From Canna indica (lineage: Eukaryota > Streptophyta > Magnoliopsida > Zingiberales > Cannaceae): a stretch of 64,000 bases of DNA. The first letter of the stretch is position 1. The number at the start of each line of letters is the position of its first letter. The notes under the pieces were generated by a model. The model was given only the letters and a program-made list of their open reading frames with translations, ran no database searches and had not been told where the DNA came from. The stretch lies in the NCBI GenBank assembly GCA_034359265.1, contig CP136890.1:68759501-68823500 (forward strand), written 5' to 3'. Made by a program: the position numbers and the translations under genes. Of this stretch, positions 1 to 64,000 are shown piece after piece.

Positions 1-361
1 CCCAAAATATGAAAAATCAAAAAATCAAAAAATAGCCCAGAAATTCACTAAGCTTAGGGAGCTCCTTGGAGGGCTATATAACCTAGACATTTTTTTGGCA
101 CCAAAAATGCATGTAATTATTCCTTAGGTAAAAACTAGATAACGAGATATTTTTAAGGATTTATTGGAAGCTTTTAGCCTACCCATATTTGACCCGGAAG
201 ATTAGAAAATTTTTGTTTTTTGAAAATTTGTACTAGATCCCAAAAGATAGATTTCGATTATTAAGGATTTTAATTTTTTAGATATTTTTATTGAATCCAA
301 ATAGGGGGTAATCCTTATATAACATTTATGTTTTAAATTATTAACTTAAAGTTATATAAGA
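1..361. other. AT-rich DNA, possible Copia interior
   Basis: No gene is visible. The runs of AAATCAAAAAATC-type sequence near the start resemble the non-coding interior of the Copia element at 35,080-35,110, so this may be Copia DNA just upstream of the LTR fragment that follows. No clean LTR start (TGTTGG) is seen between the two. Confidence 0.3.
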
Positions 362-1300
362 AGACTTAGCGAAGACAGAACACATAATCGAGCAAACAAG
401 CAGAAAACCCAGCCTAACCAAACAGTCTGCCCTGCCCAAGTTCGGTCGACCGACTGGTCGACCGGCAGACGAAGAAGGCATTTTGGTCAACCGATCGGTC
501 AATCAAATGATGCCTGAAATGGGTAGTAGGCCTTGGGTGCTCGGCGGTCGCTCGGTCAGTCGACCGACGATCGACTGGCAAGCAACCAAGCGTCGCCAAC
601 GGGTAGAAAAATGCTCGTTGACGAGCCTTGGTGTTTGGGGGATTATAAATACCCATCCCAAACTCATTCCTAGCCTACCATTGATGCTTCCAAGCCTCAA
701 AAGTGTGATCCTAAGCATCTCTACAAGCTTTCATTGAGTCATCCTTGCAAGAACCCTAGCTAGTTTTGATCTCCACACTTTGATTTAGCCTTCAAGCTTC
801 ACCGATTCATCAATTTGAGGCATCAAGAAGACTATGGAGTTTTTTTTGGAGCTAAGTATTTGTTGTTTGATTTATTGCACCATTAAGTTGTGTATTTTAT
901 TGGTTATTTCATTGTATTTATCAAGTGTGTAAACCTAGAGTGCTATGTTGATTGAGTTGGTGGTTGCCTTGGTGTTAAGGCTTAAATCCACCATTGTAAA
1001 CTTAGTTTGCTAGGATTAGTTGAGTTGTCCTTAGGTTGAGGTGGGAAAGTGCTCTCGGTAGAAATTCGGGATTCTTTCGGGTGTGGAAGTGCCTTGAGAG
1101 CAAAGACTTTCCGGTGTAAAGTCCTCATTGTGAGGAAATTAATTAATCAAGTTAAACTAGTTTGAAAATCCTAAGCGGGGTGCTTAGGTAGTGGAGTAGG
1201 CATTGGGGCCGAACCACTATAAAGAATTGTGTTAGCATTGATATCCTTGCTTGTGTTTAAATTATTTTATTATTGCTTCCGCATTTAGTCGATAAATTTC
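362..1300 (+). mobile_element. Partial SIRE-like Copia LTR
   Basis: This matches the LTRs at 14,130 and 38,761 in order and in landmarks: the GGTCGACC-rich block (440-600), a short TATA-like stretch (about 645), the 'gtaaacctag' region, the 'aagcggggtgcttaggtagtggagtaggcat' block (about 1,175) and the 'ccactataaa' block. Both ends are missing: there is no TGTTGG start and no CACTATTCACCCCC...CCAACA end. The short open frames here lie inside LTR sequence and are not genes. Confidence 0.7.
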
Positions 1301-2099
1301 ATTATTCTTCACACAAAAGCTAAGCATATCAAGATTGTGTGACCAGGACTATGATTAAGTAACATGTCAAGTAAATTCAATGATCTCAAATCCTTAATAT
1401 TAAAGGATAATATTTGTATATGTTATGTTTATTTCTTTGCATATTAAGTTCATTTAGCACTTGTAGCTATTACTAAAAATCATGATATGATTTATAAGTT
1501 CTTCCTTTTACTCTCGAAGGTTGTAAATTTTATTGGAGACTCATGTAAACATCATGAAATTCCTCTAGAGTGTCAATCAATGAGACTTTTAAAGGAATTA
1601 AATATGGTGAAATCAAGATTTGTTTGGGATAAAATCAAGTGTTTCTCAAACGAGTTAGTAGAGTACATTTTTTAGTATTATTATTAGATTGATTAAGTTA
1701 TTTTGTGCTATTATTGATATGCTCAATGTGTTGAGGAAAATGAAAATAAAAAACAAAGAGGTGAAATATTACTTTTGTTAAAGGGATTATATTGTTTAGA
1801 CACCACATTCTGTTTTCATTTAACGAAGTATATTTTAGGAACCACTAATGAACTGTCATAGATTTTTAAAGAAATGACCAAAATATTATGAATGCAATGC
1901 AACCAATGCAAATAGCCAAGCAATGATTATAATCATTTAGAGGTAGTAGATAGGATTTCGAGAAGAAACTTTTTGAGAAGTCGACGCTCGTTGCCTAGGC
2001 GTATCAATAAATAGGTTTAGGGTCTAGGTTTTTGTTGTAATTCCTTTTAGGCCTCAATGTGTTGTATCTAATTGTTTCAACCCATTTCAAAACCAAAGT
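1301..2099. other. No recognisable feature
   Basis: AT-rich DNA between two Copia LTR remnants. A 62-codon frame at 1,487-1,675 has no recognisable motif, and I do not call it a gene. Confidence 0.4.
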
Positions 2100-2922
2100 A
2101 AGCCTTAAACCCAACTGTATCGCCTTTCAATTGAAAACTTCCAGTAGTAGTTTCGGTCGATTGTCGATCAACCAACCTTCGACCGGTCTGCGATCGACGA
2201 TGCCAACAACTCTTTTTCTACTCATTGGTTGAGTTCCACTCTTTATACCGGGTTGCCTACTCTATATAAACACCTGAGATATTTCTTCCTAGGCCCCCAA
2301 CTATTCATTGAGTCAACATTGTGAGAGATTGAGCCAGACTACTTGAGTTTTAGCCATAATCCTCAACTTTCTTTGTACTTGAGCATTCTTGTCATCTTCA
2401 AGCCATCAAGCTTCCAAGATTCACCATTTTGAGGCCTTGAAGGATTAGGAGGCAACTAGTAAAGAGCTATTACCGTGTTTGTTTTATTTTGAGCTTTTTT
2501 CTATTGTTTTTACTTGTATTTTTGGTCTAATTAGTAAATGTGCATGTGTATGGTGTGTGGGACACACCTAGCTTAAATTTGTAGTGTTATTCCTTCGGTA
2601 TAGAGGTAGAAGCATCAAAGGGTTGAGGAATAAGTACTTGGTGTACCCTCTTAGGAGGAAACATTACATCAATGAATTGTGTGGAAATAGCTTGGTTAGA
2701 AGCTGAACCACTCTAAAATTTCTTGTGTTGTCATTGTTCATCTTTATGTGCTTGCTCAACATTTAAAATATTGATATGTTATTACCTTGCTAAGTGAATT
2801 TGATATTAGTGCGCTTTAGTTTGATAATTGTCCTAGCTAGCTTAAAGTTTCAAGTTGACAATTAAATTTAAGAGACATATTGTTCACCCCCCCCCCCTTC
2901 TAGTGTGACTATTTTTTTAGCA
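2100..2922 (+). mobile_element. Diverged Copia LTR, 3' part
   Basis: It has the same order of landmarks as the other Copia LTRs: a GGTCGA-rich block (2,150-2,200), a TATA-like 'ctatataaac' (about 2,263), AGGAGG-containing leader, 'gaaccactctaaa' (about 2,705) and a terminal C-run followed by 'ttctagtgtgac' (2,886-2,910). The 5' half is absent or too diverged to see. The run of C residues is part of the conserved 'ttcacccccc...ctagtgtg' LTR end. Confidence 0.55.
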
Positions 2923-3075
2923 GAGGTTGCTTTGTTTTGTAGCAACATAAATATAATTGTTCTTAATATAGATGGTGTATATGCGGGTGTGAGACATCCT
3001 CCCCGTAATTTTGAATGAATGACCAACTTGAATCATTACAAAGTTGAGGTACTTTATACTGTCACTAATCATAAA

Positions 3076-4080
3076 TGTTGTCCCCTGAGATCGGAAACGC
3101 TAAAAGTCCTCCTGGCTCCTGGATGGATGCGGCTCCAGGGTAACCTGCAAAGACACTTCGATGCCCAAGTGATGACATATTTGAGGTGTGTTTGTAAAGA
3201 ATTGGATTCGAGAGGATACTTGTAGATGCATGATCTGGTTTACAAGGCAGATCTTTGGTGAAATGTATTCAATGTGGAGTTCTCCTAAATTATCGCGGTG
3301 ATATGCCTTGAATGAGTCAATTGCTTAACTGTGCCCCTTAATTGTGCTATGATCATATTTGAATCTTCAGGTATAGGCCAAAGACAAAAATGCCCTTGGG
3401 ATGACTAAGCGGATTCCCCGGGCATGACTTGGTTCGACCCGACACAATCTAAGTCCCTTAGTGGCTAGGCCGAGCTGTGCTTCACGGGCTCACTAGACAA
3501 GCCGAATGAATTAGTCTGGTCCACAGCCCCTGAGGTTGGTCATGATTAGTAGATTACGTGTCGAGCTAGCTCTAATCATGGGTCGACCTCCGCTTGTTTG
3601 CTGAGCTCTACTTACCTGTCGAACTGTGATCGTGTGCCGAACTCTAACCTTGAGCCGAGATACAATCGTGCATCGAGCTCTGACCTCGGGCTGAACTTCA
3701 AACATGTGTCGAGCTCGACATATCGTGGCTATGACACTTTGTGGCGTTTAGCCTTCCGCACACTACATAGTGTTTGCAAGAAAGAGATACCCTTTCCATG
3801 TGTTTGTCCTCCATTCGTGCCTGCTTTTCCGATAATTTAGTTCTAGCATGGAGTAGTCATGATGTGGAGATTCGGCTGCTGGCTTTGAAATAATTGAACT
3901 TCCATCATTGATGGGATGCTCGGCCAGGATTCGTTTTGTCGATTGACCACGAATGTCAACCGTTGGATGGGTAGGCCATCGCCTGCCAAACTTTAAAACT
4001 CCCTCTGCCCTATTAGTTTGACTCTTCGCGCATTATGTTCTCTTGCTCCTAGACTATTCTTTGTTATTCTCTCGCGTGTG
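3076..4080 (-). repeat. Gypsy 3' LTR
   Basis: The outer end begins TGTTGTCCCC (minus-strand sense end ...CAACA). Sequence at 3,076-3,530 matches the 5' LTR pieces at 43,022-43,235 and 44,495-44,732 in the same strand orientation, including the blocks 'gaggatacttgtagatgca' and 'tgtgctatgatcatattt'. It continues past the point (about 3,530) where the 5' LTR copy is truncated. The sense start is not defined by a second copy, so the right-hand limit is approximate. Confidence 0.65.
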
Positions 4081-4263
4081 AGATTGTCTTTGGTGGCGTC
4101 AACACACCGTTCGCTCAATGCCCCCTCCTCCTTCCGAGTCCATATGCTTTAGGGTGATTTATTTTGTTTCTATCGTCGTTTTCGTCTTGTTCTAGTTGGC
4201 CTTATGTTGATAGTTAGTGTTGATCCGTCCCTCATCTGTCTAGGGTTCCTATTTCATTGAGGT

Positions 4264-4625
4264 CATGGGGAAGAAAGACGTTAATGTTGAGTTGGTAGTG
4301 AGTAGATCAGGCATTGACGTGGACTCGTACCACTGGGTCCATGAAGAGATTAAGAAGGAGAGCTTGGTTATGAACACCTGAGGTAGCATCGTTGAATTTC
4401 GCAACAGTGTGATGCTATCCTGCTTGGGCGATGAGAAGGCCTTCGAGTGCCTCCCTTGTTCTACCGAGGATAGGTCTTCCACGCTAGGGAGGACCGCAAG
4501 TTCATCTTCCTCTACTAGGTTATCATCGACGACCTAGGCGTCAAGTTTCCATTTCATTTTTGCATCACTTTGTCGTGGGATTGCGAGGGCTCCCATGGTG
4601 CCATTTTTGAGGCAGCTATTTGGAC
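4264..4625 (+). pseudogene. Antisense-ORF relic of a Tat-lineage Gypsy element
   Basis: The plus-strand frame from the ATG at 4,264 reads MGKKDVNVELVV... with the segment SGIDVDSYHWVHEEIKKESL, then stops near 4,380. Neighbouring frames continue the same kind of sequence to about 4,625. It lies opposite to the host element's sense, between the end of pol and the 3' LTR. Tat-lineage elements are known to carry extra antisense ORFs in this place, and that position is the main support. The frame is interrupted by stops and is not functional. The assignment to this ORF class is inferred, without a search. Confidence 0.4.
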
Positions 4626-4739
4626 ATGAACAAATGTAAAAGAAGAAAGCATTATTATTAAATAATCATCACGATTATACATCAGATCCCACAAAGCTAG
4701 GTGCTCGGCCTACGCATGGCTATGCATCACTAAAACCTT

Positions 4740-5711
4740 CATTGGAAAAACCCTATGGGAAAAACCCAATGAACGAAAAAGAGTGCACCGACCATACATA
4801 GTTTAAGGGTGTTAAACTTAACTATAATAAATCCGCAGGGAGGCTGCATTTCATGAGTGTGGCAGCTCTCGCACAAAGAGTTCAATGATCTTGTACGCTT
4901 CCTTTCAGATGTCCTTTGTGATTCTATATGGTCCTTCCCAGTTTGGGGCGAGCTTTCCTTTCCCATATGATTTTCTCTAGGGATCAATCTTTCTTAGCAC
5001 TAGGACATCTTCATTGAAACTTCTCAGTTGGACATGCTTATCGTATTTATGAGCTATCCTGAGGTTAATGGCCTCTTCTTTAATGGGGACGAGTTCTCTT
5101 TCCTCTTCGACAAGGTCAAGCTCAGCTTCCTGAGCTGCTGTATTGTCCTGCTCGTTGAAGGTCGTCCTCCACAAACTTGGCTCTGTGATTTTTTTTGATA
5201 TCATAGCTTCGGCTCCAAAGACGAGCTTGTACGGAGTCTCTTGAATGGATGATTGTGTCGTCGTGTTGTAACCTCATAGTACTTATGACAGTTCTTTGGC
5301 CCACTGCCCTTTCACTCTGTCGTGTTTCTTCTTGAGCCCTATAATGATTACTTTGTTGGCTATTTTGGCCAGCCCGTTGGCCTAGAGATGTTCCATTAAG
5401 GAGAGGAGTTGGCGGATGTCGAGACCGGAGCATATTTCCTGAAACATCCGATCTGTGAATTGAGTGACATTGTCACTAATAACTTCGTGAACTTTTATGT
5501 GGCGATTGAGACCAATGGCTCAGCCTCTATTCATTTGGTAAAGAAGTCAATGGTCACCACTAAGTATTTAAGATGTCCCCGCGTTGGATGGAATGGACTA
5601 AGGATATTGATTCCTACCCAATGGAACGACCAGCTGGTCTCTGCGTAATGCAATGGCTTAGGATTTTTTTTTAGCCTTTCGATAACATCTGGCACTTGTC
5701 GCACTTCTTGA
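4740..5711 (-). pseudogene. Gypsy (Tat/Retand) integrase, C-terminal half
   Basis: In minus-strand sense, 5,433-5,200 carries a frameshifted integrase core tail, with phrases equivalent to the family's 'WPE-L--VLWAYRTT' segment. The frame at 5,204-4,977 then reads EPSLWRTTFNEQDNTAAQEAEL and ends with RSFNEDVLVLRKIDP, the usual C-terminal linker and GPY-type 'GDLVLRK' motif of this lineage. The next frame carries the 'GKLAPNWEGPY'-like segment and runs out near 4,740. Several frameshifts and stops are present. The upstream part of the gene lies beyond the Tekay insertion, from 10,890. Confidence 0.7.
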
Positions 5712-5716
5712 CATAT

Positions 5717-6509
5717 TGAAATATCCTAGATATTTTATTTATTTTTCCCTTTTACTATTAGTGTTTGCCAGCCTAGCGGGCTAGTTCAAGGTCAAGCCGA
5801 GTCGACTCGTGGTCTAGTGCGAGCTTACGAATTTGGGTAAGTTGAATTATGAGTTATAATTATATAGCTAATTTATTTGATTATGTTACATGTGAATGTG
5901 CATGTGTTTATTGCTTGTATTTTATCATGCGGTTAGTTTGGGTTAGCGGTTGCGGATCCGGGTTGAGAAGAGTGTGGGTTAGGGTGTCGTTAAGTGGAAG
6001 TGGGAGGGTATTATAAAAATCCCCCCCTAGGGCTGGCGGCTGCCTATTGGAGCCGCACCAGCCAAGAGAGAGAGGAGAGCAGCCGCTGAATCAAGCCAGC
6101 AGCCGCCCACCCCTCTCCCCCTTCCCTTGAAGCCAGTCGTCGAGGAGAAGAGCCAAGCCTAGCCGAGCCCTTCTCCACCCCTCTCTCTTCTTCTCCCCTT
6201 TGGATGCCAAGCCAAGCCGACGGCTTGGTGGAGCCGCTGCCCCTTCCTCCTTGTGGAGCCGAACCGCCGCTGCCACCTTTGAGGCCGGATTCGGAGGCCG
6301 TCGATTGGGAATTTTCCCGATTTCTTCTTCCTAATCAAGTGAGTGGTTTTACCTCTTCTTTTCCGGATTCTCTCATAATCTTGAGCCAATTTGGGCATCT
6401 TCTTGTTTCTTGTGATGTTTGCCGAATCGTGGGTTTGATCGTCGTGTTCTTGTGCCGTTATGTGTGAGGAGAGCCAGAGATTCTCCCTTGGTGACTCGGC
6501 AGCCCTAGG
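5717..6509 (+). repeat. Tekay 5' LTR, truncated
   Basis: It matches 7,515-8,270 of the 3' LTR from 'atatcctagatattttattta' to 'cggcagccctagg'. The match breaks at 6,509, and integrase-coding sequence begins at 6,510. The GC-rich block at 6,060-6,300 makes open frames on both strands that recur in the other LTR copy; these are LTR sequence, not genes. Confidence 0.85.
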
Positions 6510-6510
6510 T

Positions 6511-7464
6511 TTACCCTCAGATGGGACGACCTTTTCAGCTGAGCAGTATGCAAGGTTGTTCTTGGATCGGATCATCGCTTACCATGGTGTTCCTATTTTG
6601 ATCATCTCAGATCGGGGTACTCAGATCACAGCTTGATTTTGGTAATCTTTCGAGGAGGCATCGGGGACTCAGGTTCGGTTCAACACTGCATTTCACCCTC
6701 AAACAAATGGTCAGTCAGAGCGGACTATTCAAACGCTGGAGGATATGCTGAGAGCATGTGTCCTAGATTTGAAGGGCAGTTGGGAGAGGCACTTACCTCG
6801 GATTGAGTTTGCCTACAATAACAGCTACCACAACAGCATTGGGATGGCCCCATTTGAGGCATTGTATGGGCGGAGATGTAGGTCGCTTGTGGGTTGGTTT
6901 GAGGCAGGGGATTCCCTTATGATGGGACCTGACCTGGTGGAGGAGGTAGTAGAAAAGGTGAAGCTAATCAAAGAGAGGCTATTGGCAGCTCAAAGTCGCC
7001 AGAAGATGTATGCTGATGGAAAGGCCAGAGAGGTAGAGTTTGCTGAGGGGGACATGGTGTTCCTCAAGGTGTCCCCTATGAAAGGGGTTGTGAGATTTGG
7101 TAAGAAAGAAAAGCTAAACCCTAGGTTCATTAGGTCATTTCCTATTCTCAGACGCAAGGGAGCTGTAGCCTATGAATTGGCCTTACCTCCTAGTATGGAC
7201 CGAGTGCATCCAGTGTTCCATGTATCTATGCTGAAGAAGTACATTCGGGATGAGTTTCAAGTGATTGAGCCTACCGCAATGGAGGTAGATTCAGCACTCT
7301 CCTATGAGGAGCGGCCAATCGAGATGCTAGACCAACAGGTCAGAAAAATGAGGTCCAAGGAGATTCCCTTGGTTAAAGTCAGGTGGGAGCACAATTCCGG
7401 GTAGGAGGCCACCTGGGAGGTGGAGCGATATCCTTCATTGTTCAATTATATGGTGAGTCTTTAA
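6511..7464 (+). pseudogene. Tekay integrase core plus chromodomain, broken
   Basis: One frame runs from 6,511 to 7,464 with in-frame stops near 6,634 and 6,643 and a third at 7,402. It shows the second catalytic Asp block (SDRGTQIT) and the glutamate block (NGQSERTIQTLED) of a DDE integrase; the first Asp region is deleted. Next come FEALYGRRCRS, the GPY/F-type core with GDMVFLKVSPMKGVVRFGKK, and HPVFHVSMLKKY. The tail (YEERPIEML...VKVRWEHNSG, stop, EATWEVERYP) is the chromodomain typical of chromoviruses. Integrase inserts the DNA copy, and the chromodomain directs it to heterochromatin. With the stops and the missing N-terminal half this copy cannot act. Confidence 0.9.
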
Positions 7465-7502
7465 TCTTTTTTTTTCTGAAATTTGAGGATGAATTTTCTC
7501 TA

Positions 7503-7514
7503 AGGAGGGAGGAT
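7503..7514 (+). other. Polypurine tract of Tekay
   Basis: Purine-rich AAGGAGGGAGGA plus T, directly before the LTR start TGTAATATCC. This is the expected place for plus-strand DNA priming. Confidence 0.75.
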
Positions 7515-9184
7515 TGTAATATCCTAGATATTTTATTTATCTTTCCCTTTTACTATTTGTGTTTGCCAGCCTAGCGGGCTAGTTCGAGGTCGAGCCGAGT
7601 CGACTCGTGGTCCGGTGCGAGCTTGCAAGCTCCGGTAAGTTGAATTATGAGTTATAATTATATAGCTAATTTATTAGATTATGTTACACGTGGATGTGCA
7701 TGTGTTTATTGCTTGTATTTTATCATGGGGTTAGTTTGGGTTAGTAGGTTGCGGATCCGGGTTGAGAAAAGTGCGGGTTAGGGTGTGGTTAAGTGGAAGT
7801 GGGAGGGGATTATAAAAATCCCCCCCCCTAGGGCTGGAGGCTCCCTATTAGAGCCGCACCAGCCAAGAGAGAGAGGAGATCAGCGGCCCGCCCCTCTACC
7901 CCTTCCCTTGAAGCCAGCCGCCGAGGAGAAGAGCCAAGCCTAGCCGAGCCCTTCTCCCCCCCTCTCTTCTTCTCCCCTTTGGAAGCCAAGCCAAGCCGCG
8001 CGGCTTGGTGGAGCCACCGCCCCTTCCTCCTTGTGGAGCCGAGCCGCCGCCGTCACCTTTGAGGCCGGATTCGGAAGCCGCCGATTGGGAATTTCCCAGA
8101 TTTCTTCTTCCTACTCCCCTTTTCCGAATTCTCTCGTAATCTCGAGCCAATTTGGGCATCTCCTTATTTCTTGTGATTTTCGCCGAATTGTGGGCTTGAT
8201 CGCCGTGTTCTTGTGCCATTTTATGTGAGGAGGGCCCGAGATTCTCCCTTGGTGGCTCGGCAGCCCTAGGGGTGCTCGGCCAAGGGTGAAGCAAAGGTGC
8301 CCTCAAGGTGTTCGATGAAATGCCCAAGTGAGAGATCTTGTTTATCTTGAAGTTTATATCTTGAGTTGCTTGCCTAATTAGGTTCTTGAGTTATTGTTCA
8401 TGCCTTAGATTTAAATCTGTGACTTTTGATATGGAGCATGTTCTACAACAACAAAAAAAGATTTGATCTTGAAGCCATGAGTGTTCTTGATATGAGATTC
8501 TTGATCATGCAATTTGATTCTTGCTTGAAAATTGTTTTGATTCATGCAATCATGACTTGATTCTTGAGAAGTTTTGCCTCAATGAAATAATTCTGTTGTG
8601 TTGATAATTAAGGAATTTAATTTTGTAATTTTCGGATTTAATTACTTTTATTATGCTGAAACTCAATTAGGCTAAAAACTGCATGCTGACTTATTTGTTT
8701 TAGGGATAATTTTGAAATCCTATCTGTAACGTGCATAGTTTGCTGAATATGGTCGTGTAACCTATCATTTCGACCAGAAAACATAGTTTGGAAATATAGG
8801 TCACACTCTGGAGACCAGATTCGGGTTGGATACATCAGTTTTGGACACAACAGTAAGCTAAAACAAAACCCTAAAATAAAATCCTAATCTTGGTGATCTA
8901 AATTTTAATTGCATAATTAAAATTGAGCAAGGGGTCAGCATAATCTGTTATGAATCAAAAAATAAAATTTATGCATGAAATAAAACCTCACAGATTTATG
9001 ACATTACGCGTCTAGGAGTTGGTGGTCGGGTATTGGAGTGTTGAGACGCTTCCCAATAAGGACACCCCTAAGACACCGTAGGAGAGACTTGACTTAGGTC
9101 ATGTTGCGTCATATCTTTATGAATGGCGGAGAGGCTCGTTGAGGAGCCGGATTGCGGGCTAGGCCCGGAAGGTTGGATGGCTAA

Positions 9185-9600
9185 TTCCCAACCTGTGGAA
9201 CAAGTTCGGATTGGCAAATCCCGATTGTTCCTGTGTATCTTGTGGAATAAGTTTGGACGGGCAAATCCCGATTGTTTCCAAGATTCTTTCTTTAAAGAGG
9301 TAAGTTCGGATGAGCGAATCCCGATTACTCCTACGTTATTTATTGGAATAAGTTTGGATGGGCAAATCTTGATTGTTCCGATTTGGCCTCGTGGAATAAG
9401 TTCGGAGGGACTACCCGATTATTCCCGAGGTGCTTTTAAGGACTAAGTTCGGACGGGCAAATCCTGATTATTCCTGTGATACCTTGAAGGGGCAAGTTCG
9501 GATGGGCGATTCCGTATTGTTCCTATGCGTCTCGTGGAGCAAGTTCGGATGGGTCAATCCTGATTTCTCCCGAGTTTCTTTATATTAGGATAAGTTCAGA
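9185..9600 (+). repeat. Tandem repeats inside the Tekay LTR
   Basis: About eight imperfect units of roughly 45-60 bp, each built around 'aagttcggatgggcaaatcc' followed by 'cgattgttcc'. The same block appears inverted in the solo LTRs at about 20,540-20,830 and 54,170-54,490, so it belongs to the LTR family and not to this copy. Confidence 0.8.
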
Positions 9601-9725
9601 GGGCTTTCCCGATTATCCTAGTATGTTTTGTTGCCTTAGGCTTGTTGATCCTCATCGTTTGGATGTTGGCTGCCTTCGGACAGATGGTGGCCAGAGGGCC
9701 TGATAGCTGGTCACTCCTTCGTGAC

Positions 9726-10359
9726 TAGGGCTGTCCAAAATTTGGGTTACACCGGACCAAACCGAAAAATCAAACCGTTCGGTTCGGTTTGAACAATATC
9801 AGGTTCGGTTCTTGACCCGAACCGAACACGAATACTGTGTTCGGTTCGGATCCAATTTTGAATTTTGAGAACTGACCCGAACCGAAAACCAAACTAATTT
9901 TAAATAATAAATGTTTTAATTCATAGCAAAGGACTCTTTGGCCCATTGGATAAGGTGTTGGTCGGAAGAATTAGATGTTTTGGGTTTGATTCTCAATTGA
10001 GTCAAGTTTCATTTTTTATTTTATTTTATAGATTTCCAAGGAATCAAATTGCACATCAATTCTTAATTCATTTCAATAGTAAATATATTTAAAAAAAAAA
10101 CAAGAAAAAGGAATTCCAACTTCATGTGAGAAAAATAGAAAAAAATAATAATAAGCATGTCAACAAGAAAAATGAAAAAAAAAATTGGTTTTTTTGAGTT
10201 GGAAACCGAACCGAACCGAATCGAATAATTTCGGTTCGGGTTAAATCGGTTTAGGAACAATTTGGTTCGGGTTCGGATTGGAATTTCATTAGGAAAAAAA
10301 ATTTGGTTTGGTTTAGTTCGATTCGGTTCGGTTCGGTTTGAACCGAATGGACAGCCCTA
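9726..10359. mobile_element. hAT-type non-autonomous element in the Tekay LTR
   Basis: Ends are TAGGGCTGTCC and GGACAGCCCTA, with subterminal 'ttcggttcggttt' repeats inverted at both sides. Flanks TTCGTGAC (9,718-9,725) and CACGTGAC (10,360-10,367) form an 8-bp duplication with two mismatches. The related element at 58,007-58,446 has the same ends and a perfect 8-bp duplication. The other Tekay LTRs lack this insert. No transposase frame is present. Confidence 0.85.
9932..10003 (+). other. tRNA-Arg-like 72-nt relic inside the hAT element
   Basis: The stretch has a tRNA-like plan. GACTC at the start pairs with GAGTC at the end. A box-A-like 'tggcccattgg' is followed by 'ataaggtgttggtc', and a T-arm-like 'ttgggtttgattctcaa' contains a box-B-like 'ggtttgattctc'. 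The anticodon arm is degenerate. It resembles a decayed plant tRNA-Arg or the head of a tRNA-derived SINE and is probably not functional. The related hAT element at 58,007 lacks it. Confidence 0.5.
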
Positions 10360-10889
10360 CACGTGACCTTTCCTGCTTGAGTCAGGAGTTTTGCTTTATG
10401 CAGTATATATGTGTTTGGTTTTTTTGTGGGGGTTAGTAGAACCGCTCACTGAGTTCTTTTGAACTCACCTATTTTTGTTTTGCAGAGCCTGATCGGTGAG
10501 GTGGGCTGGAGCACTTGGCGCGGCTGGAGGGCAGAGGAGCCACATGATCTCATAGCAGTCCTAGTTAGGGCTCGTAGTCGAGTTTTTGATAGTTAGTCAT
10601 GCACTTATGTTTTAGTATTTTGGAGTTGTAGTCCCTCGGGGACATTCATGTCTTTATTTCAGATTTTATTGTAATTGAACAGTTGAACCGATTTATTATT
10701 TCCGCACTTTATATTTTTGCTAAACTTACTTATAATGAATTCTGTTTGGTTTTCCATTTGAAATAAAACTTGTTATTTCTTTCCGCTATGTTTTATTGTT
10801 GAGTTGGTATATGCATGGTTTAGGCTGCGGGGTATAGGCATGTATACCATGGCCGGTCACGTGGCCCGAAGTTGGGGCGTGACACATAT

Positions 10890-11930
10890 AGAACATAGTC
10901 CATTCTTATTGTCGGCTAGAAGTATCCTGCTCTGAGGATTTTGGCTACCAACGATCATCCTCCGATGTGGCTGCCACAGATGCCTTCGTGTACTTCAACC
11001 ATTACGGTCTCTGTCTGGGTTTGATCGATGCACCTGAGTAATGGATGAGAATGTCCCCTTCCATATAGATAGTCCTCTAGTAGAGTGTAGTAACTCGTCG
11101 TCATGTCCTACTGAATTTCTTTTGGTCCAGAATGTGCTAGGGTATCTCCTCTTTCATATGTAGGTAGGTAAGGTAAAGTATTCTCCAATATGAGGTCTGC
11201 TTGACTACTTGGACCTCAGCTTGCCGAATGCTCGGTTGGGCGAGAACTAGTTGGATGACTGACATGTCATTTTTGCGGCTTCTTGGTACTAGCGAGCTTG
11301 GATAATAGGTCGATACAGATATTTTCCTTGCGAGGTATATGTTGTACCACATAGTTATCAAAGTTCGTCATTGACTGATGTACTAGAGATAGATACCTTT
11401 CCAAAGAAGGATCTTTCGCTTGGAAGCTACTGTTGACTTGTCCTATGACCAGTTGCAAATCTCCTTTCATGAACACTCTTCTCACCCCTACGTCGCGAGC
11501 GAGTTTTAATCTAGCGACTAGTGCCTCATATTCTGCCTGGTTATTGTTTGCTCGAAAATGGAATTGTAATGATTATTCTAGGGCGACTCCCCTTCTATTC
11601 TCTAGGATTATTCCAGCCCCACTTCCTTTTTCATTAGAGGCACCGTCTACATATAGAGTCCATGTTTCCGCCTGGTCGATGCATGTCTCCTTTCTCGGCT
11701 GTGAGTTCGACAACGAAGTCAACTAGTGTTTGAGCCTTGATGGGCCTCGCAATTGATATTCTATTTTGAATTCAGAGAGTTCTATTGGTCATACTATCAT
11801 CCTTCATGCGAGCTCGGGTTTGGCCAGGACCTGCCTCATAGGTTGTCACCGCGTACAATGATGTGGTTGCTTTGAAAGTACGATCGCAACTTTCTCGCCG
11901 AGATGACAAAGGAGAAGGCTAGCTTCTTCA
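10890..11930 (-). pseudogene. Gypsy (Tat/Retand) RNase H and integrase N-terminal region
   Basis: In minus-strand sense, 11,485-11,267 reads as the RNase H segment, with GDLQLVIGQVNSSFQAKDPS, then VVQHIPRKENICIDLLSKLA, the family's 'D(S)QLVVGQV...VPR-EN--AD-LAKLAS' pattern. The catalytic Asp of 'TDSQL' is Gly in this copy. Toward 10,890 the sequence passes into the integrase zinc-binding region, which is then cut by the Tekay insertion. Multiple stops and shifts are present. Confidence 0.75.
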
Positions 11931-11946
11931 GCTTCTGATATCTTTC

Positions 11947-12905
11947 CTACGAGCCCTGCAATACTTTTTTGACAAAGTAGATGAGCTTCTGATCTTTCCC
12001 ATGCTCTCGGACTAAAATCAAACTGAGTGCATTTTTTATTAATGTGAGATAGAGGAATAATGTCTCCCCTTGCAGAGGTTTGACTAGGATCGATGGACTT
12101 GTAAGGAAGTTCTTAAGCTCTTGGAATGCTAGTTCGTACTCCTCGTTCCATTGGAAATCATACTTCTTCTTGAGGATTTTGACGAAAGGGAGTGCTCGGT
12201 TCGCCGACCTGGATAAGAATCTTGATAGTGCAACCATCGTTCATGTGAGTTGTTGTACCTCTCTCATGTTTCGAGGACTGCATATCTCTTTTATAGCTCG
12301 ACATTTTACAAAATTGGCCTCTGTTCCTTGGTACGTAAGCATGAATCCAAGGAACTTGCCGCCGTGGACTCCGAAGATACACTTCTCTCAGTTGAGCCTC
12401 ATGTTGTACTGTTTGAGCTGCCTGAAAGTTTCAGCGAGATGTTTGCAATGGTTTCCACCGCCCGAGGTCTTTGCAACCATATCGTCGACATATACCTCGA
12501 GGTTTCTTCTGATCTATTGCTCGAAGGCCTTGTTCATGAGGCGTTGGTAAGTAGCTCCTACAATTTTTAGCCTGCGCGACACCACTTTGTAACATAAGTT
12601 GGTGTGTCATGTGATGAACGTCGTCTTCTCATCATCCTCGGGGTGCATCCCTATTTGATTGTACCCTGAATATACGTCCATAAAGCTTAGATATTGGTGC
12701 CCCGAGGAGCCATAGAATAGTTTGTCTATGCTCAGGAGAGGGTACGAATCTTTTGGACAAGCTTTGTTCAGATCTATGAAGTCCACGCACATTCGCCATT
12801 TCCCCGAGTTCTTCTCGACCATGACAATATTTGCGAGCCACGTCATAAATCTAATTTCTCTGATGAAACCTGCTTTCAACAGCTTCTTAGTCTCTTCAAT
12901 AGAGG
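11947..12905 (-). pseudogene. Gypsy (Tat/Retand) reverse transcriptase, outer copy
   Basis: Minus-strand frames carry RT blocks in order. First, 12,879-12,607 has EIRFMTWLANIVMVEKNSGKW, DFIDLNKACPKDSYPLLSID and SFMDVYSGYNQIGMHPEDDEK. Then comes the 'FF-MPFGL' to 'YVDD' stretch in shifted frames (12,570-12,300). Last is the connection region ALSRFLSRSANRALPF...FQELKNFLTSPSILVKP at 12,237-11,947. The spacing suits a Tat/Retand polyprotein, but frameshifts break it. Everything from about 12,605 rightward also exists in the inverted inner copy at 18,516-22,940. Confidence 0.82.
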
Positions 12906-13127
12906 CTTGTTAACATTCGACTCCAAGCTTCTTTTTCATGTGTACTACAGGCTTAACTCGATGGTCGATGGCAAGACTGTGACATATGATCATGGGATCT
13001 ACTTCGGGCATGTCAGTGGGAGTCAAATGCAAACAAGTTGGCATTTTCCTAGAGTATAGCACATAGATTAACCTTGAGCTCGACAAGGAGGCGAGCTCCG
13101 ATGAAGGTCACTTATTCAAGCGATGTT

Positions 13128-13394
13128 CTAATCGGTATAGGCTCCAAGCAATCCAGAAGCTGGGGTCTCTCTTTGATATCCCTTCTTGGATCCAACTCTC
13201 ATATTCTCGACAATTGTTGCATGTGAAAAACTAAATTTACCCACTGGGATGACTCCTACCTCTGTCTTTGAGATCGAATACTTAGCCATGTGAGGTGTTG
13301 AGACGATGACTCTTAAGGTATTCAGTGAAGGGCGCCCCAAGATTATGTGGTAGGGGCTAGGGCAGTCGATGACCAAGTACCGCACTTCAATCAT
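13128..13394 (-). pseudogene. Gypsy aspartic protease region, outer copy
   Basis: The frame reads VRYLVIDCPSPYHIILGRPS followed by LNTLRVIVSTPHMAKY, the retropepsin C-terminal flap and 'ILGR--L' motif of Tat/Retand elements. Compared with the inner copy (19,250-19,500), about 100 bp are missing between the 'KTEVGVIP' segment and the following linker. The catalytic D-T/S-G block lies further upstream and is degenerate. Confidence 0.7.
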
Positions 13395-13400
13395 TTTTGT

Positions 13401-14129
13401 CTTTAGCTGAGAGCCAAATGTCGTCCTTAGCCAAACATATCCTCAGACATTTACTCATTCTCCTAAGAACCTGACAAGGTCCCTGTTATAAGGGCAGAGA
13501 GAAGCTTCTATTAGTTGCATCTTTTTGAATGCGGAGTATAACAGGATGTCGGTCAAGCACCCCTAGTCGACCAGGACTTTCCTAACAATAAAGTTGCATG
13601 CAATTACATAAATCACCACAATATCATGTAGATTTTGATCGATCCCATGAAAATCAAATTCATAAAAGGATATTATCGGGGTTGCGATGCGAGGTCATTA
13701 CGGGCGAGCTATGCCGTCGATCGCCATAATAGCTCAGAGCAACATTTTCTTGGTCTAGCTCATCCCTCCTCCTCCTACAAATCCGCCGATTATGTGATAT
13801 ATGATGCCTAAAATCTCATTGTTCAGCTGGTTTGTCCTCTCGTTATCACGGTTACCACTGGTTTCCCTTGGGGGTGTCCTGCTCCGACTTTGGCGCTTCG
13901 AGTTACGATCATGTCGGTCTCGACTACAACTGCGGCTCCTCTTGTGGCTGACATAGCGGTCAAGGTGTCCTTGTCGTATTAGACGCCCAATCTAATCCTT
14001 GAGGACTATGAATTCATACTTTTTGCTTCTATCTACATTGGCTGGGACTTTTTGCATCCCAACGTTAGAAGGATAGTTTATCATAAGCAAGTTGCAGATC
14101 TTCCGAAGGATAATCTCCCTTCTCGTATT
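13401..14129 (-). pseudogene. Gypsy gag, 3' part, outer copy
   Basis: This stretch is collinear with 18,516-19,230 in inverted orientation and lies between the protease and the Copia insertion. In minus-strand sense it continues the gag frame that ends at 40,022. No long open frame remains. The target duplication GTATT of the Copia insertion occupies 14,125-14,129. Confidence 0.65.
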
Positions 14130-15376
14130 TGTTGGCCTAAGGTTTTGATGATAACAAATATGGAACTAATGATTTCATGGAGAATTATTTTTAATTCTAT
14201 ATCAGTTAGCGCACAATGTCCATGATCAGAAATATATCGGAGAGATCAGAAAATCGAAAGGACGTTGGTTCGACGCGCTCAGATTTGTCGGGAAGATAGA
14301 GTTTAAGCTTAGAGTGTCTAGAATATATATATATATATATATATATGCAATCCTCATTTATGATGCAAAGAATCCAAAAACCAAACTCGAAATCCGGAAA
14401 TGAAGAACGCGACAAGAAATCAGCAAAAAAACTAATTTCCCGAATTCAATCACAGGGGCGATCAACCGAACGGAGCCCAGAATCCACAGAGGGCTCCGGT
14501 TACTCGGGTGGTCGCTTGGTCGGTCGACCAGCCTACGACCGAACCGGCAACCAAAAGATATAATGGCTTGAAAAATAGTCGTTTATACCTGTTGTGTCCG
14601 ACCACCACTTGGTGTTCTGCCTATTTAAAGGCCTTCTAAGCATTCCTATGACCTCTCAATGCTTCATGAGACATCCTTTAACACCCACAAGCTTTGATTG
14701 AGGCATCTTTGTTGAAACCCTAGCTTTCTACCTTGTCTTTCTTGAGTTTGCCTTCAAGCTTCATTTGATTCATCATCAAGGCATCAGGAGGAGCTAGGCG
14801 ATCTTGTGTTGGAGCTAAATATTTGTGTTGTTGTATTTTTGCTCCATTACTCGTATATTTTCTTGTTTATTTCATTGTATTTGAGTTTGTAAAGACCTAG
14901 GTTGTTAGGTCTTGAAATTGGGTGGTAGCCTTAGTGTTTGAGGTTTAAATCCATCGATGTAAACCTAGTTCACAAGGATTAGTGAGTCTTGTCTCTTAGG
15001 GTTGAGGTGGAAGAGTGCTCTCGATAAGAAGGCGGAGACTTTCAGGTGTGGAAGTGCCTTAGGTTGAGAGCGGAGACTCTTCGGATAAAAAGTCCTCTTT
15101 GTAAGGGAAATGATATAATCTAGTAAAGCCAAGTTTGGAAATCCTAAGCGGGGTGCTTAGGTAGTGGAGTAGGCATTGGGGTCGAACCACTATAAATCAA
15201 AGTGTTAGCATTGTTTACTTTGTGTATTAAATTTCTTATTGTTTATCTTGCTTCCGCTTGCTACTCGATTTGTGAATTGCCTAAGTAAGTTTAAGAAATG
15301 TTTAAAATCGGAATTAGGCGAAAAGATTTAGCAAACACACTATTCACCCCCCTCTAGTGTAGCCATTTCACCAACA
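14130..15376 (+). repeat. Copia 5' LTR (outer), 1,247 bp
   Basis: Starts TGTTGGCCTAAGG, ends CATTTCACCAACA. It contains an AT microsatellite (14,323-14,346), a GGTCGACC-type block (14,515-14,545), a leader with 'ctatttaaagg' (about 14,623) as TATA-like box, and the conserved end 'cactattcacccccctctag'. The PBS follows at once, which marks it as the 5' LTR. Confidence 0.92.
14323..14346. repeat. (AT)12 microsatellite
   Basis: Uninterrupted AT dinucleotides in the LTR. The inverted counterpart at about 18,290 has only a short remnant, so it expanded or contracted after the duplication. Confidence 0.9.
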
Positions 15377-15396
15377 TTTGATATCAGAACGGGTCG
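15377..15396 (+). other. Copia primer binding site
   Basis: 'tttgatatcagaacgggtcg' starts directly after the LTR. The TGGTATCAGA core that pairs with the 3' end of initiator tRNA-Met is present with a G-to-A change (TGATATCAGA). The inverted 5' LTR has the unmodified TGGTATCAGA at 17,275-17,284. Confidence 0.8.
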
Positions 15397-15418
15397 TGGA
15401 TTGAGATTTCACCATATC

Positions 15419-15461
15419 GTCTACATCTAACCCCTAGCCATCTTAGGGGTTAGATGTAGAC
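15419..15461. repeat. Perfect 18-bp inverted repeat at the orientation switch
   Basis: GTCTACATCTAACCCCTA (15,419-15,436), a 7-nt loop, then its exact reverse complement (15,444-15,461). 'cgtctacatcta' is the normal Copia leader, as in the inverted copy at 17,234-17,245. The hairpin lies where plus-oriented Copia leader ends and minus-oriented material begins. Confidence 0.9.
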
Positions 15462-15464
15462 TTC

Positions 15465-16302
15465 TAAATCCAATTGAAATTCTTTCAAGGTGAATCAAAT
15501 TGGCATCCAATAGAAGTTCTTTCAAGGTGAAATGTAGTTACACTTCTGAATACTAGTAAAGCAAGTCGATGCTTAACTTACCACGCAATTGGTACAATGG
15601 TGGCCTCGGTCGCATCCTTGAAGGCCTTGGCGAATGGTATCTCCGGCAGCACCAGGAGAAGGCAGTCGGGGTCGGTGCCAAAGGCGATCATGCATATGTT
15701 GTCGAACGTGACGCGGAGGAGCACGTGCTGGAGATTGATCATCGTGTTGGCGAGCACCGGGAGGAGCTGCGCATGGACGAGCTCGAACAGGGACTTCACC
15801 ATCATGGACAAGAACTCAGCCGAGTGGAACTCGAGACTCGCGATCTTCTACTGCCAGTGCCAGGTCTCGTCGTCAACGCTGGAGATGCCGTCACCGGTGA
15901 CGACATGGTGCAAATTGGTGAACCACCCTGGCGGTGACGACGGTGATGAACGGTGTGCAGATCAGTGAACCACAGGCCGCGGAAGGTGAACATACCACCC
16001 TGTCGGTGGAGCACGCCGATGACCCACTCGTATTAGTAAGGCCAGATAATGACGTGGCTAGGGGTTAGTAAAAAAATATTTAAAAAATGATATGATGATA
16101 AGTTAGGGCTTGGGTATTAGAATAATATTTTTAAACACGTCGGCATGCCACATCACTGGATAAACGGAGTTGCTGACGGTAATTAGACGGTAGGATTCAA
16201 TTGAAACAAATTTGAAAGTACATGATACAATTGAGTCAAATAAAAGTACAGACCACAAATGCGAAAAACCTCAAAGTACATGATATATTTAGGTAATTTC
16301 CC
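15465..16302 (-). mobile_element. Mutator-like element, right arm (copy 1), with CYP86 fragment
   Basis: The right end ...GGTAATTTCCC stops at 16,302 and is followed by TATAATTTT (16,303-16,311). The left end GGGAAATTACC of the sister arm at 35,823 is preceded by TATAAGTTT. These are a 9-bp target duplication with one mismatch inside Copia gag, diagnostic of Mutator-like elements. The inner end (15,465-15,520) holds a direct repeat of 'ttctttcaaggtgaa'. It carries a P450 exon fragment but no transposase. Confidence 0.8.
15582..16014 (-). pseudogene. Captured CYP86-type P450 exon fragment, copy 1
   Basis: In minus-strand sense the frame 15,811-15,582 reads MMVKSLFELVHAQLLPVLAN, LQHVLLRVTFDNICMIAFGTD and LPEIPFAKAFKDATEATIVP. 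This closely follows the C-to-E helix region of plant CYP86 fatty-acid omega-hydroxylases, CYP86B-like in my judgement. At 15,571-15,582 the coding stretch ends with GTG|GTAAGTT, an intact splice donor, so genomic DNA was captured and not a cDNA. Upstream (15,820-16,014) the P450 sequence is frameshifted and internally deleted. The heme-binding Cys, I-helix and everything downstream are missing, so there is no enzyme. High GC sets it apart from the neighbouring DNA. Confidence 0.8.
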
Positions 16303-17218
16303 TATAATTTTTGAATTCTCAAATTTCAAATTTTCATTCTCAAGCTTTAAGTCCTTGAGCTCAAGTTTCAACCTATCATTGGAAGAATCAAAAGAACTAG
16401 ATTTCAATCTCTCATTTTCTAGTTTTAATTCATCCACATGAGAATTAAGCCTTATATTATCTTTTTTCAATCTTTTATTTTCATTATCTTTTTCTTGTAT
16501 TCATCTACTAACTCATTATATGATATGTCAAGAAAACTAGTAGAGTTAGCATTATCATTATCATTAGCATCACTAGAAAGAGAAGAGTGTACCACATCAT
16601 TAGCATCCATGAGGCAAACTTTTGAAGTGGCTTCATAGTCATGATCGAAAAGAGGATGCTTCACTTGAGTAGGATGATATAGAAGCATTTGACCACTTCT
16701 TTGCCTTGTTTTTCATGGTAGGGCAATTCTTCTTCACATGCCCTTTTTCTTTACACAAGTGGCAAATTACCTTTCTCTTCCAGCTTTTAGAGTTGCTTCT
16801 TTGACTAGAAGCACTATGAGCATCAAAACCACGATTAGTAGTAGGTGAGCGACCATTGTCATCACCATCTTCATCAAAGGTGTCAATCTCTTTAGTTTTG
16901 GCATAATCATACAAAATATTTAAACAAGCTCACAAATAAAAAGTCGTGGAGCAATGCATTATGCATGACTTTTTCAACGATGTTATTTGGTAAGGCACAA
17001 AATATGCAATTCATGGCATCTTCGTTAAATTTAAACCTTTCCTTGTCAAGTTCACTATAATCATGCATGTCAACCTTAGGTTCAATGTATTCTAATTTCA
17101 ACATGTTATCAACACCAAAACCTCTAGTCTTTAAGAAGGTATACATCCTAGACTTCCAAAGACCAAAGTTCGATTCATCAAACCTAGGGGGTGTAGATAC
17201 TACCGACTCTAGTGCCAT
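16303..17218 (-). pseudogene. SIRE-like Copia gag, 5' part, inner copy
   Basis: The start ATG at 17,218 is shortly downstream of the PBS. Frame one (17,218-16,907) has RFDESNFGLWKSRMYTFLKT, the UBN2/gag N-terminal fold of Copia elements, then breaks after KVMHNAL; the middle of the domain is deleted. Frame two (16,914-16,639) has a basic linker and the zinc knuckle CHLCKEKGHVKKNC (CX2CX4HX4C). Frame three (16,688-16,303) is a coiled-coil-like stretch rich in KLEN/LKLE repeats. The frame is cut at 16,302 by the Mutator-like insertion; its continuation lies at 35,813 down to 35,319. Gag forms the particle that packages the element RNA. This copy is broken by shifts and a deletion. Confidence 0.85.
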
Positions 17219-17268
17219 TTTTCGGATTGAGGCTAGATGTAGACGAGATGGTGAAATCTCAATCCATG

Positions 17269-17286
17269 ACCCATTCTGATACCAAA
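17269..17286 (-). other. Copia primer binding site, inner copy
   Basis: The reverse complement reads TTTGGTATCAGAATGGGT directly beside the LTR end. It matches the 3' end of initiator tRNA-Met (TGGTATCAGA) and is characteristic of Copia elements. Confidence 0.85.
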
Positions 17287-18515
17287 TGTTGGTGAAATGG
17301 CCACACTAGAGGGGGGGTGAATAGTGTGTTAACTAAATCTTTTCGCCTAATTCTGGTTTTAAACGTTTCTTAAACTTACTTAGGCAATTCACAAATCAAG
17401 TAGCAAGCGGAAGCAAGATAAACAATAAGAATTCAATATGCAAAGTAAACAATGCTAACACTTTGATTTATAGTGGTTCAGCCCCAATGCCTACTTCACT
17501 ACCTAAGCACCCCGCTTAGGATTTCCAAACTTAGTTTTACTAGATTATAGTGTTTCCCTTACAAAGAGGACTTTTTACCCGAAGAGTCTCCGCTCTCAAC
17601 CTAAGGCACTTCCACACCCGAAAGTCTTCGCCTTCTTATCGAGAGCACTCTTCCACCACAACCCTAAGGGACAACAATCACTAATCCTAGTGAACTATGT
17701 TAACATCGATGGATTTAAACCTCAAACACCAAGGCTACCACCCAATTTCAAGACCTAACAACCTAGGTCTTTACAAACTCAAATACAATGAAATAAACAA
17801 GAAAATATACAAGTAATGGAGCAAAAATACAACAACACAAATACTTAGCTCCAACACAAGATCACCTAGCTCCTCTTGAAGCCTTGAAGATGAATCAAAT
17901 GAAGCTTGAAGGCAAACTCAAGAAAGACAAGGTAGAAAGCTAGGGTTTCAACAAAGATGCCTCAATCAAAGCTTGTGGGTGTCAAAAGATGTCTCATGAA
18001 GCATTGAGAGGTCATAAGAAGGCTTAGAAGGCCTTTAAATAGGCAGAACACCAAGTGGTGGTTGGGCACAATGGGTATAAACGGCTCTTTTTTGATCCGT
18101 TATACCTCCTGGTCGCTGGTTCGGTCAAAAGCTGGTCGATCGACCAAGGGACCGCCCGTGTAACCGGAGCCCTCTATGGATTATAGGCTCTGTTCGGTCG
18201 ATCGCCCCTACGATCGAATCTGCGAAATCAGCTTTTTTGCTTATTTCGAGTTTGGTTTTTGGATTCTTTGCATCATAAATGAGGATTACATATATATTCT
18301 AAACACTCTAAGCCTAAACTCTATCTTCCCGACGAATCCGAGCACGTCGACCAACGTCCTTCCGATTTTTTGATTTCTTCTATATATTTCTGATCGTGGA
18401 CGTTTTGTGCTAACTAATATAGAATGTGAAAATAATTCTCCATGAAATCATTAGTTGCATGTTTGTTATCATCAAAACTGAGATTAAGACCAAGGTTGGA
18501 AACTTTAGGCCAACA
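17287..18515 (-). repeat. Copia 5' LTR of the inverted inner copy, 1,229 bp
   Basis: On the plus strand it runs TGTTGGTGAAATGG to TTTAGGCCAACA, the inverse of 14,130-15,376. It is followed by AATAC (18,516-18,520), the reverse complement of the outer GTATT. This shows that inner and outer copies descend from one and the same insertion event. Confidence 0.92.
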
Positions 18516-19793
18516 AATACGAGAAGGGAGATTATCGTTCGGGAGATCTGCAACTTGCTTCTAATAAACTATCCTTCTAACGTCGGGATGCAAAAAGTCC
18601 CAGCCAATGTAGACAGAACCAGAATGTGTGGATGCATAGTCCTAAAGGATTAGATTGGGCGTCTGATATGACAAGGACACCTTGACCTCTATGTCAACCA
18701 TAAGAGGAGCCGTAGTTGTAGTCGGGACCGACATGATCGTAACTCCAAGCTGCAAAGTCAGATCAGGACACCCCCAAGGGAAACCAGTGGTCACCGTGAC
18801 AACGGGAGGACATACCAGCCGAATAATGAGATTTTAGGCATCATATATCACATAACCGGTGGATTCGTAGGAGGAGGAGGGATGAGCTAGACCAGGAAAA
18901 TGTTGCTCTAAGCTATTATGGCGATCGACGGCATAGCTCGCCCCCAAAGACCTCGCATCGCAACCCTGGTAATATCCTTTTACAAATCCGATTTCCAAGG
19001 GATCGATCAAAATCTACATGATCTTGTGGTGATTTATGTAATTGCATGCAACTTTATTATTAGGAAAGTCCTGGTCGACTAGGGGTGCTCGACCGACATC
19101 CTGTTCTACTCCGCATTCAAAAAGATGCAACTAATAGAAGCTTCTCTCTGCCCTTATAACAGGGACCTTGTCAGGTTCTTTGGAGAATGAGTAAATGTCT
19201 GAGGATTTGTTTGGCTAAGGACGACATTTGGCTCTCAGCCAAAGACAAAAATGATTGAAGTCGGTACTTGGTCATCGACTGCCCCAGCCCCTACCACATG
19301 ATCTTGGGGCACCCTTCACTAAATACCTTAGGAGTCATCGTCTCAACACCTCACATGGCTAAGTTTCTGGTCTCAAAGACAGAGGTAGAAGTCATCCACG
19401 CCGACTAGAAAGAGGCTTGCCTATGCTATAATGAATGCCTAAAGAAGAAATCGACTAAACCAAAGGAAGCACTAAGCGCTTCATCCCAGTGGGTAAATTT
19501 AGTTTTTCACAAGTAACAACTATCGAGAATATGAGAGTTGGATCCAAGAAGGGATATCCAAGAGAGACCCCAGCTTGTGGATTGCTTGGAGCCTATACCG
19601 ATTAGAACATCGCTTGAATAAGTGACCTTCATCGGAGCTTGCCTCCTTGCCGAGCTCAAGGTTAATCTAAGTGATATACTCCAGGAAAATGCCAACTTAT
19701 TTGCATGGACTCCCGCTAACATGCCCGAAGTAGATCCCATGATCATATGTCACAGGCTTGCCATCAACCCTTGAGTTAAGCCTGTAGCACACA
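18516..19793 (+). pseudogene. Gypsy gag 3' part and protease, inner copy
   Basis: Inverted counterpart of 12,950-14,129. The gag part has many stops. The protease region at about 19,255-19,410 reads RYLVIDCPSPYHMILGHPSL then STPHMAKF. After it comes a linker (KEACLCYNECLKKK) that the outer copy has lost, then the pre-RT segment LKVNLSDILQENANLFAWTP with PANMPEVDP, typical of Tat/Retand polyproteins. It is interrupted at 19,793 by a Tekay solo LTR. Confidence 0.78.
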
Positions 19794-22595
19794 TGTCACG
19801 CTCCAACTCAGGGTCACGTGACCGGCCAGGTATACGTGCCTATACCCCGTAGCCTAAACCATGCACATGCCAACTCAACAAATAATACAGCATGAAGAAA
19901 TAACAAGTTTTATTTTAATGAAAAGCGAACCAAAACAAAGTTTAATTCAAGTAGCTCAAATGAAACCAAAAGTGTGAAATAGTGTTTTAAGATCAGCAGT
20001 TCAAAAGTTCAAATACAATAAAACTTGAAATAAATGACATAAATGCCCATAGGGCTACAACTCCAAATCAAGCTAATACAAGTGCATGACTACTACCAAA
20101 TGACTCGACTACGACCCTAACTAGGACTGCTATGAGATCATGCGGCTCCTCTACCCACTAGCGGCGCCAAGTGCATCCGACCCATCTCACCAGTCAGGCT
20201 CTGCAAAATAGAAATCAAATGACAACGGGTGAGTTCAAAGAACTCAGCGAGTGGTTTTACCAACCCTCACAAATAAAAATCACAGAGATAATAAGAATGA
20301 AATCTATCTCTACAGAAGGCAAGGTCACGAAGGTGTGACTAGCTAACAGGCCAACAGGCCACACATGCCCCAAGGAATCTAACCCTCCAAAGAAGTGCAT
20401 CTAGCTGAAGCCCACCATGCCCGAAGACAACAGCACATACTAAAGAAGTGCATCAGACCGAAGCCCACCATGCCCGAAGGCAACAGCACATACTAGAGAA
20501 GTTCATCGGGCCGAAGCCCACCATGCCCGAAGGCAACAACACATACTAGGATAATTGGGAAATGCCCTCTGAATTTATCCTGGTATAAGGAACCTCAGGA
20601 GCAATCGAGAAAGGTCCTCCGAACTTGCTCCACGAGATGTGATATCACAAGAGTAATCGGGAAGGCCCTCCGAACTTACTCTTTTAAGACATCACAGGAA
20701 TAATAGAGAAAGTCCCTCCAAACTTATTTCTCTAAAAATCACCTCGGGGATAATCGGGAAAGGCCCTCCGAACTTATCCCATGAGGCCAAGATCAGAACA
20801 ATCGGGAAAGGCCCTCTGAACTTGTTCTGTAGGTTGGGAATTTGACGTCCAACCACCCGGGCGTAGCCCGAAATCTGGCTCCTAATCGAGCCGCTCCACC
20901 ATTCTCAAGGATATGGCACATCAAGACCTAAGTCAAGATTATCATACGGTGTCCTAGGGGTGTCCTCATTATGAAGTGTCTCAACACTCCAAACCCAACC
21001 CCTATCCCTTAGACCCGTAATGTCATGAACTCATATGGTTTTATTTTATGCATACGTTATAAGTTGGTTCATAACAGATTATGCTCATCCCTTAACCCAA
21101 TTTTAATTATATAATTAAAATTTTGATCATCTCAATTAGGGTTTTGTTTTAGGTTATTGTTCTGCCCAGAACTGCTGTGTCTAATCCGAATCTAGTCCCC
21201 AAAGTGTGTCCTCTGTTTCCAAACAATATTTTCTGGTCGAAACAATAGGTTACACGACTATATTCACACATATACACATTTCACAACAATAAATTAAAAT
21301 CAGCACAGATTCATCATCTCAGCATACAATTCCAGCAACATGCAATTTCAGCATACTTATAGAATTAAATCCGAAAATTAATAAAAATTAACCCCTAAAT
21401 TACCATTATAACAGAGTACTAATCTCATGAATTAATTCACAGAAATCATACTTTTCATCAAGATTAACAAGAACCCACACACTTAAATCAAGAATCAAAC
21501 ATTAAGATCAAGAACCCCTAATTAGTCATTACCAAGATCTTAATTCTACCATATGATTTCTACCCAAAAATCACAGATTTAATTCTAAACAAGAAACTCA
21601 TACTCAAGAATCTCAAATTAGGATAATAGATCAAGATTTCATATCAAAGGAAATAAGAACTCATTCGGGCTTTTCATCGAACACCTCGAGGGCGACCCGG
21701 GTTTCCCCCTTGGCCGAGCACCCCTAGGGTTACCCTAGGGCTGCCGAGCCCCATGGAGGGGAGATTAGAGTCTCCTCAAGCACAATCTCAAGGAAACATG
21801 GCAAGAACGCGAAGAACAATCAAGAAACGAAACACAAATACCAAGCCATCAAGAACAGCTCAAGAATCCGATTGAAATCCCGAAGAGAGAGGGTAAACCA
21901 CTCACCTTAATTGGAAGAAGAACTAAAGAAGAAATCTCGGATGACGGCCCTCAAATCCGGCTTCAAAAGGCCGGTGGCTCAACCCAAGAAAAGGCTCCAA
22001 GGGGCGGAGGCTCACTCCAAGCCGCCGGCTTGGAGAGAGGGAGAGAGAGAAGAAGGAGAGGGGCTGGCTCGGCTGGCTCCTCTCTGCTCGGCTCCAAAGG
22101 GAAGGAAGAGAGAGAGTGGAGGAAGGGAAGTAGGCGGCTTGATGGCTTGGCTCACAGGCGGCGGCTGGCTCCCTTTCTCAACCTTTGGGTGGCTCCAAAA
22201 TAGGAGCCACAAGCCATGAGGAGGGGGGGTTTTATACTCCCTCCTCAATCCTAACCCCTTAAACCCTTAATCCACAATCCGAATCCACCTTAAGACAAAA
22301 CCAAAACCCGCTAATCCGATAGACTTAAACAATTTAATTAAACTCATTCTAATAAATCACAAGTACTTAATTAAATACACCCACATGAACATAATTAACA
22401 ATTATGCACACACAACATCAAATCTAAATAATTTCAACTACCCAAGCCTAAAATTCATAAATTCATATCCTACTTACCCGAGCTCGCAAGCTCGCTCCGG
22501 ACCATGAGTCGACTCGACTCGACCAGAACTAGTCTGCTAAGCTGGCAAACATACATAAGAGGAAAAAAATAAATTTAAATATCTAGGATATTACA
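19794..22595 (-). mobile_element. Tekay solo LTR, 2,802 bp, TSD ACACA
   Basis: Plus-strand ends are TGTCACGCTCC and ATATTACA. ACACA is duplicated at 19,789-19,793 and 22,596-22,600. The sequence mirrors the Tekay 3' LTR at 7,515-10,884 without the hAT insert. The outer copy of this site (about 12,935, 'gtactacag') lacks it, so it inserted after the duplication. A solo LTR forms by recombination between two LTRs of a full element. Confidence 0.92.
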
Positions 22596-22600
22596 ACACA

Positions 22601-22940
22601 AGAAAAAGAAGCTTGGAGTCGAACGTTAACAAGCCTCTATTGAAGAGACTAAGAAGCTGTTGAAAGCAAGTTTCATCAAAGAAATTAGATTTACGACGTG
22701 GCTCGCAAATATTGTCATGGTCGAGAAGAACTCGGGGAAATGATGAATGTGTGTGGAGTTCATAGATCTGAACAAAGCTTGTCCGAAAGATTCGTACCCT
22801 CTCCCGAGCATAGACAAACTACTCTATGGCTCCTCGGGGCACCAATATCTAAGCTTTATGGATGCATATTCAGGGTACAATCAAATACGGATGCACACCG
22901 AGGATGATGAGAAGACGATGTTCATCACAGGACACATTAG
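22601..22940 (+). pseudogene. Gypsy reverse transcriptase N-terminal part, inner copy
   Basis: It carries the RT opening blocks EFIDLNKACPKDSYPLPSID and LSFMDAYSGYNQIRMHTEDD followed by EKTMFIT, and then stops being Gypsy sequence at about 22,940. The equivalent outer sequence (12,605-12,905) goes on into the catalytic region. Frames are shifted near 22,745. Confidence 0.85.
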
Positions 22941-22945
22941 AGGGG
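22935..22945. other. Rearrangement junction: Gypsy RT joined to Copia LTR end
   Basis: To the left, sequence follows Gypsy RT (outer equivalent about 12,605). To the right it follows the end of the Copia LTR that is intact at 43,237-44,494 (equivalent point about 44,475). The LTR here lacks its last 20 or so bases and its CATTG target duplication on this side. The join shows a short shared 'ACAC(A)T' stretch, as in microhomology end joining or template switching. Confidence 0.8.
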
Positions 22946-25023
22946 GGTGAATAGTGTGTATGCTCTAATTCTATGTCTACTTGCAATTCAATATCTTCTT
23001 AAATGATTAACTAAGTTAGATGGCAATATTGAAAGCAATCAAAAATCTACGCAAATGAGCAATGCTAACACAAGTAAATTTATAGTAGTTCGACAATCCC
23101 GCCTACTCCGCTATCAAAGCACCCCGCTTAGGATTTCACTTACAATCCACTATATTGAAGTTCCTTACAATGAGGACTTTTTCCGAAAAGTCTCCTCTCT
23201 CACACTCGAAGGCACTTCCACACCCGGAAGTCTCTGCCTTCCTACCGAAAGCACTTTCCCACCCCACTCTCTCCTAAAGACACTCTAATCCTAGATTACG
23301 ATGGTGGACTTATGCCTTTTCACTAAGTCAACCACCAACTCTTCACAAAAAAATTATAACAAATGAGAACAAAATACAAGTGAAAGACAATAATAAAGAG
23401 CTCAAAATAAATACAAACACGGTAGGAGCTCTTTCTTGCTTCCTCCTAATCCTTCAAGGCCTCAAGATGATGACACTTTGAATCCAAGGAGACTTGAAGA
23501 TGAGTAGAAGGCTCAAGTAGGGTAAGATTAAGAAATGAGGTTTAGAACTTACGAAAATAGGCTCAATCTTTTAAGGATAGACTCAATGAAGTGTTAGAAC
23601 CCTTAGGTGCTGTTTGGTTAGCGAAAATTATTTTCTGGTTTGGTTTCAGTGAAACTGAAAACTTGGTTTCTAAAACTTGATTTTGGTTTCTAGTTTTCAG
23701 TTTTCTGAAAACACGTTTGGTTAATAAAAACAACATCAGTTTTAGTTAGTTGAAACCAGTAAATATTTATTTGATTATAAAAAATAATATTAATTTTCCT
23801 TGAACATTTTTAGTAGTAATTAAATGTTTAGTTAGTTTACAAAATTAAATATTTGTTAATATGGTTACAAAATATTTAAGTGATTTAATTAATAAAGTTA
23901 TTGGTAATTTAAGATTTTTTTGTTCAATTAGATATAAAAATTAATTAATAGTTATTATAAAATTTTAAAAAAAAACAAGTCCAATGATCTAAAATTAGGG
24001 TTGATTAAATTATAAATAGACCAACTTTAAGAAAATTGAGTTATTTAAAATTTGAGTTTGAGTCAATTAGATATAAATTGGTTTAATTATTTTATAAATT
24101 TAAGATAAAAGTTTGAGTTAAAAATGATGATTTTTATTTTTATTTTTAAAAATTCGATATAGTTTGATTTATTTTTAAATTAATTAATTTTATAAAAAAA
24201 TATTTATAATTATAAAGTTGTCACAGCATTTTGATAACGAAACCGACAGTCTCGAAACCACAGAAAACAACATTCTATTGTTTTCATTTTTATTAAGAAA
24301 ACTGGTTTCGTTTTCATTCTGGTTTCGATTCAGTTTCACGTAAACACTAAACCAAACACGTTTTCGTAAGCAGTTTTGGTTTCAGTGAAACTGAAACCAT
24401 GAAAACAGACTTGGTTTCGCTAACCAAACAGACCCTTAGGAGGCTGGTTTCAGGACCTTTTATAGAGGCCATATCAAGAGGAGGGCAAAACTAGCCGTTC
24501 AACGGATCTATTTAGATCCGTTGGGCAATTCGGTCGACCGTCGGGCAACCCTCGGGCGATCGTCGGGCAACCCTCAGTCTACCGAGGTTCGGTCACGGGT
24601 TGGCCGAATAGCTTCTGGAAATTTTCGAGAACACTTTTGGTCGATCGTTGGGCGACCGAGGATTGGTCGAGATTCGATCGATATTGTGACCAGAACTTGT
24701 TTTCTGATTTGTGCTATTTTTTCACTTTGGGTTTGAGTTCGGGTTTCGATTGGGTTTTAGCTTTGCATAAATACATGGAGATAGATGATTTGAGGCATAA
24801 TAAGTATTTTATAATAAATTCTAAGCCTAGACCTAACTTCCGACTCGATCACCTCCGAAGCCACTGACACTTGAACTTTCATGATTTCTTCGTGATTTTC
24901 TGACGAACTTCGCACGTGTATCAATCGCCCAACCTGAGATCAAACACTTGATAAACCCAGTAGAATAAGTTTGTTATCATCAAAATCAGGATTGTCAATA
25001 AGATTGAAAACCTTAGGCCAACA
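22941..25023 (-). mobile_element. Copia LTR (inner copy), one end lost, with nested MITE
   Basis: It is the inverse of the solo LTR at 43,237-44,494 and keeps the same target duplication on its right side (CATTG, 25,024-25,028). Subtracting the 830-bp PIF-like MITE gives about 1.25 kb, the same as the outer copy. Its left end is cut by the junction at about 22,940. Confidence 0.88.
23606..24435. mobile_element. PIF/Harbinger-like MITE, 830 bp, TSD TTA
   Basis: Terminal inverted repeats GGTGCTGTTTGGTTAGCGAAA and (right, inverted) GGGTCTGTTTGGTTAGCGAAA, flanked by TTA at 23,603-23,605 and 24,436-24,438. Removing the element and one TTA restores the sequence of the outer LTR at about 43,808. 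An 8-bp reading of the duplication (CCCTTAGG, which would mean hAT) is possible, but the G-rich termini align better with TTA. AT-rich inside, no transposase. Confidence 0.8.
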
Positions 25024-25028
25024 CATTG

Positions 25029-25238
25029 AGTAAAAATCCACATCGAATACATTTCACCAAAGACCTGCCTTACAAACCCGATATTGCATCTACAAGTATC
25101 CTCTCGAATCTAATTCTTTACAGACACACCTCAAACAAATCCTCACTTGAGCATCGAAGTGTCTTTGTAGTCGCCCCAAAGCTGCATCCAGCCACGAGCT
25201 AGGAGGACTTGTAACATTTCTGATCTCAGGTGAGAACA
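25029..25238 (+). repeat. Gypsy LTR, 3' end, inner copy
   Basis: Inverse of 43,022-43,231. It ends GTGAGAACA just before the primer site. Only the part downstream of the solo-LTR insertion point survives in this copy. Confidence 0.82.
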
Positions 25239-25240
25239 TT

Positions 25241-25257
25241 TGGCGCCCACCGTGGGG
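25241..25257 (+). other. Gypsy primer binding site, inner copy
   Basis: TGGCGCCCACCGTGGGG lies two bases after the LTR end. It is close to the tRNA-Lys-type PBS TGGCGCCCAACGTGGGG used by many plant Gypsy elements. The inverse is at 43,003-43,019. Confidence 0.8.
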
Positions 25258-26748
25258 TCGATTAAATCTTACCTTCCCCACCATTGTTGATACCCCAGAG
25301 TCGGGCCAACACTGCCACTAGCAATGGACAACAACCTAGCAAAAATGTCCCGCCACTGCTGCGAGATGCAATCGCGGCCAGAAATGACGCTCCGGTCACC
25401 ACAAACCCAGCCATGGAGGAGTTACGACGCATGATTAGTGATCTCATGGAGCAAAACTAGAGGCTACTAGATGTGGCAAAATGGGTCGACCCGCTAACTC
25501 CATGGGCTGGAAATTTCTGGCCCGACACGGCCTGCCAACCCGTTTATCAACTAAAAAATTGTAAAAAAATTAATTTAAAATATTTGAGAGACTAAATAAA
25601 CACCAAATATGACATATATTTCGCATGAAAAGCTCCATAGATTAACTTCACCTTCAATTTTAAAGCACTAAAGTAGACTTAAAATTAATTTTTTTTAATA
25701 CTTAGCGGGCCACGGGCCAGGCCGGCCCGATAAAAGCCGGCCCACGTCAGCCTGCAATTTTATCATGCTGGGCCGGGTCAGCTCGATAAACTTATCGGGC
25801 TAAATATTCTGGCCCGGCCCATAGTTATCATGCCATGCTCGCGTCGTGCCCATTTCTACCGCCCCTAGTGGCTAGTAGCCCAAGTTCATATTTCCCAGTC
25901 CAAAGAACAACATCAAACTAAGCACGAGCATCACCGGTCAGAGTGTGAAGGCAATACCTACCAGAAGAAGATATCTCCCACACGCAGAATCAAAGGGAGA
26001 TAATTAAGACCACAGAGGCCACTCATTGCCCTCTTATCGACTCAAGAACCATTCGCCGAGCACATTATGGCGATGTGTCTCCCAAATAACTTCAAACTAC
26101 TAACCACTCTCTAACCCTATGATGGCATGGGTGATCCTACCCTCCACATAACAATATCCATATCAACGATGCTCCTCAATGGTGCTACCAATCCCTTCCT
26201 CTGCCGAGCTTTTTCCGCATTCCTGGAAAAGGCCGCCCTCTTATGGTTCTCGACTCTCCCCACGGGATCCACCCATAGTTTTCAGGAGTTCTCCAAGGCC
26301 TTCATCAACTAATTCTCCTCAACCAAGATCTATGCCAAGTCCGAGGATACCCTGAACTACATCATACAGGGAAAACAAAATCGTTGATAGAATATCTAAC
26401 GAGGTTTAATACGGTGGTCATGGAGATATCGAACCTCGACCCTCATGTCAAATTATACTCGGTCAAGCACGGTCTGAAGCGAGAACAATTTGCATACCTG
26501 ATAGTTGTCACGAAGATAAAGACTATGGCAGAATTCTAAGAGGGAGCAGTGGGATATATGGACATGGATGAGCTCAGAGAAGCAACGAAGGTCGAAAGGC
26601 AAAGGACCACAAAAGTCAAGGACAAACAAGGAAAGCAGTCCGATAAAAAAAGAGAGGGATGAGACCGTCGAGGAAAGGACGACAATAGGAGAAAGATATC
26701 GCCTCCCCAACCTCATTCTAAATACCATGACTACACTCCGCATAATAT
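25258..26748 (+). pseudogene. Gypsy gag, 5' part, inner copy
   Basis: After the PBS a degenerate leader holds the hAT MITE (25,468-25,867). The retrotransposon gag domain follows: the frame 26,127-26,312 reads GDPTLHITISISTMLLNGAT, NPFLCRAFSAFLEKAALLWF and STLPTGSTHSFQEFSKAFIN, the usual 'M-L-G--D---CRAF---LKG-A--WY--LP--SI-SF--L---F' pattern. The basic C-terminal part (26,568-26,748) is rich in K, R and E. It ends at the Copia insertion, with AATAT (26,744-26,748) as the target duplication, one mismatch to AATAC at 18,516. Stops at 26,310 and later inactivate it. Confidence 0.82.
25468..25867. mobile_element. hAT-type MITE in Gypsy gag leader, inner copy
   Basis: Counterpart of 42,371-42,791. 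Ends are TAGATGTGGCAAAATGGG and CCCATTTCTACCGCCCCTA. Left duplication GAGGCTAC at 25,460-25,467, right GTGGCTAG (two mismatches). It is rich in 'gggccgggc' blocks. Because both copies have it, it predates the duplication. Confidence 0.8.
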
Positions 26749-27740
26749 TGTTGGTGAAATGGCCACACTAGAGGCGGGGTGAATAGTATGTTAACTAAAT
26801 CTTTTCGCCCAATTCTAGTTTTAAACATTTCTTAAACTTACTTAGGCAATTCACAAATCGAGTAGCAAATAGAAGCAAGATAAACAATAAGAAATTTAAT
26901 ACGCTAAGTAAACAATGCTAACACTTTGATTTATAGTGGTTCAGCCCCAATGCCTACTCCACTACCTATACATCCCGCTTAGAATTTTTAAACTTAGCTT
27001 TACTAGACTATATTGTTTCCCTTAGAAAGAGGAATTTTTACCCGAAAAGTCACTACAAAAAAAATAAGAATTTGTGGCAAAATTTTGGAGTGGCCAACAA
27101 CAATTGGCTACAAAAGGTGTAATCTATGACGAAATTTATGGTAAAATTATTTTTGTGGTTAAAAGTATAAGTTCGAATAATTTCCGATATTTTTTTTAAT
27201 TTTGTCATTATGTTTGCTACTAATAATTGAGTCAACGTTCAAAAGTTATAGTTTTTTAAATTTATGACAACAGGTTTTGCCACTGATTCAAAATGTTCTA
27301 CCGTGGCAAGCGTTTGCGACAAAATTTTTGTCACAACTTTGTCACGGTATTTTGTGGCAAACATTTGCGACAACATTATTACCATAACTTTGTCACGATA
27401 TTCTGTGTCAATTGTTTGCGATAATATATTTGCCAAATATATGAAACTATTTATTGTAGCAAATTAGGGTGTGCCATAGATAGTAAAATAACAAAAAAAT
27501 AAAAGGATTGGTAAAATTTTAGGCGGGTATTTTTGCCTCCACTATAGATTGGGTTAAAAAAAAGCCCTTGTTTTAGTTCCCACATTTTAAAACATCCCAG
27601 GAAATCCCTCTTTTTTTTTCTAAAAGCTCGCAAACCCTCTTTATTCTCGATCCCATTGTTGCTCTTCTTCCCCTCTTCATCTCCCATCCATCTCTCTCCC
27701 CCCTCGATTCATCCTCTCTTGCACATCAAGTTCGTCATCG

Positions 27741-27950
27741 CCATGCACCTGCGCGTACCAGCCGCACCTGTACGCGACAGTGGCATCGTTCAGCATGAAA
27801 TCTCTAGAGGCGGAGTGGCCGCTAGAAAGAACTTCGGGTATGATTGGAACTTCACGGCCAAGTATGAGCTCGACAAGGAGGTCGGGAGGGTGATATTTGG
27901 GCAAGTATGTTTGGCGAGGATCAAGGTTATCTCCAAAGCAAAGGTGCCGC
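27741..27950 (+). pseudogene. Captured kinase N-lobe fragment, CDPK-related kinase-like
   Basis: Within the open frame 27,656-28,030 the stretch KNFGYDWNFTAKYELDKEVG, then RVIFGQVCLARIKVISKAKV, follows the start of the kinase domain of plant CDPK-related kinases (compare the family pattern 'NFGY---F--KYELG-EVGRGHFG'). The glycine-rich loop is damaged: the family's G-R-G-H-F-G is G-R-V-I-F-G here. The Lys-containing VAVK block is missing between 'ARIK' and 'VISKAK', suggesting an internal loss or unspliced capture. The stop at 28,028 ends it. It lies in the left part of the CACTA element, as captured host sequence often does. Family assignment is by eye. Confidence 0.6.
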
Positions 27951-28134
27951 TCACTGACTTAAAGGGAGGCGTTTCCCCATCATTTCTTATAGTATCAATT
28001 TTTTTTCCACTTGAACGATTGACTAGTTAGGGTTCATCTCGTGGTCATACTACAAAGTAAAATATACACACTAATTAGGGTCCACCAGTCAATTGCAGAT
28101 TCAAATGTATTTCTCACTAATCCTTCTTTATATG

Positions 28135-29629
28135 TATTGGGTGAAATGGCACACTAGAAGGGGGGTGGATAGTGTGTTATCTAAATCTTTCTCCTAATTC
28201 TTATTTTAATCGTTTCTCAAATCGTTTAGGCAAATTGTAATTTTACGATTAAATGCGGAAGCAAGATAAAGTAATTAAGCACAAACAAAAGATAACAATG
28301 CTAACACATAAATTTATAGTGGTTCGGCTCCAATGCATACTCCACCACCTAAGCACCCCGCTAAGGATTTCCAAACTAAGTTTACTAGATTAAATTGGTT
28401 CCCTTACAAGAGGACTTTAACCTGAAGAGACACACTCTCAATCTAAGGCACTTCCACACCTGGATGTCTCCGTCTTCTTATCGAGAGTTCTCTTCCACCT
28501 CAACCCTAAGGGATACCTCAACTAATCCTAGCGAACTGAGATTACACCGGTGGAATTAAGCCTTAAACACAAAGGCAACCAACCACCCAATTTTAAGACC
28601 TAACAATCCTAGGTCTTCACAAGCACAAATCCAAAGAAAATAGTGTTCAAATAACAATTAAAATTATAATGAAAAGAGCTTTAAAGAATAAACCAATATC
28701 AAATGCTCTTTTCCAAGCCTTCAAAGCCTCCAACTCGACAAGTCGTAGAGCTTGAATTGAAACCCAAGTTGAGGCAAAGTGTGCACTTGAAGAAGTTGTC
28801 CACGGAAGAATCGAGCGCTATTAATCGATCTTTAGAAGGCTCAAAACTCTCTTTTGAATGCTCAATAAAATCTGTAAGAAGTGGGAGGGAGGGAGTTAAA
28901 GGAGTTAGATGAGGTATATTTATACCCTCTCGAAGAAACGATAGCTCAACGGATAGAAAACTATCCGTTACAGCCGCTCGGTCAATTGGCCGGTCGACCG
29001 ACCGATACGCAATTCTTGCGTACCCATAATCTGGTCGACCGATCAGTCGACCGATGCAGTGAAGCCAGAGACGCGCGCCATGCAATTTTTAATTCGGTCG
29101 ATCGATGGGTCGATCAACGCACGCACTGCCCATTTTTCGCCTCTAACGGTCGACCGAAGTAGCCTTAGCCAATTTTTTACACTATCTTCGGTCGACCGAT
29201 TGGCTATTGCCAATTTTTGGCAACATTCGGTCGACTGACCGGTTGACCGAATTGGCTACTGCCAATTTCCTAACTCTATTCGGTCGATCGAACATAGGCT
29301 GAACTTGATTTTTTTAGCTTTCTTCTTTCGCGCTTCGTTTTCGGGTTCTGGCTTTCAATGAGCATCAACTTGGAGAGCTTTCTATGTGATTTTTGAACTC
29401 GTCCAATACTTCTTTGGTGCATACGTCGAACTTCAAGATATTCCACGACGAACCCGAGCGCAACGACCAATGTCCTTCCGATTTTTTGATTTCTTCCAAT
29501 TTATCCGATCGAGGACATCGAACGCTAATCGATATGGAACCTGAAAGATTTTCTCAGTAAAACATTAGTTCTATGTTTGTTATCATCAAAACCGAGATTA
29601 AGACCAAGGTTGAAAAAATAAAGCCAACA
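28135..29629 (-). mobile_element. Copia solo LTR inside the CACTA element, TSD ATATG
   Basis: Plus-strand ends TATTGGGTGAAATGG and AAAGCCAACA. ATATG is duplicated at 28,130-28,134 and 29,630-29,634. It is 1,495 bp, longer than the other LTRs because the GGTCGACC block (28,975-29,290) is expanded into several units. The first base pair of the LTR is mutated (TG to TA). Confidence 0.88.
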
Positions 29630-29819
29630 ATATGGAGCTAAAGTTTAAAATCTAATTGATTATAGATTAGCTTGCTATTGGATTTTGTCGATACAGTCGC
29701 AAAGAATCTGAGTTGGTTTCTTCATGAGTTGATTCTGACATCCTGGATACAGATACATGTGGGGGAATATGGGGATGAATTATGCAGTCTCAAGGAGAAC
29801 CAACTAGGCAAAGAGTAAC

Positions 29820-30072
29820 CTAAGATATAAGCATTTGGACCGGTATCCAAGCGCCGAAACATTTCGGCACCAATTTGGCACCGAAATGTTTTGACAGCTG
29901 TTGTCAAGCGTCGAAATTTTTTCGACGCTTGTTGTTAGTCGTCAAAATTTTTTCGACCCCTTCAATAGATGTCGAAATTTATTGTATTAAATTTTTTTAA
30001 TAGTTTTGCATTTCTACGCTTATTCCAAGCGTCAAAATTTTGGTTTCGATATATAACGAATTTGTTGTAGTG
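29820..30072 (-). repeat. CACTA-like terminus with subterminal repeats
   Basis: Read inverted from 30,072 it starts CACTACAACAAATTCG and carries repeated 'ttcgacgcttg' and 'cgaaatttttt' motifs, different from the 'gtggcaaa' motifs of the enclosing CACTA. It looks like one end of a second CACTA family caught inside. I do not find its partner end. Confidence 0.5.
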
Positions 30073-32321
30073 AGAACAATACCCTTTGTTATCTCCTCAA
30101 GTTAGTTTCCTTGCAAAAATATTTCATCCAAACGTGCATTTCAAGGTAGAAACTATTTTCTTGCTATTCTATCATATTCTTACATTTTCTTGCTAATTTA
30201 ATTATAACAATACTCTTCTATTTCTAAATAGTTGTTACTGTTGCATTTAGCTTGGATGATAAATACATGTAAAATATGGTACATAAGTAGTGATTCAGCT
30301 AGATGGGGCTTCCATAGAAATACATAAGTACTTATTCAAATTTGGTACATATATACTTTCTTTTGCCAGCACCTGGAGCAAAAAGAAAGTAGAGAAGCTA
30401 AGACCAATTATTTTGTCCAACTTGCAAAATTTCTAACCTAAAAGTTTTGGAGTATGAAAGAGGCAATGGCCTTGTTTGGTAATTAGCAGGTAGCTTTAAA
30501 GTTTAGCTTATTGTATTAGTTGATTTTACTGGCTTATTGCATTAACATAATTAGTTGTTAACCGTTTGAATGTTTAAATGACAAATAAGGACATGACTAT
30601 ATTTTGTTCCTATTCGGTAATTAATGTTTATTATTATTATTAATGATAATAAAGTATTGAACCATTAACTAATGGTAGACATTTCATATAATTTTTAGAA
30701 AGTGAAAGGGCATAAATGTCTTTTGTGAAATCGCGCTCTGGAAAAATCTCATTGTCAAAAACTATAAATAGTTTTTTCATCCGTTGAAACCTCTCAATGG
30801 CCTCAAAAAGCTATAAGCACTCCAACGGCTCAATATAATATATAATGATTTTACATGAGCGACTGGATAAATTTATATTAAAACACTAGGCATAATTCTT
30901 GTGCCATAAAACTTTAACCTTGTGAAACAAAAAAAAAATACAATGTGCATAGTAACATTAATAACAAATATATCCATCCATCTAAAACCAACTTAGAAAA
31001 ATTTTGTGATAAATTTAACATCACTAATCCTGTATAAGAAATAACAAAGACTAAGAGAGCAATTTACCCTGATGATTTGTCCCCCGTCACTTCATGCAGC
31101 ACTTTTGGCATAAGAACATGCATGGCTTGTGGTACTGAGTCTTCGAGTACCACTTTGTGCACTGAGATGGGCATTCTGCTCATGAAAATCCAATATATCA
31201 AGATTAAAAACATTTTCACTGGATCTATGAGTTTTTAGGCCATTATGAAATGCCGTATTATGATATCTTTTGATTAGATCACATATAATATAAGAAAGTG
31301 ACTTAGAAATGAGAACCAACAACTCACGATAGGTTCAGAGGCTTCCTTGTCCATTTGAAGCGTGAAAAAAGTGCATAACATTAGACAATAAGAACAAAGT
31401 TAGCTATTCTGGTTTATGAAAGAACTTAAATCTGCATGCATATATCCATTAGCTTGTTTCCTTACTTTCTTCACAAAAAGTTGAAGGACATATCTAGAAA
31501 TTTTGCATGGTTTTGAATTGTGTTCTTACTTTCCTTCTTTTGCTGGAGAAAAAGAAAAAATGAGGCGTACCTAGCTAGCAGATATACTAGAACTTCTTTT
31601 TATTGGGGAATTGTTATTTGGTTTTTTTTAGCGTACGAACTATCTTTTGTACCTAAACTTTTTTTTAATGGATATTAAATACCTTGGTTGTATACATGCT
31701 AAGTTGTAGGTTTTGTAATTAGCATATAGATTATTATATTAATGAATGGTTAATTATTAAATTTTGTGGGTTTGTGGCAAATTTATTTATCATAAATTCT
31801 CAAACTTGTGGCAAAATCATCACTGATATTGTGGCAATAATCCAAATTTGAAATGCTGTTAGTGGCAAATTTATTTTAACGTTTAATGACAAAGGATCAA
31901 ACATGTAGTGACAAATTTTTTTATAGCAAATTTGATATGTAATGAAAAAATGTAACACGTTATTAGCGACAAATTTCATATATTTTTGCCACGAAAAAAG
32001 TTCTAGAAATGGTATAATAATGATAAATATTTATTAATAAGTGACAAAGAATTTTTGTCATAAAAGATATGTGGCGTCAGCAAACTCCGTTTGCCACAAT
32101 AGAGTGGAGGTAGTTTGACTTTTTCATTTGTCACTAAAGAAATTGCAATTCGTGGCAATCCGCTAAAGTTCACCACCAAAGCCAAAAATGACTTTTAGCG
32201 GCGGACCTAACGTGACAAACGGCTGGCGAGTACATTTTTGCCACCGAATCATCATTTTGTCACTGTATTTCACTACTATGGCAAAAACAACTTGTTACTA
32301 ATTCCAATTTTTTTTGTCGTG
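30073..32321. other. CACTA interior and right subterminal region
   Basis: AT-rich, no long open frame. A possible minus-strand exon ends at about 31,337 (...GEASEPI-like coding followed by GTGAGT), but I cannot assign it. From 31,760 on, 'gtggcaaatttat'-type motifs become dense and lead to the right terminus. Confidence 0.4.
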
Positions 32322-33280
32322 AGTCTCCGCTCTCAACCTAAGGCACTTTCACACCAGAAGTTTTCGTCTTCTTATCGAGAGCACTCTTCCACCTCAACCC
32401 TAAGTGACAACAATCACTAATCCTAGTAAACTATGTTTACACCGGTGGATTTAAACCTCAAACACCAAGGCTACCACCCAATTTCAAGACCTAACAACCT
32501 AGGTCTTTACAAAATCAAATACTATGAAATAAACAAGAAAATATACAAGTAATGGAGCAAAAATACAACAACACAAATACTTAGCTCTAACACAAGATCA
32601 CCTAGCTCCTTTTGATGCCTTGATGCTGAATCAAATGAAGCTAGAAGACAAACTCCAGAAAAATAAGGTAGAAAACTAGGGTTTCAACAAAGATGACTCA
32701 ATTAAAGCTTATGAGTGTCATAGGATGTCTCATGAAGCATTGAGAGGTCATAGAAAGGCTTAGAAGGCCTTTAAATAGATAGAACACCAAGTGGTGGTCG
32801 ATCACAACGGGTATAAATGACTATTTTTCAAGCCGTTATACCGCCCGATCGCTAGTTTGGTCGACGACCGGTTGCCCAACCAAGCAACCGCCCGAGTGAC
32901 CGGAGCCCTCTATGGATTTTGGGCTCCGTTCGGTCGACCGCCCCTGCGAACGAATCTAGGAAATCAACTTTTTTTGCTGATTTCTTGTCAATGTTCTTCG
33001 TTTCCAAATTTTGGGTTCGGTTTTTGGATTTTTTGCATCATAAAAGAGAATTACATATACATTCTAGACACCCTAAGCCTAAATTCTATCTTCTCGACGA
33101 ATTCGAGCACGTCGACCAACGCCCTTCTGATTTTTTGATTTCTTTGATATATTTCCAATCGTGGACATCGTGCGCTAACCGATATGGAATCTGAAAATAA
33201 TTCTCAATGAAATCATTAGTTCCATGTTTGTTATCATCAAAATCGAGATTAAGACCAAGGTTGAAAACCTTAGGCCAACA

Positions 33281-33294
33281 ATCTTCCCTTTTTT
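33281..33294 (-). other. Polypurine tract of the inner Copia
   Basis: Inverted it reads AAAAAAAGGGAAGAT next to the LTR start TGTTGG. The outer copy has the better preserved AAAAAGGGGGAGA at 38,747-38,759. Confidence 0.75.
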
Positions 33295-34484
33295 TATGAT
33301 GACAAATATCCTTAAGAAAATATATCATTAAAGCATAAAAGGATATCAATCATGAGATTTCTCTCCCTATCTATATGCATGGTTTTTCTATATTTTTTTC
33401 CCCTTTACCTATATTTTCTCTCCATTTTGCCATCAATCAAAAAGGACGAGAAAAGCCAACTTATAGTCAAAGTTGAGACTCTAAAAACTATTTTTCATAG
33501 AACATGAAAATCTCAACCAAAGAGATGAAAACCAATATCTAATAAGAGACTAAATCATACATTATAGTAAGGAATGATAGCTAACATCCAAATCCGGAAA
33601 TCATGTATAAGCTCAAGTAAAGATATTTTCATGTATCGATCAAAATATCAAAAATCATTTTAGACATGAATTTTCTCAAATAATAATGAGAATGATACCA
33701 AAAATAGAATTATGATATCAAACTTGACATCTCATTAGAAAATTGGACCAAAGATCAAAGTATCTGAAAATTGAACATTTGGGAAGAACGATACTTTAAA
33801 GTTTCGAAATCCAACTTCAAAAATCCATATCAATTCATATTCTTGCTGAAAATTTTTGAAAATTTTATACGATAAACTAGATTTTTTAGCCGAACATGCA
33901 GTTTCAAGAATCATCCAAAAATTAATTTTTTGCATTTTTCTAAAAATAACTGAAATCTAATGGTATTTTCATAAATATTAGCTATTTTTTCAAAAGTTTT
34001 AGTTTTCATTCAAACTTTCCAGATATCAAGATATAATCATTTAAAGCATGTTTATCAAGTTTGAAATTAAAATATTGTCATTTGGTCAAAATTTTACCTT
34101 AGCATGATTTCATTCAAAAACGAGCATGTTAACAAGTTTTTGAATGAAATCGCTAAGTATCAAGTTTTAATCTTTACTCATGGTTTTTCAAATTTAAACA
34201 CATGGACACCTAACATAGAAGTGTTATGCAAGAATTTTGTCAAAATTAATCTCATACCTCATTTCTTGAGAAATTCTAAAATTTTCACCTTCTTTCTATT
34301 TTCCTTTAGCCTTCCAATTTTATCATAACTTGCAAGCAATATTCATTAGGGTTAAAGATTCATACTAAGTAGAGATTTAGTGTAATGAAAATACACCAGG
34401 CAAGTTATCATACTAAGTAACAAATAGAGAAAATCGATTATCAAAGTCTACTTTGCTAAATAGTTAAAGATTCATTTCAAAATA

Positions 34485-34600
34485 CCAACTGTGAGTAGCA
34501 CAGTTGGTGACAACATGTTGTATGTTGCCTAGAGATTTAGGGTTCGATCCCTAGTATATATGGTCACCTATTGTGACTTTCTATCTTTGTTAAAAAAAAA
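34485..34600 (+). mobile_element. tRNA-derived SINE, 116 bp, 16-bp TSD
   Basis: The head has box-A-like 'gagtagcacagttggtga' and box-B 'gggttcgatcccta', then a short body and a tail TTGTTAAAAAAAAA. Target duplications GATTCATTTCAAAATA (34,469-34,484) and GATTTATTTCAAAATA (34,601-34,616) differ at one base. Such a layout (pol III boxes, A-tail, long duplication) is that of a SINE moved by LINE machinery. The second unit of the local tandem duplication (about 34,885) shows the empty site. Confidence 0.8.
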
Positions 34601-35318
34601 GATTTATTTCAAAATAAGTAATCATGAATCTGAAACGAATCAAGAGATCTCAAAATATGAAATATTTGAAAATTAAGATCTCCAACCAAAAACATACCTC
34701 ATCCATGAGAATTTAGCCAAACTTCATCTCATTTCTATTTTCCTTAGAATAACCTTCCATTCAATTTTTGATGACTTGCAACTAATCTTCATTAGTATCA
34801 AAATGACAATATGAATACTAGCAAGTTATCATACTAAGTAGCAAAGAGAGAGAATCAATTATCGATATCAAAGTCTACTTTGCTAAATAGTTAAAGATCC
34901 ATTTCAAAATAAATAATCATGAATCCGGAATGAATCGAGAGATCTCAAAATATGAAATATTTGAAAATTAGGATCTTCATCCCTTCCTATTGATTGAAAA
35001 CCGAAAGGCCACAATGAGCCTACGATTTAGAACCGCAAGGTCGCATGAGCCTTTATAGGCTACAAAGGTCTTCGAAGAGACCAAAAATCAAAAAATCAAA
35101 AAATATTTTTGAAACTCATATCAAGAGCGAAAAATCTACTAATATTAAGCATATATCAAAACTCCAACTCTAATTTAAACAAGTAGGTATAGGAGATGAT
35201 ACCAAAGTGTTTGATGTCAATAATTTCATTACCTAAGGCATCATGATGACTTGAAGTTGCAATTTTGAAATGATACAATCTTTGAAACCCCAAGCAACTC
35301 CAATCAACCAACTTTATC

Positions 35319-35798
35319 TCACCCTTGTGTGGTAGCTCCCCCTATAATAGAGCATGAAATTTTTGGTATCCAAATGACTTTGGGTCCTTGGAGGTTAGTA
35401 GGCCTAGGAATCCAAAGTGACCTAGCCACAATTGGATTTCTTTTAAATGCACAATTATATATGGCATGACCAAAAATACCACAACAAAAATAATGTTCAT
35501 TGAATTTCTTTTCATTTTTGCTATGGACATTAGATCTATCGTTATAATGCTTGACATGTGAAACATGATGTGTATAAGGATTCCTAGAAACATAATTCTT
35601 CTTCTTATGATCCTGAGGTCTAATGGTAGAATGCATAGCATGGGAATGATGATGAACATTGACATTCTTTACATAAGCATTTCTTGTATTCTTAAGAAAT
35701 GAAATATTTTTTAATTCGTTTACTTTCTTATTCAAAGACACAACCTCATTTTTCAAGAAATGAAGAGATTGATACAAGGTATTAGATAGAGATTTCAA
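35319..35798 (-). pseudogene. Copia gag 3' part and gag-pol linker, inner copy
   Basis: A 159-codon minus-strand frame. It begins with the coiled-coil continuation (LKSLSNTLYQSLHFLKNEVV-like, heptads of L and N/K), then a His-rich linker and a second zinc-knuckle-like motif HYFCCGIFGHAIYNC, in which the first Cys is His. It then shows KVIWIPK, matching the 'W-PK' linker ahead of protease in SIRE-type elements. The frame ends in IGGATTQG and stop, where pol should start. Its upstream half is at 16,303-17,218, so gag was split by the Mutator-like element and then separated by the rearrangement. Confidence 0.75.
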
Positions 35799-36164
35799 AT
35801 TATTGTTTTCACCTATAAGTTTGGGAAATTACCTAAATATATTATGTACTTTAGAAATATATTATGTACTTTAGGATTTTTCGCATTTGTGACATGTACT
35901 TTTATTTGTCTCAATTGTATCATATACTTTCAAATTTGATTCAATTGAATCCTATCGTCTAATTACCGTCAGCAACTCCGTTAAACCAGTGACGTCGTGT
36001 GCTGACGTATTTAAAAAATATTATTTTAATACTCAAGCCTCAACTTATCATCCTATCATTTTTAATAGTTTTTATATGTTTTTTATTAACCCCTAGCCAC
36101 GTCATCATCTGGCCTTAGTAATACGAGTCGGTCACCGGCGTGCTCCACCGTTAGGGTGGTACGT

Positions 36165-36594
36165 TTACCTTCCGTAGTCCGTGGTTCACCGATCTGCACT
36201 ACGTCGTCACTGTCGTCACTGTCGTCACCGCTAGGGTGGTTCACCAATCTACACTACGTCGTCACCGTCGTCACCGGCGACGGCATCTCCAGCGCTGACG
36301 ACGAGACCTGGCGCCGACAGCGGAAGACTGCAAGCCTAGAGTTCCTGCCCAAGACTGTGAAGTCCCTATTCGAGCTCGTCCACGCGCGGCTCCTCCCGGT
36401 GCTCGTCGATGCCCATATGTGCCGTATGGCGATCAATCTCCAGCACGTGCTCCTCCGCCTCGCGTTCGACAACGTGTGCATGATGACATGATCGCCTTCG
36501 GCACCGACCCCGGTTGCCTCCGCCAGGGGCTGCCGAAGATGCCATTGGCTAAGGCCTTCGAGGACATGACCGAGGCCACCATACCATTCGCGTG
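36165..36594 (+). pseudogene. Captured CYP86-type P450 exon fragment, copy 2
   Basis: The frame 36,264-36,491 reads GDGISSADDETWRRQRKTAS then LEF, containing the C-helix W-R-x-Q-R motif that contacts the heme propionates in P450s. It continues as KTVKSLFELVHARLLPVL and LQHVLLRLAFDNVCM, then a 4-base ATGA duplication shifts the frame into IAFGTDPGCLRQGLPKMPLA and KAFEDMTEAT. It ends GTG|GTAAGTT, a kept splice donor (GT at 36,595). CYP86 enzymes are ER omega-hydroxylases of fatty acids for cutin and suberin. This fragment lacks the catalytic core. It is the best preserved of the three copies at its 5' side. Confidence 0.82.
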
Positions 36595-36683
36595 GTAAGT
36601 TAAGAATCGACTTACTTTACAAGTATTCAGAAGTGTAAATACATTTCACCTTGTAAGAACTTCAATTGGATGCCAATTTGTCG

Positions 36684-37170
36684 AGAGACTTTGTTGACCT
36701 TTTCTTATGTTTCAAATGCTTCAATCGTCGTCTTCTTCTTCTTCTTCCTCATGGAAGCAGAGGTGCTTCCCCTCCGGCGTCGGCAGACCTTCAACACCAG
36801 CACTCTCGGCGAAACAGCCTTCTTATCGTTCACTTCCTCTTCTCATTCCATTTCGTCCTCGCTGTTGTAGATGAACCTCTGGTGTGTTTCCCATGAACTC
36901 GGGTAATTTTGGCCTCTCTTCATCGTCCCCCATTGACATCTTCCTCTGACCGTCGCACAACTCACCGAGCAAGTCCTCAACGTCATCTTCTTCTTCAGAT
37001 ATACTGATTCAAAATTTATCTACTTTATCCTGTTTTGTGGATATGTTTTTCCTGTCAACAGCAGCCTCATTGTTTTCTTATTACCTGTGTTTATTCACAA
37101 TGAAGTTGATAAATAACTAATTAGACCAACAAAGAAGTATATCAAAGTAAATTGATTAGCAAAATTTTAC
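36684..37170. other. Spacer of the foldback element
   Basis: Between the two arms. The first half is C/T-rich (runs of TCTTCTTC) with a moderate GC content and gives open frames from 36,666 without recognisable motifs; it may be another captured piece. The second half (from 37,000) is AT-rich. The edges are 'caattggatgccaatttgtcgag' and its inverse. Confidence 0.55.
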
Positions 37171-37260
37171 TCGACAAATTGGCATCCAATTGAAGTTCTT
37201 TCAAGGTGAAATGTATTTACACTTCTGTAAACTTGTAAAGCAAGCCGATGCTTAACTTAC

Positions 37261-37690
37261 CACGCGAATGGTACGATGGTGGCCTCAGTCGCATCCTTGA
37301 AGGCCTTGGCAAATGGTATCTCCGGCAGCACCAGGCGGAGGCAGTCGGGGTCGGTGCCGAAGGTGATCATGCACACATTGTCGAACGTGATGCGCAGGAG
37401 CACGTGCTGGAGATTGAACGCCGTGTCGGCGAGCACCGGGAGGAGCCGCGCGTGGATGAGCTCGAACAGGGACTTCACCATCATGGACAAGAACTCGGCC
37501 GAGTGGAACTCGAGGCTCGCGGTCTTTTGCTGTTGGTGCCAGGTCTTGTCGTCGGTGCTGGAGATGTCGTCGCCGGTGACTACGGTGACGACGTAGTGCA
37601 AATTGGTGAACCACCCTGACGGTGACGACGGTGATGAAAGGTGTGCAAATCAGTGAATCACAGGTCGCGGAAGGTGAACATACCACCCTG
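37261..37690 (-). pseudogene. Captured CYP86-type P450 exon fragment, copy 3
   Basis: Minus-strand frame 37,601-37,261 reads SSTDDKTWHQQQKTASLEFH, MMVKSLFELIHARLLPVLAD, LQHVLLRITFDNVCMITFGT and LPEIPFAKAFKDATEATIVP. The C-helix motif is changed (W-R-x-Q-R to W-H-x-Q-Q). The donor GTAAGTT follows at 37,260. It is closer to copy 1 than to copy 2 in shared changes such as MMVKSLF and FKDATEAT. The long plus-strand frames across it are antisense shadows. Confidence 0.82.
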
Positions 37691-37765
37691 CCGGTGGAGC
37701 ACGTCAGTGACCCACTCGTATTAGTGAGGCCAAATAATGACGTGGTTAGGGGTTAATAAAAAAAC

Positions 37766-38760
37766 ATAATGACTTGGATTGAGATTAGTGTTTAGATTTA
37801 CTCATGGTGTACATGTGTTTAAATTTGAAAAACCATGAGTAAAGATTAAAACTTGATACTTAGTAATTTCATGATAACATGCTCGTTTTTGAATAAAATT
37901 ATGCTAAGGTAAAATTTTGATCAAATGATATTATTTTCATTTCAAACTTGATAAACATGCTTTAAATGATTATATCTTGATATCTGAAAAGTTTGAACGA
38001 TAACTAAAAACTTTTGAAAAAATAGCTAATATTTATGAAAATACCACTAGATTTCAGTAATTTTTAGAAAAATACAAAAAATTAATTTTTGGATGATTCT
38101 TAAAACTGCATGTTCGGCTAATAAATCTAGTTTATCGTATAAAATTTTCAAAAAAAATAGCAAGAATATGAATTGATATGGATTTTTGAAGTTGGATTTC
38201 GAAACTTTAAAGTATCGCTCTTCCCAAATGTTCAATTTTCGGATACTTTGATTTTTGGTCCAATTTTCAAATGAGATGTCAAGTATGATATCATAATTCT
38301 ATTGTTGGTATCATTCTCATTATTATTTGAGAAAAATCATGTATAAAATGATTTTTGATATTTTGATCAATACGTGAAAATATCTTTACTTAAGCTTATA
38401 CATGATTTCCAGATTTGGATGTTAGCTATCATTCCTTGCTATCATGTATGATTTAGTCTCATATTAGATATTGGTTTTCATCTCTTTGGTTGAGATTTTC
38501 ATGTTCCATGAAAAATAATTTTTAGAGTCTCAACTTTGACTATAAGTTGACTTTTCTCGTCCTTTTTTATTGATGGCAAAAGGGGGAGAAAAATATAGGT
38601 AAATGGAAAGAAAATATAGGAAAATCATGCATATAGATAGGGGGTATTTATTTTTATAGATATGCATATTGATAGGGGAGAAATCTCATGATAGATATCC
38701 TTTTATTCTTAAATGATATATTTTCTTAAGGATGTTTGTCATCATCAAAAAGGGGGAGAT
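37766..38760 (+). other. Copia 3' non-coding interior and polypurine tract, outer copy
   Basis: The inverse of 33,281-34,330, AT-rich and without coding motifs. It ends with the polypurine tract AAAAAGGGGGAGA (38,747-38,759) just before the LTR. Confidence 0.75.
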
Positions 38761-40016
38761 TGTTGGCCTAAGGTTTTCAACATTGGTCTTAATCTCAGTT
38801 TTGATGATACAAATATTGAACTAATGATTTCATGGAGAATTATTTTCAGATTTCATATTGGTTAGCGCACGATGTCCACGATTGAAAATATATCGGAGAA
38901 ATCAAAAAATCGGAAGGACGTTGTTCGACGCACTCGGATTCATTGGGAAGATAGAATTTAGGTTTAGGGTGTCTAGAATGTATATGTAATTCTCTTTTAT
39001 GATACAAAGAATCCAAAAACCAAACCCAAAATCTAGAAACAAAGAACACGATAAGAAATCAGCAAAAAAGTTGATTTCCTAGATTCAGTTGTAGGAGCGG
39101 TCGACCGAACGGAGCCCAAAATCCACAGAGGGCTCCGGTCATTAGGGCGGTCGCTTAGTCGGTCGACCGGCCTTGAACCAGACCAGCGACCGGGCAGTAT
39201 AACGGCTCAAAAAATAGTCGTTTATACCTGTTGTGCCCGACTACTACTTGGTGTTCTCCCTATTTAAAGGTCTTCTAAGCCTTCCTATGACCTCTCAATG
39301 CTTCATGAGACATTCTTTGACACTCATAAGCTTTAATTGAGTCATCTTTGTTGAAACCCTGGCTTTCTACCTTGTCTTTCTAGAGTTTGCATTCAAGCTT
39401 CATTTGATCCATCATCAAGACATCAAGAGGAGCTAGGTGATCTTGTGTTGGAGCTAAGTATTTGTATTGTTGTATTTTTACTTCATTACTTGTATATTTT
39501 CTTTTTTATTTTATTGTATTTTATTTTGTAAAGACCTAGGTTGTTAGGTCTTGAAATTGGGTGGTAGCCTTGGTGTTTGAGGTTTAAATCCACCGGTGTA
39601 AACATAGTTTACTAGGATTAGTGATTGTTGTCCCTTAGGGTTGAGGTAGAAGAGTGTTCTCGATAAGAAGGCAGAGACTTCCGGGTGTGGAAGTACCTTA
39701 GGTTGAGAGCGAAGACTCTTCGGGTAAAAAGCCCTCTTTGTAAGGGAAACAATATAATCTAGTAAAGCTAAGTTTGAAAATCCTAAGCGGGGTGCTTAGA
39801 TAGTGGAGAAGGCATTGGGGCCGAACCACTATAAATCAAAGTGTTAGCATTGTTTACTTTGCGTATTAAATTTCTTATTGTTTATCTTGCTTTCACTTGC
39901 TACTCGATTTGTGAATTGCCTAAGTAAGTTTAAGAAATGTTTAAAATCAAAATTAGATGAAAAGATTTAGTTAACACACTATTCAGCCCGCCTCTAGTGT
40001 GGTCATTTCACCAACA
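38761..40016 (+). repeat. Copia 3' LTR (outer), 1,256 bp
   Basis: Starts TGTTGGCCTAAGG and ends TTTCACCAACA, followed by GTATT (40,017-40,021), the same duplication as left of 14,130. Confidence 0.92.
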
Positions 40017-40892
40017 GTATTAAGCAGAGTGTAGTCATGGTATTTAGAATGAGGTCGGGGAGGCGATATCTTTCTCCTACTGTCGTCCTTTCCTCGACGG
40101 TCTCATCCCTCTCTTTTTTTATCGGACTGCTTTCCTTGTTTGTCCTTGACTTTTGTGGTCTTTTGCCTTTCGACCTTCGTTGCTTCTCTGAGCTCATCCA
40201 TGTCCATATATCCCACTGCTCCCTCTTAGAATTCTGCCATAGTCTTTAGCTTCGTGACAACTATCAGGTATGCAAATTGTCCTCGCTTCAGACCGTGTTT
40301 GACCGAGTATAATTTGACATGAGGGTCGAGGTTCGATATCTCCATGACCACCGTATTAAACCTCGTTAGATATTCTATCAACGATTTTGTTTTCCCTGTA
40401 TGATGTAGTTCAGGGTATCCTCGGACTTGGCATAGATCTTGGTTGAGGAGAATTAGTTGATGAAGGCCTTGGAGAGCTCCTAAAAACTATGGATGGATCC
40501 CGTGGGGAGAGTCGAGAACCATAAGAGGGCGGCCTTTTCCAGGAATCAGGAAAAAGCTATGCAGAGGAAGGGATTGGTAGTGCCATTGAGGAGCATCATT
40601 GATATGGATATTGTTACGTAGAGGGTAGGATCACCCATCCCATCATAGGGATAGGGAGTGGTCAGCAGTTTGAAGTTATTTGGGAGACACATCGCCATAA
40701 TATGCTCGGCGAACGATTCCTGAGCCGATAAGAGGGCGATGAGTGGCCTCTGTGTTCTTTATTTTCTCCCTTTGATGCTGCGTGTGGGAAATATCATCTT
40801 CTTCATGGTAGGTATTGCCTCAACACTTTGACCGGTGATGCTCGTGCTCAGTTTGATGTTGTTCTTTGGATTGGGAGATATGAACTTGGGCT

Positions 40893-42356
40893 TGTTGTAG
40901 GAAATTCGACACTAGAAGGGGGGGTTTGAATAGTGTCTATCCCCTTATTCTTATATTTTTCTTTCTTTCTCAATTTTAACTTCACTTAGGTGCAAGTGTT
41001 TTTTAACAATAGATGTGATCAAATATTAATAACAATGATGGGCAATTAAGAAAGCAATGCAGACAAGATTAATTATAGTGGTTCGGCCAATTGCATACTC
41101 CACTACCTTGGCTCCTCACCAAGGATTTCTAACCACTACTTTATAGAGTTTGTGTTTCCCTTTGAATACAATGAGGATACTCTTTCTCACTACTCTGAGA
41201 ACCCCTCAATCCTATTCACCTAGGCAAAACACAATCCTATAAAGTTTTCCCTAAGTGTTTTCCTAGCACACCTAGCAGCTATTACAAATCGAAAACAAGT
41301 TTGAAATAAACTTCAAATACAGTGGAAAGAGCTTAAGAATTTAAAGATGACCCAAGCCTTTGCAAGAAGATGACTCTTTGAGTTGCAACAGAGTTGAGGG
41401 AAGCAGGGAAGCGGATGCTCGAAGAATGTTGTCAACGGAGGCAAAGGGCGCGCAACAAATCAATTCTTATAAAGGCTTAAATCACTTCTTTTATGCTCAA
41501 TAAAATTTCTAAGAAGCTTTAAAGAAGTTAGGTGTGGGGTATTTATAACCCCTCACCCGAACAGAACATTCAACGGGCGAAAAAATAGCTGTTGATGCCG
41601 TTCGATCGCTTTGCGGGTCGATCGTCGGTTGACCGACCGATTGATCCACCGCCAATGCGACCGCTGGCTTATGTGAGTGCTTGATCGACCGACGGGTAGA
41701 TCGACTGTCGCAAATCCATCGATCCCACATTCGGTGGACCAGCCGGTCGACCGAATCAGTGGAGCCAGGGTCGCGCAACTTGTGATCTCTAATCCGATCG
41801 ACTGATTGGTCGACCGATCGATCGACCGATGAGCATTCTGCCAATTTTTAGCTTCGGTTGACTGACGCAGCCCTCTGCGATTTCTTCACCAACTTCGATC
41901 GACCGACAGGTCGACCGAATGACTACTGCCACTTCTTCGCATCATTCGGTCGACTGACTGGTCGACCGAACTGGCTGTTGCCAAGGATACTGCCTTGTTC
42001 GGTCGATCGATCGGTCGACTGAACTCAGGTTGAGGGTGATTTCTACTTGAATTTTTTTACATGCCTTTTTTATGGATTTAGTTACCAAGTTCTAATTTGG
42101 ATAACTTTACAATTAGGCTTGGGATAAGGTCGTCCTAGGGGTATATTACAAGATATCTATTTGATTTATGCCCGAGCCTTTCGTTGATATTTTCTTCTAC
42201 AGTTTCTTTGACTGTCTTTTCTTTAGATTCGTTTGAGCGAATTTGGCATGCTTATTGCAACCTCAACCTGAACTCAAAACTTCACATATGGATTAAATAC
42301 TTATTTGTTATCATCATAATAAAGATCGAGGCTTAAGAGAGACCCTTAAGCCAATA
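40893..42356 (-). mobile_element. Copia solo LTR private to the outer copy, TSD GGGCT
   Basis: Plus-strand ends TGTTGTAGGAAATTCGAC and TTAAGCCAATA. GGGCT is duplicated at 40,888-40,892 and 42,357-42,361, and the inner copy (about 25,880) shows the empty site. The GGTCGACC block (41,590-42,030) is expanded into many units. A 5' 'tattggctt' start shows the same TG-to-TA change as the LTR at 28,135. Confidence 0.88.
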
Positions 42357-42370
42357 GGGCTAGTAGCCTC

Positions 42371-42791
42371 TAGGGGCGATAGAAATGGGCACGACATAAG
42401 CATGGCACGATAACTGTGGGTCGGGCCAAAAAATTCAGCCTGATAAGCTTATCGGGCTGGCCCAACCCAGCATGATAACATTGCAGGCCGACGCGGGCCG
42501 GCTTTTATCGGGGCGGGCCAGCCCGTGGCCCGCTAAGTATTTAAAAAAATTAATTTTAAGTCTAGTTTAGTGTTTGTTTAGTGCTCTAAAATTGAATGTG
42601 AAGTTATTCTATGAAACTTTTAATGTGAAATATATTTCATATTTGATGCTTATTTAGTCTTTCAAATATTTTAAATTATTTTTTTACAAGTTTTTAGCAA
42701 ACTTTTAGTTGATAAATGGGATCGCGGGCCGTGCCGGGCCGAAAATTTCTGGCCCATGGAGTTAGCGGGCCGGTCCATTTTGCCACCTCTT
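42371..42791. mobile_element. hAT-type MITE, outer copy, TSD GTAGCCTC
   Basis: Ends TAGGGGCGATAGAAATGGG and CCATTTTGCCACCTCTT are imperfect inverted repeats. GTAGCCTC is duplicated exactly at 42,363-42,370 and 42,792-42,799 (8 bp, as for hAT). 'gggccgg' blocks recur inside. No transposase. Confidence 0.85.
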
Positions 42792-43002
42792 GTAGCCTCT
42801 AGTTTTGCTCCATGAGATCACTAATCATGTGTCGTAACTCTTCCATGGCTGGGTTTGTGGCGACCGGAACGTCATTTCTGGCTGCGATTTGTGTCGCGCA
42901 GTAGTGGGGGGACGATGTTGCTAGGCTATTGTCCAATGCTAGTGGCAGTGTTCAGTCGACTCCGGGGTATCAACAATGGTGGGGAAGGTAAGATTTACTC
43001 GG

Positions 43003-43019
43003 CCCCACGGTGGGCGCCG
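43003..43019 (-). other. Gypsy primer binding site, outer copy
   Basis: Inverse of the 25,241 site with the last base changed. It marks the minus-strand 5' LTR to its right. Confidence 0.75.
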
Positions 43020-43021
43020 AA

Positions 43022-44732
43022 TGTTCTCACCCGAGATCATAAACGTTGCAAGTCTTCCTGGCTCGTGGCTGGATGCGGCTCTGGAGCGACTACAAAGACA
43101 CTTGGATGCTCAAGTGAGGATTTGTTCGAGGTGTGTTTGTAAAGAATCAGATTCGAGAGGATACTTGTAGATGCAATATCTGGTTTGTAAGGTAGGTCTT
43201 TGGTGACATGTATTCGATGTGGATTTCTCCTCAATGTGTTGGCCTAAGGTTTTCAACCTTGTTGACCATCCTGATTTTGATGATAACGTACAAACTTATT
43301 CTAATGTGTTTATCAAGTGTTTGATCTCAGGTTGGGTGATTGATACGCGTGCGAAGTTCGTCAGAAAATCATAAAAAAATCACGAAAATTCAAGTGTCGG
43401 CGGCTTCGGAGGTGATCGAGTCGGAAGTTAGGTCTAGGCTTAGAATTTATTGTAAAATACTTCTTAGGGCTCAAATCATCTATCTCCATGTATTTATGCA
43501 AAGCCAAAACCCGAACTCGAACCCGAAGTGAAAAAATAGCACAAATAAGAAAACAAGTTATGGTCACAATATCGGTCAAATCTCGACCAATCCTCGATCG
43601 ATCGACGGTCGCCCGAGGATCGGCCAGAAGTGTTCTGGAAAATTTTCAGAACCTATTCAACTGACCCACGATCGAGGGTTGCCCATGATCGCCCGAGGGT
43701 CGCTTGACGATCGATTGAATTGCGCAACGGATCTAAATAGATCCGTTGAATGGCTAGTTTTGCCCTCCTCTTGATATGGCCTCTATAAAAGGTCCTGAAA
43801 CCAGCCTCCTGAGGGTTCTAACACTTCATTAAGTCCATCCTTGAAAGATTGACCTTATTTCCTTGAGTTCTAAACCCTATTTCTTAATCTTACCCTACTT
43901 TAGCCTTCTACTCATCTTCAAGCCTCCTTGGATTCAAAGTGTCATCATCTTGAGGCCTCGAAGGATTAGGAGGAAGCAAGAAAGAGCTCCTATTGTGTTT
44001 GTATTTATTTTGAGCTCTTTATTATTGTCTTTCACTTGTATTTTGTTCTCATTTGTTATAATTGCTTTTGTGAAGAGTTGGTGGTTGACTTAGTGAAAAG
44101 GCATAAGTCCACCCTTGTAATCTAGGATTAGAGTGTCTTTAGGAGAGAGTGGGGTGGGAACCTCTTGGTAGGAAGACAAAGATTTTCGGGTGTGAAAGTA
44201 CCTTCGAGTGTGAGAACAGAGACTTTCTGGAAAAAGTCCTCATTGTAAGGAACTTCAATATAGTGGATTATAAGTGAAATTCTAAGCGGGGTACTTAGAT
44301 AGTGGAGTAGGCGGAATTGTTGAACCACTATAAATTTACTTGTGTTAGCTTTGCTCATTTGCGTAGATTTTTTATTACTTTCAATATTGTCATCTAACTT
44401 AGTTAATCATAAAGAAGATATTGAATTGCAAGTAGACGTAGAATTAGAGCATACACACTATTCACCCCTCTCTAGTGTGGATGTTTCATTCACACAATGA
44501 TCGCAGGGATATGCCTTAAATGAGTCAATTGCCGAATTCCGTCCCTTACTTGTGCTATGATCATATTTGAATATTTGGGTATAGGAAAAAGACAAAAATA
44601 CCCTTGGAATGATTGGGCGGGGTCCCCAAGCTTGACTTGAGCCGACACAACATAATTTGGATCTCTGAGTGGCTAGGCTGAGCTGCACTTCGTAGGCTCA
44701 CCAGATGCGCTCGAGAAATTAGTTTGGTCCAA
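43022..44732 (-). repeat. Gypsy 5' LTR, truncated and split by a solo LTR
   Basis: Pieces 43,022-43,236 and 44,495-44,732 match 3,076-3,530 in the same order. The match stops at 'tttggtcca' (44,731), after which low-copy sequence begins, so the sense start of this LTR is deleted. Confidence 0.78.
43237..44494 (+). mobile_element. Copia solo LTR in the Gypsy 5' LTR, TSD CAATG
   Basis: Starts TGTTGGCCTAAGG, ends TTTCATTCACA. CAATG is duplicated at 43,232-43,236 and 44,495-44,499. 1,258 bp. The inner copy at 22,941-25,023 shares the insertion, so it predates the duplication. Confidence 0.9.
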
Positions 44733-45730
44733 TAAGCTTCAAGGACTTAATAGTTGCTTTAATGCGGTGAAAAAATTACTTCTATGTATTGCATATTTAA
44801 GTAGTTGATTCATTCACATGTTTTGATAAAAGAAAGTTGGTTCACTTGCTCTATTTTATCCTATTAAATTCTCATCAATTCAAATTGATCTTCTTAATAA
44901 TCAATTGAACTCTTATATTATTTATATGAGATTTCATCAGAGAATTTTTTTAATCTATCTGAAATTACTAATCTTGCTAAAGAAATGATAAAGTATAAAA
45001 AACATATTGTGTATTCATTGGTATATAGGTTTATCACTTAGGTCTTAATTTTACCAATTGTTATTGTTACTATTGAGTAGACTTTTTTTGCAATAAAGAT
45101 AGTGAAGAATTCATTGTAGAATTGTATAGGAGATCAATTCTTGTCGGAATGTTTGATCGTATTTATTGAGAAAAATATTTTTAATACAAATGATGTTGAA
45201 ACTATTATACAATATTATCAATTGATAATGAAACTATTAAATTATATTTTGTGCTTTGAATTAATGTATGGATAATGTTTATTGTACCTTTTATATGTAA
45301 TATAATGAATTATCTTTTTAAAAATATATTTATTTTGTCAATTATAATATTATTATCATCTGCTCTTGGATTTTGATTCATGACTTTTGTCACTGTTAGT
45401 ATACATTGCATGTAATGGCATTGACACAATAGTGGATTGCACAAGTGTAACCCTGTTGCCATAAACAATGTACTAGATTTCTAGCTGGCTAATCTATGCT
45501 TCATTTTGTCCAGGTTTCTTGATAAGTGATGTTGGTCATCCTTTTATGCGATAGAGAGACACTCGCATAGCTTGACTAATTAGTCTTTTGATATATGACT
45601 TTGGAAATTAAACCCAAAGGATGCAAAATGCCATTCATTTGCTAATTAGCAGTTTCGACAAAAAAAGAAGAAGAGATCATTTGCAAAACATAGATGAGAA
45701 ATTTCATATATATCTTAAATTTTTTAAATG
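44733..45730. other. Low-copy DNA upstream of the host gene
   Basis: AT-rich, no open frame of note, no repeat shared with the rest of the window. It holds the distal promoter of the gene at 45,833. Confidence 0.5.
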
Positions 45731-45734
45731 AGAG

Positions 45735-45778
45735 AGCCCATAATTATTTATTGGGCCTTTTGCCATTATTAGGGTTTT
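45735..45778 (+). promoter_or_regulatory. Site II elements and telo-box in the NOXY2-like promoter
   Basis: AGCCCA at 45,735-45,740 (TGGGCT inverted) and TTGGGCC at 45,751-45,757 fit the plant site II consensus TGGGCY. ATTAGGGTTTT at 45,768-45,778 is an inverted telo-box (AAACCCTA). This pairing, 55-100 bp before the start codon, is common in promoters of genes for mitochondrial and ribosomal proteins in dividing cells, which suits the predicted mitochondrial product. Confidence 0.6.
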
Positions 45779-45832
45779 AGCGCTCTCAAAAAATTAAGCA
45801 TTTCTCCCGCCGCCCCGCCTCGCTCGGCAGCC

Positions 45833-48799
45833 ATGGCGTCTCGCTATCGCTCGTTCTCGAGACCCGCTCTCTCCGCGCTCAAGCACGCCACGAGGAGTCC
45901 AGCGAGTCCTCCCCTCGCCCCGAGTGCTTCCTCTCTTCGTTGTCCTCCCACTCGAAGGCAAACCCTTTCTCCCTCTTGCTCTATTTCTATCTGTTTCTGT
46001 AGTGATCCATGTGTAGATCTTTATGGATTTTGGTTTCTCTTTCTCTCAGTGTGTCCCGTGAACTGAGGCCGCTGCAGTCCCTTTTGCCTCTCCACAGCAC
46101 GGTGTCGTCGGCGCGGTTGATCTCAAGGCTTGGGATAGACGCCTGTGGAAGCTCCTCCTCGAGGTCCTTGTCCCAGGGTATGCTCCGCGGCTCCGACCCC
46201 GGTGTCTGATCTCCCAAAGATGTATTCTTTCTTTGTTTTGTTCAGTAAGCAGCTACTGGTTTCTTGATTTCATTGCATTGCTGCTTCCTCATACTTTGTT
46301 TTCATTCTATTTTGATATGCGTATTGACCGCACATACCGATTTCTAGCTTTCTTAATAAATATTTTAATTACCAGAGGTGAATTATATGTTATATTATGT
46401 AATTTAGGGGACAATTTGACCTGATTATAAATTTGAATAAATTAGACAAATCTCTCAAGTTCAGAATCTTTTACTTAGTATAGAATATGTGAACAAATGA
46501 AAAGCAGTAAGAAGAAGAGGTATGGTTATTTTGTTCCTATGAATGCCAAAGATCTTACCATTCATTTTTTCATGCTAACAAATATGCAAAAATTGTCTGC
46601 CGATTCCTCCAGTCCTTGCCATGCTCACCAGTGTTGTACATTAAACCCTTTATAACTTAGAGTGATAACCCATCGCTTGATTAAAAATTGTTGAATTCTG
46701 AGTAAACTCTGTTTCCCAGGGTCTAGCATTGTTCTTGCCTCAGACAGATTTTCCAAATCTTTAGGAAAATATAATAAGAATATTGTTAAAACATAAATTG
46801 CTTACAATAGTTGAGTGCTTATTCCATAATTTTTTATACTTCACATACTGTCCATAGGTATTAATTTTCTTTAATGCTCTGTGCCCACCTCTTCTTTCAT
46901 TGATTTATCATTTTTTTAATCGTAAATCATAGTGCATGGAATGTTTTCAAGATCTAGAGTTGGTGACACTGACATTCATCACAAGACTATTGCAAATCAT
47001 GCCCATCCACTTTTTGCAGGACGTCGGTTATACAGAGGATCAATGAGTAAAGTAATTGACAATAGAAATATCAGGATTGCTCATTAAGTTCAGAGAAATA
47101 GGGGTTGACTTAGAGGCAATGAAAGAGGGCTCTATAAAGTTAGAGCAACTTTGACAGATGATTTGATGTGTTGGCATGCTAATGTGTAAGAGCCGTGTGT
47201 ACACAAAACTAAAAACTTAAGGAGAGCCTGAAACACATTGATGGCCCTGGTTTCTCTGTTTTATTTACAGCTGATGTGGCGTAATTGACTTCTTCCTATT
47301 TTGGCGTAATTAACTCCTATTAAATAGGAAGGAGTCAATTACGTCACATCAACAACATACTGTTTCACCCTTTTCATTACAATCATGTGCTTAGTGAACC
47401 AGTAACTATTCCCAATTTAAACCTGATTTCTGCCACTTAACATTCATCCAAATAAACTCAGTCCTTCCCTTTGGATATGTAATATATCAGTGCTTATGTT
47501 TCTTTAAGCATGATTGAGTTAAAATTTCTTTAACTGCAGTTCTGAGGCATGGTATAATCATGAATATTTTATTGGTTGGGTAGATAATAAACTAAGATGC
47601 AAAACAATTTCTTGAGTAGGCAGGATTGATGATTTTGGAAGCACCTCTTGAATTTTGTTAGATGGAACCTTATCAAATAGCTTAAAGTAATCATTTCCAG
47701 TTAATGTCCTATTTGTTTACACTTATTTGGATAGGGTTCATTAAGGGGAAGGGAAGGGAGAGGAGGGGAGGGAAAGAGATGGTAAAAATTAATCTTGTTT
47801 CGATATAGCTTAATAAGGGAAAGAAAAGGGAGGGGATGGGAAAAATTAGGCTTGGTTGGATGTACCTTGTAAGGGGAAAGAAGGGGAGAGAGAAAATATT
47901 TTATTTAATAGACAATTATACCTTTTTTGTTTCTGTGTTATATGTGATGTTTCGAGGCAAGACTGGAATTGATCGTAGAAGAGTAACCCCAACCTCAAAA
48001 TGTCAAAAAACACGTGTTTGTCTATTTGGAAGATGATCGTCGGGAACGAAGGCATGGCAAGACTTCACGATCTCTCCCTCTTCTATTTTGCCGTTTGTTT
48101 TCAATAGGAATTGAAAGAGGCCATAAGGGTTTAATGAATATTTTGTAAATTTGTGAAAAAATAAGGGCATTTTCGTAATTTTATTTTGGATGATTTTTTT
48201 ATAATTTTATTCATCCCCATTGAAAGAAAATTAGGATTTGTAAGGGAACCCAAGGTAAATAATTTCGCCCCATTCTCTTTCCCCTCCATTAAAATTATAA
48301 AACCAAACTAGGGGAATTTTTTCCCTCCCTTCCCTTCCCCTCCTTTAACCCCAATCCAAACATAGTGTTAAGGTTTATTAGATATTTTGCAACTAAGTAG
48401 ATAATTGAATTGATATTGTACACTTGATACTCATGACCTCCTTTTGCTCGATTTCATGAACTTTACTGGCAACAATTTGTCCCAAGGACCCAACAACCTG
48501 TGCTCCTTCCCTAACAGCACCAAAGTTGCTTCCGTTGAACATGTTTTTTTTATCAATACGACCGGTCCAGTTTAACAATAGTATCTATTATGATTATTGA
48601 TAATGCGTGCAATTTCTGGTATTGCATAATTTTATACAATTAGCATACGATGATTACTGACAGCTGCATGATCCCGGGCATTTGACCTTCACATTCCATG
48701 TTCTTGTTTATTTGAGCTTAAGTTGTTAGTTCTGGCAAGAAACAACTGATGATTTCTTTCTTGTTTTATACAGAAATGGGTCTTTCTGTGCCTCGATGA
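45833..48799 (+). CDS. NOXY2: NOXY2/NFD6-type small mitochondrial protein, three exons
   Basis: Exons 45,833-45,957, 46,050-46,177 and 48,774-48,799 join in phase to a 92-residue protein. It opens MASRYRSFSRPALSALKHAT, a basic, Arg/Ser-rich, acid-free presequence. It then has SRELRPLQSLLPLHSTVSSA and RLISRLGID, the hallmark core of the plant NFD6/NOXY2 family, and ends SRSLSQ, then EMGLSVPR, the known short tail of this family. Members are small mitochondrial proteins; NOXY2 mutants respond poorly to oxylipins and NFD6 acts in polar nuclear fusion, but the molecular role is unclear. If splicing does not use the donor at 46,178, exon 2 reads on into GMLRGSDPGV and stops at 46,209 (94 residues), also a known family tail. 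The start is the first ATG after the leader, in CAGCCATGG context. It is the only intact host gene in the window. NOXY2 against NFD6 naming is by eye. Confidence 0.78.
45958..46049 (+). other. 92-bp GC-AG intron
   Basis: Exon 1 ends AAG at 45,957 and the intron begins GCAAAC, ending TCTCTCAG at 46,049. No GT donor in the right phase joins the presequence to the conserved core, whereas this GC donor gives TRS|VSRELRP in phase 2. GC-AG introns are about one percent of plant introns and usually need such a strong flanking AG. Confidence 0.65.
46050..46209 (+). CDS. Exon 2 with alternative read-through end
   Basis: Splicing at 46,178 (GTATGC) leads to exon 3; without it the frame continues GMLRGSDPGV and ends at 46,207-46,209. 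An AATAAA at 46,355-46,360 could serve as polyadenylation signal for the short transcript. Both C-termini are seen in family members, so the gene probably makes two isoforms. Confidence 0.6.
47272..47351. repeat. 30-bp inverted repeat (hairpin) in the large intron
   Basis: Arms 47,272-47,301 and 47,322-47,351 are complementary with one or two mismatches around a 20-nt loop. The loop side repeats 'ttggcgtaatt'. It may be a miniature MITE or give a small-RNA-like hairpin in the pre-mRNA. Confidence 0.75.
47720..48367. mobile_element. MITE in the large intron, 648 bp, TSD TTA
   Basis: Inverted ends CACTTATTTGGATAGGG and, from the right, CACTATGTTTGGATTGGGG, each followed by G-rich 'aaggggaagggaagggag'. 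TTA is duplicated at 47,717-47,719 and 48,368-48,370. A 3-bp duplication with CACT(A/T) ends suggests a CACTA-type MITE; PIF/Harbinger (TSD TTA) is the alternative. No coding capacity. Confidence 0.75.
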
Positions 48800-48899
48800 T
48801 TGATTCCAACTTATGAGGTGAACTTTGCACTGATCTTTGCCCCTCCAGAGGATTCTGGTTAGTACATTAGCTAGAACAGTTCGAGCAGGTTCTGATACA

Positions 48900-48905
48900 A
48901 TAAAT
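48900..48905 (+). terminator. Polyadenylation signal AATAAA
   Basis: About 100 bp after the exon 3 stop codon, in an otherwise T-rich stretch; the likely 3' end of the full-length transcript lies near 48,920-49,080. Confidence 0.55.
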
Positions 48906-51900
48906 TGATGCTACCTTTGTTTGTTATTTATTATGAGCTGCACGTGTTTTGGCTTGCTTGTGCGAGGCATTGAATCAATGGTTGGGCATTATAGGATGCT
49001 TGCTAATTCCATTTCGTCTTTGAGAGTTTGAGGAATTATGAATTTGTTGTAATAAGGAGTTCCTATATCTCTTCTGTTATAATTTCTTCTAATCTTACTG
49101 AAGACTGGACAAATCTATACTATCAATTCATTTAAGTAAAAAGATAGTTTAGAGAGTTCTTTGTCTTAATCTTTCTAGATGGATGATAATCATCAGTGAG
49201 TGATGATATCCTACTAATTCAACTACCAATCTGTCATCATTCTGGTTTATCAATCAATCAAGAAATATTTGGCAACTAATTCACCTGACTTAGTTAATTA
49301 TTCACATGAAAATAAAATAATTAACTAATTCATTTGACATAGTTGATTATTAACATTAACTGGGCTATTTAAGGAGAGTTTATAGTTTGTTTATTTTTCA
49401 TTTAACTATTTTATCTTTCGTTTACAGAAGTATCTTTCTTTCAACAATAATCTTAGGTAAGTAGCATATATTTTAATGTATATTATTATGTTTATCTTTC
49501 TCCTTTACATATAAAATTTATTGGAGACCTCTCATAATCGAATTTTAGGAAATCCTAGTTGGACATCTTCTATGGTGGTTGCCCAAGTCTATATTGGCAT
49601 TATTTTATTTTAAAAGCGTAATTAAAATGAAAGAAAATTAAGTGAATAAATGAAAACAAACTATTCGCCCTTGACTACATGGCTTATTAAATTGTTTTTA
49701 AGTCTCGAACACAAGCCCATTCAAAATTTTAGAAAAACAATGCAAGAGTCAACCCGAATTTGGTTTAGAATTCACTTGAATTAAATTCATTTTTTTTTTG
49801 AATTGAGATGCAACTTTTTATAAATCCTAATTTTTGGAAACTTAGCATGATATTTTTTTGATTTAAACTCAATTATCAATTAAGAAATTAATAAAAGAAA
49901 AATAAAACTATAAACCATTTAGAACCGCAATAATAATAATTAATAATTATCAACTATTAATTAATTAATTAATAATTTAAACAATAAACTAACAATTTTT
50001 TTAAAAGTTTTAGATTGTTTGTCTGGTTGGGTCTTCTACATGGAATTTGAATTTGTATTAAGAATTGAATATGACATGAATGCAACCGTTCCAGTTGAAT
50101 GGAGTCGGGTCGTCAAATCTATTCAAATAGTGGACAGGAATATGGATGGTTAAACGAATAAACAACCAACCATTTTAGCCATTTGGCTTCTTGGATAAAT
50201 TAGGTGAATTAATTGTGAATTCTTGATTGATTGATGAATTAATGATTGATCGTTTGGTTGATGGTTTAATCAGGATAATTGATGTCTTGATGATCCTTTG
50301 ATTAGTTTTTTTTTGCTTTCTCTGTATTAAAGATTTGACAAGGTCAAGCACCTTGCATATTGTGCCCCATTCATTTTCTCAATGGTTCATTTACTTTATT
50401 GGATATGATTGAATATCATAGGAGATATCAAATAAGAGACTATTTGATATTTTTTTTTTAAAATTCGATATACACCGAATATAATATTAAATTTATATTT
50501 TTCTAATCTATATAGTAAACAAACAAAGGATATAAATTTATCTCTTATTCACTTGTCCCTTGCTAATTACTTTACGCCGTATTCTGTGTAACCTGTGTAA
50601 CCTTTACATGATCCAATGATAGAAAAAATTAAGTTTAAATTTCATGTGCAATTCTATGTGCACCACATTTTCTACGATGAAAAAAATGGTTGCTTTTGGG
50701 TCAGTCTTTGGGGTGGGCTTTACTGGTGTAACATGTCAGCTATATACATGCCAAAATAAAATTAATTACTGTTAATTATGTATATTTAATTTTTTGTTTT
50801 AAAATATATTAAAAATTTGAAAAATACTTTTATCTATTGCAAGTACAAAATGCATTATTTCAAATTGCAATTTCATATGTAACTTGCAAGTGGAATAATC
50901 TATTTGTGGGCAATTAAAAGCACACAAGTTGCTTATTCTTGATACCAATATCTTTATTCACCTCACTTTTTATTAGATATGAAGATTTAAGAGGTAGGTT
51001 TGCCTCCTCTCTTATTCTAGCATATATGTGCCCAAAATATGTCATGCCCATGTGATCATTAAGTAGTCAAACATTAATTAGTTTGATCTGAGAATGACGA
51101 CCCGGCAACAACCCTATTTTTCTTACGTGAAATTGTCCATCATATATCCATGCTGGTCATTGAGAGCATATATAATTTCTATATTGACTTGATGGCTTGT
51201 CATTTGGCAAATTTTTATCATATGAGGGGAAACCTTCGTGGCACTAATTAATTGAGAATCTTTCTTCATTTGAAGACAATGCTTTAGAAAGTAAACATCT
51301 GATCAAAAAAGACTTTCTGATTTATTTAACTATATCATTTGTTGATATTCACCGACAGTTTGACTTTGGATACATTACTGCAATCTTTTGATTGTGATGC
51401 AGTGATTCCATGGAGGATCTAGTCATCTAGAAAGGCTAATAGCCTCATTCTTTCATATGTCATGTCTACCTCTTACGTTCATGGGTCCATTAATATGTTG
51501 CATACCATGTGCTTTTACTTTATAGGTCAAGAAAAATATCTCTAGACCAAATCCACTATAGTTAGCATTAGTCCACTATATCTAATTGCACCTATGTAGT
51601 CAAATCATTGTTTAGATGAAATTAGCTCATGCTGAAGTAAGTCTTGACTCTTTCACGTGTGTTTTTTCCCTTCTTATTCGTTCACATATTTAGCATGATT
51701 TCATACGGAAAGAATTAAACACACACATAAGTTTTAATCATTAATTATCTTGAAAATTCCTGTAGGATAATGATTATAATGATATTCGATTTTGATGATC
51801 AAATATCTTCTATGAATCTTAATTAGGGCTGAATGTAACATTAAAAAGCTTGAGAGGAAAGAGCTGCATTTTCCAGAGATAATAGAGCGTTGATTTCAAT

Positions 51901-52838
51901 TTGATCCAATATTTTTTAATTATCTTCTTTGAAAGATGTCAATTTTGCTTCATATATTTTTGGTTAAGGGTTGATGTCAATTTAATATCTTAAATAGTCC
52001 GAAATCAGTTTGACTTGCTGAATTGCGTTGACCTGTGGGCCAAGTTTGAGATAGGCGTCGTGTGAGGCAGCGGGAGTGCCGACAGTCCCTTTCGAATCTA
52101 CACGAGATGTGGGTCGATGGCTTCCCCTCCGGTAGTCGAGGTGGTGTTACACTCAGACTCCACGCCTGGGATTCTCTCTAATTGCTTCGGTGATTTAATT
52201 TAAACGTCAAAATCGCCTGTCAATTGATGTGTGCTTTTGAGCATTTGCACTTGAAATAGGGTTAATTTTTCGAACTAGCCTGTTGTTTTATCTAAATCCA
52301 ATAGATATCATATCCCTCATAGTTTAAAACTATATAACTATAGAAAGATTAAAAAATAGCTTGTTTCATATATGCTCATTATTTTTGTCATTTTTTATCA
52401 TTCATTCATTATTATTATTGCTCATTCTAGTCTTACTTGGATTAATCAATTGAGGCAAAACATAAGTAATTGGGAGATTTTTTGTGAGATTCTCTTCCAT
52501 CTGTATAATAATAGCCTAATAGGAAGATGAATGTGTGGGTTATATAGGAGATGGATTATTTGATTCTCAACTACAGGTCATGCCTATGACTTGATCGACA
52601 TGTTGTTAAGCTGGCTAATAATGGTGCATGCTTTTCCATCTGCCTCTTTTTTATTTTTGTTTTAAAAAATTCGAATCTTGTCCATATATATATATATATA
52701 TATATGTATGGAGATCATGCACCTTGATTAATTTTAGAATTTAACGATAATAAAGAGATTAAAAAGAAGAAGAAATTGAATAATAGATATAATAAGGTTA
52801 ATTTAGGTATTTAATAATTTGATATACTAAAATAACAA
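48906..52838. other. Intergenic low-copy DNA
   Basis: About 3.9 kb with no open frame above noise and no element ends that I can pair. A somewhat GC-richer patch at 52,000-52,220 has no recognisable content. An AT microsatellite lies at 52,684-52,705. Confidence 0.5.
52684..52705. repeat. (AT)11 microsatellite
   Basis: Uninterrupted AT run in low-copy DNA. Confidence 0.9.
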
Positions 52839-53032
52839 AGATTAATTAATGAATATATCGTGACTTTTATCAAAAATTTTAAATCTATCATGATTTTTCA
52901 TTTATTTCAAATGCAGGCTTCAACTCTCGATTCGTTTCAATTGTATCACATTGTTAGACTCGAGTTAAATTTTTCGTTAAATTGTTGACTTTGCATCGAT
53001 GATGTGTCAACCTAAGTTCAGTTAGTCATTTA

Positions 53033-53080
<48 letters not shown>

Positions 53081-53365
53081 AATTGACGTGTAATAATAAG
53101 TATAATAATTTAATAGATAATCAAAATACTATATTTATTAATACACGTCAGCTTATTTATTTTTTATATTAAATTAATGGCTGATTGGACTTAGGTTGAT
53201 ACGTCATCGATGTCAGGTCAGCAGTTTAATGGAAAACTTAATCCGAGTCTGACGATGTGATATAATTGAAACGAATTGAGAGTTGAAGTCTGCATTTGAA
53301 ACAAATGAAAAGTCCGTTAGATTTGAAAATTTCGATAAAAGTCACGATATATTCATAATTAGCCC
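52839..53365. mobile_element. MULE-type MITE, 527 bp, 9-bp TSD AAATAACAA
   Basis: AAATAACAA is duplicated exactly at 52,830-52,838 and 53,366-53,374. The ends AGATTAATTAATGAATATATCG and inverted GGGCTAATTATGAATATATCG open long inverted repeats of about 190 bp ('tcgtgacttttatc', 'gcttcaactctcgattcgtttc', 'cctaagt'). The centre is an AT microsatellite (53,037-53,077). The 9-bp duplication and long arms point to a Mutator-like origin. No coding capacity. Confidence 0.88.
53037..53077. repeat. (AT)20 microsatellite at the MITE centre
   Basis: Pure AT run between the two arms of the foldback MITE; such a centre can form a cruciform. Confidence 0.9.
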
Positions 53366-53374
53366 AAATAACAA

Positions 53375-53593
53375 TCAGGATCGACTAAGGATTAGCTTGA
53401 GTTAATAATGCAATGAATTCTAACGATGGTTTGATAAAATGTCACTACTAAAAATTAAACAATTTTGGATGGCTATTTTACAATGACAAAATAACTTTTG
53501 CAAATGAGACAATAATAAAATGGTAACGAATTGACTTATGGGTTATAATAAAATGGTAAAAAATTACCATATGCTTAATAATAAAATGGTAAA
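53375..53593. other. Repetitive AT-rich DNA, possible CACTA end
   Basis: CACTACTAAAAATTAAAC at about 53,442 looks like a CACTA terminus, followed by repeated 'ataaaatggtaa' motifs that continue after the solo LTR ('aaaaattgccatatgggtaat' at 56,310). I found no partner end. Confidence 0.35.
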
Positions 53594-56306
53594 TGTCACG
53601 CACGAACTAGGGTATACGTGCCTTATACCTTACAGCCTAAATTATGTATATGTCAACTCAACAAATAAATATGGCAGAAAAGAAATAACAAGTTTTATTT
53701 CAATGAAAAATGAATCAAAACATAGTTTATTTTAAGTAGCTCAAATAAAATAAAAAGTGCGGAAATAATATTTTAAGTTCTAACAATTCAAAAGTCCATA
53801 TACAATAAAATCTAAAGTAAATGACATAAATGCCCTCAGGGCTATAACTCTAAATCAAACTAATATAAGTGCATGACTACTACCAAAAGACTCGACTACG
53901 ACCCCTAACTAGGACTACTATGAGATCATGTAGCTCCTCTGCCCTCCAGTTGTGCCAAGTGCTCCAGCCCACCTCACTGATCAGGCTCTGCAAAACAAAA
54001 CAACGACAACGGGTGAGTTTAAAGAACTCAGTGAGCGGTCCTACAGACCCCACAATAAAAATAGTACAGACATAAACAATAACATAACATCCAACTCTAC
54101 AGGAATAAGGTCACGAAAGTGTGACTAGCTATCAGACCATCTGGCCATTACTTGCCCTAAGGTAACAACACATACTAGGATAATCGGGAAGGCCCTTCGA
54201 ACTTATCCTAGTATAACTTAACTCGGGAGCAATCAGGAAAGACCCTCCGAACTTGCTCGACGAGATGCGTAGAGACAATCGAGATTCACCCATCCGAACT
54301 TGCCCCTTTAAGATATCATAGGAGTAATTGGGTAGGCCCTCCGAACTTACTCCTCCAAGATATCTCAGGAATAATCGGGTAGGCCCTCCGAACTTATTCC
54401 TTAACAAATCACCTCGGGGACAATCGGGTAGGCCATCTGAACTTATCCCACAAGGCCAAACCAGAACAATCGGGAAAGGCCCTCCGAACTTGTTCTGCAG
54501 GTTGGTAATTAGCCATCCAACCTCTCGGGTTTAGCCCGCAATCCGGCTCCTCTATGAGCCTCTTCGTCATTCACAATGATATGGCGCACCATGACCTAAG
54601 TCATGACTCTCTTACGGTGTCTTAGGGGTGATCTTATTGGAACGTGTCTCCACACTCCAAACTCGACCATAACTCCTAGACCTGTAATGTCATAAATCCG
54701 TGTGGTTTTATGTCATGCATATTTTATAAGTTGGTTCATAACAGATTATGCTCACCATTAATTCAATTTTAATTATGCAATTAAAATTTAGATCACCAAG
54801 ATTAGGGTTTTGTTTTAGCTTATTGTTCTGTCCAGAACTGATGTGTCTAATCCGAATCTAGTCTCCAAAGTATGCCCTATGTTTTCAAACTATATTTTCT
54901 GGTCGAAATGATAGGTTACACGACTATATTCACATAAATACACACACTACAACAAATAATTCAAAATCAGCACAGATTGATCATCTCAGCATACAATTCC
55001 AGCAACATACAATTTTCAGCATACTATGAAATTAAATTTGAAAATTATCAAAAATTAACTCCTAAATTATCATTAGAATAGAATAATAATCTCAAGATTT
55101 ATTTCATAGAATTGATGTTTTTTAATCAAGATTAAAAAGAATCTACCATGCTTCAATCAAGATACAATATCAATATTAAAAATCCCCCTTCTCAAGAATC
55201 CCCATGACATAAATTATAAGATCTTGATCCTAATCATGATTTTTACCCAAAATCACAGATTTAATCCTAAGCATACAATCCACATATCAAGAACTCAAAT
55301 TAGGTGAAAAGATCAAGATTTTCATGTCAAGAAAATACGTAGGCTCATTCGGGCTTTTCATCGAACACCTTGAGAGCGACCCCGAATTTTCCCTTGGCCG
55401 AGCACCCCTAGGTTTACCCTAGGGTTGCCGAGCCCCATAGGGGAGAGATTAGGGTCTCCTCAAGCACAAACTCCAAGAAAACACGGCAAGAACTCGAAGA
55501 ACACTTCAAGAACGAAACATAAACACCAAGCCGCCAAGAACGGCTTCAAGAATTCGAATAAAAACCTGAAGAGAGAGAGTAAATCACTCACTTAATTGGA
55601 AAGATGACTAAAGAGGAGAATCCAATCGACGACCTCCGATTTCGGCTTCGAAATCCGGCGGCTCAACCCCAACGAAGAAAGAAGCAGGCGACGGCTCCTC
55701 CCAAGTCGTCGGCTTCAAAGGGAAGGGAGAGGGGAAGAGAGGGAGGCTCGGCTCTGGACGGCGGCTCCCTCGGCTCGGCTCCACAGGGAAGAGAGGAAGA
55801 AGAGGAGAAGGGGAAGGCTTGGCTGGCGGCGGCTCAGCTCTAGGTGACAGCGGCTCCAAGGGGAAAGAGAGGGGGTCGGCTGCTGGCTTGGCTCCCTTTC
55901 TCAAAGCTTTGGGTGGCTCCAAACTAGGAGCCACAAGCTAAGGGGAAGGAGTTTTATACTTCCTCATCAATCTTAATCCCTCTAAACCTTTTATTTAACC
56001 CGCATCCATCTTAAGCCGAATCCGAATTCGTTAACTTAAATTAACTTAATTAAACTTATTTTAATCTCATAAGCAATTAAATAAGCACACCCACATAAAC
56101 ATAATTAACAATTAGACACACACAACATCAAATTAAATAATTTTAACTACTCAAGCCTAAATTCATAAATTTCATATCCTACTTACCCGAGCTCGCAAGC
56201 TCGCACCGGACCATGAGTCGACTCGGCTCGACCTCGAACTAGTCCGCTAGGCTGATAAACACAAACATATGATGAAAAAATAAAATTAAATATGTAGGAT
56301 ATTACA
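53594..56306 (-). mobile_element. Tekay solo LTR, 2,713 bp, TSD GTAAA
   Basis: Plus-strand ends TGTCACGCACG and GGATATTACA, with GTAAA at 53,589-53,593 and 56,307-56,311. It follows 19,794-22,595 throughout, including the tandem block (54,170-54,490) and the 'ggccgagcacccctagg' segment. The open frames at 55,604-55,934 lie in its GC-rich block and are LTR sequence. Confidence 0.92.
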
Positions 56307-56311
56307 GTAAA

Positions 56312-56930
56312 AAATTGCCATATGGGTAATAACTTATGAGATTGGCGATCCCATGAGTTAGGTTCATATGGATAATAACAAAGTCATTAGTTGATTTGTT
56401 AAACTCTTAATCAAATTTCATATCCTTTATAGGTGGTGTGGAGTGTGGCCGCTCATATGAGATTTGTAGCAAAATCTCTAAAGCACTCATGAATAATAAG
56501 GCACGCACATAGCCTATTGGCGCACAATCGTGTTGAACAACATAATTGTGGAGTATAGTGTGATTGATGAGAATTTTAACTTACATTATGAAATTTTGGT
56601 TCATAGAATCTTAAAGTTTCATCAATTATTCTGTTAGTTATATATCATTCTTTCTGATTCTGGTTCATAATTTAAAAGATACTAGAATTGATGCATTATA
56701 CCATAATAGAGAAAACTCAACTATATTTTTTCATTGTCCTTTTAAAATATGTAGAGGATTGTTTTATATAGTGAGATATTTCAAAAGGACTTTGTCCCAC
56801 ATCACCTAATTTCAACTCCTCTCTCATTTTATAAGTCTCAATTTTTTATTGGATTTGTAAAGAGCGAGGGGAAGGATTGTGCACGTGCGCACTAGATTTG
56901 GGCCCAAATGAAAAATTATTATTTTTTCAA
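56312..56930. other. Intergenic DNA, nothing recognised
   Basis: AT-rich sequence between the solo LTR and a MITE. No frame or inverted ends found. Confidence 0.4.
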
Positions 56931-57484
56931 GGGTAAAAAGCAAAAAGTTCTTTGAACTTTAGCCTAATTAATAAAAAAAAATCTCACGAACTTTAAAAAC
57001 ATGTAAAAAATCCCACGGATTATTAAAAAACTAATAAAAATGCTCATGTCGTTATCTTTTCATTAATTTTTTAGTAAAATTCCACATCAGCATCACGTGT
57101 CGACATCTCATTCGTCCACATATTTTTTTTTTCCATATTATATTTAATATAATATTTTTTAAAAATTAAAAATATATATAAATATTCCAAAAAATATATA
57201 TTTTAAATTCCCTCTCTCAACTTGCCGTCCTATGAAAAAAAATCTCTAAATTTTAATTGCGATGCAAAAAATTATGAATTTTGATTATGATGCAAAAAAA
57301 TCTCATGTACTTTGATTATAATGCAAAAAATCATATTTTTAATTATAAAGTTAATGGAGAGATTACAATGTGAGTCTTTTTGCTAGTTTTTCAATAGTCC
57401 ACGGAATTTTTTTTTGCATATTTTAAAATTTGTGGAATCTTTTGCTAATTAAGTTAAAGGTCAGTAATTTTTTTGTCTTTTACC
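56931..57484. mobile_element. Probable MULE-type MITE, 554 bp
   Basis: Ends GGGTAAAAAGCAAAAAG and, inverted, GGTAAAAGACAAAAAAA; both arms then share 'ttaattaataaaa', 'cacgaactttaaaa' and 'catgtaaaaaatcc'-like blocks. The flanking 9-mers TTTTTTCAA and TTTTTAAAA agree at seven of nine bases, weak because of low complexity. Confidence 0.55.
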
Positions 57485-58006
57485 TTTTTAAAATATATTG
57501 TTAATTAACAATGATGCCATTTCAAGAGGAAATATATTACTTTATTTATAAAATAAAAGATATTAATTTTTTTTTCCTAGAACATGCCAATTATACACTG
57601 GATCCCTGAACTGTGGTGCTAATTAACAAGAATGGCAATGTAGTTTGACTTGATGACTTGTAACATCAAACCTAAAGTGATGGACCGTAGGAAACAGTAG
57701 CTCGCCATTGGTGATGGCCGCCAACTCAAATATCTCCAAAGTGCTTGGTGCCATGAGGAAGACAATGGGTTCAATAATATATCATATGGAGTTGTCCCCA
57801 CATACCATTATAGTGAAATAGAGGTGCCAATGCAGTCTTGTGCTTCACCCAAATTGCATGCATATTAATTTCATGGCCGAGCATAAGTGACAGAGCCAGA
57901 GAATTTAAATCCGAAGAACAGACTCAAGATCGTCGTATTTAAATCTAGTGGCTATGTTAGACGTTAAGGATTGCCTGCAGCGTCGTACGTTACATTAGGG
58001 GGAGGG
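57485..58006. other. Intergenic DNA, nothing recognised
   Basis: A 60-codon minus-strand frame at 57,619-57,801 has no family motif. The G-rich 'ggggaggg' at the end is the target site of the next element. Confidence 0.4.
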
Positions 58007-58446
58007 TAGGGCTGTTCATGGTTCGGTTCACACCGAACCGAATCGAAAAATCGAACCGAATTTTTTGGTTTGGTTTGATTTGATTTCAACCGTTGTAGGT
58101 TCGGTTCTCTGGCCCGAACCGAACCGAAATTTGAATTTCGGTTCGGATTTGGTTTTCGAAATTCGGGAACCGACCCGAACCGAAAACCGAATTAATTAAT
58201 TTTTTTTTAATTTTTAATAGAATTACTTAAATAGGTATTAAGTAATTATTTTGAATTTTTAATTAAAATAATTAAAATTTTGGTTTTCGGGTTGAAAATC
58301 GAACCGAACCGAATAATTTCCGTTCGGGTTAAATCGGTTTAGGTATAGTTCGGTTCGGGTTCGGGTTAAAATTCGGATATAAAAAAAATTCGATTTGAAC
58401 AAATTCGATTCGGTTCGGTTCGGTTTGAACCGAACGGACAGCCCTA
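58007..58446. mobile_element. hAT-type MITE, 440 bp, TSD GGGGAGGG
   Basis: Ends TAGGGCTGTTC and GGACAGCCCTA with dense inverted 'ccgaaccgaa'/'ttcggttcgg' repeats. GGGGAGGG flanks it exactly at 57,999-58,006 and 58,447-58,454. Same family as 9,726-10,359. No coding capacity. Confidence 0.9.
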
Positions 58447-58454
58447 GGGGAGGG

Positions 58455-59290
58455 GAGGAGGATTGTAGTTCTATTTGGACGAAGACGCGTGGATGAAGTT
58501 GAAATTATAGATAAAAGTGAATTAAATATGATCCAGTTACTATATTAATTATTCACGTCATTTTACATCCACATATCTACGTCACATTTTAATAAAGATA
58601 CATTAAAGTAATATCTTTAATAAATAATTAATGGATAAAATGATAATTATATAAGTTATAATATATGGAGGTAAAATGATAGTTATATATACAAATAATA
58701 TAGTAAAGATATGAATATGATATGATGTACATATGTGTTCATATTTGCATTCACACAAATAATTTTTTTTTATATTTATATCCACATTTATATGAATCAT
58801 ATCTGTTTTTCTTAAAAAATAATAATTGATTTGCACGGTGCAGATGCGGATAATATCCAATTGATGAAGATAAAATTGTCATCTCTAGCCAAAGTGTGAG
58901 GACAATAATGTGTTGCAGTGTGAATACGATCATGAGAAATAACTTTACTTATTTAATTTTAAATTATTATTAAAAATACAAATACAAATACAAATACAAA
59001 AGAATTTTATTCTAAAAGAAGAGAATTTTATCTAAGTGAAAAAAATTTAAATAAGATGCGCTCAATTCACAAATTGAATTTAATAACTTTAGTCATTAAA
59101 TCTTGAATTATTTTAAAAATAAATAATAATTCTTCTCGAGAAAGTTGGGTGGAGATTAACATCTCATCATTCTTATCAAGCCAAATCCTCAAAGAAAAAT
59201 AATTTTCTCTTTCTTCCTTCCTTGACGATGAGTCAAAGACGAATTGTTCATTGGGGTGGAGAAGTATCCTGAAAGAACGTGACACACTTT
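58455..59290. other. AT-rich intergenic DNA
   Basis: No gene recognised. Short (ACAAAT)n array at about 58,977-59,000. A minus-strand frame reaching 59,414 (IWLDKNDEMLISTQLSREEL) is of unknown nature and overlaps the LINE remnant. Confidence 0.4.
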
Positions 59291-59292
59291 GA

Positions 59293-59864
59293 ATGGGACA
59301 ATGTTTACGAATTGGCTTGGAGACAATTTTATCGGTTGTTGGCTCTCCATGGATTCCAGTGGAACCTTTCTCCAGCATCTGTGGCCCTACATCGGCAGCC
59401 TCGAATTCAATCATGATCTCACAACTATTTGATAAGGAAACACGGCTCTGGAAGGTCCTAGAGGTTCATGCGCTATTTCCTCCATCAGTAGCGGAGATTA
59501 TCCTTCAAATCAACATCCCGGCAGGCCGTGACAAATGGGTTTGGCACTTCAACAATTCAGGTATACAGTAACTTTTGGCTACCAATTGATGTCTCACAAG
59601 CACCCCCTTCCCCATCTACACCCTCACCATTCCCTTGGACCAGCATATGGAAGCTGAAAGTTCCTCTAAAACTAAAGGTCTTCCTTTGGCGACTCATGCA
59701 TGGATGTCTTCCGCTCAAGGATGACCTTCACCGACGCCACATCATGCTTACTGATGACTTATGCTCAATGTGCAAATCCTCCCCAGAATCAACACTTTAT
59801 GTTTTCATTCACTACAACATGGCAGATCATATATGACACAACTCTAGCCTTTCCCTCCCACTAC
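59293..59864 (+). pseudogene. LINE (L1-type) ORF2 C-terminal remnant
   Basis: Two frames overlap. 59,293-59,571 has SVVGSPWIPVEP, then ISQLFDKETRLWKVLEVHAL, FPPSVAEIILQINI and KWVWHFNNSG. After a shift near 59,560, 59,570-59,836 reads SIWKLKVPLKLKVFLWRLMH, GCLPLKDDLHRRH, and LCSMCKSSPESTLYVF. This is the post-RT region of plant LINEs with the 'zf-RVT' domain (W-L-VP-K-K-F-WR...LP---L--R----D--C--C---PE---H). RT itself is absent upstream, as expected for 5'-truncated copies. It is cut at 59,865 by a CACTA-like end. Confidence 0.8.
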
Positions 59865-60001
59865 CACTACAACACAATCGGCTTATAGAGACACAAAATT
59901 AGAGATAAATTAGATTTTTGTTTCTAAATTTTCATATTTAGAAATTAATAAACATAAAATTTATTCCGAATTGGCCTAATTTATTCCATATTTAAAAACC
60001 G
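59865..60001 (+). mobile_element. CACTA-like terminus, fragment
   Basis: CACTACAACACAATCGGC followed by 'ttatagagacac' and 'agagataaattag', a typical CACTA start. The sequence is replaced by Copia LTR after about 60,001, so only one end is present. Confidence 0.45.
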
Positions 60002-60513
60002 AAGGTCGCTCGAGGATCGGCTAAAACCCATGGTAGTTTCCTTTATATTGATTTCTTTTATTTACATCGTTTTTTCGAATTTCTTCTTGGATTTTGACTT
60101 GGAAAATATTGCAACACTCATCCCGGGATATTACATCATCCATTCGGAATGTTACAACATCCCATCCTGTAATCCGGGATATTCCGAAATGTTACAATAT
60201 CTCATTCCATAATCTGACATATTTCAACATCCATTCTGGAATGTTGTTTATGACTTGGAAAAACTTGGTAATGGATTTGGTTCATGTCCTAGGGATATAT
60301 TACACTTGATTCTAAGCCTAAATCTAGGATTTGACTTGAGTTCAACTCGATCGCCACCGAAGCTGATTTTACTCGATTATTTGCGTTTTTCTGGACGAAC
60401 TTCATAGGCGTATCATTCTATCACTCGAACCCAAAACTCACCAAATGGATTAGACACCTATTTGTTATCATCAAAATAGAGAGTGAGGCCTAGGTTGAAC
60501 CCTTGGGCCAACA
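60002..60513 (-). mobile_element. Copia LTR fragment
   Basis: Ends GTTGAACCCTTGGGCCAACA at 60,513, the inverted LTR start, followed by an inverted polypurine tract (ATCTCCATCTTTTTGATGATGAC). The inner LTR part carries 'gatcggctaaaa' and 'cgaagttcgtccagaaaa' segments. The distal half of the LTR is missing. Confidence 0.7.
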
Positions 60514-60667
60514 ATCTCCATCTTTTTGATGATGACAAACTTAACATGTAAACATAAGCAATTCTAAGTGATGAAAAGTTCTCATTTGTGAGTTTATGAT
60601 AAAAACTAACTTAGGCTAAGATATAACTCTCCCTATCTATATGCATCATAAAATAAATGTGACCAAG
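60514..60667 (-). other. Copia interior next to the polypurine tract
   Basis: Similar to 33,281-33,400, including 'ctccctatctatatgcat'. It ends where a Tekay-like LTR begins. Confidence 0.6.
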
Positions 60668-62303
60668 TGTCACACCCCAACTCAGGATCGTGTGACCAGC
60701 CAGGTTCTACATACTACCCTGAAGCCTACTACCTACACTGACCAACGAGAAACCAAAAACACATCGAATAAAAAGAAACCACAATGCAATTTTATTTAAA
60801 GTTTCAAAAGTTCACAAATTTTGGAAAAGAGAAGAGTAACTAACATCATCACAAACTAAAACATCTCAAGTTCAAAGTTGAGTACAAGCTTAAAAGACAA
60901 CAACTATCACTGTAGGAAAATGAAAACATCTAGACCACTAGACTATGACTAAAGGACGCCGCTACGAGATTGGCACCACCGCCTGCCCTCCAGCTATACT
61001 ATGACGTCAAGCCTCAACTCACTGATCATGCTCTGCAAAATAAAAAGAAATAAACCATGAGTCCACTTGGGACTCAGTGAGCGATTCTTCCGAACCTCCA
61101 CATAATCCCCTGTAAGCATGCATAAATGTATATAAGGCAGCATAGTATAATGTTAGGGAGGCAAGTTAATTTTTGATATGACAATCGACCCCAAGGGTCG
61201 TCCCGTATAAACCATATATTAGGAATAGAAACCCGCCATAATGGCCTAATTTAGCCACTTGGCATCCGGCCCTTAGGGCCTACTCATGGTCTAGGAATTA
61301 TGGCCATAACCAGCCCTACCATACATGATAATAATACACTGGCCGCTCGGGCCACACAGTACCAATGTGAAATCAAGAAATCTCCGGGCCATCGACTAGG
61401 ATGGTCTGCTAGTCTCTGGACACCGTCTGGGGTAGGGATAGCTAGTCCCACCCAACTGGGGTCTGACACCTTGCGGGTCCGGTGATGATATCTCAAGACC
61501 CAATCACTGGCCGAGTCATGCATTCGTCATCCGACTACTCAGGCATCTCGGCAGACCATCACAAACACATCATACAAGCAAGTTTCCTAAAGTTTTCTTG
61601 TTTAAAATCTCGGGCGTCCGCCCGTGTTCAACCCTATTATTTCCGGGTCAAAACATGCGTGCACTATTGCTCGCTAATTATTTCTTAGGTGTAAAACCTA
61701 ATCATCTAGCTTCATATACTATCCCTATTAATGTGAAATACATGTCATAAGCTTTAAATTGTACCCAATAACAAAACGGGACAATATATAAGCTATAATG
61801 GAATTACTTCACATCACATACTATGTGTAGTCACATGATTCAATAATAAAGAATTTAAATTCTGCATTAGAAATAAATTCAACATGGAATAGATTATCTA
61901 GCATGGTAAGATATCAAATAAATTCAACAAGGAATATACTATCTAGCATGGTAAAATGTCACCTCATTTTAGAATTTAAGGAGGAATGATCTATGGATGA
62001 TCACTATCCTATCATTCCCATAATCACATGCATCAAATAAGTAGCCTTCTATAGTTAGAGTCTTACCTAAGTGTCATCATGTTTCTAATGCTTTGAGTAC
62101 TCTAACCATGGAGTCTAACTTCTAAGGTTCACCATCTCCCTCCCCCTTGCTTGGCCGAGCCTTGAGCAAGGCATGCCTTGCTCGGCCGTGCCTCCTAGGG
62201 TAGGAATGAAAGAGAAGGACTAACCCCAACCCTAATACCTTGTCTCCGATCTATCCTAATCAATACGTTGATCAAGTTGCCCCTCCCCCTATGCTCGGCC
62301 AAA
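60668..62303 (-). mobile_element. Tekay-related LTR, diverged and incomplete
   Basis: It starts TGTCACACCCCAACTC like the inverted Tekay LTR end and keeps 'actgatcatgctctgcaaaa', 'actcagtgagcgattc' and 'ggccgagc' landmarks in order. The far part with ATATTACA is missing, and no duplication of CCAAG (60,663-60,667) with proper LTR ends is clear; a CCAAG occurs at 62,304 but without an LTR terminus before it. Confidence 0.55.
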
Positions 62304-64000
62304 CCAAGATCATGGAGTTTTTTCTTGCTTGGTCATAGTAGAACCCCTCCGATTTATCATGTGTTCATAGTTGTTGTTTGAATGTGATGATAAATGTTTG
62401 AAATTTCATGAGTAGGAAATTTTTTGATAACTTAGGCCATTTCATGATATCATGATATTAATGAAATCAGACTGGATTGAAATTCTTCATTAGAGACTTC
62501 ATTTTAAGTTAAAAATTGGATGAACATGTTTAGGTGTGTCAATGATTAGTTGCTATGTGTTTAAAATTGAAAATTCATGAAAAATTGAGCAAAATGATAA
62601 CTAATTCACTTTAGGACCCCCAAACTTGAGAAAGTTTGACCTAAGTAAACATATTGATTTAGACACTTATTTTAGCACCAAACTTCATAAATATTTTATG
62701 TATACGTATGACATGTATGCATTTAGAATGAAAAATTTATATGGATATGAATAAAATGATATAGAGGTCATTTCATGATAACTTCTTTTGAACCAAGTTG
62801 GCCCAAGTCAACAAATTAACTTAGAGGTCTCATTTTTAATCCATATTTGAGAAACATGTTTATAGTTACTCATGTTACGTAACCATAGGTCTAAATTTAA
62901 AAAACCATGGGTAAACGATAAGATTGACACTTAGCAAATTTCGTGATAACTAGCTTAGTTTTGAATGAAATCATGCAATGTTGATATCTTGACTTAAGAA
63001 TATAATTTTTATCTCAAACTTGACATATACTCTTTACACGACCATTATATGGTGTCATAGAAGTTTGAATGAAAATTGAGCACGTATTGAAAAATAGCTA
63101 AAAATTACGAAAATGCCATTAAAAATTTCGGTATGTTCAATTATTTTTAGAAAAATGTAGAAAATTCATTTTAACTGATTCTTGAAACTAAATCTTCATT
63201 GAAAAATCTAGTTTCTCTAATAAAATTTTAGAAATCTTAATTAAGAATCTGATTTATAATAGAATTTTGAAGTTGGATTTCAGAAATGCAAAGTATCACC
63301 CTCTTGAAATATCAATATTTTCGATACTTTGATTTTTCGTCGAAAACTTATAATGAAATTTCGTGTATACTATTTTGATTCAATTTCTAATATCGTTCTC
63401 ACTATTTTTGAGTGAAATAATTTCTACAAATGATTTTGATAACTTGAGCGATATCTTGAAAATGAGTTTTTGGTTGGAATCGGGATATGTTTAAAAAAAT
63501 TAGACATGGAAAATTCATTTTGAGTTCAAACTTGAGACATGCATCTAAATGATCATTCCACGATATCTGGAAAGTTTGAATAAAAAATGATAACTTTAGG
63601 AAAAATACCTAAAATTTACGAAAATACCCCCAGACTTTCAAAAATTTTATGAATTTATAGAAAACTAATTTTTGACTATATCTTGAACCTGTAGATTCCT
63701 TGAAAAATCTAGTTTGTCCAATTAAAATTTCAAAAATCTTCGTCAAGAATATAATTTTATATGGATTTAAAAGTTTAATTTTTGTAAACTTGAAGATACT
63801 TTGACCTAAGTCAACAAAGTGACTTAGAAATTTTATTTTATGCCCAAATTTGATTGACACACTTAAATTCACTCATGTTAGATATCTTGGTACCTAAATT
63901 AGAGAAAACATGAGTAGATAGTAAAATTTGATACTTAGTCATTATCATATTTTCATGTCTATTTCGAATGGAACCGTGCTAAGTTCAGATTTTGATCAAG
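62304..64000 (+). other. Diverged Copia-type non-coding interior with internal repetition
   Basis: Resembles 37,790-38,740 in plus orientation: 'actcatgttag', 'gaaaaatagctaaaa', 'gaagttggatttc', 'gatactttgatttt'. The 'cctaagtcaacaaa...gacttagaa' module occurs near 62,630, 62,800 and 63,800, suggesting tandem units. No coding motif; the window ends inside it. Confidence 0.5.

Follow-up and report, generated by a model that had tools for sequence, protein, structure and literature searches.

An old retrotransposon nest in Canna indica, probably copied beside itself and then partly flipped through faulty break repair

How can a nest of retrotransposons come to lie, inverted, inside a second copy of itself? 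The question is raised by a window (the whole stretch of DNA analysed here) of 64,000 nt from Canna indica (assembly GCA_034359265.1, contig CP136890.1:68,759,501-68,823,500, forward strand), in which a sequence-only reading had proposed a Gypsy-plus-Copia locus present twice, with the inner copy reversed within the interior of the outer Copia, and had named a self-alignment lacking inverted blocks as evidence to the contrary. Self-BLAST of the window reveals these blocks, as two inverted pairs: 12,603-15,432 with 22,936-17,231, and 37,806-44,479 with 34,210-22,933, both broken up by insertions private to either copy. The second pair had been drawn as running to 35,300; the homology stops at 34,210, and only the inner copy keeps 34,211-35,825. 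The inner copy is inverted and circularly permuted relative to the outer one. Our answer is that the locus is probably an old retrotransposon nest that was copied beside itself and then partly flipped through faulty break repair. The outer copy comprises:

3,073-3,523, minus strand: Gypsy LTR lacking the solo LTR (site empty near 3,290), matching 43,020-43,235 and 44,496-44,731; probably the 3' LTR of the outer Gypsy
12,602-14,124, minus strand: outer Gypsy RT to gag part 2 (RVT_1, E 4e-7, above the Pfam cut-off; self-BLAST blocks)
14,125-14,129: left target duplication, GTATT
14,130-15,376, plus strand: outer Copia 5' LTR
15,377-15,428, plus strand: outer Copia, 52 bp past the LTR, up to break J1
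37,789-38,760, plus strand: outer Copia 3' internal region
38,761-40,016, plus strand: outer Copia 3' LTR
40,017-43,236, minus strand: outer Gypsy gag part 1 and LTR end, including a target duplication and the shared MITE
40,893-42,356: private solo LTR in the preceding region, TSD GGGCT
43,237-44,494, plus strand: outer solo LTR within the Gypsy 5' LTR, TSD CAATG
44,495-44,731, minus strand: remainder of the outer Gypsy 5' LTR (self-BLAST), missing from the inner copy

The inner copy, for whose Copia gag 39 other genomic places were scored for comparison, comprises:

16,305-17,286, minus strand: inner Copia gag, including a zinc knuckle (matches to Retrotran_gag_3 and zf-CCHC, neither reaching its Pfam cut-off)
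17,287-18,516, minus strand: inner Copia 5' LTR
18,517-22,933, plus strand: inner Gypsy gag part 2 to RT (RVT_1, E 3.7e-5, below the Pfam cut-off)
19,794-22,595: private solo LTR interrupting the preceding region, TSD ACACA
22,939-25,023, minus strand: inner copy of the Copia-type solo LTR, final ~15 bp missing
23,607-24,431: private hAT-like element within this solo LTR, TSD ACCCTTAG
25,024-26,748, plus strand: inner Gypsy LTR end, PBS region and gag part 1 (Retrotrans_gag, E 0.0065, below the Pfam cut-off), holding the shared MITE
26,749-33,281, minus strand: inner Copia 3' LTR, split by a private insertion
27,052-32,320: this private insertion, which we take to be CACTA-like from its end motif
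33,282-35,825, minus strand: inner Copia internal region (gag end and 3' part)

Three insertion sites are common to the two copies, namely those of the Copia in the Gypsy gag, of the solo LTR in the Gypsy LTR and of the MITE; the earlier reading had recognised the first two, and the presence of the MITE in both copies. The Copia target duplication is GTATT at 14,125-14,129 and 40,017-40,021 in the outer copy, and AATAC (18,517-18,521) and AATAT (26,744-26,748, one mismatch) in the inner. The solo LTR is flanked by CAATG at 43,232-43,236 and 44,495-44,499, and CATTG (25,024-25,028) adjoins its inner counterpart, which has a single target-site copy because joint J2 cuts off its other end. The MITE occupies the same site at 25,473-25,866 (inner) and 42,364-42,788 (outer).

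Outer and inner copies differ at 613 of 7,884 positions (7.8%) in 13 aligned blocks (5% to 13% per block), far closer than chance. Identity between their Gypsy RT parts is 93-95%, whereas no other place scored exceeds 79%. The K2P distance between 5' and 3' Copia LTRs is 0.125 for the outer copy and likewise for the long LTR piece of the inner, to be compared with the 7.8% that separates the copies. In the LTR quartet 31 sites pair the LTRs by position, versus 9 and 4; an outgroup LTR gives the same tree. Because the Copia LTRs pair by position, and in agreement with the single ancestral nest deduced earlier from the shared sites, the sequences indicate that one nest was duplicated after the Copia insertion. 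Independent insertions at hot-spot sites were set aside, since the Gypsy-Copia joint, present in both copies, occurs in none of the 38 other places scored, and since the RT similarity and the LTR pairing do not fit such an origin. The 10-kb flanks on either side hold no match to the Gypsy gag/RT blocks at E 1e-15; where they do match (66-85%), the partners are Copia-type LTR, solo-LTR or Copia internal stretches, or repeats near 60-61 kb.

The two copies are connected through three joints, the first of which is:

22,934-22,938: joint J2, RT (12,602-12,606) fused to solo LTR (44,475-44,479) at the 5-bp microhomology GTGTG

The inner copy reads ATGTG at J2, with one base changed. The two GTGTG motifs mark the left and right edges of the duplicated segment, the right one within the outer solo LTR, and J2 thereby joins the middle of the Gypsy RT to a point ~15 bp inside the solo LTR end. 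None of the 39 other places scored spans J2, a single novel joint that fuses the end of the segment to its start, which is the form of a tandem duplication. The Gypsy had been taken to start at 12,605; the outer RT instead reads on leftward, and the Gypsy is continuous through 12,602 in 36 of the 37 other best-match places scored.

Three features had gone unremarked in the sequence-only reading: the circular permutation at 22,934-22,938, the MULE-like element at J1 and J3, and the uninterrupted outer Gypsy at 12,602. Both J1 and J3 are situated inside the Copia and this MULE-like element, with filler DNA at each:

15,429-15,495: J1 filler, 67 bp, between breaks 15,428/15,496
15,496-16,304, minus strand: MULE-like arm A, joined to the inner Copia gag
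35,826-36,685, plus strand: MULE-like arm B
36,686-37,165: MULE-like spacer
37,166-37,767, minus strand: second arm A (A'), ~225 bp short
37,768-37,788: J3 filler, between breaks 37,767/37,789, with 12 bp matching 15,397-15,408 beside J1

The element shows both MULE hallmarks, terminal inverted repeats (its inverted arms) and a 9-bp TSD, the latter from empty sites with a 9-bp overlap in 8 of 11 related Copia loci examined. The arm A terminus, GGGAAATTACC, is also present in L064. The two frames scanned gave one weak p450 and one weak DUF4231 match, both below cut-off. Arm B is separated from A' and the J1 arm by 46 sites and 5 longer indels (46 versus 26 and 25 sites, in a comparison without an outgroup MULE), and the right arm at J3 is A-type over its kept part. 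An inversion by recombination between the inverted MULE arms would leave a hybrid arm with swapped flanks at each joint, but the locus lacks the portions in which such a hybrid would be visible. The J1 filler opens with sequence shared with a MULE-arm stretch and further contains a reversed copy, 18 bp long, of its own edge (a length reached at 3 of 3,000 random places) and an imperfect second copy of the inner end of the arm. A snap-back filler at J3, based on a 12-bp inverted match, was dropped: all 37 other Copia places scored start at 37,788-37,793, so that 12-bp stretch is native and the filler is confined to 37,768-37,788. J1 and J3 are two reciprocal joints with filler, the form of an end-joined inversion.

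We consider it reasonably probable that the nest was duplicated head to tail (J2) and then underwent a single inversion that lost sequence at both ends (J1, J3). The starting state would be a Gypsy holding the solo LTR, the MITE and the Copia, the last itself holding the long-armed MULE-like element. End joining at the 5-bp microhomology, from RT to solo LTR, would first have produced a head-to-tail duplication; the segment bounded by the Copia/MULE of copy 1 and that of copy 2 would then have been inverted. One end of the inversion would have lost ~1.1-1.2 kb and the other the MULE spacer, arm B and the Copia sequence beyond, and added filler would have completed J1 and J3. The block order follows from duplication plus inversion, and a block search finds exactly one such two-step solution. 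Arm typing places arm A at J1 and to the right of J3, as the two-step model requires; its double occurrence suggests that the MULE insertion predates the duplication, which in turn presumably preceded the inversion. The earlier statement that no standard transposition route gives this structure holds in that no ordinary transposition reaction fits, but a route without transposition does exist in this microhomology-driven duplication and filler-bearing inversion.

Several observations weigh against the two-step model, which must also assume losses at both inversion ends. Divergence is uneven across the 13 blocks (chi2 44, df 12, p 1.4e-5); a single date alone is insufficient, and therefore uneven mutation or gene conversion is needed. 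The short piece of the inner 3' LTR lies 0.089 from the inner 5' LTR, a distance that does not exceed the 0.092 separating the copies, and its quartet stands at 3 to 2 to 0. An allele intermediate between the two steps was not seen. The breakpoints of the inner and outer Copia 3' parts (34,210 and 37,789) are at most 17 bp apart.

A single replicative event with three template switches (MMBIR/FoSTeS-like) is possible, and we hold it with low confidence. The copying path would exit the Copia at 15,428, retrace arm A, gag, LTR and RT, jump at GTGTG to the solo LTR, run back to arm A and jump to 37,789. All three joints would be explained together and separate deletions would be unnecessary; the microhomology at J2, the filler at J1 and J3 and the 12 bp of J3 filler matching beside J1 speak for it, and two inverted copied segments reach the target in 6 ways in the block search. 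Three long-range switches are however required in one event, whereas both steps of the two-step route belong to kinds of event known singly. Slightly more tentative still is the idea that the whole locus arose in one replicative catastrophe within the nested repeat, its three switches guided by the inverted MULE-like arms. If true, a one-event origin would make the locus an example of a chromoanasynthesis-like event that became fixed naturally in a plant germ line and whose date the copied retrotransposons supply. Rearrangements of the DUP-INV/chromoanasynthesis type combine local duplication, an inverted piece and microhomology joints, all shared with the Canna locus, but are documented mainly in disease and in irradiated or mutant material, whereas this is an old repeat locus.

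Excision of a circle from the nest, with J2 as the circle joint, and its reversed re-insertion into the parent Copia is improbable. Circular permutation is its expected product, and a circle plus one deletion yields the block order in 2 ways when arm types are ignored; once the arms are typed, however, the block search gives no solution in one step or with one deletion, and arm A at both insert ends and a landing inside its own parent would be coincidences. A one-LTR circle of an LTR retrotransposon was rejected: it needs a complete LTR between internal ends, and J2 lies in RT and just inside the solo LTR end. The MULE-like element, in which two of the joints fall, is very unlikely to have acted by alternative (reversed-ends) transposition, even though such reactions are described as making segmental duplications in maize (PMC4270019) and inversions (PMC8225341). 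Alternative transposition of Ac/Ds with re-replication likewise gives local duplications next to transposons, but uses transposon termini in the account given there (PMC4270019). It is disfavoured here because of the joint positions, none of which coincides with a MULE terminus: an arm's inner edge marks J1, J3 falls ~225 bp within an arm, and J2 is remote from any arm. Inverted repeats are a known cause of misassembly, yet an assembly error is scarcely credible, as haplotype or fold-back read artefacts give near-identical arms, whereas these copies are 7.8% apart and carry private insertions with their own target duplications.

For the favoured duplication followed by inversion, maize CEN10 offers a close precedent of the first step: a tandem segmental duplication of nested elements, 22.7 kb long, that runs from a polyprotein coding region to an LTR with a 5-nt match, was attributed to alternative end joining and is ~121,000 years old (PMC4806543). 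There too nested retrotransposons were duplicated in tandem at a 5-nt match and later insertions are private to one copy; unlike in Canna, the section describing that duplication gives no inversion inside the pair (PMC4806543). Pol-theta-mediated end joining, which is reported to leave templated insertions usually <25 bp long, resembles the Canna joints in having filler copied from the flanks in several pieces, whereas the J1 filler is longer than usual, old and mutated (PMC12426944). End joining of this type may have made the joints.

Since insertion sites are shared, the succession of events can largely be reconstructed with no need of an outgroup genome: the Gypsy came first, followed by solo LTR, MITE and Copia and presumably next by the MULE, after which came duplication, and then inversion and private insertions. 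The locus is an explicable scar of a known kind of event, without a new mode of transposition. Both the outer and the inner Copia would be misdated and miscounted if each were taken for a simple nested insertion, and repeat nests can grow through break repair as well as by insertion.

The genome assembly comprises 753 Mb in 9 contigs, and the window (contig C1, 68,759,501-68,823,500) contains only the bases A, C, G and T; its elements suggest a plant. The sequence-only reading had claimed that one ancestral nest, a Gypsy element holding a Copia element, is present twice, with the second copy reversed inside the outer Copia, and this is confirmed by the insertion sites common to both copies, by the paired blocks and by the pairing of the LTRs.

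Features of the outer and inner copies
Minus strand: outer Gypsy, 5' LTR at the right
43,020-44,731: outer Gypsy 5' LTR, containing a Copia-type solo LTR
43,237-44,494: Copia-type solo LTR in the Gypsy 5' LTR, target duplication CAATG
About 43,000 to 40,017, leftward: outer Gypsy gag, broken by Copia and resuming at 14,129 into RT
14,130-15,376 and 38,761-40,016, plus strand: LTRs of outer Copia, target duplication GTATT
15,496-37,767: inner copy, reversed, between the LTRs of outer Copia
22,934-22,938: joint J2, solo LTR fused to Gypsy RT
19,794-22,595: solo LTR, inner copy only
23,607-24,431: hAT-like element, inner copy only, roughly 830 bp, target duplication ACCCTTAG
27,052-32,320: CACTA-like element, inner copy only
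40,893-42,356: solo LTR, outer copy only
3,073-3,523: Gypsy LTR without solo LTR, matching the outer Gypsy LTR

The labels hAT, CACTA, MULE and Copia-type are presumptive and come in part from end motifs. In the outer Gypsy, the RT has an RVT_1 match (Pfam, E 4e-7) and an RT-linked RNase H frame lies to its left (E 9.5e-8), so that the element extends beyond 12,602. The remaining gag, zinc-knuckle and inner RT matches all fall under the cut-offs of Pfam, where a further frame, in outer gag, gave no match. A direct repeat of about 800 bp (5,715-6,509 and 7,513-8,270, 87% identity) possibly represents the LTRs of a short element within the region of the outer Gypsy, and about 520 bp at 52,843-53,361 match their own reverse complement at 78%.

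Both copies have the Copia in gag, the solo LTR in the Gypsy LTR and a MITE at the same sites. Comparing the window with itself, paired outer and inner blocks are 86-95% identical, with 613 of 7,884 aligned positions differing. The outer RT part shares 93-95% identity with the inner copy, against at most 79% with the 37 other best-match genome places scored, and among 38 other places scored not one spans the Gypsy-Copia joint (each genome search scored the best 40 of 737 to 9,936 candidates, and its counts apply to these best candidates). Among the four Copia LTRs, 31 sites (28 in a long piece, 3 in a short one) pair the two 5' LTRs with each other and likewise the two 3' LTRs, while the alternative pairings have 9 (7 + 2) and 4 (4 + 0); a tree built from the long piece and rooted on a neighbouring Copia LTR gives the same pairing (supports 0.95 and 0.82). 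The K2P distance between 5' and 3' LTRs is 0.125 in the outer copy and 0.125 (long) or 0.089 (short) in the inner one. Across the two copies, the 5' LTRs are 0.085 apart and the 3' LTRs 0.111 (long) or 0.092 (short). The short piece excepted, these distances and the pairing indicate that the Copia inserted earlier than the duplication, whose age is about 3 million years at 1.3e-8 substitutions per site per year. Of the insertions private to one copy, the hAT-like element has some 40 further matches at 96-98% identity over most of its length, on all nine contigs (best 40 of 9,936), which points to recent spread.

Read on the minus strand, with blocks named in outer-copy order, the inner copy runs through arm A', spacer, arm B, Copia 3' part, Copia 3' LTR, Gypsy gag 1, Gypsy LTR end and solo LTR, and then directly into Gypsy RT, gag 2, Copia 5' LTR, Copia gag and arm A; it is thus permuted as well as reversed. 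The arms belong to a MULE-like element in the Copia, A' being the right arm, cut at joint J3 and typed below as a second arm A. The motif GTGTG of J2 occurs in the outer copy at 12,602-12,606 (RT) and 44,475-44,479 (near the solo LTR end). Of 37 other best-match places, four further short pieces excluded, 36 carry the RT without a break across 12,602 and one stops short of it, which makes the outer sequence ancestral there. Among the 39 other places scored for the J2 stretch (best candidates), which include the outer solo LTR, not one spans it.

The MULE-like arms, about 800-860 bp, stand in opposite orientation around a spacer. They align, and (35,826-37,767; 15,496-16,304) seem to bear a cytochrome P450 fragment, matched weakly in A' only (E 7e-4, under Pfam's cut-off); the arm B frame gave no p450 match against Pfam. 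Such gene fragments also occur in Pack-MULEs. Of 11 related Copia loci inspected, out of 39 other places scored, 8 have the stretch to 16,303 joined directly to that from 35,822 with a 9-bp overlap, which marks the empty site and a target duplication of 9 bp. Among the remaining three, L064 (C6:52,893,603) has a same-family terminus in Copia gag 14 bp past the window site (16,304), hinting at a preferred target, L072 soon changes to a different sequence, and at this point L074 has diverged too far. Over the stretch common to three arms, arm B is set apart by 46 sites together with 5 indels of two or more bases, the arm at joint J1 by 26 sites with one 9-bp and one 3-bp indel, and the right arm of J3 by 25 sites; by this typing of the three arms among themselves, the distinctness of arm B indicates arm A at both ends of the reversed stretch.

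At J1 (15,428|15,496), outer Copia departs from the family sequence after 15,428, as judged against the inner copy, L064, L069 and L071, the loci showing this stretch. The filler starts with 14 bp common with the MULE arm (16,055-16,068), overlapping the edge, continues with 18 bp that repeat its own edge in reverse (a length reached at 3 of 3,000 random places) and ends in a second, imperfect copy of the inner end of the arm. The arm at J3 stops at 37,767 and 21 bp of filler precede Copia from 37,789; 12 bp of it recur at 15,397-15,408, near J1, a weak, post hoc match. Snap-back at J3 was rejected, since all 37 other Copia places scored (best candidates) start at 37,788-37,793.

We searched block rearrangements comprising single tandem duplications, inversions losing at most 4 blocks per end, circles and reversed copies losing at most 6 blocks, and certain combinations of two steps. 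Duplication followed by inversion gave exactly one solution, and on these results we favour this route: a tandem duplication at GTGTG would have been followed by an inversion with one end in the Copia/MULE of copy 1 and the other in that of copy 2, where the long inverted arms may have invited breaks. Two observations count against it. Divergence varies between blocks beyond chance (p 1.4e-5; MITE 13%, gag 1 5%), and the inner Copia's own break at 34,210, where L065, L066, L067, L071 and L074 run on into a few hundred bp missing from the inner copy, falls 17 bp from the outer's 37,789, a near-coincidence of different joints that the favoured route leaves unexplained. Two reversed copies gave six solutions. 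A circle plus deletion gave two with arms A and B not distinguished and none with arms typed, and neither inversion then duplication nor any single step gave a solution in this search. The data of the window fit both two-step and one-step routes.

In maize CEN10, 22.7 kb of nested elements are duplicated in tandem, from a coding region to an LTR at a 5-nt match, which was attributed to alternative end joining (PMC4806543); templated insertions are described as characteristic of Pol theta, plants included (PMC12426944). A small search of open papers (titles and abstract starts) found no description of a reversed permuted nest. The locus is real and well resolved, known DNA repair can explain it, and it serves as a good worked example rather than a new kind of system.
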